64,000 nucleotides of DNA from Liolophura sinensis (taxonomy: Eukaryota > Mollusca > Polyplacophora > Chitonida > Chitonidae): the NCBI RefSeq assembly GCF_032854445.1, contig NC_088303.1, positions 23,629,501 through 23,693,500 on the forward strand, read 5' to 3'. The notes below the pieces were generated by a model. It saw only the letters and a list, made by a program, of their open reading frames with translations. It was not told the origin of the DNA and made no database searches. Position 1 is the stretch's first letter. Each line of letters begins with the position of its first letter. Of the stretch, positions 1 to 64,000 are shown in pieces. The translations under genes were made by a program, and so were the position numbers.

Positions 1-316
1 TCTTTCTGTCTGCCCTGGCTAAACATGTGCCGTTCAAACGCTATGTTTTTCTGTGGCTTAAAGTTTTCATCAGACTTAATGACAGCTGAATCATAGTCAT
101 CTCTGGTATCTATGAGAGCTTCAGATTTATCCTGCACATCGGAACCAGCTAAAATGTAATAACAGAGCTCTTTTCTGTTTCCCATCGGTCATACCCGGAA
201 TCAACAACATAGTATTCAAATAATTGTTTCCACCGTTGCCCACGATGAGGGTTTGATCGGCCAGTTTGTCGAATGGATGAAGTGCTGGTATATCTATACG
301 TGTAGCTCGGGTAGCC
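1..316 (-). pseudogene. Gag-like LTR-retrotransposon fragment, frameshifted and cut by window edge
   Basis: Read leftwards from an ATG at 316, the minus strand gives a protein-like segment with a YLNTMLLIPGMTDGKQKRALLLHF stretch (about 25 residues, split here by the limit: YLNTMLLIPGM then TDGKQKRALLLHF). Near position 147 the frame breaks; another frame then carries a DDYDSAV...FKPQKN...FERHMF pattern to the window edge. Both parts resemble the N-terminal Gag-like region of metazoan Gypsy-type retrotransposons. The break is seen directly; the family is from memory. No protease, reverse transcriptase or LTR is visible because the element would continue beyond base 1. Probably dead. Confidence 0.5.
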
Positions 317-3300
317 ATCCTTTATACACGTCTCCAATGTAATGTCGCTATCTTATTTCTGACTATGCTATAAATGATATCTGACGTGCGCTGCACATGT
401 TTTTGTATTCTGCGACCACGCGAAGTACTTCATCCGGGTACTTGCCAGTATATATAAAACCACGACTTCACAATAAAGTCGGAGCAGTACAAAATGGATT
501 TACATTGTTAAAGTTTTCATTTATCGATGCCTGAGGAATGTGTCCTTTTCTACTTGTCGAAATGGGTTTATTGCATTAGTATTGTCGATGGATTTTGCGC
601 TCTTTTTTTCTCGAGTGTTTTTTTTTTTCAGATTCATTCTTCGGTCCTTGTCGGCCATTGTTCAGTTACTCTTTGAAATTTGCGTTCTTTTTCATGTCAC
701 ACTGTTATCAATATTTCTTGATGGGCTCGGTATTAAAAGAAAGGATGACAACGACATAATCAATCCCGTCAGCTGGCTATTCTGTAACAGGGCGGAGAAT
801 CAATACGGAGATACAGTATACAAGTTCACAGGTTTCCAAAATTGTCTAGTGAAGTACATTATGGTGTAGTGGTTAGGATTACAATGTATTGGTACGTTAG
901 AGTGGCGTAGGCCTTACACTGTTAATCGTTAGAATTGTGCAGTGTACCCTTGATTGTATCTCAAAACTGTAACAAAGTTGTAAATTTACACCAAAGATGC
1001 TGGCAAAAGGGAGACCCGCAAATTTCAATGTATAATTACAGCAGGGGTAAATATCTTATAGCACGCTGGCCTTTGTATATAGCAAATAACTGTATGTGGA
1101 TGTAGCATATCATATGTGAAGAAAACATATGTGATGTGCTATAACCATCTTGCTGTAATAGTACCTGTGTTTGAATGTTTAACTTAGTCTTAAGAATATT
1201 GATAAATATGGGTCTAGGTGTGAGTAGGCTCTAAATGATAAGACAAAATACACAAAAGGGTGATTGAAAAGCGGTTTGTTGCTAAGTGGTTAAGATACTT
1301 GAATTGCAATCACTTTCAATTTCACGATTCCCTGGCTTTCATTATTCTCGGGACCTGGATGACATTAAACATATTCCTTACAGCGCATGCGCCGCACTCT
1401 ACATTAGTTTTACTTCAGTGTCACGATTAACAAAACTTGTACAGAACGCCCAGATCACAAGGGTTGCTTGGTGATGAGGGAGGAAGTGATGTCAGAAAAC
1501 ACAAAAATTCTATCTCAGCCTAGTCATACATTATACAGATGCATTTTCTTTATGAAATATGTACAATATGATTCAAAACAACACATGAAACAATTGTGCC
1601 ATAGGCTGCATCCCACGGAGCGCGAGGCGAGATGGCGTCATCCGGCTTCCATAAAACATACCCATATGGAACAAAGTGTATTGCTGGAGGATATATCTGG
1701 TTGATGGACGTAATGGGCGTACACTAAAACAGGATTAGGCACTAAAGGAGATCCCCAACACTTTTATTTTCACGCTTGTTCCTTAGACACAATATTTATG
1801 CTATGTAAGTCTGTAAACCTCATTTAAAAATATAATGTTAACCAGTTCCACTAAAAAAACAAACAACAACAACAACAAAAAAACATTTAAGTTGGACTGT
1901 TTTCCTGATTTGTCGGTCGGGGAGCCCTGGCCGGTTGATGTTATGCCGTGAAGCACCTTCGGGGATATGTATTGAAAAAGCCTTAAAAGCAGTAAGAAAT
2001 CTACTTAACACTGTTCAGAAAGCATGGTATGCCTTAACCTGCAATGATCTGCAGATTGGAACAACGAAAATGATATAGGTAAAATAGCTCTACCGGGAAT
2101 ATTTTGAGTTGCATTTGATCCTTGAAAAGCGTACACAGCATAGCTACTAGGCGTTACGATGACAGATTTTCGTACACATACCGGTCACTGTAGATAACAC
2201 AAATGCGCTACCTTCTTGTTAGTCTCACACGCATTCGGCCGGCATCCATTGCACGTCGGAAGGTCTGCGAGCAACCTGCTGATGATCATGGGTTTCTTCA
2301 GGCTCTGCCGTCGTATAAGTTAAATATTCCTGAGTAAAAACATCAAACAATCAATCAGTCCTTGGAATGATGATAGTACCAATGGAGAATCTGCCACGGT
2401 TTCGCAGTCTACAAGAAAATAAATTGTTTAAGGCCAGATCGAGCGATACAGGCTGTAGCACGAGGGACGATGTAGTCGGATTGTGAGTGGAAGTGACAAA
2501 AACGCCGGTAAAAGTCGTAGTCGAGATTACGTTTTATGTTTTAAAAAATACCATGCAAGCTATCTAGGCCTACCTGCAGTTTGACAGGCATAGCGCTGTG
2601 GATCTACTTTAACGTTTCACAGTCAACAGTATCATGATGGGGCCTCTTTTGGTTTCATAGACGAGCTATCTGTATTGGACTTTGTTCAGTACCCCGTATT
2701 CCTCTAATTTACAACACCAAGGCAACGTTATCTCATTTGACATCGCGGTTGTAAAGCAATTATGCAAATGACGTAGCCGAATTTGATTTTCCTCGGCATG
2801 TGTCATCACACATGGCCGTCACGCCAGGGAACAGATGACGTACCCGTGTGATGCACGCGTGTCCTCAGGTTGTGACGGTGAGTTGACCGTCTGCTGCATC
2901 ACATGGCACGTGCAACAGCCACAGTAGATAGTCGAGCCTGGAGCATAGCAACCGCTCGCTCACATTTAATAGTTGCAAGGCGTGGCATGCGAATTGTTTA
3001 CGATCTCAAGAATTGCTAGCATGTTTTTTCTAATCACTAGCAAATTTTCCCACGGCTTGCATGGTGTTCAGCCACATGATATTGTGATCATGTGACTACG
3101 CCAGGTCGCTTTTTCACGAAAGAGAGCGCTGCTTGCACCCCGCGTGGTTCATCAAAATGGTAGTATACGTCAGATTAGACCTTTATGGTATTCTCCCATA
3201 TTAACTAACTTGCACTACCCATTTTCAATATAGTCACTGTAAGTCGTAGACTTACTTGAGCTGTTAAGAGATCATTGTTATTTTATAAAGTGACTGATTG

Positions 3301-4356
3301 ATTAGTCAGTGATCTAACTTGATTTTTTAGGGGATGTTTGTTATTTTATAAACTGATATATTGATTAATTGTCCAGTGATAGATTTACTTGAAATGATGT
3401 TTGATGTATTTTTACAAGGGGATGCTTATTATTAGATATCGATTTCATTAAGTACACATCCGCACGTGTATGTTCTTGTAAATGCGCCGTTGATTTAACC
3501 TCTTTGCATAGCCAATCATTCATAATTAGGGCATTTGGTCGATGTTTTCGAAGGTCTTTGGTCATTGATGTTTTATTTGCACTCGTACGGTTGTCAGGGA
3601 ATATAATGCTTTATTCGGCCTCTCTAGAATAGATTCATTTCCGCATCACCACAGTTCAAGAGAATGCACTAATTACTCAAAGCTACGATTAAATATTGTT
3701 CTTGTACCTTACATCGCTAACAAGGTATCAATTTGGTGATTAGATGATCACAGAGCAGCACAAAATCATGTGTTTGCTGTTGTCTCAGCACTCAGTAGTT
3801 TATATTGACCAGCAAAAAGAAAGTATACATGGTAGATGCTTTTGTTCTGCGGAATATGAATTTTACAGGATATTTTCAATTTTCAGGCATGTGCGCGTGC
3901 GCAATGCCATAACATCGAATCTAACTGATATAGTTTCGTTTGCTGGCCAGTATACATGTACTTGTTCACAGCGAACACTCTGGTCATATATCTGGTTCCT
4001 TATCTAGACGTGGTGGAGTCCTCGACTTGTCAACTGCTAGGACAAAGAATATCTGGGGGCTTAGTTGTAATCCAGAAAGTTAAGTCTACTGATAATCTAT
4101 GGTTTGAAAACAAACCACTGTCTGCTAAACCAGTGAGTACCCACTGTAGCGAGTGGGTTTGGACAGGGTCGTGTGGTGCGAATTCTATCGCACGGCTTAT
4201 AAAGTGTTTACAGTGTTTTAATTAGAGATTATCATTGGATACTACTTAGTGCGAACACAATATAATGTAAGACTAATAGTAATTCATTTCACAAGGAGAA
4301 CAGAATAATTTCCGATATGTCGACTTTCAGGGACTAGTTATTGAAGCGAACAGAGA
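317..4356. other. Non-coding stretch upstream of the lectin gene
   Basis: No supportable gene. Short open frames (for example 540-869 and 3744-4225) lack protein-like composition, splice context or recognisable motifs. The only element I recognise is a SINE fragment at 2265-2362. The last few hundred bases should include the promoter and 5' UTR of the lectin gene, but I see no clear TATA box. Confidence 0.6.
2265..2362 (+). mobile_element. SINE-A 3' fragment, degraded
   Basis: Carries the GCAACCTGC.GATG, GGTTTC..CAGGCTCTGCC and GTCGTATAAGT.AAATATTC.TGAGTA blocks shared with the fuller SINE-A copies at 15256-15471 and 44251-44520. The tRNA-like head is missing and an internal part is deleted. 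Confidence 0.7.
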
Positions 4357-7300
4357 ATGGCTTACCAAATTTATAAGTTGCTGCTGTTGTTAACTGACCT
4401 TTACTACGTTATGTCAGCAGCAGCCACTGGTCCTCTATCGGAAACCCTAGATGATTATATCGAGATTTACACCACGGTTTCTAGGAACACCAGACTGATG
4501 GGGAATAACCTCTCTGTCACCACTCGGAGTTTTTTACAGTGTGGTGTCACATGCAGCATTTCGGAGGATTGTTCTGGTGTGAACTTCTGTAACAACACCT
4601 GTGAGCTTTTGTTCAGCAAATCAACACTGGTTCCTTCAGGGAAGACAGAATCGTGCTGGATTAGCCTCATCCTTCAACTACAGGTAACTCGTACATTTTT
4701 AGCCATTTCTTGAAGGTTGCATTTATAAGTGTGGTGATTTACGGGTGTGATAAGTTACAGGTGTGGGGATTTCAGTGATCTAAAATGAGTCTATAAATCC
4801 GAACTTCTTCTTTACAGGAGACAGAAACGACGGGTTTGAGTTTAACCAGTGAAGAGGTTGTGCCTTCAACAACGCCTTTCAGTAAGTCTAAAATTCATAT
4901 CATATAAATACCAAAAACTTGAAATTAATTCTGAAATAAAAAATCTAAATAATTACCGTTTTAATCGAGTCATGCTCAATGGCTTCTGATATATCCTTTA
5001 GGACAATGGTCGCTTTCCCTGCTTCCGGTCCCTTGGTGATAATCAGCTATCGACGACGGTAGTTTCCGCAGTGTTGCGTTCTTTGAAGATAATTGTCTTC
5101 TACCAGTATGACGTGTATATGTAAACGTTTTTGGTTTACAACGAACACCATGGTTTCCTCCACCCAATATACCGATTGCTGTCCTGCAGGTGAAAAATCT
5201 GAAGTATGGTGGTAAATAACCACCAAATCAATGAGCTCAGTGAGCTCACCATATACAGAGGCAAATCTATTCTACAACTTTAGGCAGTTTTAGCATGCCT
5301 TTCCTTTACGAGGACACACAAATTTATATATTCAACAGCTGTCGTATTCAACAGGGCCGGTAGTGTACCCCGGGCACTCCAGTTTCCTCCGCCCCTATAA
5401 CTCACCGCCATCGTATATGTCAAAAAACTTTTGAGTATTGTGTTACGGTATTGAAAACGGCAACAGAAAACAGACTCAGTGACTCAATATTACAATGTAA
5501 ACAATGCTTTATATATAAAATGAGACGTACAGTTTTACAGACAGTTCAACAACAACAACAACATACACATCAGTATTACCGGTCTTTACAAGTTTCCAGT
5601 TCACCTTTGCATCCCAAGGAATGTATTCCAGGAAATCCAACGTAAAGACCATGGGATAAACACACAATTCACACAAGTCACAAATTGTCCTAGACAGGTA
5701 CTTCGCCAGGTTAGCGAACACGAACACAGTACACAGGTTACACAGAACTGGAACAGTCAAGCCTTTGAATGACGTCACACCCGCAGAGCACAACACAGGG
5801 TAAATACAGGCATGGAGGTATAATCCACTTCAGATCAGTCACAGCTCCCGCAGAAGCTCACAAACGAGCCGTTCAGAGACGTAGAGTAATGTCACCTTGT
5901 GGCAGAACGAACGTCCTTTGCAAAACTGAAAACTTCAGTTTAGAGTCCTTGACGACCTTGTCGGTCAGGTGAGGTCAGCGTGTTAAACAAATTACACAGT
6001 CCACACTGTATAATCATAATCAAGATCCGAACACCAATAAACGTGACTTCCGCAGAAATTCACATAAACCAGACATCAGTACTACTGTGGTACATAAACG
6101 GTGCCGGCATAAAAAACTGTCCTCCCAAATGAAACTGGCATCACCAGCTCATATCAAAATAATGGACTCGATACGAGAGCGTCTCACACTCTCCTGGCTC
6201 CCAGTGGATGCAGCAAAAATACCTCCCCTCTGCACAGAAAACACGGCTTATATACGTGCCAGGTGGATTCAACTATTCTTAGACACAGAATTAACAGCCA
6301 ATGAACATCCAGTTAAATAAACAGAGCATTGAACAAGGTGCTTTCGGCCAGGTCCGCACTGTACATATATAACAGGGCCTGTTATGCTTATAACATATAA
6401 CACAAAGGTCCGCAGACTAACAGTACATGAAGACGTTAAATAGTCATACATAACAATTGCGATAAGCAACAGTCAGATCTGATACCTCTGCTCATGTACT
6501 ACCACGTTATTACTCCCTTACCGGTACCCGAGAGAACTATTGCAGAGATTAGGTTTACATTTCGTCTGTCGTGATTCAGTTTTCAGGGATGTGTTTTTTT
6601 TTTTTTTTTTTTGAAAACGGATCAATGTTCTCTGACGGTTCAAAACCAGAAGGGGTTATGTATTGTTCTCGCTCAAATAGGTAAGGGTTATCTATGGCTA
6701 TCGCTCAAACCGGCAGGGGTTATCTATGGATATCGCTTAAACCGGTAGTGGTCATCTATGGCTATCGATCAAACCGTTAGAGGTTATGCATTGCTATCAG
6801 TCAAACGGGTAGGGGTTATGTATTGCTATTCCTCAAGCCGGTAAAGATGATGTACTGCAATCGCTCAAACCTGTAGAGATTATGTATTGCCATCGCTCAA
6901 ACCTGTAGAGATTATGTGTTACCATTACTCAAACCGGTAGGGTTATGTATTGTCATTGCTCAAACCGGTAGAGATTATATATTGCTATAGGTCAAACTTG
7001 CAAGGGTTATGGTTGTAAAATTTCATGCATAATCTCACCATATGTGGGCCTATTTGTTTTGATGACTGGGTGTAGCCCTGGAGCCGTGGAGGTTCGTGCT
7101 GACTGTGTTTCGCTGTGCTTGCACTACATCGCCATGGATCTGACGTATTTTGTTTTTATCTAAGAGTTGCATTTTCCACTGAGCGAGTGTTATCATGTTA
7201 AAATCTTCTCTTTACCCAGTGTGCAATGCCATCTAGGTTCCGGAGACTTTCTAAGGTTATGAAGGACTGAAACCAGGATGTCACTTTCCTAGGTGCAACC

Positions 7301-9242
7301 CCCACACGCATGCGTGACCAATCAAACATAGCATGGGTTCATGTGGTTCTACACATTGCAGCTTACACAGTATATGTAAGATCATAAGTTGATGCTTTGC
7401 CACTGTAGACATCGGGATGTAATAGCAAATGGTCAAAGGAATTAATTTTAATGCAACTTTCAGATGAAGATTTGTAGTATTTTGATGAGTTTATGGTTGT
7501 GGACGACGGTTGATTCACCCATGACAATGTAAATGGCAGGCTTTATAGCCTTGAGATCGGCACCAACCTATCGTGTTTCCGCTTCTGAAACTTTTACAGC
7601 TCGGTGTGGTGGTAATAAACAAATCCAAATCTTGGTCAGGCGCTGAGAGCACACGAAGAATCTCAAAGTGCCATTCTTGTCGAAGGTATGACATGTTATC
7701 TTTGCTAAAAATATTTTTCATTCCTTTATTTGCAGGCTGTCCGGCTACTTTTACGAAGATTGGGAATGGCTGCTACACAGTTGCGGAGGAAAAAACTGGA
7801 CTTGCGTATACGAATGCCATCGAATTATGTCAAGGTCTGAATGCCTCACTGGCCTCGCTGGAAGCTCTGGAGGAATTGAACAGCTTGCAGGAGTATTTAA
7901 CAAATCTATATCGTAAGAGAATACACATTTTGTCTCACTTACAAAAAAGAGGCAATAGTCTTGCTCACTAGGACGTAGAAATGGGTATTTGGAGAGAAAA
8001 TAACAAAACAAAGACCACACTTGCTTATATCAATGAGAAAACTAATACTACTAGTCTTTATGAACTAAAAGCCTTGAAATAACTGGACAAAGCCCCTGAA
8101 TCTGTCTTGCAACCACAACAGGTTATATTGGTCATGCTGTAAACATTGCGACACTAAGATAGCTCACGTGCAAGGGAAAATTTGTGTTCTCACGAGAGCA
8201 TATGCCTATTATATATGTCTAGGGCCGTTTCCACAAAGCCACACTACAAAGTTGAGTTAAAATTTAAAACCAGGGCCGTCTTTATCAAACATCTTAAGAC
8301 TGATGTGAAAAATTCAAACACAGCTACAACTAAAATGTTTTTCTCTAGAAATTTAAAATTTGAACATGAATTTTTTTCTTGTAAAACAGTGTACCAACTA
8401 CAATTTGATCTCTTTACTGTTAGCCCTTTTAAGCGCTTGCAATTTATGACTTCAGTTGAAAAGTTGATAAATACTAGCCCTGGTCAAAATGCTTAGGTTT
8501 CGTCGTGGCGGTTGAACTTTGTGTTTCGATAACATTGATGATATGATTAAAATGTTAATTTTCAAGGCCTAAAAATAAGCTCTAAAATTATATTTCTAAT
8601 TGTCTTGTGGAATCTTAACGCGACCATAGATAGGCTTATAGTGCTGCCTGACTGAAACGCTATGTTTAAAATACTTGCCACTACTTTCTCCTGTGAGTTA
8701 AATCACAGACAATTGATTAGCGTTCTAACGCACTAACAGCTCGTGCTGGCTTCCTCTCCGGTCAAAAGGGTGTATGTTTCCGCCAGGGTCTGTTCGGTTT
8801 CCTCCCACCATAATACTGGCCGCCGTCATAAGAGTGAAATGTTCTTGAGTTCTGCCTAAAATTCAAATCAAATCAAATAAATAAATACATAAAATCACAG
8901 AATCAAGAAAATATATATCACTCTCTTTTAAATAAATACCTTCACCCAGAAGGAAGTAAGATTTTACCTAAGTATTTCTTTCTAGGGAAAATATTACTAC
9001 TTTTTTCAGCTCTGATACAGTCATCGGTTTCCAAAAGTTGGCTAATTGGAGCGTACCAAAACAACTCCTCGGGTACATTCTTCTGGTTGTCAGGTGCCAA
9101 AGTGGTCGGCGATATCTGGGCCCCCGATGAGCCGGACAAGCCTGAACAACAAGACTGTGTGTCGCTGAGAGCCGATGAGGGCTTTAAGTTGGTTAGCGTC
9201 TACTGTGGCGAGTACAATCGCCAGTACATTTGCGAGCTGTAG
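4357..9242 (+). CDS. Secreted PAN/apple plus C-type-lectin-domain protein, four exons, 266 aa
   Basis: Exons: 4357-4683, 4818-4881, 7736-7912, 9010-9242 (TAG). All junctions are GT-AG, phases agree (0,1,1), and the sum is 801 nt. Residues 1-23 are a signal peptide with a poly-Leu core. Residues ~45-100 hold six cysteines (62,66,72,78,82,100) in a PAN/apple-like spacing. A Thr/Ser/Glu-rich linker (~105-130) follows. Residues 132-266 are a long-form C-type lectin domain: opening CPATF...GNGCY, WLIGAY (200-205) in the WIGL position, EPD (230-232) in the EPN position, and late DC/YC/YIC cysteines. The usual WND calcium motif before the penultimate cysteine is absent (LVSVYC), so calcium-dependent sugar binding is doubtful. 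Likely an extracellular recognition protein, perhaps in immunity or mucus; ligand unknown. Exon 4 could instead begin at an upstream AG near 8986 in the same frame, adding eight residues. Confidence 0.85.
6637..7010. repeat. 32-bp minisatellite in lectin intron 2
   Basis: About eleven diverged copies of a unit like GCTCAAACCGGTAGGGGTTA followed by TCTATGGCTATC. The period of 32 was measured on adjacent copies near 6690-6750. Confidence 0.85.
8735..8893 (+). mobile_element. SINE-A fragment in lectin intron 3
   Basis: Has the GCTGGCTTCCTCTCCGGTC block, the CGGTTTCCTCCCACCATAAT block, a diverged GCCGCCGTC...GTGAAATGTTCTTGAGT block and an AAATAAATAAAT tail. It lacks the tRNA-like head and ends about 115 bases before exon 4. 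Confidence 0.8.
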
Positions 9243-9531
9243 CAACTGAACCTACTTCAGTGTACCTCTGCCCTGAATAACGAACCGAATTCTTCATTTT
9301 GGGGCTTTAGTTTTCAGTAGAACATAGAGCAACCGTCATTCATTCCTCTTTGTAGCAATTTTGGCGGGTACGTAAGACAAAATGTCTTAATTTCCCAGAT
9401 GGAAGACATTACACACATTCCATACGCTCTACTTACAAAAATAACGTTTGTACATGTATGAATGACCTGCCTACTATATGCGTGCGTCCTGCACGCGTTA
9501 GATACGCCTGTCACGGTGGTTTGGTTTCATG

Positions 9532-9580
9532 TATTAAATTAATGAATGAATGATTATGGCTTAATGCCACATCTCCTGTC
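9532..9580 (-). mobile_element. SINE-C tail fragment
   Basis: Contains AATGAATGAATGATTATGGC and TTAATGCCACATC, the reverse complement of the GATGTGGCGTTAAACCATAA-TCATTCATTC tail seen twice at 36495-36718. Confidence 0.6.
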
Positions 9581-9589
9581 GTACTGACG

Positions 9590-9894
9590 GGTTGTGGTTT
9601 CAGGTATACCTATCATTGAAAGTTTGTTGCTTCAGGTCTATCTGTCAATGAGAAGTTGTGACTTCAGGCCTGTCTGTCAATTTGACAGATTGTGGCCGAG
9701 GGCGTACCCCATACAATGAAAGTCATATTGGGGCTTCATGTCTACGTTTTATGTTGACGGGTTGTATCTTCAGGCCTACCTGTTATATTGGGGGTTGTAT
9801 CTTCAAGCTTACCTGTTATATTGAGGGTCTGTATCTTCGGGCCTACCTGTTATATTGAGGGGTTGCATCTTCAGGGCTACCTGTTATATTGGCG
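9590..9894. repeat. ~33-bp minisatellite, left part
   Basis: Repeated units of the form GGTTGTATCTTCAGGCCTAC followed by CTGTTATATTGAG. The same repeat resumes at 10365 and 10787, so the array is split by transposon insertions. Confidence 0.85.
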
Positions 9895-9902
9895 CAAGGA
9901 AC

Positions 9903-10075
9903 CGCTTGCTCTGAGCTCAAGTCCAGCACACGCTGGCTTCATCTCCAGCCGTACGCTTTTCCTGCAGCCTGCGGATTGTGTTTCCGGTGTGTTTCCGTCG
10001 GGATTTACCGGGCTTCCTCCCAACATAATTTTGGCCACTGTCGAATAAGTGAAATATTCTTGTGTACGGCATAAA
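9903..10075 (+). mobile_element. SINE-A copy inside the 33-bp minisatellite
   Basis: Starts near the B-box-like GAGCTCAAGTCCAGC and continues with the family blocks CTGCGGATTGTG, GGCTTCCTCCCAACATAAT and TGTCGAATAAGTGAAATATT. It lacks the A-box half and the AAATAAAT tail and is directly followed by a dispersed-repeat-D copy. Confidence 0.75.
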
Positions 10076-10175
10076 TTTCCAACGTAGTTTTGGAACTTGG
10101 TCTTGGGATAATTGACTGGGACGTCCAATATGATAGACGCTGATTAAACGAACATCTGATTGGACGACTAAGTTC
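10076..10175 (+). repeat. Dispersed repeat D, copy 1 (short)
   Basis: AACGTAGTTTTGGAACTTGG-TCTTG, GGGACGTCCAATATGAT and ACATCTGATTGGACGAC correspond in order to segments of copies at 14470, 28204, 40558 and 42130. No coding capacity. Confidence 0.6.
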
Positions 10176-10364
10176 AGTTTCAGAAAGAAATAGAACATAT
10201 TTATTTGTAAACGTCACCTTAACATTCATCCACAAGCTGAAATGAAGCATTGACTCACACCTTAGACATTTAATAAAGGTAAATGCACTGAATGGTCATA
10301 TATACTATATACATTCTTCAGTACCTCATAAAATACCAATGAATTAAATAAATAAATATTGAGG

Positions 10365-11085
10365 CTATGTACCTTCAAGTCTACCTGTAATAAGAAAGGA
10401 TTGCTATTTACTACTTGTCATATCAAAGGGTTGTGGCTTCAGGATTCACTGTCATATTTGGGGGACCGGCCCGGATAGCACAGTCGGTAGAGCGTCCGCT
10501 TCGGGACCGGTAGATCCAGGATCAATCCTTGATCGAGTCACACCTAAGACTTTAAAAGAGGAAGTTGTAACTTCCTCGCTTGGCGTTCAGCATGAAGAGG
10601 ATAGTGCAACGACTGGTTGACCCGTATCAGTATAATGGCTCGGGCGGGGCGGCTTGCTTGCCTTCGGTAAGTCGTCTCAGTGAGGCAGCACTAAATAAAA
10701 GAGCGGTGGAAATGACTGAATATGACTGAAAAATTGTTGAGAACGACGTTAAACCCCAAGCACTCACTCACTCACTCATATTTGGGCTACAGGACTACTA
10801 TCATATCAATGGGTTGTGGCTTCAGGTCCACCTGCCATATTGAGGGATTTTAGCTTCAGGCCTACGTGTCATATTAAGGGACCGTAACTTGTGGACTACC
10901 CGTCATATTAAGAGGTTGTGGTTTCAGGACTACCTGTCATATTAAGGGGTTTTGGCTTCAGGTCTTCCTGTCATATTGAGGGGCTTTAGCTTCACGTCTA
11001 CGTGTCATATTAAGGGATCGTAATTTCGGGACTACTTGTCATATTAAGGGCATGTGGTTTAGGATTACCTGTCATACCTGTCCCC
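10365..11085. repeat. ~33-bp minisatellite, right part, split by a SINE-B
   Basis: Continues the 9590-9894 array with units like GTGGCTTCAGGTCTACCTGT then CATATTAAGGG. The SINE-B at 10463-10775 sits within it and has duplicated its target. Confidence 0.85.
10463..10775 (+). mobile_element. SINE-B, full-length, with 11-bp target-site duplication
   Basis: The tRNA-like head has an A-box region (GGATAGCACAGTCGGTAGAG) and a B-box-like GATCCAGGATCAATCC. A body follows with AAAAGAGGAAGTTGTAAC and CGTATCAGTATAATGGCTCG. The 3' end is GACGTTAAACCCCAAGCACT plus CACTCA repeats. The direct repeat TCATATTTGGG (10452-10462 and 10776-10786) flanks it, showing insertion into the minisatellite. Confidence 0.9.
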
Positions 11086-13476
11086 CAGCAGCAAAGCTAT
11101 CAACGTTGACGTCACCACAGCAGGCTACTGAAATTCCTGACTGACAGCTGGGATCCTAAGAAAACTGTAGTTTAAAGACAATTTTACGTCTTAAGAAGAA
11201 TGCTGCAAAGCTTTTTTTGTACCTTAATATGTTCGGCTAGAAATAAAAACCGTGCCATTCGTCTATCTTTTAACGGTTTGTGGCCTCAAGCCTCTTTCCA
11301 TGCACGTGCCAGGTTGGGGCGTTGGTTTACCTGTTATATCGATATATCTGGCTCTTTTGTATAATGGTTTTGGTATATGCTAACTTTCTTTCACATCGAT
11401 TCTTTTTGATTTCTCTATAATAACAATATAATAACTAATCATGTGTTCCATGTATCAGGCTGTGGCAGTGGCGGTACGATCTATTTGTTACTAGTATCTA
11501 ATTTTCCGGCAAGACAGTTCAATTATTGTATTCAAGAATAGTCCAACATACTGATTTATATCACGCTCGTGTTCTGTATGTGCATGTATCTCTTGTCTGG
11601 CAGGGGTCTGGTCGATTTTTGGTTGGTAAATGACTAAACAAAGGCGATCTCCAGAGCAACTTGAGATTTTTATTGACTTGTTCCTTGTGAATGAAATTAC
11701 CAGCAAATTACAAGTGATGGAACAAAACCCGGGTCTTCACTAAAAAATTAATCCGATAATTTTATCAGAAAGTCTATTGTCTGAATTATGCTAGAATGTA
11801 TTCTGTTATTATAACATAATATTCTTTCGTATTCAACATAATACCCTGTTAGTCAAATAGAACTTTCATGTTGAATTAATAGAATATGTGTGTTGATTTT
11901 AACAGAACAGTCTGCTACATTGGCAGAATACATGCCGCCATCACACAAAGAACAGAGTTTCTGTTAAAATTAACAAAGTCGTTTTTTGAGTGTTCTAACA
12001 CAGAGACTGTAGGAAATAAGGTCTATTCGATTTATTTATTCCATGACGATTATTTCTACTCAGTGAGCTAGCTCTTAGGTAAAGAGTTTGTTAGGGGAAG
12101 GTACGTTATGATACAGATTCTGTGACATAAAGGCGGGCAACGTGATACAGTGAGGAGAATGGAATGCGGAAAACATGGTCATTCTAAGTGCTGTAAGATA
12201 CGTAGGCTAATCACCAGCCAAAATGGACCTTTGCAAGAACAGAACAACGTTTAAGACAAAACCTCCACAGAAACTAAGAAAATACATGTATATAAGTCAG
12301 AAATCAGGACTGCGCGTTGCAAAGATAAGCAATCAGCAGTTCTGAAGTCATCAAAACCGAAGTAATGGTATATCGGAACGTTACCAAATCTGGAAGTGCT
12401 AATGGAAGGTATGCAGGTGATCACTATCAAAAGTGAAAACGCATTACCTGACTGTTCATTAATACCTCTAACCCCAGCATTGCTACTTGTGGCAAAATTC
12501 CATATTTTATTCTTAATATAACGTTTGTATATTATTTTAAGATATTTTGATACACTAAAAGTGTGTATTATGTCATTTGATCAAACTCAGTTTTTAGCAA
12601 TATCGGTAAATTATAAAACAATATGTGCAAATATAACAAAGTATGTTTAGCAAAAAGAAGATTCTGTGTCGTAACTGTGTTTAAGCCTATTCAGTATGAC
12701 CCAAAAAGTACTCGTGTAACTTCATTTTATTCACCGTAATAAATTCATGAAAACCGTCTTTGAATCAGCATGACATGGCCTTTCAGCTGATGATGACCGA
12801 AGCCACTTTGGACACAACCATGCTGGAGCATAGACTATTGGTTTTGCATTTTTTGCGTCTCTACTCAGCCTTCAATGAGACTGTTCTTTTTACTATTCTG
12901 TCGCTGGAAAGTTTCATTATCGGATTTCGTTTAACAGAAAATTATGCACGTTTATACTACATGGCAAAGACACCAAACTTGTACAATAAGCGTAGATCGA
13001 ATCTAGCGGTCGAGTGATTGGTGGCTTTAGCGCGAGCGTGCAGAACAGGCTCAGACCCAGCAGAAAATGTACACAAGTTATGGGATAAGCACCTACACAG
13101 TAGCTACACTTCACAACTGTTGTGGAAGAAAGTGCCTATCAAACACCTTTACTCGATATTTTACTTTTGTAAGAGCTGTATTCTGACTATCTGCTAGAAC
13201 TCGCAACAATGTGCACGTCTCGAACCTTCATTGATAACGTAACAAGAAAGTAATACATTTTAACTTCGCGTGACCGCCACAGCAAAAAAAAAAATAGGCA
13301 ATGTGTGTTCTGTGTTATGGACCTGCGGGAAGCACGTGAGTAGATGCATGTACTATAGATCCGCCATGTATGCGAGGCGTATCTGCGTCTGGAATCTGGG
13401 TTTTGGTCTTCACTACCCAGTAACAACAGCAGATATTATCTCCTGCGGCACGGGATTATGTCGTTAATTAGAATAC
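11086..13476. other. Non-coding stretch
   Basis: No gene supported. Open frames at 11886-12071 and 12760-13017 have no protein-like pattern. A weak inverted pair (TTTTAACAGAA near 11900 and TTCTGTTAAAA near 11960) is the only structure noticed. Confidence 0.5.
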
Positions 13477-13683
13477 GATTTCTAAAAACGTCAGACTGAT
13501 GGGGAATAACCTCACTGTGACCCCTTGAAGTTTTTACAGTATGATGTCACGTGCAGCATTTCGGAAGATTGTTCAGGTGTTAACTTTTGTAACAACACCT
13601 GTAAAGTTTTGTTTTTATGAGCATGGCTAGTCTCTTTATGGAGAACAGTATCCTGCTGGATGTACCTTAAACTTCAAGTGCAG
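13477..13683 (+). pseudogene. Broken copy of the PAN exon of the lectin gene
   Basis: Aligns base by base with 4477-4683 of lectin exon 1; shared stretches include CAGACTGATGGGGAATAACC and GTAACAACACCTGT. Damage seen: an Arg codon has become TGA, one T is lost from the following T-run (frameshift), the Cys62 codon has become Tyr, and the 5' splice site GT has become TT. No signal-peptide half is present upstream. Remnant of a tandem duplication of the 5' part of the gene, or of a second lectin gene. Confidence 0.85.
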
Positions 13684-14883
13684 TTAAGCCAAAAGATGGC
13701 ATGTTGTCTATGAGCACAAATTGACTATTTAGACGTTATCTCTAGAATTTCTGTCCAAGGTTCAACAACTGATATTACCGAAAAGTGCTCAAAATCTCAA
13801 CACCTAACAAATACTTGAAATAAATAACGTCTGGTTTGTTGTTTACATGTTGCTGGCATGCCTGTTGTGTCTTAGCACTTCAAACTTTACATCCAAACTG
13901 ATTAAAGTCATTACTATTCCTTTCATTAGCCAAGCACAAGGACCCAACTGAAGTATTGTACCAACGACTCTCTACCGGTATGCAAAAAACTAACGGGTAT
14001 CTGTTTCCGACTTCGAAAGGGACGCACCCATAAATGGATACAATTTTGTAAGAAGACTATGTTAGGTTAAAAAACCTAGATACAAACGTCTCCACACAGA
14101 CGGTTTTCTTCCGGTATTTAAAGTGCACATGGACTACGTCTTTATCACATAGAAAAAGCCTACGCCCACTAAACACCCGTGATTAAGGCGTAGTGGGATC
14201 TTCGTCCACGATTGTACTGGACAGTTGCAAATCTACCAATGGATTAAGGTACATACATGTTCTAGATGCAATTCTGAGATTACTTCTGTTTGTTTTTCAG
14301 ATCATAGAAAAACCAACCCCCGACGGAAGGTATTACACTACAAACAACGCTCGGTAGTAAGTCCCATTATATAGCTTTTAATCTATGAAATAAAGAGGCT
14401 TCATACATTTGACAAAATATCAAACCAGCCAGGGGTAATCTTTTACTTTAAATACCTTTTTAGTTCTCGTGTTTGTGTTGAACGTAGTTTTGGAAATTGA
14501 TCTTGCGATGTTTTATCCGGGCATTATTTATGGTTGACGGCTCATTTATGAATGTTTGATTGGGCGACTAGATTAAGCTTCAGCAAGAAATTTTTTCAGA
14601 CTAAAACAAAATATCTCTAAAGTTATAGTTAGCGACAAGTAAGTATAATGAGCGGCTATTAGATGCGACTTGAAAACGGTAATTCATCTTGGGGAGAGGC
14701 TACTAGATGTGACTTAGGCGACAAGTCAGTATGGGGAGCGGCTACTATAGTCCATTTCCTTTAGGGGGTTGCCTATATTCAGTTCTCTGTAAAATCAGTC
14801 ATACTCGCTACCAAAATTGCCTTTAGTCAGTGACACGTAACAACACAAGTCTCTACACATGGATATGTTGGAAGTCTATATTA
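13684..14883. other. Spacer with an exon-like remnant and dispersed repeat D
   Basis: At 14301-14356 a short segment follows TTTGTTTTTCAG and ends at a GTAAGT. It sits where exon 2 of the duplicated lectin would lie, but its sequence does not match exon 2. A similar mini-exon-like segment is at 16323-16354 (TTTCAG before, GTATGG after). Both are weak candidates. The rest is non-coding. Confidence 0.3.
14470..14580 (+). repeat. Dispersed repeat D, copy 2
   Basis: Shares TTTGTGTTGAACGTAGTTTT, GGAAATTGATCTTGCGAT and ATGGTTGACGGCTCATTTAT with the longer copies at 40558 and 42130. Confidence 0.65.
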
Positions 14884-15240
14884 TTGACCTGCTCCGATAG
14901 CATAGCTGGTGGACCGCCCGCTTCGGGAGCGGTAGATCCAGTGTCAATCCTGGATCGAGTCACACCTCAGACCTTAAAAGAGGAAGTTGTAACGTCTTCG
15001 CTTGGCATTCAGCATGAAGGAGATAGTGCAACAACTGGTTGATCCGTATCAGTATAATGGCTCGGGCGGGTCGGCTTACTTGCCTTCGATAAGGCGCCTC
15101 AGTGCAGCAGCACTAGATAAACGAGCGGTTGAAATCCGTCCTGCGACAAGGAGGCACATTACATGCACTCTAAGGACTCCTGCGTCGTCATATGAAAAAT
15201 TGTTAAGTATGACGTTAAACCCCAAGCACTGACTCACTCA
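14884..15240 (+). mobile_element. SINE-B, near full length
   Basis: Same order of blocks as 10463-10775: tRNA-like head with CGATAGCATAGCTGGTGGAC, GTCAATCCTGGATCGAGTCA, AAAAGAGGAAGTTGTAAC, CGTATCAGTATAATGGCTCG, GACGTTAAACCCCAAGCACT. It retains a ~50-bp internal segment missing from the other copy. Short open frames inside it are not genes. Confidence 0.85.
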
Positions 15241-15255
15241 CTTTATATTACTGCA

Positions 15256-15471
15256 CGGCTCAGTTGGTTAGCGCAGCGTAATGAACCAGAAGTCTCTCAC
15301 CAATGCGGTCGCTGTGAGTTCAAGTCCAGCTCACGCTGGCTGTCTTTCCGGTCGTACGTGGGAAGGTTTTCTAGCTCTGCCCGGTTTCCTCCCACCATAA
15401 TGCTGGCGGCTGTCGCATAAGTGAAATATTCTTGAGTACGGCGTAAAACACCAATCAAATAAATAAATAAA
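15256..15471 (+). mobile_element. SINE-A with 12-bp target-site duplication
   Basis: Head GGCTCAGTTGGTTAGCGC (A box), GAGTTCAAGTCCAGCTCAC (B box), then CCGGTTTCCTCCCACCATAA, GCATAAGTGAAATATTCTTG, GTAAAACACCAATCAAAT and an AAATAAATAAAT tail. The 12-base direct repeat TATATTACTGCA (15244-15255 and 15472-15483) frames it. Confidence 0.9.
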
Positions 15472-15539
15472 TATATTACTGCAAGAAGAATGAAGTTAGA
15501 ACACGTTTTCTAATTCATAAGTCCATAAGCTCGGTTTCG

Positions 15540-15707
15540 ACGGTAAGAACCATTTGCCTCGGGGGACGTCTGTCAGCAACCTGCGGATGGTCCTTGGTTT
15601 CCCCGGGCTCTGCCTGGTTTCCTACACCATAATGCTGGCCGATGTCGTATAAGTAAAATATCCTTGAGTACGGCGTAAAACACCAATCAAATAAATAAAT
15701 AAACAAA
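15540..15707 (+). mobile_element. SINE-A 3' part
   Basis: GCAACCTGCGGATGGTCCTT, CCGGGCTCTGCCTGGTTTCC, ATAATGCTGGCCGATGTCGT, GGCGTAAAACACCAATCAAA and an AAATAAATAAAC tail. The tRNA-like half is missing. Confidence 0.85.
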
Positions 15708-17391
15708 CATGAAAGAATTCAGTATCCTGCGGGAATACTTATAAGAGTACGATTCGGTAAGCGTTCCTTCCAAAACATTTAGCCACATTGCTTAGGCTTG
15801 TATCAATTTATTGCATCTGAAAGGCAGCTATGTTTAAAACTTATACTTATATATAGTTGGAGAGTTCAGAGGTCAAGTACCAATCTAAATCCTCAATTGT
15901 ATACACAAATCATTGCAAAGTGAACTTTAGTTAGTCTTTGTAGAGAGCAGCTGCTAAATCCGGCTTTACAGGAGATGGTGCCAGAAACGTGTTCTAACTG
16001 TGTAGCATCGTTGTGGTGGAATTAAGCTTTAGCGAGAACGCAACCAACACGAAGTTGTATTACATATACAGTGCATTAAAAATCATAGGTCCTGTTTTAA
16101 AATGTAAGCAGACTTTAGTTTGTTAGGTTTGCTCCCTCTTAAAAGAGTGAGACTATAAGGCGTATTATAACATAATTTCATTTTATTTTACTCTTTAAAT
16201 TTGAATAACAGTCCGCTAACGCTTATTTATTACATCTAAATTTGTAATGGTTGCATTGACACTTGGAATATGTTATTTCTAGTACATGGAGATAACCTAT
16301 ATATCCGTATTTTTGCTTTCAGCATATTGTCAACCTATTCCTGTTGGAACACCAGGTATGGTATGGTAAACTTTTTCAGATATGTATACTTCTTTTTCTG
16401 AATTTTTGAAGGAGAAAATATACCGAGTCTATTTGAATTAGGTATTGAAACAATGCTCTCATGTCGTGTCAGTTTTGGATACATGACGCCATGTAAACTT
16501 CAGTTTTGTTTTCAAATCGATAAATCGTGCAAGCATTATGTGACTTGATTAGTCAGTGATCTATTCACAAAAGGGTTCACCAATCTGACCAAAGGATATA
16601 TATATCTTGGCACTCATAATTATTATTGTAGCATTACTCTGATTTGGAAAATTTAATTAGGTTTGATAAACGATATATTTGGCTTCTGGGTAATCATTTA
16701 AGCAGTGATTTGCGCATTATGAACAAAGTGCTATTCTAGCCAAAATGATCAACGATTTTAAGAATGGCGAAGGGGTTACCAATCAATAAGCATAACAAGC
16801 GGAGACTGAGGTGTCATATTTATTATGCGATGTCACACTCTGTAAAGGCACTTTATATAATTGGCCTGTGACGCTTTTCAGCCAGACTACAGTCAGAAGG
16901 GACAGAGCTTGGCAAGGGTTGGTTATTATCAGCACGTCAAGCCGAGACTACCGGGTCTGAGTTGTAATAAAACTACATGCCAGTGATCGTCAGTACATAT
17001 GTCATCTGTAATAAAACTACCATCGCAGAAGCAGCAGCCATTTTGCCTTCACCACAGTTATAGGTCTTGCCAAAATTGTCGTTCATGGATGACGCATGTG
17101 CGTTAAACCTGAAAAGAAGAGCCTAATGACTGATTTGTTTTGAAATTATTTGCCTTGTCGTGAATTTGGGTCTAGTATGCTTTCACCGTGTGGAATACAC
17201 ACGTGGCTTTACGTGTGCGGGCGAGCTGTGAGGTACACACTAGTCACAGCTGACACCTGTATAGACATTGTTTATAAAGGGCATATCGGTGTATGATTTG
17301 CCATTGACGCTGTGCCTATAAAACTCCACCATCCAAAACGTCGGAGTTTGTTGTTGTTGGCTACGTCGCAGTGCGTAGATCCAGAAACGGC
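15708..17391. other. Non-coding stretch
   Basis: No gene or repeat family recognised apart from the weak exon-like segment at 16323-16354. Confidence 0.5.
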
Positions 17392-17589
17392 CTATACGTC
17401 ATAAAAGTCAAAAGAAGGGTGTGGAGAAGATGGATCGGTAGAATAGGTAGCCCATGTCAAGTTTCTGTCGTTCACGTCCAAAATGACATGTGATATTGTG
17501 ATGAACAACCACGAACGAAACTGATCTGTGTCCGGACAATCAGGAATGACGAAGCCCCTCCATGGAGAAAGGTTTATGCAGAATTCCAT
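17392..17589 (-). other. Isolated 65-residue open frame, possible exon remnant
   Basis: ATG at 17589, TAG at 17392. The peptide has a plausible globular composition (PWRGFVIPDCPDTDQF, then a hydrophobic strand, then DVNDRNLTWATYS). I do not recognise a family. There is no convincing acceptor upstream and no neighbouring exon, so it may be a relic of a gene or transposon, or chance. Confidence 0.2.
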
Positions 17590-17794
17590 GTCATGTTGTC
17601 ATGCATCCAAGCCAAGGAAAAAGTGCTGTAGCATTGTATTGTTCTGAACGAAACACCTCAAAAGCTTCCATTTGCCACATCTCAATATGGTAGCAACGAC
17701 AAATGATGACGACGGTCTCTTTGGCCCAGGTGGTTGGCATGCCAGCGCGGCGCAATGACCCAAGAGACCAATGCGGCCGCTATGAGTCCAGCTC

Positions 17795-18660
17795 CATCCC
17801 ATATCAAGGTAGACCCTACTGGCATGACATGGCGATATTAAGGTAGGCCCTACTGGATAACTGACACAGCAGTATGGGGACATGACATAGCGATATTAAG
17901 GTAGGCAATACTGGATAACTGACACAGCAAACTGCCGACATCAAGGTAGGCCCTACTAGATACCTGACACAGGAACCTGCCGACATCAAGGTAGACCCTG
18001 CTGGATAACTAACACAGCAGTCTGGGGACATGAGATTGCGACATCAAGGTAGCCCCTGCTGGATAAATGACACACCATTCTGGAGACATAATATGGCGAC
18101 ATCACGATAGGCCCTACTGGATAACTGACTCAGCAGTCTGGAGACATGACCTGGCGATACCAAGGCAGACCCTACTGGATAAGTGACACAGCAACCTGGT
18201 GACATCAAGGTAGACCCTACTGGATAACTGACACAGCAATCTGGTGACATCCAGGTAGACCCTACTGGATAACTGACACAGCAAGTTGGCGACATCAGGG
18301 TAGGTCCTACTGAATAACTGACACAGCAAACTGCTGACATCAAGCTAAGTCCGACAGGATAACTTACACATCAACCTGGTGACATCAAGGTAGGCCATAC
18401 TGGATAACTGGCACAGCAGCCTGTTGATATCAAGGTAGGCCATACTGGATAATTAACGCAGCAACCTGACGACATCAAGGTAGGCCATACTGGATAACTG
18501 GCACAGCAGCATGTTGACATCAAGGTAGGCATACTGGATAACTGGCACAGCAACCTGGTGACATCAAGGTAGGCATACTGGATAACTGACACAGCAGCCT
18601 GACGACATTAAGGTAGGCCATACTGGATAACTGGCACAGCAACCTGGTGACATCAAGGTA
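17795..18660. repeat. 45-bp minisatellite
   Basis: About 18 copies of a unit like GACATCAAGGTAGGCCATAC then TGGATAACTGGCACAGCAAC plus CTGGT. The long minus-strand open frames here (rich in CCVSYPV-like repeats) result from a repeat length divisible by three and are not genes. Confidence 0.9.
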
Positions 18661-19284
18661 ATCGACACAAGAATCTAGGGACATGAGACGGGATGGATAA
18701 TTGATACAAAATCCGGGGACAAGGCATGAGGGCAACAAACCACTGGAGAAAAGACACAAGCATGTGGGACATGATCGACATACGCACAAACAAATTCTGG
18801 GGAATATTACAAAAAATCCCAACTGATGTAAAAAAAAAAAACAACAAAAAACAGATTAACCTACTGACAAATCTTCTCTTTTCACCCCAAGGCTGTTGAC
18901 AATTTCCATACGTTATAAGTTATTTGATAAACGAAATATCCAGTCCAATAGAGAAGAAGAAAAATTAGCAAAGTACAGTATTAAATATAAATGACAGAAA
19001 AAAACAATTTTGTAGATAAACCAAAAAATTGTCAAAGAAAACAATAAAACAATACAATATGATTAGTCTCAAACACTGACGTCAACAGTCTGGTGCAACT
19101 AAACTTGTAAGAGTATATGACTTAATATGTTGTTATGCAAATTATCAATTTACATCCTTCGACAAAACCATCTTCAAGACTGAAATTAACTTTGAAAGGA
19201 AAATCGTGCAAACTGTGTCAAACATGTGAAGATAAAAAGCAATTTGCATCATTGAGGAAATTTGATTACCATCAAATAGCCTCT
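18661..19284. other. 3' flank / presumed 3' UTR of the MIB-PARP gene
   Basis: AT-rich, with a diverged end of the 45-bp array. No coding sequence. No clean AATAAA on the minus strand was found close to the stop codon, so the polyadenylation site is unplaced. Confidence 0.4.
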
Positions 19285-20431
19285 TTAATATTTGTAGCAG
19301 ATAAGGAATTCTGGGTAATACTGGTCCTTGTCAAAGAGGACAAAGATGCTAGGCTTTTGTGGATTGTCCGTGCAGGAGTCGAACAGTTGGTTGGGTTTTC
19401 CCGGATCCAAAGGGGGTGGACGCCTCAATTTCTCTTGCCCCTTTGCAGTTTTACCGACCAGCACGCGGGCGTAAAACATGAAGCGATGACCGTGTTGATC
19501 TGGTTTTGCGTAATGGTTAGATTTGCTGGCATCCACAGCAAAGTAAGCCCCATTGCCATATAAGGCCCCAACAGCTGAGCCATACAGCCTCCAGTCAAAG
19601 TTCTGTTCACAGATGGGGTCGACAGCTCCTGGCGAAGTGCCATGAAATAACTTCTTCTCGTTAGTTGTTCCTCCTTCGTACTTACGCTTCATTATATTGC
19701 TTTTCCTGAAAAGAGAACCCAAAGCAGTTCAAACATTTGAAAAGAATATCGAACAATGAAATCAAGTTGGTACTATGCAGTGTATTGCTCTGTCTCGCCC
19801 TTTGGTTATAATAATTCAATATACACATGCATTCTCTTTGTCTAAATTTTAAATGTTGGTTAGATAATTCTAACCAACACCTGGATAATTTTGTAGATGA
19901 ATGTTGATTAAACAGTTCCACGCGAAGACACCTTTCTCTCTTTATCTAAAAGGTTTACAAGATAATTCTAAAAAAAAGCAAAACAACTGGACAATTTCTG
20001 TAGTTGAATGCTGATTATATAGTTCCGCGCGAGGACATAAGTGGTGATGCTAAACCTAAATAAGCCTACGTGAGTCACACATCAAGGTATACATCAAGGT
20101 TAGGCTTGTCTAGTGGTGGCAGTGATGTAAAGCCGCGGCAGAGAGCGGCACATGCGACGTAACGACTATGATACAGTGTATGGCAAAGTGGCGTCATAGT
20201 GGGAGATCTACTTACATTTGAAACGTCAACCACAGGGAAGGGTTTTGTACGCGCTTTATGTAGATAATGGAGGCGTTGGGCATTGTCATGAGAAAAACAT
20301 CCTTTACTGTAGCAAACTTGTCCGACGAGGAAGGGATGTTCACTATTTTCATGTCATAGGTGCCCATTGGTCCCCACTCAACAGGTATGTTCGTGGAAGT
20401 CGTAGCTTCCTTCTTGGCCTTCTCATGCAGC
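19285..20431 (-). CDS. MIB-PARP exons 20-21: PARP catalytic domain, H-Y-I type
   Basis: Exon 20 (20431-20216) has the N-terminal lobe with [17 protein letters not shown]. Exon 21 (19705-19285) carries KKLFHGTS (His1120), [17 protein letters not shown] (Tyr1153), [27 protein letters not shown] (Ile1219) and the closing [11 protein letters not shown] followed by TAA. Ile in place of the catalytic Glu of PARP1 and tankyrase marks mono-ADP-ribosyltransferases such as PARP7, 10 and 12. The domain looks intact. Confidence 0.93.
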
Positions 20432-23400
20432 CTGAAACGTGTCATTGTGCGGATAGACTGATAATTTTGTGTATAACGTTTGCATCACACTTTCAGTTGT
20501 TTCATCTACATGTGCCTATGATCAGATTCCTCATCCCCTCCAACTCAAGTCCATACACATTTATTTACTTGGACTACAGTTTAGACAGCGAGGAACATCT
20601 CATATCTTTATATCTATGGACACAACCCTGTGCGTGTAAACGCACGTGAGTCGGGCCATGGCGGCATCTGCACGCCAACAGGGATCTAGGGAGATGATTT
20701 TAAAGTTCCAGGTTCTAGACGGCAGTATACAGAATAGGGTTGAAACAAAACCAGGTGAGGATAGAAACAACTTTACACAGTGCAATTTGTATGGGCGCCT
20801 TGACGCTTCCATGACCTAATGGAAAGAGCGTCAGGCTCCCAGAAAAATGGTTGCTGCCTCGGTTGGCATTCAGAACTTAAAGGTTAGAGCAAAGAAACAG
20901 GACTGGTTTACCCAGTGTCAGTATAATGTTACTGATCATGTCTGATGTCTTCGGCTTTCAGTGGCGGCAGCACTTTGGTGGCATGTACTCGCCCTGCCAC
21001 AAGTAGACAAAGCATATGCACACACACCGATAAATTGCTTAGTGCAATACGATGTAAAACCCATAAATTAAAAAGCAAACATTACATAGCGCAGTATATA
21101 TGGCACCCTATTACAACTACTCAATACAGCAAACCATATGTTGTTTTTGATAACACCATATAACTACCTGATAGCTTTCTTCACATCTTCAGGGCCCATG
21201 TAGGCTGGGCGTCGTCGTAAACGTGTCTCTTTGTCTGACTGACAATTTCTCTGTTTCAGATTGGCGAAGTCAACTTCATAACGAACGCTGTCGATTTCGA
21301 TGATCTCCTCAGTCATGACACTGGAATTACACCAATAGGCCTGTTCTAGTTCAGTCTGCAGCTTAGTAACCTGCCTCTTGTCCTTTTGCTTTTCCTGGAG
21401 GAGAAAAAATTATTAAAATATTTCATTACTGTGAGAGATGGTTCTAGAAATCTTGGACGATCGATTGTGCACATCATACACCTGCAGCTTAAAGATCATG
21501 GGAAATCTTCATCAGATACAATCCTTTGCAGCTAGCTCAGCAAAGAAATATTTCCATTGTCTACATTATAAATTTCTTTTAGAAAAATGGACCCCTTGAC
21601 GCCCTCTATATTTAAACTCTAGAAATTTACCTAATAACCATCACCAATACCATCGCCATTATCATTACCAATATCATCATTGCTATCACCACCACCACAA
21701 CCATCATCATAATTACCTCTAGATGTTAGGAATTACCTTTTGACCACACGGTACCCAGCCGTCATCACTCTCCCAGTACCACGTCCACTGAGTGAGAAAG
21801 CGCTCATGGTCATCTCCGCTTACGTATGAGACTGTAGACAGGCGACGAACTGGGATGCTCATATCGTCAGTTTTGGCTGTCATTGTATCAAGGTCTACCG
21901 AAAACATCTGACTGAAAAATACATATTCAACACAAACGCATATAAACATTCTGGCAATCAGTCAAGTCTTTCACACAGACAAATATCGCTCAGTATGAAA
22001 TTAAGTAAAAACTGGTAAAATGATAACATGAAGTATCCCATTTTATGTTTGAATCAGTTTTACAACAAAGCATGGATGGACTGTAACCAACATAATTAAT
22101 GCTTGAGACAAACAGATAAGCCTTTAGCTCTGTATTACTCGGAATTACACACAAGTATTCTGTATTACTCAGAATTACACACACGTATTCTGTATTACTC
22201 AGAATTACACACACGTATTCTGTATTACTCAGAATTATACACACGTATTCTGTATTACTCAGAATTACACACACGTATTCTGTATTACTCAGAATCACTT
22301 ACAAGTATGTCTACACTAAACTTTACCAATACCATGGACACAGAAGCATGGATAATCCACGGAACCCTTGGTTACAGAGCCACCCTTCTAAAATAGCTGA
22401 GTAGGATCCAGTCGTGACAGCACAGCAGATCTGCTCCAGCATCTACCTTCAGACCTCAAGTGCCCTGACTTACCCTTCTACAATAACAGACCACGATCCA
22501 CTCTTGACATCACAGTAGCTTTGCTCCAGCATTAACTCTGAAGAGCTGTGATCACCTATACTGTCACAGCCCTATCTTGTTCCATAAGCTTACCTCGAAC
22601 ACCTCTGTACTTTCCTTGCTGGTCCAACTTTCCTTGCAGTCCAACTCCAACCGCCATGATTGAATGCATAATCCTAAGAGTGAAGCGATAATTATCACTG
22701 CCACTATTAGGCAAGTTAGACCTTTTGAAACGCAATACTGGATAATTTTTTAACATCAACCTCCCCAGTAATGACACAGAACTAACCCATAATGAACATT
22801 GATGAATAAAAAAAATTCTCAGACAATTAAAGAATAGATTAAACAAGATGTACACAATATAATAATTGCTAGTAATGTCAGTAGTTATCTCCCTTGTATG
22901 GGCCGTGAGGAGTATGCATTCAAACATGGCGGTTGGAATTTATCCAGTTTCATGCTTGTGTGTATTTATTAGTGATGACTCATGGGAACACCTATCTGAA
23001 ATTGATACCTGAAACGACTGTGACTGCGGACAGACAAATTATTTGGTGCCCAGCAGTGGTATATTAAAGCTAGCAAGGCAATTACAGAGGTGTTCAAGGT
23101 AAGCTTATGGAACAAGACAGGACTGTGATAGTATACCTAATCACAGTCCTACAGGGTTATTCCAGCATGTATCTGCAGATCTCATGTGCCCTGACTGGCT
23201 CTTCTACAATAGCAGAACACGATCCAGAGTTGATCACACAGTACCGTAGCTCTGCCTCCTCATGCATTTTCTTATCACAAGTTCCTTAACTTACCCTTCA
23301 ACAATAACAGAACACGATCCAGTGTTGACTCTGGAGTAGCTCTGTTCAAGTAGCTGAACATTATCCTCGCTGAAGGAGCACCATTTCACCCCACGTTGCA

Positions 23401-26400
23401 ACGTTTTGTACTGCCACACGTAGGGTAGTAGCAGATGGTGATTTGGGCAGTCTTCTCCAAAGGCACATCGTCCACTGATGAAGTACAGGCAGATGTCTGC
23501 ATCAGTCTCATCACTTATGTGTTCAGTACGTTCAATGGCTGCAGAATCTGAGGGCTTCGGTGGGGTTGGCTGGGGGGTGGATGGCACATGTGCTTTGGCG
23601 CTTCCCCCTTTGCTCGTTGTTTCAGCCTGTCGTTGTGGCACCTGAACCTGAGTCGAGCTGTTACGATGGAAACACAAGACCATAAGACACTCTGGTAACG
23701 ATAATAACGATAAAAGGAAGAAATCACATTCCACTCTTAAAACTAAAATGTAACATTTAACACAGTAAATATCATAAGGAGTGACTGGACTTATTAGAGT
23801 TATCTGACCACTTTGATAAAGCGTTCATATCTTAACGCTCGTTCAGTTGTTCGCATTCCAGCTCCATTAACAAATGGTTATCAGCATTTTAAATTAACAC
23901 ACGAAACAGCGTTTTAAAAAAAACAACCCTTTTTATGGAGTTGGGATATGAAAAAATTTGAATTTAGAGTCTGGAAACATTATCCCTGAATAAAACTGGC
24001 CCGATACATGTAACTCTTATAAGTCCAGGCACTCCTGGTGATCTGTGCAGTGTTAAATATAACACTTAAGTTTTAAGAGAGTCCTTGTATTATATTCTCT
24101 GGCAGTAAAACAAAAGCTGTTTTCCACCCCACTTTTGTACTTACTGTGTTGAAGAAAACTGTACGATCAATCCCTTGATATGTGGATCATCAATTAGATC
24201 TAGGGGTGACTTGCCCTGGTGGTTCATGTGGGAGAGGCTGGCGCCCTGCTGGGCAAGAAAGCAGGCCGTAGCGACACACATTTTACTTTCATCTTGACTC
24301 ATGCTGAGCTGACCATGAATCTGGAAGGGAGCGAAATGTTATTCTTCTCAGTTTCCCGTCGGAATTTTCTTTTAAAGCAAAACATACCAAATTGCTAATG
24401 TTTCTTTCCAATGAACTATTTAAAGTGTCTTACACCTGAATTATTATTATATATTTTTTAAATTTTTTTAAACCAAATAAAAGTTTAGTGAAAGCTGGTC
24501 TACACAGAGCGTTAGCACGTCGACATTATCGAGAGAGGACTAGGTTGGTGTGACCTACGTCACGATTAACCACGGTCTTTAACGGGGGAGGTATTTTCAA
24601 TTTAAATGTTTCAAATATTCAGTGTATACCAAATACGTTCGGCTACACGTATTTAAATCGTTATAGCCGGTCTCTAAGCGACGTTAATGTTATCAGATGT
24701 ACAGTCATGAAGTAAATAGGTAAAGACTACGTCACATTCTCTTCGCCCAGTCGAATAACGGCGTGTTTGATCGAAGACAATTTTTTTTAAGATAACTGCC
24801 TCCATTCGCACCAGCTCTTTCCTCCGTCATGACGTTTTATTTTACACTTAACTGGGCGAAATTACACCGGAAAGATTTTTAACATTCTGCTTTCGCTGGA
24901 AATATATGTTTCACCCCAGATGATGTCTGATCCTTTTATCCCTGTTTCAGTCTTAACTTTAGCACATGTATCTATATATAATTACAAATTTCCAGAACGT
25001 ATCTTGTATTCCTGGAAATTCATGACAGCAAATTCCAAACCTCGTCAAGTAAGCCTGGCGATATTTCGGTGAGATTTCTAATTTCTTCACAACAAACTAT
25101 CGCATCAGTGTGAGGTGCAAATACGTATCCCCGTCTTAGTTACGGCCTGTACTAACGGCGAATTTTCTAATTACTCAAACACGAACTATCGCATCAATGT
25201 TAGGTGTAGACACTTATCCCTGTTCTAGTTACCGCCTGTGTTAACGGCAAAGTTTCTAATTTCTTAACAACGGACTATTGCATCAATGTTAGGTATAGCC
25301 ACTTATCCCCGTTCTAATTACGGCCTGTAATTAGATGTTAGCTTACGGCCTGTAATCAATGTTAGGTGTGAACACTCATTCCCGTCCTAGGTACCGCCTC
25401 TACTAACGGCGAGTTTTCAAATTTCTCAGCTACGGATTTTCGCATCATTGTGAGATGCAAACACGTATCACCGTCCTACTTACGGCCCGTACTAACGGTG
25501 AGCTTTCTAACTTCTCAACAACGGACTTTCGCATCAGCGTCAGGTGCAAACAGGTGTCCCCGTCTTCATCTTCAACATTCAGGTCGGCGCCTGTGGAAAT
25601 ATCAAAGTATCACATAAATAGCTAAATACACCAACGTCACATCAAAACACCAATGGTTGCTTCAAATCACACCAAAATTAAACTGTCACAACCACAATTA
25701 CACTGTTCATCTAAAGTCACCGACACAAACCACCACAACCACCGTTACACTGAAACGCAAGAGATACAGTGAAATAAAGCCTTTCATTTTAAAAGATCTC
25801 CCAGAATACGAACACATAGTATGGTGTTAACGCGATGATCTATCTGTATGACCATGCAACGCAGCAAGCAGTAAAGCTGTTAACACTACAGCTCTTACCT
25901 TTGGTAAAGAGATGCTCTATCTATCACAGCAAGCAGTAAAGGTGTTAACACTATAGCCCTTACCTTGATAACGAGGAGCTGTACAATATAAGTATCATAG
26001 ACACAGCCAGCAGTAAAGGTGTCAACACTATAACATTTACCTGTGGTAAAGAGATGCTCTATCTATCACAGCAAGCAGTAAAGGTGTTAACACTATAGCC
26101 CTTACCTTGATAACGAGGAGCTGTACAATATAAGTATCATAGACACAGCCAGCAGTAAAGGTGTCAATACTATAACTCTCACCTTTGGCAACAGGAACTG
26201 TACAATATAAGTATCACAGACACAGCTAGCAGTAAAGGTGTCAACACTATAACATTTACCTTTGGTAAAGAGATGCTCTATCTATCACAGCAAGCAGTAA
26301 AGGTGTTAACACTATAGCCCTTACCTTGATAACGAGGAGCTGTACAATATAAGTATCATAGACACAGCCAGCAGTAAAGGTGTCAACACTATAACTCTCA

Positions 26401-29400
26401 CCTTTGGCAACAGGAACTGTACAATATAAGTATCACAGACACAGCTAGCAGTAAAGGTGTCAACACTATAACATTTACCTTTGGTAAAGAGATGCTCTAT
26501 CTATCACAGCCAGCAGTAAAGGTGTCATTACTATAACTCTCACCTTGGGCAACATGAGCTGTACAATATCTGTATGCCCCTGAGACACAGCCAGCAGTAA
26601 AGGTGTCAACACTGTAACCTTACCTTTGGGAACTATGAGAGCGATATGCCCCTGAGACACAGCCAGCAGTAAAGGTTATGTTACCTTTACCTTTGGTAAC
26701 GGGGAGCTGTACAACATCTGTATGATAGACACAGCCAGCAGTAGAGGTGTCAACACTGAAATCTTACCTTTGGTAACGAGGAGCTTTATAAGAGCAGTAT
26801 CAACTGAGACACAGCCATCAGTTGAGGTGTCAACACTGTAACCCTTACCTTTGGTAACAAGGAGCTCTATCAGATCAGTATGCCCCTGAGACACAGCCAG
26901 CAGCAAAGGTCTCAACACTGTAAGCCTACCTTAGGTAAGAAGGAGTTCTAAGAGAGCAGTATGCCCCTGAGACACAGCCAGCAGTTAAGGCCTCAACACT
27001 CTCTTAGAACTCCTTGTTACCCAAGGTAGGCTACCTTAGGTTAAAGGAGTTATAAGAGAGCAGTATGCCCCTGAGACACAGCCAGCAGTGGATGTGTCAA
27101 CACTGTAACTCTTTTCTTTGGTAACAGGAGCTCTATAATATCCATATGATAGACTCCGCCTGCAGTAGAGGTCTCAACAGTATAACCCTTACCTTTGGTA
27201 ACGGGCAGCTCTATGATATCTGCATGATAGACTCAACCAGCAGTAGATGTGTCAACACTGTAATACTTACCTTTGGTAACGGGGAACTCTACAATATCTG
27301 TATGACAGACTCAACACTGTAGCCCTTACCTTTGGTAACAGGGAACTCTACAATATCTGTATGACACACTCAACACTGTAACCCTTACCTTTGGTAACGA
27401 GGAACTCTATGATATCTGTATGGCCCTTGATCACAGACAACATGAGAGGTGTGTGTTTTTTGGTGTTTCTAATGTCGATGTCCGCTTTACCCTGGCAATA
27501 GCAAATTAAACACAACAGTGTAAAATGATTTTGACAAACAACTTACGCACTTTTTAATCAACCACGCTAGGTTGTTTTCAGTGAATTCGGTGTGTCTAGT
27601 CAAAAAGTTGAGTATACAATTTAGCCTATCGTTTTAGTCGAATCTAATAAAACCTGCAACATTTGAGCATAGCCAAAAGATTCGATTTTTTTTTTGATTG
27701 GTGTTTTACGCCGTACTCAAGAATATTTCACTAATACGACGGCGGCCAGCATTATGGTGGGTGGAAAACGGGCAGAGCCCGGGGGAAACCCACGACCATC
27801 CGCGGGTTGCTGGCAGATCTTCCCACTTTCGGCCGGAGAGGAAGCCAGCATGAGCTGGACTTGAATTCACAGCGACCGCATTGGTGAGAGGCTCCTGGGT
27901 CATTACGCCAAAAGATTCGAGTCTAGTGACAGCATAAGTCTGGAGAGACAGATATTAAGTCTCATCATGTAGGCCAGTTTAGTGAAACCGGCGTGCAAAG
28001 TGAGGCAAAAAAACGGGTCAAATAGGTCCGAAAAGATAATGAGTAAAATGAGACACCCGATTCAAGTTAGGCAGATGCTTCTAGTCTGGTAGTTGAGTCT
28101 AGTTAGAACTGATGCTGGACACCATCACTGTATCTATGCAAGTGAGACAGGTAATTCTAGCGAAACGTCTGAGTCAAGCGAAACGTCTGAGTCAAGAGAG
28201 GCAGGTGAGCCTAGAAGATACCTTGCGTCTGTCCAACATCATTGAAAACTGTTAACTGCTTCTCTTTGCATGATTCCGTCCAGTTTTTCGTACTTTGTAT
28301 ACTTTCTTAGTTCTTTTGGTGGTTTGTGTTATACGTCATTTTTGGGAATTGACCTTACGATTAATGACTCACAGAACCCCCAGAAAAAGCGGTCGGGTTG
28401 GAATTTTTCTTTTTTTAAGCAGACAAAAAAGAATAACTGCCAGAAAAAGATCTCGGGCCCCGAAATAACAAGCCAATCGGATTACGCTTTATTTTGTTTG
28501 AAACACTCATGCATGTGACACTATAACCCGGTGATTATCTCGGGGCTGGAGATAACTAAATCCGGTTCCGTGATAATCAAAATCATTTAACCGCAGGTAT
28601 CGCGATTTAGACGAAACCACGAACCAGGTTGTATTCCGACTGGCTGACTCTCTCGGGGCCTGAGATCTTTTCCTTGGAGTTTTTCTTTTTCGACTGCATT
28701 ACCATGATTAAAACAGTTTTAAATAGTAATATTTAAGACAGAACAAAGCAAGGGTATAATTGCGATTTTCATGTAAAATAAATCCATAAATCTATCCGCA
28801 AATGCTGGATAGAAACTTACCACAGTCAGCAACGTGTCACAAGTTTGCTTGTGGCCATTCAGTGCTGCTAAGTGAAGGGCAGAAAATCCATCCTCCTTCT
28901 GGATGTCAACAATTTGTCGACATCTCCGTAATACTTTCTCGATCACACTGTGATGAAACGAAAATAAATACACTTGTTATAAATACGAAGATATATGTAA
29001 GACAAGGATGAATAAAAGAACAGCACACTAACAGCAATAAAGATAAAAAAGATCCAAGTTTAAAACCATGATACTTTGCCGATAACTCACAAGTTGTTTC
29101 CCTCTTTTGCTGCAACGTGTAGAACGTTGAAGCCATTCTTGTTTTGTACAGTGAAGTCGGTGCTTGGATAGTTCACTATCATGTCTATGATTTCTCTATT
29201 GCCCTTACGAATGGCGTCGTGAAGCGGTGTGTCCCCAACAGAGTCCTGGAGATAAAAACACAAAGTCATCTAACCAGAGTGTCCAAAAAGAACAATTTCT
29301 CTTCTTCTATTGAAAACCCCTGTGTTATAAATGAATAAAAAAACATTAAACGAGAACTGTATCAAGATATCAAGACAAAACTCGGCCATTCATCAAAAAA

Positions 29401-32400
29401 AGTGATGTGTATCCATGGTTTTTCGATAATTGGATTAAACCAAATTGGTACCAGAGGAACTCACCACTGAGGGCATCAAAACCACCAGGCCCAGTTGCTC
29501 AAAAGTGTATTAGCTAATGCTAGTATTAAGTTATATTTTATTTTTAAAATTTCACCAGCCAAAGCAATTGTCCAAAATCAAAGTATAACGGCAACAGTTT
29601 TAGTTCATATTTGATATACTGTACGTAATTTCTTTTAGACTAAGCACAAACTTGAAAGACTTGGCTTAAAGTTAAATCTGGTATTAGGTCTTAAAACAGT
29701 TTCGAACAACTGGGCCCTGAATAACAGTTCACGCGCGTATATAGAGGTAACCATAGCAACGGGAAAACACATTGTTTCAGTAGGGTATTCGTGTAAAACA
29801 TGAATTTGGTAGTACTATACTGTATTGTACAAAAACATGTAGTATAGGTAGGAACAACCAAGCTGTATACCAGAAGTACGACGTTGTCAAGCAATATTTT
29901 GACCTGAGTACATCAGAAATAATAATTAGATTTAAGTGATAGTGGGAACAGATGTCAGGTGGCGACGATCACAACTAATCCCTAAGTAATGGTGACACAG
30001 GGATTACGTCTATGTGTGAAATCGAATTAAAAGTCATGTATGGTACGTTTTATTATTTTATTGGATTCTGTAAACAGGACAGCTCTATACATGTGACGAC
30101 TAGCAAATATTACAGTTGTAATAGTCTTTTAAAGGTCCTCGTTATTTGACGATTCTTTGGAACGGACAACTCATAGAAAAGCCTTCAAAGCAATGCCCGT
30201 AAGCCCGGCATATATACGAGAGCTTAAGACCCAACTCAACTCGAATGTTGCGTAGTACTTTAAGCGCTCGTGCATATGAAATAACGATGTTATTTAACTG
30301 GAGCAGTACTCCTATCATTACGTTTACGCCGTTGATTCTTCAAGTGGCACGGTCATCAGCGACTGGGACAAACTTCATGCAACTAATTGTGTTCAGTCGT
30401 GCCCTATGCTCTTGTGTATGAAGAACTTTACAAACATGGCGTCCACATGCGTTTGACGAATACCTAAAACTCGTCGTACTACTATTGCGTCGGGTCTCGG
30501 CACTACAGTACAATGATCTACTAAATAACGACGTGACTTATCTAGAGTTGTACTGTATTTCAGTCGTTACGTGTATACCAGTTGAGTCCAAAGTCCAATG
30601 GCCATCAGCGACTGGAACCAACTGTGAACGACCAGTTTAGTCGAGCTGAGTTTTAAATTTATTTTCTTTCTACGAACTCGATCTGTGTAAATTCGTTCGT
30701 TCACTTGGCTGTTATTTTTAAGAGGAACAGTCTTTTCCAAAACAATTTATTTGAATGAACCTACAAACATGTCGAATCTTTATCAAACATTTTCATTCAG
30801 TTTTCATGATTATTTTTCTCAAATTCAGTACGGATTTGCCCTCCGCAAAAAATGTTTAGAGTACTTCTACACTCGAAAATAACAATTAATACCGTTCTAA
30901 ACAGATAATATTACCTGAGTGTTGACTTTGCACTTGTGGTTGAGAAGAGCTTTGACGCACTTCAGGAGTTGCTTGTTAACAGCCAAATGCAGGGCGCTAT
31001 ATCCAGCATTGTTAACCGCATCTCTGTCTGCACCCCTCTCTAGGAGCAGCTCTGTTATTTCTGGTTCATCGCTACAAACATACAAGCACACTGATCATTT
31101 ATCTCTAGACTGGTCTAATGTGCCTGGAATCACATAGAGTAATGATTTATCTTACCTTGGATGACATATTTCTTTGCTTTGATGGTGAACTAAATGAAAC
31201 TTGTCTCTTAGCTTGTGGAAGCAGGACCATTCCGATGCCATTACCTTGTCCTAGGGCTGATTCACTTAAAATGTTCAAGCTAGCTCTGATGTGCGAAATA
31301 TATGTGAATTTGTAAGTATCAAATTTGAACATTTAATAGTATAATACATCAAAGTACTACATCACAACGTTCCAGGTTAATCTAACGCCGTGATGCACAA
31401 ACGGGATCGTCTTTACAATATTCTATCTTGGTTAAACACTACAATGTTCTCCGCTGAAGTACAGGACTCCAGGTTGAGCTAACACTTTGTTGTGTAAAAC
31501 TGAGTTGACAGTACAGTACAATAATCCAGATTAAACTAACACTGTGAAGTGAAAAGCTCACTTGACACTACAGTATAATGATCTAGGTTGAGCTAATACT
31601 GAAGAGAGCAAAACTTGATTGACACTACAATAATCCAGATTGAGCTGACACTGTGATGTGCAAAACTCACTTGACACTACAGTACAATGATCCAGGTTGA
31701 GCTAACACTTTGATGTGCAAAACTCACTTGACACTACAGTACAATGATTCAGGTTGAGCTAACACTGTGATGTGCAAAACTCACTTGACACTACAGTACA
31801 ATGATCCAAGTTGAGCTAACACTGTAATGTGAAAAACTCACTTGACACTACAGTACAATGATCCAAGTTGAGCTAACACTGTGATGTGAAAAACTCACTT
31901 GACACTACAGTACAATGATCCAAGTTGAGCTAACATTGTGATGTGCAAAACTCACTTGACACTACAGTACAATGATCCAGGTTGACCTAACACTGTGATG
32001 TGAAAAACTCACTTGACACTACAGTACAATGATCCATGTTGAGCTAACACTGTTATGTGCAAAACTCACTTGACACTACAGTACAATGATCCAGGTTGAC
32101 CTAACACTGTGATGTGAAAAACTCACTTGACACTACAGTACACTGATGCAAGTTGACCTAACACTGTGATGTGAAAAACTCACTTGACACTACAGTACAA
32201 TGATCCGAGTTGAGCTAACATTGTGATGTGCAAAACTCACTTGACACTACAGTACAATGATCCAGGTTGAGTTAATACTGAAGAGAATAAAAAACTTGGT
32301 TGACACTACAGTACAATGATTAAAGCTCAGCTAACACTGTGGTTTGTGCAAAACTGTGTTAACATTGAGATAACGCTGTGAATTGTGCGCGTATGGGCTA

Positions 32401-35400
32401 GACTGTACTGGACCACTCCATTTTATAGATGCCTGTCATTGTTTGGGAGATGTATGACTGACCCATAGATTGAGTAGAGAAGGGCAGTGTCCCCATCTTC
32501 ATCCCGTAACTCCAGCTTTGCACCAGCGGTCAGAAGTACCAGGACCACTTCCCTGTGACCCTGATGACTGGCCACCTGTAGGGCAGTCTTATTGGAGCTC
32601 TTCTTGTCCACCTGATCAACACAGATCATGTTGGTGAGACAATCACACAAACCATTCAACAACGCAGATCACGCTTATGAGACAACTGCACAGACCATAC
32701 AACAAAGCAGACCACGCTTATGAGACAACCGCAAAAACCATTCAATAACGCAGATCACGCTTATGAGACAACACACAGACCATTCAGCAACACAGACCAA
32801 ACTGGTGAGACCACCGTACAGAGCAACAACACAGACCAAACTGGTGAGACAACTGCATAACCCATTCAACAACACAGATCACACTGGGGAGACAACCACA
32901 CAAACCATTCAACAACACAGACGACACTTTTGAGACAACCACACAAACCGTTCAACAACACAGACGACACTGTTGAGACAACCACACAAACCGTTCAACA
33001 ACACAGACGACTATATTGAGACAACCACACAAACCGTTCAATAACACAACGACACAAACCATTCCACGGTATTACTGTATTAAAATACAGTTATTAATGA
33101 CAGCCATTAATGTTCAACTTAGTTTTTAACTAAACACCATTAACTTCGAAAGATAGATATAAACGTTTTTGTAAGCCTTTAATCATCTTTGTGAAATCAC
33201 TGTCAGTTTCTATTTACGATAGAAACGAAGCCAATTTGCAAAGGCATTGATAAGTAAACCTTCCCTAAAGAATAAATAAAAGAATGATGCAAATATCAAA
33301 TGAAAGCGTGTAAAAAATTATTTTTAGATGTGGTTTTTAATATTACACAAAAGAGTATTTGAATATGTTTGTTGTAAGGTAGATATTTGGGACCATCTCT
33401 TGGTACTGATCATCTCTGCTCAATAATGTTCTGAAAAAGGATGTTTAATAAATTTATTTCAATGTATATTTGTTTTTTTACATCAAGACCATTCATTTAA
33501 TCTGACTTAGGATATTATTTATGCACATATTAAAACATAATTATGATTAGAACTCAGGCTGAATAAATCTGATAGCTGAAAAGATAAAATTCTAGTACAA
33601 TTCTATTTATTAAACATGCGTCACATTTGATTTGAAACATTATTATGCAAAGACAATATGCACCAAGGAATACAAAAAATATTTTCAAATGTTTCTTCCC
33701 ATGAAGGAAAAATCGAAAAATACCATATTTTACAAGCAACTTTTCGGATCCTTTCATTCTAGCTTTATGTAATTTTTATGTTTTCTCCACCTTCAACATT
33801 GTCAGTTATATCATTTTCAACCTTGTCTCCCTGGCTAAATTACGAAGGAAACGTGTTTTCAAACATATACCGCGCGTAAATATAAGTTTATATCGTGAAG
33901 TGTAAATAACACATAACACTTCACATGTTCTGACCTTGTCCGGGAAATTTGTGAGGATATCACGGACGGCCTGGGTGTGACCTTCTGCAGCCTCCTTGAC
34001 CAGATCATCTTGGCCCGATCCAAGCCTACGAAGATCCCTCATGAATAAGCTCATTAGTCCCGAAAAAAGATCTGTATGTACAGCGATAAACCACCAATCA
34101 GAATAAGACAGGGAATTACCCGCTTTAGACAGGTAAATTTCCTTATGTTTGTGCTTTTAATAAGATAGAGCTAACTCAAGTTGTAGATACAGGAAAACTT
34201 CTATATTGGTACATGCCAATTGTTTACATGTAACATCGGTTGCACGTATGGTTACCATAGTGAGGGAGAAGTTATTAGTATTTCACAACTATATCACTGC
34301 ACTAGCTATCACTGTTTGTAGACCCTGAACATCACAAAATGGCCTTCGAAAGTCATGTCAGAGTGGCCAATCGTTAAAGACCACTTATCCTCAACCAATA
34401 TGGTGAACGCATCTCTATTACTTTATTTATTTATTTGATTTGTGTTTTACGCCGTAGTGAAGAATATTCCACTTATACGACAGCGGCCAGAATTATGGTG
34501 GGAGGAAACAAACAAGGGAAGAAACCCACGACTATCCGCAGGTTCTAGGCTACTTGTACACGTGAGAAAATTCGTTTTTAGTAACAAGAAGTCGGTGGTC
34601 TACCCTGGTTTCTCCGACTTTCTTTACCCGCAAGACTAACCACCATCATTTAAGTGATTTTTTTTTCGGTCAAACAATAATTTAAAAAGTAATATTTTAT
34701 TATATTTCAGAAATTCAGAAGATGTAGGGCCAATTGCTTTTTATCAAATGCTTCCTGAGAGAAGGGAGTGTCATATCATTATTCCTTGTTTAAATCCGTA
34801 TTTGCCATTTATTTTCTTAGGCTTTTAAGACAACAGGAAGGTCATAGACCTATGACAGTATGAAGAAAAGAAGATATCATTTTTGTCAAGTCAAAATTAA
34901 GACACGACTGATAGTACTGTGTACAAAACGTCAATACCGCATGTATTAATCAGTGTAGAGTGGCAAGGTACATGCAAAGTGTGACATGTAATAGGAAACA
35001 ACCCATACCATTTTAAAATTTCAAACCTCTATTTCAATTACCCACTGTAATAAAGCTGTTTCATATAAATAGCCCCTCACCTGTGTCGCCATCATCATCG
35101 TCATCCTGGGTGTTGCTGGTGTCCTGGTCACCGTGTCGTACCAGGGTACAGCACGACGGATTGAAACACCACGTCATTCCGTTCACCTCCACGTGTACAT
35201 CGCCGTCACCATCCACCTTTTTCACCTGTCCTACCTCGTCCAATGCCTACAACGACAACATCGGATAAACCGCTGTATTTCATTTAGCAAAGACCACTGT
35301 AAAATACAAGGAAACCATAAAAACGCAGGGTTTAATCGAAATTTTATTCACATTTATGTGCACGTGACCGTCATAGTGACATACTAAATCACTTCAAACT

Positions 35401-38400
35401 ATAAACAGTAAGCATGCTTGACAGGATTTCAACTTTGGCAGGAAATATGTCGGTCACAGTGAATACATTTGTAAATACATCCTTTTTGTTGTGTGTTTGA
35501 GTGAAGATATAAAAGATATAACAACAAAGCCTTCGGTTGAGTTCAAGGCTGAATAATACATACTAGAGGCCCTGGGGCATTATTTCAAAAATTTGTTTAT
35601 TGATGACAAATTTACCTAATTTGTCATCAATAAACAAATTTTTGAAAATTTTTGAGGCTGTCATAAAAAGTTTGCATTGAATTCATAGTCAATGGTTTCT
35701 CTTAATTTTAAGTCTCTCAGTCCTGAGGCCGTTAAGTATGGGAAATGTTGCTCGTATAATGGCTACCTCCTCGCAGTTCTTGATGTAAACTGTCATAAGG
35801 CGTTGAAGCAATACAAAATGATCACCTTCACAGAGTTTATACACTGTGATGTATTAGTGCTGATGGCTCACATATAGTAAAGCATAACTGATAGTAACAT
35901 CAATAACGGAAAAAAGTGACATTGCTTGGTGACAAAGCAATTTATCACAAGTAACGAAGAGAGAACTTACCACTGCCATTAAACCATTCCATCCTCCATG
36001 GCCTTTCTGTTCTTTCTTCACTTTGTTCACATCGCCTGATATTCGTACAATATCATTAACAGAGAACATCTGAGCCTGTCGACATATAAACCATACACAT
36101 ATCATACTTTGAAGTCAATTTATGTACGCTAATACTTATAATGTATATTAAAGGGAAGGAAACGTTTGCTTTGTTAATATTTCTTTTGACTTTACTATGG
36201 ACGACGTCCCTTCAAACCTTGCAAACACAAAAGGATACAGAAGTGCAGACAGGCACTTAACAAGCGCTTTTGTACAAATTTGGATTTTTTGACAAGGTTA
36301 TGTGTATCATATTGGTGTAATTTGTTGAAATTCTCAACATAATATTGTCCAAACATCTCAGAATTATGAGAAATATACAGTTTGTTCAAATTAAGCAATC
36401 TCAGAATGCATTTTGGCTTGAAAGTAAGTGAGATTTTTTATAACAAAATTATCGGATTATTTAATTAGTTGTAACAAACACAGTTGTTAGACATTTAGTT
36501 CCACTTCTCTTCTCGGATTTCTTACCCACTGCCGCCTATCAACATGTTCTCGCTACAATATGGCTGAAATATTACCGAAGTGGCGTTATGCCATAGTCAT
36601 TCATTCCCTCATTTTTTCGGATTTATTACCCAGCGCCTCCTGTTTTAAATATGTTCCCGCCACGATATATCTGAAATATTTCCGATGTGGCGTTAAACCA
36701 TAATCATTCATTCATTCTTTCTTTCGGATTGCTTACTATGTCTGTGTAATTTTACAAAGTATGATCTGGTCCAGACAAACTATGCCATTGTGTCTGAACC
36801 CAATACCCAATTTCTCAAAACCGAGAAACACCGAAACTGACGGGAACGGTGTCTCATTCAGTTTGACTCAGACAGACAGACAGATATAAAATTGCTGGCG
36901 TTCCATTCATTGATAGACATAGTCTACATTCATGTATAGCAGGTAATCTAAAAACACGCACAGGCTACAGGTCATGGGGAGTAGCAAAACATCCACTGGA
37001 AAAGGAGTTCAAGCAAAAACAACAGGTAACCTAGAAACATGTAGGGCATAGTTCGAGTCGAACCAGGCTGCCAACCCTTTTGACACAGAGGGAACAGCGA
37101 AAAAAACCTTACCTTGTTCAAAGCACCTGGATGGAAGCGGAACTTTGTCCACTTGTCATACTGTACCCAGACATCACCATTGTCCATGATGTGGTGAACA
37201 GTTCCTACCTGCCCCAAGTGCTAAAAGAGAAGGTATTACAGCCAAGGAGTGAAGAAATTACAATAAATACAGAGCACATATACTGAAAAGAAATAGCAAG
37301 AAAATTCTTTGACTGAAAAGAAGATGCACAGAAATGAACTAATGCTGTTACAGAACTAATGTAGTAAAATGACAAGGAGATATAAAGTGTCGCTGCACTG
37401 GTATTGCAAAAGAACTGTATCGTCCAAATCGTACAGCATGGCAAGTATTTGATTTATTTATTTACTTGATTGGTGTTTTATGCGATACTCAAGAATATTT
37501 CACTTATACGACGACGGCCAACATTATGGTGGGAGGAAACTGGGCAGAGCCCGAGGAAAACCCACGACCATCCGCAGGTTGCTGTTAAACCTTCCCACGT
37601 AGGATCGGAGAGGAAGCCAGCATGAGATGGACTTGAACTCACAGCCAACTCACGGAGGAGAGGCACCTGGGTCATTCCGCCGCGCTGGCGTGCTAAACCA
37701 CTCGGCCCCCACCGGTAAGTAGTTACAATGAATAATTGACCAAGTTACAGTGATGATTTGCAGAGATGTCATGCTGGTTACATTGATTGAGTGCTTGGGG
37801 TTTAACGTCGTGTGTAGAAAAGACAAGTCACAGAAAAGATGTGTAGAAATTACAAGTTATGGTAAAGATATGTAGAAATGCAGTAAGCATGTAATGTAAT
37901 TACCAGACGTTACAGTGGAGAAGCAATTTACAAAGCAGGTGTTCAGGGACGGCCAAAATTCAAAGTGCAGATGTACCTAATTGACTAGAGGGTGCAGTAC
38001 AGATGTACTGAAATGACCGGAAATTACAGAGCAGAAGTAATGGGATGGCGGGAAGACACAGTCCAGAGCTACTGCCATGCACAAATGTTAGAGAACAGTT
38101 GTGCTTAAATGACTGAAAGACACAGTGAAGCTAGGCTGGAATGACAAAATCTGAGGGACTTGATGTACCAGCAATGAGGCTTCTATATTTCCGTTTCCAA
38201 AACAGCAATTTTGGATAAAAGATGTGGGTCATAAAAATACAGTTGTATTTGATCCTGATCATAAGAACTATCTGGTAAGTCAACGGCATGCATATAAGTA
38301 CAGTTAGGCTGTTGTAAACAAATCATTCGCAAAAACCTGTCAAGGTATCAAAGTAATTACTTACAGTGCTGATAATAATAATACTAAGCAATGTTTAGAA

Positions 38401-41400
38401 CATTATGATGGATAGTTACGGTGTAATTAACTATTTAATTAGTAACAATACACTGTATATGATGACCAAACATCCAGTCTATAGACATAAATGATATGAT
38501 ATATCCTTACCTTTGCCATATTTGGTATCCAACCGCCGTGACCTTCCTGCATGACCTTCACTACGTCTACATCTAGGCCAACTCTGACTTTGTCACCGAC
38601 CTTGAACTCTCCACTGGATGACACAGCCTCATTTACCTTACCTGCACAAATTACTCCATGTATTTATTATATTTTACGTTTTGTTCTGTATTTGTTTCAA
38701 TTGTAATTTTATTTTCCCATTTTTTTACACTAAGTTCTAAATAAAAACATTGAGAACAATGAAGCACTCCAAGATATAGGTAATACTCCTAACAGCGTAT
38801 GTGCCGCTCTCTACGCTCGCTTTATATCACTGCCACCACTAGACAAGCGTACCCTTTGGAGACTTGTTTAGTCTTAGCCTTACCACTGGTGTCCTTGTGC
38901 GGAACTATTTAATCAGCATTCATCAATAAATTGTTTCAGGTGTTGGTTAGAATCATGTTGTGCACATGTTAGATAACATGAGTGAATGGGTATAAAGCAT
39001 TACTAGAAACAAAGGTTGAGACAGTTTTTGTGTTTTCTGACATCACAGCTTCATCACAGTGACCCCTGTGACCTGGGCATTGTTCAAGATTTCTGTACAA
39101 ATTGAGCTAGTAGTAACAGTGATGTAAAACGAACGAAAGGATCGACGCATTCGCTGTAAGGAATATGACACAAAAAAATCAATTATTTCATGTCACATTT
39201 TGATTAATACATGTACTTTTCAACGCAAGTGTTGTTTTTTTTCTTTTTGTTTCTCTTTTTTCGCTTTCTTTTACAAGAAGAGACCACACTAGACCAAATG
39301 TATCTATGCATCGAATAATTATCTCACATAAATTTTAAAAAGTGTACGTCTTTATTTTTCTGATGGTTTCCGTGGTATCGCGGTTCAGAGTAAGCCAAAA
39401 CGTGTACACTGACAAAACTGAAAGCCGCGCTATGTTATTAACTGTAATCAATCAGAGACGAGTTGTTTCAGTAACCCGAGAAGGCAATTGTCTTCGCTGA
39501 CGTTACCCAAACGTTTTGCGTTTTAGCCATATGAGAATTTCAGATTAAAATTTGATTTACTAAGGATGTCAGAAAAAAAAATGACTGAGGCCGTTGAGGT
39601 CAGTTTTTACAATTCTCCATAAATAACTAAGGTTATTTACGAAGTTTCTATTTTTTGTCTTTTCTATATGATAACTCAGTTCAAAATATATAAACAAGTT
39701 CAGTGTACATCATGTGCCTTTGAAATTTACGGCCCCGAGCTCCAATGAAAGTTTAAACAATGTACAAAGCATCCTTTCAGCAGAGTTTGCCCTTTGACGA
39801 AAAATCTGCAAAAAATGGTATCATGAACTAGACACACGACTATGCACACAAACACACAACTAACTGTCACTCTTTATATGATCGATGCTTGTAAAGCGAT
39901 AGCGGTGGGCCGTCGTCTGCACACGTACTCTCCTTCGGCAGCGCAACAGCGTAAACATATCACGGAGTTGGATCAAGTTCTAATAATATGGGTAGTACGC
40001 AAAAGAAAGGAACGTCAAAACCATTACCAGAAAACTTTAAATATTCAAAACAAACCGAATCTGTGCACAGCTTCCAACTTGGTCTTTGCACAAACACCAA
40101 TCCATTACATTTTATGGTATTCATCGGGATTTTGACTCGGATGTAGGAAATATTTAAAGGAAAAGAAAATTTGAGAAAATGACACTTCTGGGAAGAAGAG
40201 TTCTACCAAAAATGTATGAACTGCACTTTGGCGGTTTCCGGCGACAATTTTCCTCTGAACACAGAAGACTTCAGGGCTAGTTCTTAGCACTGACTTTGAT
40301 TTTGGCGCTGACTTTATTTATAATTCATCAATCTTTTTATGGCATGCAAATGCGAGGAAATGCATACCCTTTTCAATGATATTTGTTTGATATTTAAATT
40401 TTCTTCTCCTTTAAAGGATTCTTGTCCGTTGTGAGATTCGCAAAGAACACAGTATAATGTCCTACAGGCTTTATACATTCAGGTGTGGCCGATGTTTACG
40501 ATTTTTGAATGCTGTATTCCAGCATGGTACATGGTTTAAATACTGATATCACTCAGTCGCCTAGAACATACGCTGCAGTTTTCCTACATCAGTGAAAACT
40601 GTTGACTGCTTCTCTTTGTATGGTTCCGTCCTATTTTTTTACTTTATATACTTTCTTAGCTCTTTGACTGTTTGAGTTAAACGTTATTTTGGGAATTGGC
40701 CTAGCCATTATTGACCTGGAACGTCCATCTTGGTTGACGACTGGAATACGAATGTCTGTTTCGATGCATCCATTCAAAGTGAGAACTTAACCATTTCCTG
40801 GATACATGGCCCACGTGTGGTTGCTTAACAGTGGAGCTGCTATAATTGTGTCTAAACTGCTTACCTAACACGGGTAGATGATCCTTGTAGTAGAAGCCAC
40901 CCGAGGCCTCCTGCACATACTTCAGGTCCACTTTACCTTTGTAACCCACCCGGTAATTATTTTTCGACCCCGAGGACCAGACGACACTGACGCCGCTCCG
41001 CCCGGTGTCTGTGCCCCAATTCATGACGTTTACCACCTTACCACCTTTACCACCTAAAATGAAAAAAAATAGTTGTGTATCAGTAAGAAGTAATGTAAAT
41101 GACGAACACCTGAACAATAGTTGTACATATGTTACATATCACCATCAACATATTTACGAAATCTTCCCATCCACGAACAATTTGCAGCGTAATGACCCAG
41201 GAGTCTCTCACCAGTGCGGTCGCTGTTCAAGTTCAGCTCATGCTGGCTTCCTCTCCGGTCGTACGTGGGAAGGTCTGTCAGCAACCTGCGGATCTTCGTG
41301 GGTTTCCCTCAGGCTCTGCCCGGTTTCCACCCACCATAATGCTGACCGCCATCGTATAAGTGAAATATCCTTGAGTACGGCGTAAAAACACAATCAAATA

Positions 41401-44400
41401 AATAAATCAAACGATTTGATCGTGGTTCTTGTGTCCCTGTTCTTGATTTGCTTTGGAAATGAACGTGGAAAATTCCTACAGAAAGGTTATTTTAATTGTG
41501 CGGTTTAACGCCGTACTTATCATGTGAAAGACGCATTCTTTACTAGTGATATAAATATGAACTTACATAAAACTTTTCTCCGACACAACAGACATGGATG
41601 TATGGCAGCTGGATGAAGAAAATGCCTCACTTCTATACATTTCGCAGCTACTACAGCCCCACCCCATCATTGGTCTCGACATTTCTACTATTAACTTCAG
41701 GATTTATTTATTTAGTTATTTCACTGGTGTTTCACGCCCTACTCAAAAATATTTCACATGTACGAGAGCCGCCACCATATAGTGAGAGGAAACTGGGAAA
41801 AGTGCGGAACATACAGGTATACACTTAAGTAATAGTATAAAAGATGGTGACTAAATTATCGAAACATCTAACATGTGATTACCTATATTATTCCATATTT
41901 AAAAAGTAGATAAATACACATCTTTCTTCCTTCCCTTCACACCTTCCCGTACATGTATTTCAAGCCACGCAAAATCCATTTTCCTCATGAAATAGTATTC
42001 GTGCATTCAAAATGTATATCCCACCGCCTTTGCTCATACCTACACTCGCGTCAGTTAAATGAGTTCTTTTCTTACTGCTGGTGATGTGGCTGTTCCATTT
42101 GTACTCATGATACTGATTTAATTCATTCATCTAGAACATTCTTTGTGTCTTTCTGTCATCACTGAAAACTGTTTATTGCTTCCTTGGCAAGAAACCGTCC
42201 TAATTGCTTACATTCTATGCTTTCCTACCCCTATGGTGGTTTGTGTTGGACGTTCTTTTGGAAATTGGTCTTGCGATTTTTGTCCCAGAAACTCTATTTT
42301 GGTTTACGGCTGATATATGAATGTCTGTTTTGACGGAAGGTTCATTTTGGTTTACGGCTGGTATATGAATGTCTGTTCGACGATAGGTAAATTTTGGTTT
42401 ATGTATGCTATATGAATCTCTGTTTCGACGAAAGGTTCGTTTTAATTTACAGCTGGTACAGAAATGTACCTTTTGACTCTTAGGCTTATAGTCATCAGAG
42501 TAAATAAAATATAACCTAGCTTATAGAATGAGTTACTTCATGTCAAATAATTCTAGTTCGTATGTTTGCAGACTTACCGTCTTGATCTTCCCATTCCCAG
42601 TCTGGTCCCCTGACAACCTTTGCGCCAGGATAGATTCCCTTCGCTTCTACCTTTGATCCCCCCTCCCTTTTGGGCACCGTGAATCTGCAATCACATAGAT
42701 ATACACCCGCTTTCTTACAGCTCTTCTGTCCACGGTTATAAAATTCTGTTTATTTCCACAGATACAATTAGACTGTAATACCGTCATATCTGCGCGTGAC
42801 ACTAGAACATCATGCCGCGGACACCAGACAAGGCCACATTCTCGCCTCGGACAAAAATACCGTGAGCCAAGATCACAGATCTATTAGGCCAGTTTCCGCA
42901 TTGAACCTCTGCCTTTACACAGTTTGTATGCACCATGCGCCACATACATAACATTCGTTTAGCTTAACCAAGAAGAGTTATCTTCAAAGATCTTGTCAAT
43001 AGGCTGCCTATGTTCACAATTCTCACAAACCCCATTCGTTCAGTTTTACCTCGTAAATATGAGACATTCAAATCTGCTGTGAAAACAAGTTCCTTTTTTA
43101 TTTTGGTGGATCATTTTCAGATCACGCACAGGTGAGTATTTCTCTCATATGATGAGGTTAGGGACACAACTAACCATTGCGTTGATATCACGAGAACGTT
43201 TTTTGAAGCAGCTGTAACTTGTGCTTGATGTGTACGAACATCTACTGAAGACATATGCCACCACATGAAATGTAATTTGAATGTCCTACACTGAGGTACG
43301 TTGTCTGCTTGGTTAACCTGGTGTGTCCACAGTAAAAGAAAGCTAAAATATGAAGTAAGATTCATCACAGAGACAATTGAATACTATTCCTAAAAAAAGA
43401 CTTTCACAGTTTTAGAAGTTTTGAAGTGTGCTCAAGACATTCAAATGTTTAAAATCTATAGTGGACCTTGTTGACCACACTGACAGTGTTTAACCTCTCT
43501 GACGTCACATCGATTTTTTCCTCACGTTCACCAGAAGGAAAGAATTGTTGAGAACATTACTTCAGTACCATTTTACTCATTTGGAAACGATCTATTCTAG
43601 CATTTAATGTCGTGTTTACAGTTGGAAAACCTTCATGTGAGGTCAGTTCCTAAACACAGGTAGTATGGTCCATAAAGTCCACCTCAGAATTCAACATTAA
43701 AATGCCTTTAACTCTCTTGAAAAAATAATATAAAACGTATTTTATGTATAGTTTTAAGCAGTCTAACTAATGATGTCTACTTCGATTTTGAGCTGTGTTT
43801 TCCTATAGGAAGCGAGGGCCACTAGATATCTTGTTAATACTATCCATCGTTTGATTGCTGGAATAAACGCAGAACAAAATAATCTTACAAACCCATTGGA
43901 AGAAGGTGTGTTAAACCTCTGAAATGGATGAGACAGCTCGTGCTTGTCGGCCATGTAACAAATACTGCACAAGTCGAAGTCGTAGCATCTGGTACATTTC
44001 CACCTCATTCCATAAACCCCACTAGTTCCACACGAATCACAAGTGATGTTTGAATGTCTCATTCCTGAATCGTACACACAAGAAAATCTCTGAATTTGAC
44101 ACCAATAGCCAGTGAAGAAAAACGGATTGTTCGTGAAGTCATCATAAAGAGGGCATGGAGAATTTTGAAGGGTATACTTTTGCTAATCTAGTTATTTACA
44201 TTCGTATTATACATTATGAATAAAATAATATTTTCTTTCCATGACATGTTGGGGGCCTCCGTAGCTCAGTTGGTTAGCGCCCTAGCGCAGCGTAATGACA
44301 CATCAGTCTCTCACCAATGCGGTCGCTGTGAGTTCAAGTCCAGCTCATGCCGACTTCCTCTCCGGCCGTACGTGAGAAGGTCTGACAGCAACCCGCGGAT

Positions 44401-44891
44401 GGTCGTTGCTTTCCCCCGAGCTCTGCCCGGTTTCCACCCACCATAATGCTGGCCGCCGTCGTATAAGTGAAATATTCTTGAGTATGGCGTAAAACACCAA
44501 TCAAATAAATAAATAAATAGTATCCTTGCCAAAGAATAACAGTTTTTGAACATTTTTTCAACCATTTTCCGTAGGAATGTTCATTAAGTATTTCGTTATC
44601 ATAAATCTTTCAAGCCTACCGATGGGTGCATTGTCCAATACACGCAGATCAAATTCCCCCTCGGCACCCACACGGTAGGTATTACGTGAACCCGAGTCCC
44701 ACAGCACGTCAACAACTTTGTCTGCTAACAGTAGACCCAACATGCCCATGGGACCCCCAGTACGAATGACGGTGCCCACGTGACCTTCTCCGCCATCCTG
44801 ATTGGCCCATTTCCAGTCGGGACCACGGACCACACGAAGCCCCTTTTCCATGATCTTTACCACTATATGAATGATTCGATCGTCCAACGTT
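19285..44891 (-). CDS. MIB2-like scaffold fused to CCCH-WWE-WWE-PARP mono-ADP-ribosyltransferase (21 exons, 1,238 aa)
   Basis: Exons in transcription order (high to low): 44891-44620 (first usable ATG at 44851), 44064-43893, 42684-42578, 41053-40865, 38641-38511, 37220-37113, 36069-35971, 35246-35081, 34071-33935, 32611-32463, 31071-30915, 29245-29091, 28947-28821, 27491-27389, 25590-25484, 24320-24145, 23657-23295, 21911-21737, 21394-21168, 20431-20216, 19705-19285 (TAA). All introns are GT-AG, every phase agrees, and coding length from the ATG is 3,717 nt. Order: MIB/HERC2 (~1-77), ZZ (~79-125), MIB/HERC2 (~150-230), SH3_15/MZM modules (~245-385), ankyrin repeats and cap (~405-770), one CCCH (828-846), WWE (~850-925), WWE (~935-1012), PARP domain (~1030-1238; triad His1120, Tyr1153, Ile1219). 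The MIB2 RING fingers are absent. Predicted role: scaffold-directed mono-ADP-ribosylation in cytoplasm or at membranes. The start is uncertain: exon 1 has a good acceptor at 44892, so a 5' exon probably lies upstream. Confidence 0.88.
20805..21065 (+). mobile_element. Degraded SINE-B relative in intron 19
   Basis: CCTAATGGAAAGAGCGTCAG (head), TGCCTCGGTTGGCATTCAG, CCCAGTGTCAGTATAATG, GGCGGCAGCACTTTGG and AGTGCAATACGATGTAAAAC follow the order of SINE-B blocks with many changes. Confidence 0.55.
21168..21911 (-). CDS. MIB-PARP exons 18-19: end of WWE1 and WWE2
   Basis: Exon 18 (21911-21737) completes WWE1 and starts WWE2 with [17 protein letters not shown] (Trp937, Trp945). Exon 19 (21394-21168) continues with [18 protein letters not shown], the typical second half in which a YxVDF..M/L.Q.N motif faces the ADP-ribose. 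WWE domains in PARPs and some ubiquitin ligases bind ADP-ribose units. Phases 2, 0, 2 all agree. Confidence 0.87.
21640..21715. repeat. Imperfect ACC/ATC trinucleotide-rich tract
   Basis: Runs of ACCATC, ATTACC and ACCACC just downstream, in gene sense, of exon 18. Simple repeat. Confidence 0.7.
22127..22310. repeat. 30-bp tandem repeat
   Basis: About six near-identical copies of TTCTGTATTACTCAGAATTA plus CACACACGTA in intron 17. A multiple-of-three period keeps frames open on both strands; not a gene. Confidence 0.93.
22375..23290. repeat. Degenerate copies of the exon 17 3' end in intron 17, with a ~50-bp inverted repeat
   Basis: 22482-22540 and 23186-23250 match the last ~60 bases of exon 17 (23295-23350), sharing blocks such as ACAATAACAGA.CACGATCCA; 22378-22437 is a weaker copy. 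The first keeps the TTACCC donor context. Separately, 22567-22617 and 23078-23127 are inverted copies (AGAGGTGTTC.AGGTAAGCTT then ATGGAACAAGA). Confidence 0.75.
23295..23657 (-). CDS. MIB-PARP exon 17: Pro/Ser linker, CCCH zinc finger and first half of WWE1
   Basis: First exon past the fusion junction. Its acceptor (AACAG|C) supplies one base to the phase-2 donor of exon 16, as required. A low-complexity linker rich in Pro, Ser, Thr and Gln is followed by one CCCH finger: Cys828, Cys836, Cys842, His846 (C-x7-C-x5-C-x3-H), typically RNA-binding in PARP7/12/13. WWE1 then begins: YVWQYKT (Trp853), KWCSF (Trp864), closing with SVIVEG at the donor (phase 2). Confidence 0.88.
24145..34071 (-). CDS. 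MIB-PARP exons 9-16: ankyrin-repeat block with Mind-bomb cap
   Basis: Exon 9 gives [18 protein letters not shown], exon 10 [20 protein letters not shown], exon 11 [20 protein letters not shown], exon 12 [20 protein letters not shown], exon 13 [17 protein letters not shown], exon 14 [19 protein letters not shown], exon 15 [17 protein letters not shown]. Exon 16 gives [20 protein letters not shown] then KSPLDL, which corresponds to the segment just before the RING fingers in MIB1/MIB2. Ankyrin blocks bind protein partners. Introns after exons 14 and 15 contain copies of the exon's own 3' part. Confidence 0.88.
25070..25483. repeat. ~90-bp tandem copies of the exon 15 3' half in intron 15
   Basis: At least four diverged copies of the block running from CCG.ACTAACGGCGA (donor side) through CTCAACAACGGACTTTCGCA to TCAGGTGCAAACA. 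The copy nearest exon 15 starts immediately below its donor. Confidence 0.85.
25880..27388. repeat. Tandem array derived from the exon 14 3' half in intron 14
   Basis: Many copies, most keeping the TTACCTTTGGTAACGAGGAG-like donor segment, a CTCTA.GATATCTGTATG segment and a CAGCCAGCAGTAAAGGTGTC segment. Adjacent spacings measured at 81 and 72 bp. Between 25880 and 26520 the units are organised in a longer higher-order repeat. Read on the minus strand, several copies still resemble an ankyrin helix ([11 protein letters not shown]). Confidence 0.88.
27686..27907 (-). mobile_element. SINE-A with 13-bp target-site duplication
   Basis: Reverse-complement SINE-A in intron 13: TTTTTGATTGGTGTTTTACG, GGCGGCCAGCATTATGGTGG, CCACGACCATCCGCGGGTTG, CAGCGACCGCATTGGTGAGA. 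CCAAAAGATTCGA flanks it at 27673-27685 and 27908-27920. Confidence 0.9.
28204..28375 (+). repeat. Dispersed repeat D, copy 3
   Basis: CATTGAAAACTGTTAACTGC, TTCTCTTTGCATGATTCCGT, TATACTTTCTTAGTTCTTTT and GGGAATTGACCTTACGAT align with 40580-40710. Confidence 0.8.
31430..32370. repeat. 57-bp minisatellite in intron 10
   Basis: About 16 copies of a unit like CTCACTTGACACTACAGTAC then AATGATCCAGGTTGAGCTAA then CACTGTGATGTGCAAAA; period 57 counted on adjacent copies. Non-coding. Confidence 0.93.
32618..33065. repeat. 43-bp minisatellite touching the exon 10 acceptor
   Basis: Units like TGAGACAACCACACAAACCG then TTCAACAACACAGACGACAC. The array begins within ten bases of the acceptor of exon 10 and so includes its branch-point/polypyrimidine region. 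Confidence 0.88.
34420..34555 (-). mobile_element. SINE-A fragment in intron 8
   Basis: ATTTATTTGATTTGTGTTTT, ACGCCGTAGTGAAGAATATT, CAGCGGCCAGAATTATGGTG and CACGACTATCCGCAGGTT; the tRNA-like end is absent. Confidence 0.8.
35081..38641 (-). CDS. MIB-PARP exons 5-8: SH3_15 / MZM-type modules
   Basis: Two alternating module pairs. Exons 5 and 7 encode GDKVRV...[11 protein letters not shown] and [13 protein letters not shown]...GHGGW. Exons 6 and 8 encode [26 protein letters not shown] and [24 protein letters not shown]. These are the Mind bomb middle domains. Exon 8 ends in an acidic linker with five consecutive Asp. Exon 7 may start at 36069 or 36075 (both in frame; the latter adds two residues). 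Confidence 0.88.
35583..35647. repeat. Perfect 30-bp inverted repeat (hairpin) in intron 7
   Basis: Arms 35583-35612 and 35618-35647 are exact reverse complements with a 5-base loop. Arm core: GTTTATTGATGACAAAT. It would form a stable stem in RNA or single-stranded DNA. Origin unknown; possibly a tiny MITE relic. Confidence 0.95.
36495..36718 (+). mobile_element. Two tandem SINE-C 3' ends in intron 6
   Basis: Two successive copies (~36510-36600 and ~36610-36718) of CTCGGATTTCTTACCCA.. through TGAAATATTACCGAAGTGGC, GTTAAACCATAATCATTCAT and ATTC repeats, typical of a molluscan tRNA-derived SINE tail. No head region is visible. Confidence 0.7.
37446..37712 (-). mobile_element. SINE-A, nearly complete, in intron 5
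   Basis: Reverse complement with tail side first: TATTTACTTGATTGGTGTTT, ACGACGGCCAACATTATGGT, CACGACCATCCGCAGGTTGC, GAACTCACAGCCA, and a tRNA-like head ending in ACCACTCGGCCCCC. Confidence 0.88.
37785..37815 (-). mobile_element. SINE-B tail fragment
   Basis: GAGTGCTTGGGGTTTAACGT is the reverse complement of the SINE-B 3' end. Confidence 0.6.
40558..40775 (+). repeat. Dispersed repeat D, copy 4 (longer)
   Basis: CGCCTAGAACATACGCTGCA, GTGAAAACTGTTGACTGCTT, ATATACTTTCTTAGCTCTTT, GGGAATTGGCCTAGCCATTA, CGTCCATCTTGGTTGACGAC, GAATGTCTGTTTCGATG. Located just downstream, in gene sense, of exon 4. Confidence 0.8.
40865..42684 (-). CDS. MIB-PARP exons 3-4: second MIB/HERC2 domain
   Basis: Exon 3 (42684-42578) carries [20 protein letters not shown]. 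Exon 4 (41053-40865) carries [20 protein letters not shown] and [13 protein letters not shown]. The KGKVDLK and GFYYKDHLP strings fit MIB2 better than MIB1 as I remember them. The junction between them is phase 1. Confidence 0.9.
41185..41410 (+). mobile_element. SINE-A in intron 3
   Basis: GCAGCGTAATGACCCAGGAG, TCTCACCAGTGCGGTCGCTG, GCAACCTGCGGATCTTCGTG, TGAAATATCCTTGAGTACGG and an AAATAAATAAA tail. Open frames here are SINE-encoded chance. Confidence 0.88.
41698..41800 (-). mobile_element. SINE-A 3' fragment in intron 3
   Basis: ATTTATTTAGTTATTTCACT, GGTGTTTCACGCCCTACTCA and GAGAGGAAACTGGG; diverged. Confidence 0.65.
42130..42470 (+). repeat. Dispersed repeat D, copy 5, with three ~55-bp terminal subrepeats
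   Basis: CTAGAACATTCTTTGTGTCT, CACTGAAAACTGTTTATTGC, GGAAATTGGTCTTGCGATTT, then three tandem versions of TTTTGGTTTACGGCTG.TATA with TGAATGTCTGTTT.GACG. The subrepeats extend the 3' end seen once in copy 4. Confidence 0.8.
43893..44064 (-). CDS. MIB-PARP exon 2: ZZ zinc finger
   Basis: Zinc ligands visible: Cys 86, 89, 101, 104, 110, 113 and His 119, 123 (C-x2-C...C-x2-C-x5-C-x2-C...H-x3-H), the ZZ pattern. Placement directly after the first MIB/HERC2 domain matches Mind bomb. Two donors lie close together: GG|GTTTGT keeps the frame with exon 3 (phase 2), while the stronger-looking GTAAGA four bases on would break it. Confidence 0.9.
44251..44520 (+). mobile_element. SINE-A, reference full-length copy, in intron 1 of MIB-PARP
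   Basis: tRNA-like 5' end GGGGGCCTCCGTAGCTCAGT then TGGTTAGCGC (A box) and GAGTTCAAGTCCAGCTC (B box). A conserved centre with CTGCCCGGTTTCCACCCACC and ATAATGCTGGCCGCCGTCGT follows, ending GTAAAACACCAATCAAATAA plus AAATAAATAAAT. It lacks an intact tRNA cloverleaf, so it is a retroposon and not a tRNA gene. Confidence 0.93.
44620..44891 (-). CDS. MIB-PARP exon 1: first MIB/HERC2 domain
   Basis: From the ATG at 44851 the peptide opens with [20 protein letters not shown] and continues GEGHVGTV, ending at [10 protein letters not shown]. This is the MIB/HERC2 signature ([10 protein letters not shown].[12 protein letters not shown]), which binds Notch-ligand tails in Mind bomb proteins. It is longer than the human counterpart by a [14 protein letters not shown]-type insertion. 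Donor is phase 1. Confidence 0.9.
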
Positions 44892-45954
44892 CTGAAGCAG
44901 ACAAAGGTAATTAAAGAGGTCAGATTTTTTTCCTTTTGTGGATTGTACACGAATACGCTTTGTTTCTAGACCTTAGCACACCTGTTGATATTTTTACGAA
45001 TTTACACATAAGTGTTGTTTTTACACCTTACCATCTACATATCGTAAAACTCTAATTCTACAACCTAGTTAGTATAGTTCCTGTAATGGCACTTGAAAAA
45101 TAATACAAAAATTGCTGTGCGGGAAATGCCTTTAAGAGAGACAAAGCAAGTAGAGGCATATTAAATAAGGCATTACGAATACTAAGAATCGAGCGTTGTG
45201 TTTACTAAGAAAAATAAATATATGGCCGGCAGATTCAATTACCGATTCCGAGTAATTATCAATTCTTTATATACGTGCCGAAATAATGCAAATACGTGCC
45301 AAATTTTACAAAAGCGGTCCTTCTACGTCGGGCGAGCTACAGGGGATTAATATTTTGTTCAGTGTATTTTCTTCAATAACCAAACGAGCCCAAAATTTAA
45401 TGTTAATACCACCTACAGGTCAAACGAAAGTCCAGCCTTCTTGTCTGGTTGGTTGGTCAGCAGGATGTTTTAGAAGATTTTTTAAAATTTTGTAGCATTA
45501 ATGTTGGATTTTTTTCATATTTATGAAAACAAACTAAGTTGGCCTATGTGCATAATGCCAGATGCATCCGACAGACGTAAATGTACTGAAAATGTTCACC
45601 AGACACTTGCACATTTTTGCTTTGTAGAGATTGTCATGATGGTTCCGCTTTGAACACCCTTAATATAAAGCTGACTCATTGAGAAGAATTTATGACCTCA
45701 ACTGACACTACTATTCCTGCCGGAAAAAACAAGGCACCAAGCAATGGATTATCCAATAATAGGTTCCGGATCTATCAAAACCTTATCTGTTGCTGTGAAA
45801 GTTCTATATCGTATTTGAACACTCACAAAAGTTGATAACAATTATGATCTATTTGAATTCTCAGGCTGAACATGACATAGATTGCCATGGTAACAATGCA
45901 AACATACATGAATATAAATAATACGTATGGGCCAAATCACAAAGTGTTGAACAA
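44892..45954. other. 5' flank of MIB-PARP
   Basis: Contains the TCTGCTTCAG acceptor of coding exon 1, implying an upstream 5' UTR exon that I cannot place. No other gene supported; an open frame at 45286-45495 shows no protein-like pattern. Confidence 0.4.
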
Positions 45955-45969
45955 TGAGTCTGTACCAGC

Positions 45970-47968
45970 ATACGTGAATCTAGGATTTGAGAATCTACAT
46001 CTATGTGAATCTATAAGAGTCTACATGAATCTATAAGAGTCTACATGAATCTACGAGAGGCAAAATGAATCTATGAGAGTCTACATGGATACATGAGAGT
46101 CTACATGAATCTATGACAGTCTACATGAATCTGTGAGTGGCTACATGAATCTGTGAGTGGCTACATGAATCTGTGAGTGGCTACATGAATCTGTGAGTGA
46201 ATACATGAATCTATGAGAGTCTACATGAATCTATGAGAGGCTACGTGAATCTTTGAGAGGCTACATGGATATATGAGAGTTTATATGAATCTGTGAGAGA
46301 ATACATGAATCTATGAGAGACTACATGAATCTATGAGAGTCTACATGAATCTATGAGAGGCTACGTGAATCTTTGAGAGGCTACATGGATATATGAGAGT
46401 TTATATGAATCTGTGAGAGACTACATGAATGTATGAGAGTCTATATGAATCTATGAGAGGCTACGTGAATGTATGAGAATCTATATGAATCTATGAGAGG
46501 CTACATGAATCTATGAGAGACTACATGAATCTTTAAGAGGATACGTGAATCTATGAGAGTCTACATGGATATACGAGAGTCTACATGGATATATGAGAGA
46601 CTACATGAATCTATGAAAGTTTACATGAATTTATGAGAGGCTACGTGAATCTATGGGAGACTACATGGATATATGAGAGTTTATATGAATCTGTGAGAGA
46701 CTACATGAATCTGTGAGAGACTACATGAATCTATGAGAGATTACATGAATGTATGAGAGTCTACATGAATCTATGAGAGGCTACGTGAATGTATGAGAGT
46801 CTATATGAATCTGTGAGAGGCTACATGAATCTATGAGAGACTACATAAATCTATGAGAGTCTACATGGATATATGAGAGTCTGCATGGATATATGAGAGT
46901 CTGCATGGATATATGAGAGACTACATGAATCCATGAAAGTTTACATGAATCCATGAGAGGCTACATGAATCTATGAGAGACTACATGAATCTATGGGAGT
47001 CTACATGAATCTATGAGAGGCTAGGTGAATCTTTGAGAGGCTACATGGGTATATGAGAGTTTATATGAATCTGTGAGAGACTACATGAATGTATGCGAGT
47101 CTATATGAATCTATGAGAGGATACATGAATCTATGAGAGTCTACATGGATATACGAGAGTCTGCATGGATATATGAGAGACTACATGAATCTTTGAAAGT
47201 TTACATGAATCCATGAGAGACTACATGAATCTATGAGAGACTACATGAATCTATGAGAGGCTACGTGAATGTATGAGAGTCTATATGAATCTGTGAGAGG
47301 CTACATGAATCTATGAGAGACTACATGAATCTATGAGAGGATACATGAATCTATGAGAGTCTACATGGATATATGGGAGTCTGCATGGATATATGAGAGT
47401 CTGCATGGATATATGAGAGACTACATGAATCCATGAAAGTTTACATGAATCCATGATAGGCTACATGAATCTATGAGACTACATGAATCTATGGGAGTCT
47501 ACATGAATCTATGAGAGGCTAGGTGAATCTTTGAGAGGCTACATGGATATATGAGCGTTTATATGAATCTGTGAGAGACTACATGAATGTATGCGAGTCT
47601 ATATGAATCTGTGAGAGACTACATGAATGTATGAGAGTCTATATGAATCTGTGAGAGACTACATGAATGTATGCGAGTCTATATGAATCTATGAGAGGAT
47701 ACATGAATCTATGAGAGTCTACATGGATATCCGAGAGTCTGCATGGATATATGAGAGACTACATGAATCCATGAAAGTTTACATGAATCCATGAGAGGCT
47801 ACATGAATCTATGAGAGACTACATGAATCTATGGGAGTCTACATGAATCTATGAGAGGCTAGGTGAATCTTTGAGAGGCTACATGGATATATGAGAGTTT
47901 ATATGAATCTGTGAGAGACTACATGAATCTATTAGAGTTTACATGAATCTATGCAGGCTACATGAATG
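45970..47968. repeat. 2-kb minisatellite with a 20-bp unit
   Basis: About 100 units of ATGAGAGTCTACATGAATCT and variants (GAGAGGCTACGTGAAT, GATATATGAGAGTTTATATG). Variants form longer recurring blocks, so amplification occurred in segments. It ends abruptly at 47968. Confidence 0.95.
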
Positions 47969-50439
47969 GAGGCTGTAAGAAAGGTCTATTTATGCCATTT
48001 TAATCATCTCAGTATGGTAGTTTATAATAAGTTTATAACAGCCATATACATACACCGATTACATTCGCCAGTTTCTTGAATTTTACTTAGGTGTACATTT
48101 AAGTGTCCAATATCTATATAAAGGATGCCGACCAATGGTTTCTGTCGGTTGCGTATTGCCTTTCACCAATGAGATCACGTGTTCGAATGTTAGACGCGCT
48201 GGTTCCGGTGAGATTTTACCTGCCATAAATTGGTTGTTCCAACTGATAAACTTTGGGAGAAAAATCGACATAAACCCCATCAAGTTGGTACAGTGACAAC
48301 CCGAACAGAATTCACTTCGTGCTACCAAATTTGTACTAAGTCGGCGATATATCATAACACAATCTGATATCACTAGACCCACGTTACTAAAGCAGATATG
48401 ACGCGTTCCTTAGCGGTAAGGACCTATAACCCTTGTATTCATACTTGTGTAACGTATACATGTAAGCAAACATGGGTCACGTCTGTCTATGCTCTCAGCG
48501 AATATATGTACGCCGGTAAGATTTCCAGCGAGCACAGTCACAGGTAGTCCATGACTATTTTGAAAACTATCTTCTGCGAAGTAGTGGCAGATCACCTGAA
48601 ACAGCGCTCACAGTTGAAAGGAAGCTAATATTATATATGACCCAAAGGACACCATACATATCAGGTGACATATTGTAGCCCACAAGACGCTACATGCGGT
48701 CTTAATGTATTGTGCATAAGATCTAACAGGTTGTAGCCAGGCATGTGTTAGTAGGATGATTCCACGGAAACGAAAAACCTGAAAACGACTTTCACAGCGC
48801 CAGCAAAAGATTGAAGACTGTTTTTGTTCGCTCTCTTTTCGCTCTCTGTTCCCATGTAATGATATATCGCAATGTAGGCTACTTGTTTCACGAAGGTTGA
48901 AGTCTTAATGGATAAACTATAAGGCTTGACCTGGAATTGCAAACAAAATCCCACCTACATATACCATATACATGTAACATGTATAGGCCACTTTATCATG
49001 CATTGGTGTTTGTACATTTACCGTACAATTGATGTACATTTGCAGTACGTAGCTTATGTAACAATGCTACTGCCTATACATTATTCCATGGCCACCAGAT
49101 AATACTGAAACAATATATAGCAGGTTAACCATTAGTATCTTCTGTGAGAAATAGTTATATTATTGTAAAAATTCTTGAATGAAAAGATGCTCGTTAATAA
49201 AGTGATTGGATCAATACGTCTCTTGTGCTCTAGATCAAGCCAAGTTCGTGGAAATCACAACACAGACATACAAGGAAGTACATGTAGAGGCCTACATCTG
49301 TGACTAAATAGCTCGTGTTCCATAACACAAAATGAACACGCGCAGAGAGAGGTGCAACGTAGGTCACACATACACATATGCCTTTATCCTATACACAGGA
49401 CACGGCTTACGATTATAAACATATAGGCCTGTGCAGCTAGAATCTAAGCTATAGGCCTATAGAGAACTAGACTAATTCATGACAAAGCAATTATGAAATG
49501 AGTATAGTGGCATGCTTACCTATGCCATACAGAAGCGTATAGGCCTAGAGCTTACCTAACTATGATGGTCAGATAAAACTGATTAATTCCCTAGAAGTTT
49601 TGAGCACAGCACTCTCTATCCCGAGCAGCTGACCGGATATGCAGCTATGGCGGCCTAGATTTCTAGGTATATCCCTACATGTACTTTCGTTTTGAAACGA
49701 GGCTTTATTTAACCCTATACCGGCACCTGTATATGTGTCATTGCTACATATGTTAGCAACAGGTATCGGCGCTTAGACCTACATGGGCCTATGTGCCTGT
49801 CGAACTCAATTAATGTTTAAGATATCATTTTATCGGTTACGGTATAATAAGGTCCGTCGCCTGTACCAACTAAGTCAAGAGATATTCGACACAAAAACAG
49901 AAAGGTACTTGTAACTTATGGAAGTAGTCCACTTGTCATCTCGCTTTGTCGACAATATCAAAATCCCATTATAACGCGCAAGTTTTTCCAACGCGCAAAT
50001 GCATAAGAACTCCCTCGAGTAGGTCAACATGTGTTGTTCGTTTTGTTGTTGTTTGATTTCTATAATATGGAATTAAATTTGCCATGTTAAAAAAAAAATC
50101 GCCCGTTATTTCCTTGGATTTTATATGATTGAGATAGTAAATAGAGGCTAGGCCTATATCGGTTTCAATAGTAACTGGAGTAGGCCCAAGTTTTGTCGTA
50201 CGTAAGGGCTGATAAGATAAATCTATGATTAAATAATGCTATATTTCATTGGTACAGTTAGGCCTACATGTAACCCAGCTCTGTAAGGGGCCAAATTAAC
50301 ATTTAATCGAGAATTATCGAAATCCTTTCGAATTCATTAATCAATAAATTATTGATATCAATAAATATTTATCGATATCGGTAAATATTTATTGATATCG
50401 ATGATTTATTTTGATTCAGTTTCAATTAAACACTAACTT
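47969..50439. other. Non-coding spacer between MIB-PARP and MRPL20
   Basis: No gene supported. A degraded tRNA-like retroposon may lie near 48130-48240 (GTGTTCGAATGTTAGACGC resembles a B box). An AT-rich tract with alternating ATCGATATC/AATAAATATTT is at 50340-50405. The promoters of both neighbouring genes should lie in or near this stretch. Confidence 0.4.
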
Positions 50440-50690
50440 GGCCCACCTCACAACACACTGTTCCAGAAGCCTCTTACCTATGCGGTTGCTGTGAGTCGAA
50501 GTCCAGCCAATGCTGACTGCTTCTCAGGTCGTACGTGGGAAGGTCTATCATCAACATGCGGATGGTCGTGGGTTCCCTCCGGACACTGACCGATTTCCTG
50601 CCTCTATTATACATGTAATGCTGGCCGCCGTCGCTTGAAGGGAACATTCTTGAGTATGGCATGAACACGAACCAAATAAATAAATATTAT
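50440..50690 (+). mobile_element. SINE-A, diverged, ~135 bp upstream of MRPL20
   Basis: CTTACCTATGCGGTTGCTGT, GTCGTACGTGGGAAGGTCTA, GCGGATGGTCGTGGGTTCCC, ATGCTGGCCGCCGTCGC, CGAACCAAATAAATAAAT. Its distance to the MRPL20 start codon places it in the promoter region. Confidence 0.82.
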
Positions 50691-50823
50691 TTTTAAAAAA
50701 TACAAAAAAATGAAAAAAGTGTCTATGATGGTGGGATTAGTGAGTTACTTCCCTTGATATAAGAGAGAGCTTGTGAGACATCCGGTTTTTACTTGGCATG
50801 ATCACGCCGGTTTCAGGACAAGC

Positions 50824-53800
50824 ATGGTTTTTCTGACATTTGCGAACATGGCAAGGAAAGTCGTCAGACTTGATAAGTTCTGGAGAAAGGAAATGTACAA
50901 GCGCATGTCCTGGGTAATTTAGCAATCATGGCAATGGCTTATAACTTTGAACTTTAGTTCAGAAGCCAGCATGCGGTAGCGGTAACAACAACAACACCCT
51001 CACGTTGGTGTTAAGTCAGAGATGGCTCTAACGTTACGTTTGACAAATTGTTTTCGACCATGGACGGCCCCAAACCAACGTCAGAGCGCGCTCCATTTAA
51101 AAACCTGATGCAGTTGCAGTGGCAGTTTGTCACGGCGTTTGAGACAAAGAATATCAATCAAATCCCTGTCCATGGCCTTAACTTTGCAGACACTTACGTT
51201 CCTAGCCCGATACCTCGGTCTAAAGGTAGCTTATATATACTGATACGCAGTCACGGCTGGCCGGCGACCCTAGCCCAAGAGCTATGCGCACCCAATTCCG
51301 GCATAATGCTTACAAAGAGCAAGCCCCTCGTTCATTTCCGATGCGTGTGCGTTAGATACGTCCTAAGCATGGCAATTGAGAAAGCTGAAATATTTACGCA
51401 TATTTTGCCACAATCACTTTTTGCCTTTACATCACCATTCTCCTGTAAATTTCAGCCAAAGTTGAAAATGGGCTTATATTTAGCAGGTTGCCATGTTTTT
51501 AAAATCTGGATCAGAGAGTACACTGAACAAGGCATTCTTATGGATATACAACTTCTTGGTTTATTAACATGATGTTTCGATCTAGTTACTAACATCTTTA
51601 TCAAGTGAATGACATCAAAACAAGAAATGGGTTTAAATATAACAAGTAGAGAAATAAGTGTCAACAATAGAACAAAAGATCAGCGAGGCGCGCATGCTCA
51701 ACAGAATTTGACCTTTCTGTGAAAGTTAGAATGGAATGAATGCCGAAGGTAAGCCCTCTGTTTCACTGCAAACTTAATTTGACAGTTTGCACAAGCTATG
51801 GGTTCCGGCTGTCATCCTGCTCCATAGCCTTTAGTCAGTTACAAATTTGTGTCTCTGTAGTCACATCGCTTTCTGTCTGTCAAAACTGACAGCCAGATGG
51901 TCAAAACATAGTGACGTCATAAAAGGTCAACCACACATGCGTGGGGAGCAACAACCCAATTTATTAGGTCATGATGTAGACCCTACATGTGAGCATAAGT
52001 CACAACTGTAAATTATCTTGGTTAAAGCTACAGAATGTGGAAAAAATTAGCAAAGAGCAACCTGCGAATGGTAGTGGGTTTCCCGCGGGCTGTGGCCAGT
52101 TTCCTCCGACAATAATGCTGGCCGCCGTCGTAGAAGTGAAATATTCTTGAGTACTGCGTAACATCAATCAATCAAGATAGATAAACCTTATCCTTTCGTG
52201 TTGATTTATTATAAGCACAACTTCAGTCTGTTATTTACTTGGCCGCATGGGTCTGAGATTCCTTACTGATGATCAAGGCCAACGGCTGTATTGACAGCTT
52301 CAACCTGACTGTTCAAACCCCAAGCTGTCGATTACCCCAAAGGTAAGCATGTGTCCATATTTCAGCAACCTCGACCAGTCCGCTGATTTGAAGTTGCCAA
52401 AATGGCAGTTGTTTCCCAGGCCTCATGATTGCAAATGATGGGCATGTGGCTCCCAGGAATCCGAATTGTCTGTGATGGACAGCGATCTTTGTGAAGTTCA
52501 AGCGACCAGGGAAGTTGAGCATCACCCAGGAATCTCGGGGCCCACCTGATTTAGGAAGTAACCGATCGATGTTTTACTTGTGATAAATTGACAGACAAAA
52601 AGATATGGAACATAAGTGTCTGCAAGCTTCAGGCCATGGAGACCTATTTGATGGGTAATTTTGTCTCAACACAGTGACAAACTACCATTTCAAATGCATC
52701 AGGTTTTTGAATAGAGCTCTCTGTGACGTTGATTAGGGGCCATCCTTAGCCAAACATAATTTTGCCAAACGTAATGTCAGAGCAGTCTTGGACTAAAATT
52801 CTCGCGAAAAACCGCTGCTAAAAAACGTGATCTTCAGCGTCATTGAGGTGACAGGCAGATGTATATTCAATGAATCCAGCAAATACCATCAAGTAATGTC
52901 TTTTGGCAAGACCCGTGAAGTGCCAGTTGGCGTTATAGTAGTTCAGTTAAATTAAATGTTGAAGTCTATTGTCTTCAATTTACCTGCCCGAACTTTTAAT
53001 CATTGAACTTAAAAATCCAGTCCGCCCATTCGGCTTAGCACTTGGCAAAATGAAGTGGGTCTTTAATTTCACTCTAGAATGACCGCATGGGTCGGTGATG
53101 TAAAAATGACATTTGACTTGTCCAACTTTTGTGATTAGAACTTATAACAGAATGCTGCCATATGTGATGTAAACAGCACTCACAATGTCATTTACACAGT
53201 GTCAAAGTGAAAACATGAATGGAGATCAAAACTCAAACTAATCCAAAACAAGGCATGCTAGGCGGCTTTTTCAACTCCTTAGACTGACCTGGCAGACTAA
53301 CTTAGCCAGTGGCAACCAATGGTGTATGGTACACCATTTCACTCCTAAGTCTGATAAGTTCTTCATAAATGATGTCTGCAGTCCAAAACAGTTCCAGCTC
53401 TCTGCTCACTTGGACACTCCACTCTGCACAAGTATTCCACCGAGTAACTGTATGCAAGCCATGATTCATGAGATGTCAAAAAATTTCAAAACAAATCAAC
53501 CATAGCGCACTTATTTCAGCTTTAAGGCATGAACTATCCTGGAATGAGAATGGGTATCACTATGGTTAACACAAAGTGGATGAGGCTTCAGCGAGCAGTA
53601 TTATGAATTTGGGCTTGATGTGGCAGTAAAAAGTGGAATATATGTGGGTGTTGCATGTGTGGGTGAGCCGAAAAGGTAAGAACCACAGGTGATACCTGCA
53701 TTGAAGTGCAGACACCATTTAGAAAGGACTGTGTGAATCGATGTACGGTTTACCATTGATTGCCAATGTGGCTGTGATACTCTGCTAGCTCTGTCCTGTC

Positions 53801-56800
53801 GACAGTGCCATATCAATTTCTGTGTTAGGCCGTTTCTAACTCTGACATAATTTTTGCTTTTGTGATGAGGGCGCATCCTCTTCATGCCTATAATATAATG
53901 ATTTTATGGTGATTCTTTCTGACGTCTCGAGTCAATTTGAAATCCAAATAAGATACATTTGATTTATTTACATACCAGCTAATGACTGAAAAGTTATTTG
54001 GATCTCATACATGTGGTGGTCTGCAAATACATCAAGGTGTTAAGCCAAGGGCATTTAAACGCAGTTTTTTTTTGACATATGATGGTACATGCTATGTAAG
54101 CATCAGAAGAAATAATAATAAGAAATAAGAGGTTCAACTTTCGCCCATATAAATCCAGCGTAAGTGACAGACTATCCTGCAGTCTGTTAACCCTGTGGCT
54201 CGTGCATGATTTTTGTATAAATTGAGTAGGTCTTAACGTAATGGAGCAGGGATGTGTATGTAGCCTTGATACTAGGATGTGAACTGGGCAGACAATAAAC
54301 ACACCTCTGAAAGAAGGACATAATGTATTCGGTCCTTTACTGTCTTGTCTGAAACTATCCAAATGAATTCTGGCTGTATATGCTCATATTGAGTGTTCAC
54401 AGTTAGGTAGTGTGCATCAAGGTCTGAGTGAAAATAATGATTGTTTGGTGCAGACGCCCATGTCTTAGTATTTATAACCTTCCAAATTCTCTGATGAAAT
54501 GCTACCCAAGTGTATTGCACATCTGTTTGCTGGACTTACTGTAAACCTTACCTGTTCTGACTTCATATTCCAAATGATGGCTCAGATATTTATAAATGAT
54601 TTTGAGAGTACATATATATAATCATTCATTCGAATAAACAATTTCTGTTTAACTTACAGATTTTGACAGCAGATGGGTCCTGGAAAACTTAATTTATTAT
54701 ATATGTTTATATGAGATAAGTACATGTATAAGGCAGACTTTGTAGAGAAAACATGACAAAAAGAGTTATGTCCCTTTAGTGTTTGGCACTAAGTGTATAC
54801 AAGTATAAAATCAAGTTTTTTTCCTTCTCCAGCACTTTTATGGGCGAAAGCGGAACTGTTTCAGCATAGCTGTGCGATATGTGAGAAGGGCATTGCGATA
54901 CTCCACACAGTCGCGGGAGTTGAAGAAAAAATCCCTGACTGAGGTAAGTTGATAGGTTTCACCTTAATATTTCTCCGAAGGTGATAATTTGTGTATCCTT
55001 GCAAAAACTGTAGTTTAAAGCCATGTTAAAAACTCAAGAAGAAAGCTGATAAGTTTTTTTGTAGTTTTATATGTTACACATCATATACTACATGTATGTA
55101 TTAAGAAACAAGAACCAAGTGTTCACGTATCATTTAATGAATAATAGGGCCTGGATGTAAGGCACTAAGCTTGACTCCTGACCCTGTTCAATAGAAGGAA
55201 TGTTTCAGTTATTGGGGTTTGATGGTTTCATTCAGATTTGCCTAAGATGGTATTTTTCCACTTCTGACTGTAGTGCGAGGAGCTAAATGTTACAAATTTT
55301 TCTTCATGTGCACTCTCTGGGATCAGCAATGTGCTTTTGATAGGAAATTTTTACTGAAGAAGAGCAATGGTTTTTGGGGACTACATATAGGTTTGCTTGG
55401 TAGGCTGCTTCCCAGTCATGTCTGCATTATGCATGTAGATAATCTTGAGCATAGTGTCAACTAGTAAAACAAAGTAATTCCAAAAATAGCACTACATGTA
55501 TATCACATTAAGCCCTGCGTGGTTAACTTTCATTTCCATAAATATTGTAGGATGACCTGATAATTCAGATAATTCATTTGTCAGTATGAGCTATGTTTGT
55601 CCTGGTTTGCTTGACAGCTGATGTTTTTTTGTCTTTGCCTCAAAAACCTCATATTTTTTGTCTTTGCATAAATAATGTAATACTATTATCTAAGTTCCCT
55701 TGATATTATAGATATTATGGTAATGCACAGCTTTGGAATGATGGTTGCTTCACTAGATGGTGTGTCACTATATTTGTTGAGGGCCTCCATAGCCAAGAGG
55801 TTAAGAGTGGGCTTGCACATCACAATGACTCCAGAGCCTCTCACCAAAAGCTCATGCTGGTTTTTTCTCCGGTCATACATGTAAAGGTCTTCCAGCAACC
55901 TGCGGATGGTTGTGGGCTTTGCCCGGCTGAGTATGGTGTAAAACTGCAATTAAATAGATAAGTATATTTATATACCTGCTTAGGAAGCCTAGAATCAAAA
56001 AGTTCTTTGTTTTCTGTTCTAATTTCAGTTGAGACTTCAGAGAATTGAAGCAGCATGTCAGGAACATGGGATGTCAGCGAGGACCCTTCAGAATGGTTTA
56101 GTACAGGTATGACACTGACACAGGGAGACATACTATAGGTGTTGAAGCAGAACACCTGGGTGTCCTGTACATGTAGGTTCAGGCCAGGGTAAGGGCATGC
56201 TTTGTGTGATTGTGAGCCAAGTATCAACAGGCTGTGACTCTGGTGTCAGCAGTCTCTGACATTGTGGTTTACTGGTTTGCAGGTTTGCAAGGTGTTTGTT
56301 CAAGCAAACTCTGAAGGCATTAATCTGTGTTGACTGATAAAACTCTACTGTTTGTGAAACCCTGACACTGGTCAATCCAACCAGTGTCAGGCAAAAAGTT
56401 TGAGGAATTAGGATAGTACACAGGGAGTGGTACTATAGGCATGGGAGCAGAGCACCTGGGTGTCCTGTAGGTTCAGCGTGGACAGCCTGAGTAAGGGCAT
56501 GCTGTGTGTTAGATGTGTGTTATTCTCCTTACATATGTTTATAGGTCTTGTTGGTGGACAGTTTTGCTTACTCACAGTAAAGTGTAGGCCTACCTGATTG
56601 ATTCAGAGACATATTGAATACGGCTTGGTATTTTTCAGTTTGCCAGCTACTTTTATGTTTTGTGATATCTTACATATACTTGCACACATTAGTCATGGTC
56701 ATAGTGCAAGTCTTGTATGCAGAAGAGTCGTCAGCAACCTGCTGATGGTCTGGGTTTCCCCCCGGGCTCTGCCCGGTTTTTTCCCACCATAATGCTGGCC

Positions 56801-58642
56801 GCCATCGTATAAGTGAAATATTCTTGAGTACAGCGTAAAACACCAATCATATAAATAAATAAATAAATGTATGCAAAAAATATTCTCATGTAGATTTCTA
56901 CCAGTGGCCTTGTTTTAATTTTTGGACAATAAGTTTTATTTTCTTTGTGTTAATGTATTTAATAACTTAACTTTTCCAGTCAAATGTTGCCCTCAACAAG
57001 AAAATCCTGGCAGACCTGGCCATTTATGAACCTAGAACCTTTTCAGTAAGTCTGAATCCTGCATGCTAATGCTGATCCTGATGGTGCTTACTCTTACACT
57101 GTGATTGTTTCTTACACCATGACTGTCTCTTACACTGCCACTGTCGTTAACACTGGAACTGTTGCTTACAAAGTTACTGTCGCTTACAAAGTCACTGTAC
57201 TCCTACACAGTGACCGTCTCTTACACTGTGACTGTGTCTTACACTGTGACTGCCTCTTACACCGTGACTGTCTCTTACACCGTGACTGTCTCTTACACTG
57301 CGACTGTCACTTACACTGTGACTGTCTCTTACACAGTGACTGTCGCTTAAACTGTGACTGTCTCTGACACTGTGACTGTCACTTAGACTGTGACTGCCTC
57401 TTACACTGTGACTGTCGCTTAAACTGTGACTGTCTCTGACACTGTGACTGTCACTTACACTGTGACTGTCTGTTACACCGTAACTGTCGCTTAAACTGTG
57501 ACTGTCGCTTACACTGTGACTGTCTCTTACACTGTGACTGTCTGTTACACCATAACTGTCTCTTACACCATAACTGTCTCTTACACTGGAACTGTTGCTT
57601 ACTCCGGAACTGTCTCTTAAACCGTGACTGTCTCTTACACCATGACTACCTCTTACACTGTGACTGCCTCTTACACTGCGAGTGCCTCTTACACTGCGAC
57701 TGCCTCTTACACTGTGACTGTCTCTTTCACAGTGTATGTCTGTGACATTATGATTTACTGTAAAGATGTTAATCCTCTTGGTTCTCTTTCACTGTGACTG
57801 TCTCTTACACTGTGACTTCCTCTTACACTGTGGCTGTCTCTTAAACTGTGACTGTCTCTTTCATTGTGACTGCCTCTTACACTGTGACTTCCTCTTACAC
57901 TGTGGCTGTCTCTTACACTAGAACTGTCGCTTACACTGTGACTGTCGCTTACACTGTGACTGCTTACATTGTGACTGTGTCTTACACTATGACTGTCTCT
58001 TACACTGTGACTGCCTCTTACACTGTGACGGCTTACATTGTGATTGTCGCTTACACCGTGATTGTCGCTTACACTGTGACTGCCTCTTACAGCGTGACTG
58101 TCTCTCACACTGTGACTGTCTCTTACACCATAACTGTCTCTTACACTGGAACTGTCGCTTACTCTGGAACTGTCGCTTACACCATTACTGTCTGCTGTTT
58201 TCTCTGTATCTTGTAAGAATTGTTTTAATTTTGGATGAAAGGAAATGTTGTAATATTTCTCCTGGAAACTTGCTGATTTTTTTCTGCATTCACTTCCTGT
58301 CTCACCACTGTGACAACACTGACATTCTTCATGTTTGTATTGCTATTCGTGACAAGAAAAAAGCACATAATCATTAAACAAATGGCATAAGAAAAGTAGT
58401 TATCTCCCTTTGTTACACTGTGCAACTTCTCAGAATAAGAGATAAGGGAAAATTGTGTTTCTGTATTTGTACATGCATGTATGGAGGAATGTTTTTTTTT
58501 TTTGCGGGGGGGAGTTGACCAATTTCTTTCTTTGTGATTTCAGAGTTTGGTTGATTTTGTACATAAAAGGAATTCTGCACTGGGACTGTCACCTGAGGGT
58601 TACCCCAGGCCAAGTGGATATTTAAATCGAGAAATGAGGTGA
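50824..58642 (+). CDS. MRPL20: Mitochondrial large-subunit ribosomal protein bL20m, five exons, 147 aa
   Basis: Exons 50824-50913, 54833-54943, 56029-56106, 56980-57045, 58544-58642 (TGA). All introns are phase 0 GT-AG, and coding lengths are 30, 37, 26, 22 and 32 codons. The start MVFLTF, the block HFYGRKRNCFSIAVRYVRRA, RELKKKSLTELRLQRIEAAC then QEHGM, and LNKKILADLAIYEPRTFS match the bL20 family throughout; human MRPL20 is ~149 residues. It binds large-subunit rRNA early in mitoribosome assembly. The N-terminus serves as the mitochondrial signal. Exon 1 is directly followed by GTAATTTAG, so intron retention stops at once. Introns hold SINE-A copies and an 18-bp minisatellite. Confidence 0.95.
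51060..51225 (+). CDS. Possible first coding exon of an unrecognised gene inside MRPL20 intron 1
   Basis: GACCATGG is a good start context at 51060. The peptide MDGPKPTSERAPFKNLMQLQ continues with WQFVTAFETKNI and HGLNFADTYVPSPIPRSK, then TCTAAAG|GTAGC offers a phase-1 donor at 51225. Composition and codon use look coding up to this point and not after it, although the frame stays open to 51572. No matching second exon was found on this strand. It could be an alternative first exon, a nested gene or a relic. Confidence 0.35.
52050..52185 (+). mobile_element. SINE-A 3' part in MRPL20 intron 1
   Basis: AGCAACCTGCGAATGGTAGT, AATAATGCTGGCCGCCGTCG, TGAAATATTCTTGAGTACTG, then ATCAATCAATCAA. Confidence 0.82.
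52186..54832. other. Remainder of MRPL20 intron 1
   Basis: Minus-strand open frames at 53601-53885 and 53994-54520 show no family pattern or splice context. No repeat family recognised. I see nothing to annotate. Confidence 0.5.
55778..55968 (+). mobile_element. SINE-A in MRPL20 intron 2
   Basis: Head GAGGGCCTCCATAGCCAAGA then GGTTAAGAGTGG, centre CAGCAACCTGCGGATGGTTG, and a short tail GTATGGTGTAAAACTGCAAT. Internally deleted. Ends ~60 bases before exon 3. Confidence 0.8.
56726..56874 (+). mobile_element. SINE-A 3' part in MRPL20 intron 3
   Basis: GTCAGCAACCTGCTGATGGT, CCCGGGCTCTGCCCGG, ATAATGCTGGCCGCCATCGT, TGAAATATTCTTGAGTACAG and AAATAAATAAATAAAT. Ends ~105 bases before exon 4. Confidence 0.87.
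57070..58190. repeat. 18-bp minisatellite in MRPL20 intron 4
   Basis: Around 60 copies of TCTTACACTGTGACTGTC and variants, interrupted at about 57735-57785. Because 18 is divisible by three, frames stay open on both strands (for example YTVTVS and RDSHSV repeats); these are not proteins. Confidence 0.95.
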
Positions 58643-59564
58643 CATTCTACCTGGGGATCAGTTACATGAACAATTTTTGCCAACCAAAACTGGCAGTATC
58701 TAGCACTGTGCTAGAAAAGAAACAATAGCATGTGTGTGACATGAAGTGGAAAGTGTTTTCTAAAAGATGTTGTATAGCTACAAAATGTTCTCCTGAAACA
58801 AAATGACCTAGAAAACAAGTGGTTATTTATGCTGATGTTGTCTGGAAGAGGCGTTGCACAACCGTTGGCTGTTTTGGCCGTTGTAAAGACGAGATTGAAC
58901 CCCTTATCAGATGTTCATTGTGAAGAGCTGGTCCTTCACTGGTAAGAGAACTGCTGTTCAGACATTGCTGCCACACACCCTTAGATGTTCCACAACTGTT
59001 GGATGTTTCTAGAAAGGTCAAATAAAATGTCCATGAAGACATGTAGCTGATCAGCATATCCTACCCAGCTCAATGTTTAAGAGTTTGTGTCGGAAATAAT
59101 TCTTGCCAGCAAATTTTTCACATGATGGCTGAGAAATTGCATGAAGACACCTTGTTGTAGGGTTCCTCAGAAACTAGGCTGCTGATCGGGTGTAAGAACC
59201 TCAGGAATGCTGTACCATGATTAGCCAGTCCAGTTTGTAGGAAGCACAGTGTGGTTTCTGATCTTTATTTACTCCTTAGGTTCTCATCCAGTTGTCCAAT
59301 GGAGCATATTTGCGGCCTCATACTTTGCTGTAATCCAGGTTTGCCAGCACTTTTGACATGCCTGATACTAGGACAGTGCTTGAGTTCTCATGTTGATACC
59401 GTATTTACAATAAATTAGTATGGATCTTAGGTTATGGCCAACATTAACCTATGTTACCATGATTATTTGTCTGTTTCTTTTTTTTTATTTTGAGTGAAGT
59501 TCAAGAAATTTACATTTTTCTATAATCATAATCCAGAGTTTTGTAGCCTTTTGGATTCCTTCAG
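58643..59564. other. MRPL20 3' UTR and flank
   Basis: The 3' UTR probably ends after the AATAAA at 59021. Nothing else recognised. Confidence 0.5.
59021..59026 (+). terminator. Candidate MRPL20 polyadenylation signal
   Basis: Exact AATAAA about 380 bases after the stop codon, the first one downstream on this strand. Confidence 0.5.
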
Positions 59565-60118
59565 GCTACTTGTACCATTGAGAGGATAGCAGTTAGCATA
59601 TCAACAGGCTACTGCATGAACCATTGAGAGGATAGCAGTTAGCATATCAACAGGCTACTACATGGACCATTGAGTGGATCGCAGTTAGCATATCAACAGG
59701 CTAATGCATGAACCATTGAGAGGATAGCAGTTAGCATATCAACAGGTTACTGCATGAACCATTGAGAGGATAGCAGTTAGCATATCAACAGGTTACTGCA
59801 TGAACCATTGAGAGGATGGCAGTTAGCATATCAACAGGCTACTGCATGAACCATTGAGAGGATAGCTGTTAGTACATATACAGGCTACTGCATGAACCAT
59901 TGAGAGGATAGCAGTTAGCATATCAACAGGCTACTGCGTGAACCATTGAGAGGATAGCAGTTAGCATATCAACAGGCTACTGCGTGAACCATTTAGAGGA
60001 TAGCAGTTAGCATATCAACAGGCTACTGCGTGAACCATTGAGAGGATAGCAGTTAGCATATCAACAGGCTACTGCGTGAACCATTTAGAGGATAGCAGTT
60101 AGCATATCAACAGGCTAC
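59565..60118. repeat. 46-bp minisatellite
   Basis: Twelve very similar copies of ACCATTGAGAGGATAGCAGT then TAGCATATCAACAGGCTACT plus GCATGA; period 46 measured. High similarity suggests recent amplification. Confidence 0.95.
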
Positions 60119-61082
60119 CACTAAAAAATAATAATCACCTGGGATTTTTATTGCTACTGGTGGTCATTTCCATTGTAAATACATGTATGTTTGACAGTTA
60201 CCTACTTACATGTAGACACAGCACGACTTCTTGTTATTTATTCATTATTTTTTTTAACCGTTTACATATAAATTGATATTTGACTCCAGTCAAAATTGAA
60301 AATTTCGGTATATTGCATAATTTACTGCCGAGGAAGTTCTAATTGAGATGGATCTGTTTGGACTAACAGTTATTAAGTGTCCCTAATTTTGACTTAATGG
60401 ATTTAAATTAAATTTAAAAGTTTGAGAGGAGTCTAAGGTGGGTTTTGGAATGGACCGAGTCATCGATAAAAACTCCTAATAATTTATGTGGTGAAGTATG
60501 TCAAGTAGTCGACCCAATTCTGTCGAAGTGGGATTTATTGTGCTGGGGTATAAAACGGTTTTCTTTTTTCAAATAACCTCGCTGCCGTCAAACTAGTAAA
60601 ATAATCTTCGAGATAAGAGTAAATAGCAATTTAATGTAAGTATGTAACAGGTACAAAACTAACTGTCCGCATGAGCATGTGGATTACAACGAGACAAAAC
60701 GGTTTATATGTAATGTGCTTACATAGATTTGTTGGAGTTTCGTATCTGGAGCAGAGCTACTTCAACAGGCCAAAGCATGCTCTATCGTCTTCGCAGCTTA
60801 CTAAAATGTGCTAGCCCGCATGTGTGTCACACGGCGTAAACTTTCTCGCATTGTTTAATCCTTGGCGACACAATCAGATCTTAATTCGTTGGTTACACCT
60901 CTAGTGTGTTCACACGTTACACTGTGTAATGGCAGTGTAGAACACAAGGATTTGTGACCAGGTCCGCACAGTTGTTGTTGGGTCCATCGCTTTACCTGTA
61001 GATGATTTATATACTAGAAGTGCGAGTCGTTTAATTGACGACTAAATTTGTTTTGAGATTCAAATACATCTGTAAACCGAAC
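60119..61082. other. Upstream region of the 61083 gene
   Basis: No gene supported. Likely holds the promoter of the downstream gene; no clear TATA box or repeat noticed. Confidence 0.4.
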
Positions 61083-61889
61083 ATGGCATATAATTTTGCC
61101 CAAGACTACAGTTCTAAGATAAGCTTTGCTCCGGATACCAACTTTGAGGAAGGTTATCGGACCAGGCGGATTTCCAGTAACGCGGGACTCTTCAATATCC
61201 GCAAGGTGGACAACGGTAAACCATCGTGTCAAAGTGCACCTGGGATACCAGCGGCCACGACCACGGAGACTTTTGCAGACCATGTTGACAGTCGAACCAA
61301 GCCATCTTTTGCTCAACGTTTACCAAAGATAGATACAAAAGACCTCCACCTTACCACTATACTCAGAAACTTCCCAGCTCCGACTGGACTTGACATTCCT
61401 ACTTTTTGCGCATATGTTCGGCAAGACAAACCGCTTTTGGATGTAGCCAAAACTTCCCTGGTGAAGGCTTCCGAGAAAGGTCTTTTACCGCGTTTGTCGT
61501 CGGAAAGTACGGTGTATTCACGCTTCCCGCCCATAAGCAGCGGACAGCCTAGTTTAGTTGGAACTGACCAAAATATATCTACCCTGCTTAAAAAGGAGCG
61601 CACTCGAGACGTTATCCGGAATTACGGCAGCCTTGACAGTCTGAATCTGTATCTTAGTCAGAGCACCTTAAACGTGAATGGCGACAGTGTGGACGTCTTC
61701 ATGCCCTACCGCCATGTTCCAAATCTCGCAGAATCTCGTCGCCGAAGCAGGACCTTTCTGCAAGATAACGAAAGGATCAAAATGTTGCAGCCACAATGCG
61801 AAACGGACGATGTTGAGAGAGAGAGGCTTGACGCATATAAGCTGCCACAAGGGGATGGATTGGTCCAGGGATTTATGACATCCGTGTGA
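61083..61889 (+). CDS. Intronless gene for an unrecognised basic protein, 268 aa
   Basis: ATG at 61083, TGA at 61887-61889, no intron. The frame is open upstream to a TTG at 61035, but the ATG is the natural start. I do not recognise the family. The sequence is polar, rich in Arg, Lys, Ser and Asp/Glu, with no signal peptide, membrane segment or cysteine-motif pattern, and looks largely extended: NFEEGYRTRRISSNAGLFNI near the start, TRDVIRNYGSLDSLNLYLSQ in the middle, ESRRRSRTFLQDNERIKMLQ near the end. Codon use is even and coding-like, unlike the surrounding AT-rich DNA. A cytosolic or nuclear protein is likely. A poly(A) signal at 62136 supports a real transcript. Confidence 0.75.
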   Translation: MAYNFAQDYSSKISFAPDTNFEEGYRTRRISSNAGLFNIRKVDNGKPSCQSAPGIPAATTTETFADHVDSRTKPSFAQRLPKIDTKDLHLTTILRNFPAPTGLDIPTFCAYVRQDKPLLDVAKTSLVKASEKGLLPRLSSESTVYSRFPPISSGQPSLVGTDQNISTLLKKERTRDVIRNYGSLDSLNLYLSQSTLNVNGDSVDVFMPYRHVPNLAESRRRSRTFLQDNERIKMLQPQCETDDVERERLDAYKLPQGDGLVQGFMTSV

Positions 61890-63447
61890 CGCTAGGTCAG
61901 ATTAGGCCTAATGTGCTCAGCAGTAAAACACTGAATTGTTGTGAACTACTGCGTTACTAATCTGAACTTTCTAAGCTTTGACCTAATAACTATACCATGC
62001 TTTTGGCTCAGTGGATACTACGTTGTATAGCTCCTTGGTTTTCTAAAAATGAAAACTGCTCGATTAAATTTCAGGTAATACTCTCTCCTTAAAGCTTAAT
62101 TTTTGGGACAAGATTGTGATCATCATGTCCTGTGTAATAAAGCAGACCATTGATAAAGGGCTATGCTATCAGTTTTCTGATAGCAGTTTCAGATTTAGAC
62201 ATGTTGGTGTATTACGTGCCACTTACATGAAGGCTACCTCTAATTATGACTTCACGCGATTCATTTTCCTCATAATTCAGTGCACAGGTTTATCATTAAA
62301 CGTATGCCGTGACCTTTCCAGACCTTTTCATTACTCCAGTTTAAACTTTTGTGAAACCACAGCCAGAAGGAATGTGTGTAGTATGTGATAACAGCGAGGT
62401 TTTTCTTCTTGTCCGACCACACGGCACATTTTTTTTAGTCTGACCAAACATTTATTCCACGCCTAAAATTTATTTTACAGACTTATTTCTGATTAGTTCT
62501 GTAATTAATGACATTGAATTTCACGGTTGTGGATAAACATGCTTAAAGTTTCCTGGTTAATGGCGCATTTTTCTCAATCGTTTGTGCCTTGTCATGAATA
62601 TAGCTTGCCAGACAGAGAGCATCCGTATTAATCTTGGCCTAGACTTGCCATACCTTCGACCTTGTTTCCATCCGAGCCATGTAGTACAGTGCCATGTACA
62701 GTGAGTATAAAATCCTGAAAGCCTTGGTTTCAAACAATAAATACAAGTGGTTGCACTTCACTGGTTATATGTGACAAGATGCTTGTGATTTCTGCCATCG
62801 GTTTTAAATTACCTTGTACTTAACACTGTATTTATTCTGCTTAAAATATGGAAGCTTAGACTTTCCCATACTTTCGATGTTGTTAGCTAAAATATAACTG
62901 CATGAAGATATGAATTTTCTTTCTTTATACTCTCCATTTGCGGGTAACTCTGCCCACACCAAGCATTAAGAAAGGGAAAACAACGAATGAATGTAAAACG
63001 GCGTGTTTCTGTAACTTTCTTTGATTCAGATGATATACTGGAATGGCTCGTGACAAAGAGGTTAAAGGCTCTCGCCTCGAAATCACTAGGACAGAGATTC
63101 ATTCCCTGACTGGACAGTCATCTGTTCTCACTGCTTGTGAAGAATTGATGACAATAAGCCACCGACAACGTTTATGCGACCGTTGGCGTAGTCCAACATT
63201 CTTTGAAGAACATTTGTCTTCCACCATGTGGTGTGCATATCTGTGCGCCACACATGGGAAAGCTCGTAAGGTTTTTGCTTTCGCACAGGAAAATAACCCA
63301 GTCATGTTGATTTTCAATATAATTAATGCATTTGTTGAATTCGCATGTGTAATACAGTAATTGGAAGACAATGTGTTATAGCAATACTAGAGGTCTCACG
63401 TTGTTGCCCCAAAAGCCACGATATCCAATCAAGTAATGGAAAAGGAG

Positions 63448-63448
<1 letters not shown>
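61890..63448. other. 3' UTR and spacer
   Basis: Begins with the 3' UTR of the 268-aa gene. An open frame at 63043-63360 starts with a tRNA-like GGCTCGTGACAAAGAGGTTA but lacks a SINE tail and protein-like pattern. Nothing else recognised. Confidence 0.45.
62136..62141 (+). terminator. Candidate polyadenylation signal for the 268-aa gene
   Basis: Exact AATAAA about 245 bases after the stop codon. A second AATAAA lies near 62735. Confidence 0.5.

Positions 63449-63449
<1 letters not shown>

Positions 63450-63498
<49 letters not shown>
63450..63498. repeat. (TA)n dinucleotide microsatellite
   Basis: About 24 uninterrupted TA units. Frames reading IYIYIY through it are not genes. Confidence 0.98.
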
Positions 63499-63503
<5 letters not shown>

Positions 63504-64000
63504 CTGATATGTGACCAGTCACTACAATCCGTCACGGCGGACATTGCTATACCATGCTTGTGACCTGACCTGATGTCAACAAATTAAATTTGCTATAACT
63601 AAGCGTCAAAAATAATTATTGATGGACAGTGTATGATAGATAAAGCCAACTTATATGCACGTGTACGGGAAAACGCGTGAAGTATCCAGGCAGATATAAT
63701 ACATGTACATGTAGTCGTATTAATGAGCCAAAGATTCAGTGATAGGCAGAGGGTTATGTGTTTCACAATAAGTCATTAATTTATTAGGCACAGGGAAATG
63801 GCGTATATTTCATTAAAAACAACATTTACAGCATTAACATAAGACCGACAGGATGTGAGTTGATAATGAACATGAACAATTTTCTTTAATGTAACTTGCA
63901 ACAAATTAATCTCCAGCCATACCAGCGAGAGAAACACTTAATAGCAGACACATACATGTAAATGGAGAAAAAAAACTATATTCAATGACTAACTGTACTA
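63499..64000. other. Non-coding end of window
   Basis: AT-rich sequence with no recognised feature. Confidence 0.5.

Follow-up and report, generated by a model that had tools for sequence, protein, structure and literature searches.

The window analysed here is a 64,000-nt stretch of the Liolophura sinensis assembly (609.46 Mb in 632 contigs), C9:23629501-23693500, where C9 denotes contig NC_088303.1. According to the available portion of PMC11068029, the published chiton genome was first named Liolophura japonica; the name has since been corrected to L. sinensis (PMC12441733). On the minus strand of the window lies a gene model in which a MIB2-like half is followed by a PARP12-like half. As rebuilt from the DNA, it runs from 44851 to 19285 through 21 exons, all with GT-AG borders and compatible phases, and has a coding length of 3,717 nt including the stop (1,238 aa) with zero internal stops. 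This reproduces a preliminary description of the locus, apart from its 5' end at 44891, which proves to be an acceptor-like site upstream of the start codon at 44851. The NCBI protein 'E3 ubiquitin-protein ligase MIB2-like [Liolophura sinensis]' (P0001; 1,240 aa) follows the same exon chain, junction included, with two extra residues (AQ) at exon 7, and setting the acceptor of that exon at 36075 instead of 36069 yields a translation identical to P0001 at every residue. The window contains zero N, so the gene is free of assembly gaps and a join produced as an assembly-gap artefact is ruled out. The exon structure is more than chance would give, exons with fitting phases being present in the paralogues.

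Exon order and gene architecture

All exons are on the minus strand. Exon 1 (44620..44851) carries the start codon and the first MIB_HERC2 domain, exon 2 (43893..44064) the ZZ zinc finger, exon 3 (42578..42684) a linker and the start of the second MIB_HERC2 domain, and exon 4 (40865..41053) the second MIB_HERC2 domain. Each SH3_15 repeat is divided between two exons, the first repeat between exons 5 (38511..38641) and 6 (37113..37220), the second between exon 7 (35971..36075 in the NCBI model; the acceptor at 36069 in our 1,238-aa model lies 6 nt away) and exon 8 (35081..35246), which also encodes an acidic linker. The ankyrin region starts in exon 9 (33935..34071), as judged from the exon model and the paralogue exons, and ankyrin repeats follow in exons 10 (32463..32611), 11 (30915..31071), 12 (29091..29245), 13 (28821..28947), 14 (27389..27491) and 15 (25484..25590), assigned, like exons 1-6 and 8, from the exon model and Pfam. 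Exon 16 (24145..24320) encodes the last ankyrin/cap and ends at a phase-2 donor, GTAAGTAC, the same as in canonical MIB2 ahead of its RING exons. The fusion junction is intron 16 (23658..24144, minus strand; 487 nt), beyond which exon 17 (23295..23657), a 5'-truncated homologue of exon 1 of a PARP12-like gene, encodes a linker, the CCCH finger and the start of WWE1; both exons flanking the junction (24320-24145 and 23657-23295) lie exactly where they had been placed before. Alignment and paralogue exons assign the end of WWE1 and the start of WWE2 to exon 18 (21737..21911), WWE2 to exon 19 (21168..21394) and the start of the ADP-ribosyltransferase (ART) domain to exon 20 (20216..20431); exon 21 (19285..19705) holds the rest of that domain with its H-Y-I triad and the stop codon.

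Several introns contain tandem arrays whose units combine the end of the preceding exon with the splice donor, at window positions 25925-27422 (intron 14), 25067-25475 (intron 15) and 22473-22571 (intron 17), and similar intron arrays occur outside the window in regions L022 (about 4549-5584) and L041. Across five gene models, such exon-end copies are found in 5 of 69 introns: introns 14, 15 and 17 of the fused gene (8, 1 and 1 copies), intron 14 of canonical MIB2 (13) and intron 1 of the PARP12-like gene (8). Random 30-mers recur in the same introns too, with means of 5.85, 0.25 and 0.45 for the fused gene, 6.95 for canonical MIB2 and 4.05 for the PARP12-like gene. Elsewhere in the window, a 20-bp unit is repeated 98 times in tandem upstream of the fused gene (46006-47967), and the plus strand carries open frames resembling parts of a C-type lectin domain at 7555-9242, as judged by eye from their translations, and a 284-codon open frame at 61035-61889.

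Domains and conserved residues

Pfam assigns to the fused protein two MIB_HERC2 domains, a ZZ domain, two SH3_15 repeats, ankyrins, two WWE domains and a PARP domain, and detects in it neither RING families nor a SAM domain. The CCCH finger is absent from the Pfam table (E<=0.001), yet it aligns with zinc finger 5 of ZAP. Alignment with the PARP12 structure 2pqf identifies H1122, Y1155 and I1221 (P0001 numbering) as the H-Y-I triad, and the catalytic domain matches PARP12 at 1e-44 versus 1.4e-9 for tankyrase-2. Pfam and the 2pqf and ZAP alignments together uphold the initial reading of a RING-less MIB2 scaffold that continues in frame into CCCH-WWE-WWE-ART, the ART domain bearing an H-Y-I triad. 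Among the ADP-ribose-pocket residues of the ZAP WWE named in the accessible text of PMC8853533, the equivalents of W611, Q668, N670 and S673 are kept in our alignment and T675 is replaced by K, four of the five pocket residues being retained. On the MIB side, the ZZ domain retains its cysteines and 22 of the 24 residues invariant in eight RING-bearing MIB2s, and the whole half keeps 216 of 275 such invariant residues, versus 272 in the canonical chiton MIB2 and 215 in a RING-less copy, copy C. Read from the triad only, the protein is predicted to have mono-ADP-ribosyltransferase activity, and ubiquitin ligase activity would not be expected of a protein without a RING.

RING-less MIB2 copies accompany a canonical MIB2

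Tblastn with Lingula MIB2 (P0122) and P0001 on selected genomic stretches located a canonical MIB2 at C9:20990986-21005926, with RING exons at 21,004,862-21,005,050 and 21,005,735-21,005,926, and three further copies on the same contig: copies C (23,511,498-23,526,190) and D (23,553,016-23,567,436), near-identical tandem MIB2-like genes without RING, and copy B (23,381,743-23,387,422), whose first exons alone were detected within the 40 kb examined. A whole-genome search gave at least 24 MIB_HERC2 matches, many of them on C9. The earlier proposal that MIB2 was turned into a PARP adaptor holds as regards the fused architecture, but it was a paralogue that was converted: with the RING-bearing canonical copy persisting on C9, conversion of MIB2 itself is rejected. 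All 16 exons of the fused MIB half have stop-free GT-AG counterparts in canonical MIB2, C and D when the phases of the fused gene are imposed; without this constraint, the top-scoring exon still has the same phases in 15, 14 and 14 of 16, respectively (43/48 in total). Synonymous divergence between copies C and D is about 1% (dS 0.01), hence a recent duplication, and the two may encode natural RING-less MIB2 proteins.

We searched for RING sequence with RING-only pieces of six MIB2 proteins, taking the best 12 matches per region. At canonical MIB2, the positive control locus, these queries score up to 100 bits, and in the 183.5 kb holding the fused gene, C and D (C9:23510001-23693500) the best match (E 0.75, 22.7 bits) is not significant. 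RING exons after exon 16 had been raised as a possible outcome; none is significant in this region, intron 16 included, and the same holds for relics of RING exons lying among the fused exons or beyond them. Just behind copy B, at about 23388531-23388695, four of the six queries give a weak RING match (best E 0.20, 24.6 bits), possibly a decayed RING. No PARP lies beside copies C and D among the at least 18 PARP matches in the genome. As RING-less copies thus occur without an adjacent PARP, the loss of the RING need not be coupled to the gain of a PARP.

The PARP half is a truncated PARP12-like duplicate

A PARP12-like paralogue of five coding exons and 769 aa lies at C9:20489923-20483426, and its locus (C9:20,483,441) is the closest of at least eight PARP loci after the fused gene itself, at 72% over the last exon. 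Its exon 1 encodes an N-terminal CCCH tandem (PF25261), CCCH finger 5 and the start of WWE1, the WWE score staying under the curated cut-off because the exon holds only part of the domain. Fused exons 18-21 match PARP12-like exons 2-5 (4/4 with phases imposed, 3/4 with phases free), and exon 17 corresponds to the 3' part of PARP12-like exon 1, from midway through, with DNA similarity beginning near 23504 and protein similarity near 23620. From the introns kept in the PARP half, we infer that it was derived by DNA duplication rather than from a processed copy. In the 183.5 kb searched around the fusion, the N-terminal CCCH array of the PARP12-like protein gives a single match, at E 0.12 and with stops; both the RING and this array are thus absent from the region searched. 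The proposal that a PARP had replaced the RING end is partly supported, with the changes that RING-less copies exist without a PARP beside them and that the PARP side was itself truncated, its own CCCH array missing. Members of the PARP7 type comprise a ZnF_C3H1 finger, WWE and PARP, as given in the portion of PMC4245714 available to us, so the absence of the N-terminal array excludes the PARP12/ZAP type for the fused protein and leaves the wider clade.

Evolutionary history of the two halves

In a tree of 22 MIB2 rows, canonical MIB2, the fused MIB half, C and D form one group (100/98), within which the fused half joins C and D (98/97) and the canonical copy stays outside; by this placement the fused gene is a member of the Liolophura MIB2 paralogue group. 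This set was obtained from an earlier one of 21 rows by dropping the very long rows of Actinia and Gigantopelta (1360 aa) and adding three molluscs. In the 21-row tree the fused MIB half again sits with the Liolophura rows, joined by the long Gigantopelta row, a placement beside RING-less chiton copies that is probably due to long-branch attraction. The Gigantopelta aegis protein concerned (P0159, 1360 aa) is a very divergent second MIB2-like protein that still carries the RING family PF13920. The PARP half and the Liolophura PARP12-like protein are sisters in a 16-row tree (100/100).

Nei-Gojobori estimates give dN 0.231, dS 1.29 and dN/dS of about 0.18 for the fused MIB half against canonical MIB2, and dN 0.290, dS 1.20 and dN/dS of about 0.24 for the PARP half against the PARP12-like gene; both dS values are near saturation, which makes a 'similar age' of the two halves a weak reading. 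The dN/dS ratios point to both frames having been conserved over a long time, and branch lengths in the 22-row tree are 0.59 for the fused MIB half versus 0.04 for the canonical copy. In the likeliest order of events, MIB2 would have been duplicated in the chiton line, the RING exons of one copy would then have disappeared, and part of a PARP12-like gene would finally have been inserted behind exon 16. The RING may have been lost either in one event before the fused gene split from C and D or in two independent events. The fusion is known in one species only, Liolophura sinensis.

The exon 16-17 join

With a score of 7.99, the donor of exon 16, ACA|GTAAGT, ranks 35th of 54 counted from the weakest, and it keeps the phase-2 site of canonical MIB2; with the phase imposed, copies C and D show GTAAAA at this place (4.98), and with the phase free another site is chosen in them. 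The acceptor of exon 17 reaches 2.88, where the median of the 54 is 8.68, and in a leave-one-out ranking only one acceptor falls below it, that of exon 20 in the same fused gene; the ranking without leave-one-out placed exon 17 last, and we quote the leave-one-out version. Nine AG sites inside intron 16 outscore this acceptor, among them 23735, which is also in frame and open, and the choice by NCBI of the weaker site may, at a guess, reflect RNA support. The open frame of exon 17 contains an ATG at 23683, which could start an independent PARP protein 475 aa long. Read-through of exon 16 meets a TAA immediately, within the donor, which might terminate a MIB2-like protein; in copies C and D the stop shortly after their exon 16 may have this effect.

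We regard it as probable that this is a single chimeric gene, assembled from a RING-less duplicate of chiton MIB2 and a truncated duplicate of a chiton PARP12-like gene. The DNA shows the exon structure, the descent of both halves, their open and conserved frames, the absence of the RING and of the CCCH array from the region searched and the fuller parent copies on C9; that the halves are joined in one transcript we infer. It is unlikely, in our assessment, that gene prediction merged two neighbours, one a RING-less MIB2-like gene that terminates at the TAA, the other a short PARP gene with its start codon at 23683 and a promoter within the 487-nt gap. The weak exon-17 acceptor and the ATG in its frame fit such a pair, as do copies C and D, which have no RING in the searched region, no PARP among the at least 18 matches and a stop closely behind exon 16. 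However, the part of the paralogue that bears the start codon is missing from the PARP half, the exon-16 donor retains GTAAGTAC, unlike C and D, the phases match at the join, and the NCBI model is identical to ours there. The gap between the halves also lacks AATAAA and ATTAAA, but these are equally missing from the 2 kb past the fused stop, so that the poly(A) test is neutral between one gene and two, and we discarded it as uninformative.

Quite improbable is a variant in which the fused transcript is a minor read-through isoform and the locus mainly yields a RING-less MIB2 and, separately, a PARP; the short intron 16 and the stop within the donor would keep both readings open, but all points raised against two neighbouring genes apply here too, and neither separate product is positively supported in our data. 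Finally, it is hardly credible that the locus is a decaying relic of two dead duplicates in frame by accident, for although it has evolved faster than the canonical copy and kept fewer of the invariant MIB2 residues, its 21 exons remain open with their splice dinucleotides despite dS above 1, dN/dS is low in both halves as given above, and the catalytic residues, the ZZ cysteines and most of the named pocket residues are retained.

Occurrence and naming

Among the best 120 of 529 protein matches to the PARP half, MIB domains occur in P0001 alone. Conversely, PF00644 is found in P0001 alone among the best 120 of 1,966 matches to the MIB half, the other 119 carrying the RING family PF13920 as read from the Pfam column; this search scored the 7,985 candidates with most shared words, and the canonical Liolophura MIB2 protein is missing from these best 120. 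Scored against 746 candidates, whose length range did not include P0001, a 373-aa query spanning the junction had no match at E<=0.001. In the genome, the at least 18 PARP and at least 24 MIB_HERC2 matches lie less than 30 kb apart at the fused gene only. The preliminary view of the architecture as undescribed agrees with our literature searches, which reached a minority of subscription journals and found no report of a Mind bomb-PARP fusion protein, but the protein already exists as a named NCBI entry. Both NCBI and UniRef call it an E3 ubiquitin ligase, despite its C-terminal PARP domain and no RING being detected. On sequence grounds, the gene is half MIB2 and half PARP12 by descent, and fails one defining feature of each.

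Discussion

In the mechanism that we propose for the chimeric gene, exons 1-16 of the MIB2 duplicate would be spliced in phase to exons 17-21 of the PARP12-like duplicate, and the MIB2 half (MZM/REP) of the resulting protein would select protein partners. The MZM and REP regions of the MIB proteins studied bind RIPK1 or Notch ligands; the fused protein probably no longer has quite the partners of MIB2, because the domains that bind them have changed more than those of the canonical copy. WWE2 would dock ADP-ribose, and the H-Y-I domain would mono-ADP-ribosylate the partner or the fused protein itself, so that partners would be marked with ADP-ribose in place of ubiquitin, alongside normal MIB2. 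More tentatively, and with considerable doubt on our part, MIB2 clients or related ones, bound through the MZM/REP/ankyrin half, might be mono-ADP-ribosylated in competition with the ubiquitin mark set by canonical MIB2, the WWE2 pocket holding the fused protein at ADP-ribosylated sites; if true, such a swap of enzyme class on a signalling scaffold would let the cell switch between two marks on the same proteins by means already built into its genome. The PARP lineage of the fused half also gave rise to the antiviral protein ZAP. The roles in Notch-ligand trafficking or antiviral defence put forward in the preliminary description would be hypothetical.

If the fused transcript is real, it is a natural counterpart of the domain swaps made by engineers, with the partner-binding half kept and the ligase end exchanged. 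The unfused parents and two RING-less, PARP-free copies on the same chromosome make each step testable by comparison. In addition, an E3-ligase name on a protein that is hardly an E3 misleads automatic annotation and E3 gene counts.

Comparison with known systems

With MIB2, a RING E3, the fused gene shares the MIB_HERC2-ZZ-MIB_HERC2 order, two SH3_15 repeats, the ankyrins and 16 corresponding exons, whereas MIB2 ends in RING fingers and the fused gene in a CCCH-WWE-WWE-ART tail with no significant RING in 183.5 kb. With PARP12 and ZAP (PARP13) it has in common CCCH finger 5, WWE1, WWE2 and an ART domain with Ile for the catalytic Glu, but where these carry an N-terminal CCCH array it has the MIB2 scaffold. 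In ZAP this N-terminal array binds RNA, and the fused protein is predicted to be an ADP-ribosyltransferase of the PARP12 group whose RNA-targeting part has been swapped for a protein-targeting scaffold. The CCCH-WWE ADP-ribosyltransferases constitute Clade 3E, with Ile, or Val in two members, at the third position of the triad, according to the portion of PMC2964712 at hand. Fusions of PARP with components of the ubiquitin system have a precedent in the UBCc domain of fungal PARP6/8 relatives and the U-box of Dictyostelium PARPs, which involve other domains and lineages and, in the parts of PMC2964712 and PMC4245714 available, come with no mention of a Mind bomb module. Tankyrases (ankyrin-SAM-PARP) resemble the fused protein in having ankyrin repeats ahead of a PARP domain, but they possess a SAM domain and an H-Y-E triad, whereas the fused protein has Ile in the triad and no SAM found by Pfam. 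Deltex combines WWE with a RING E3 ligase. The same combination is described for RNF146 in the accessible text of PMC8853533. As in the fused protein, the WWE domains of Deltex and RNF146 are tied to the ubiquitin system; there, however, WWE is part of a ubiquitin ligase, whereas in the fused gene it belongs to an ADP-ribosyltransferase to which the scaffold of a former ligase is attached.
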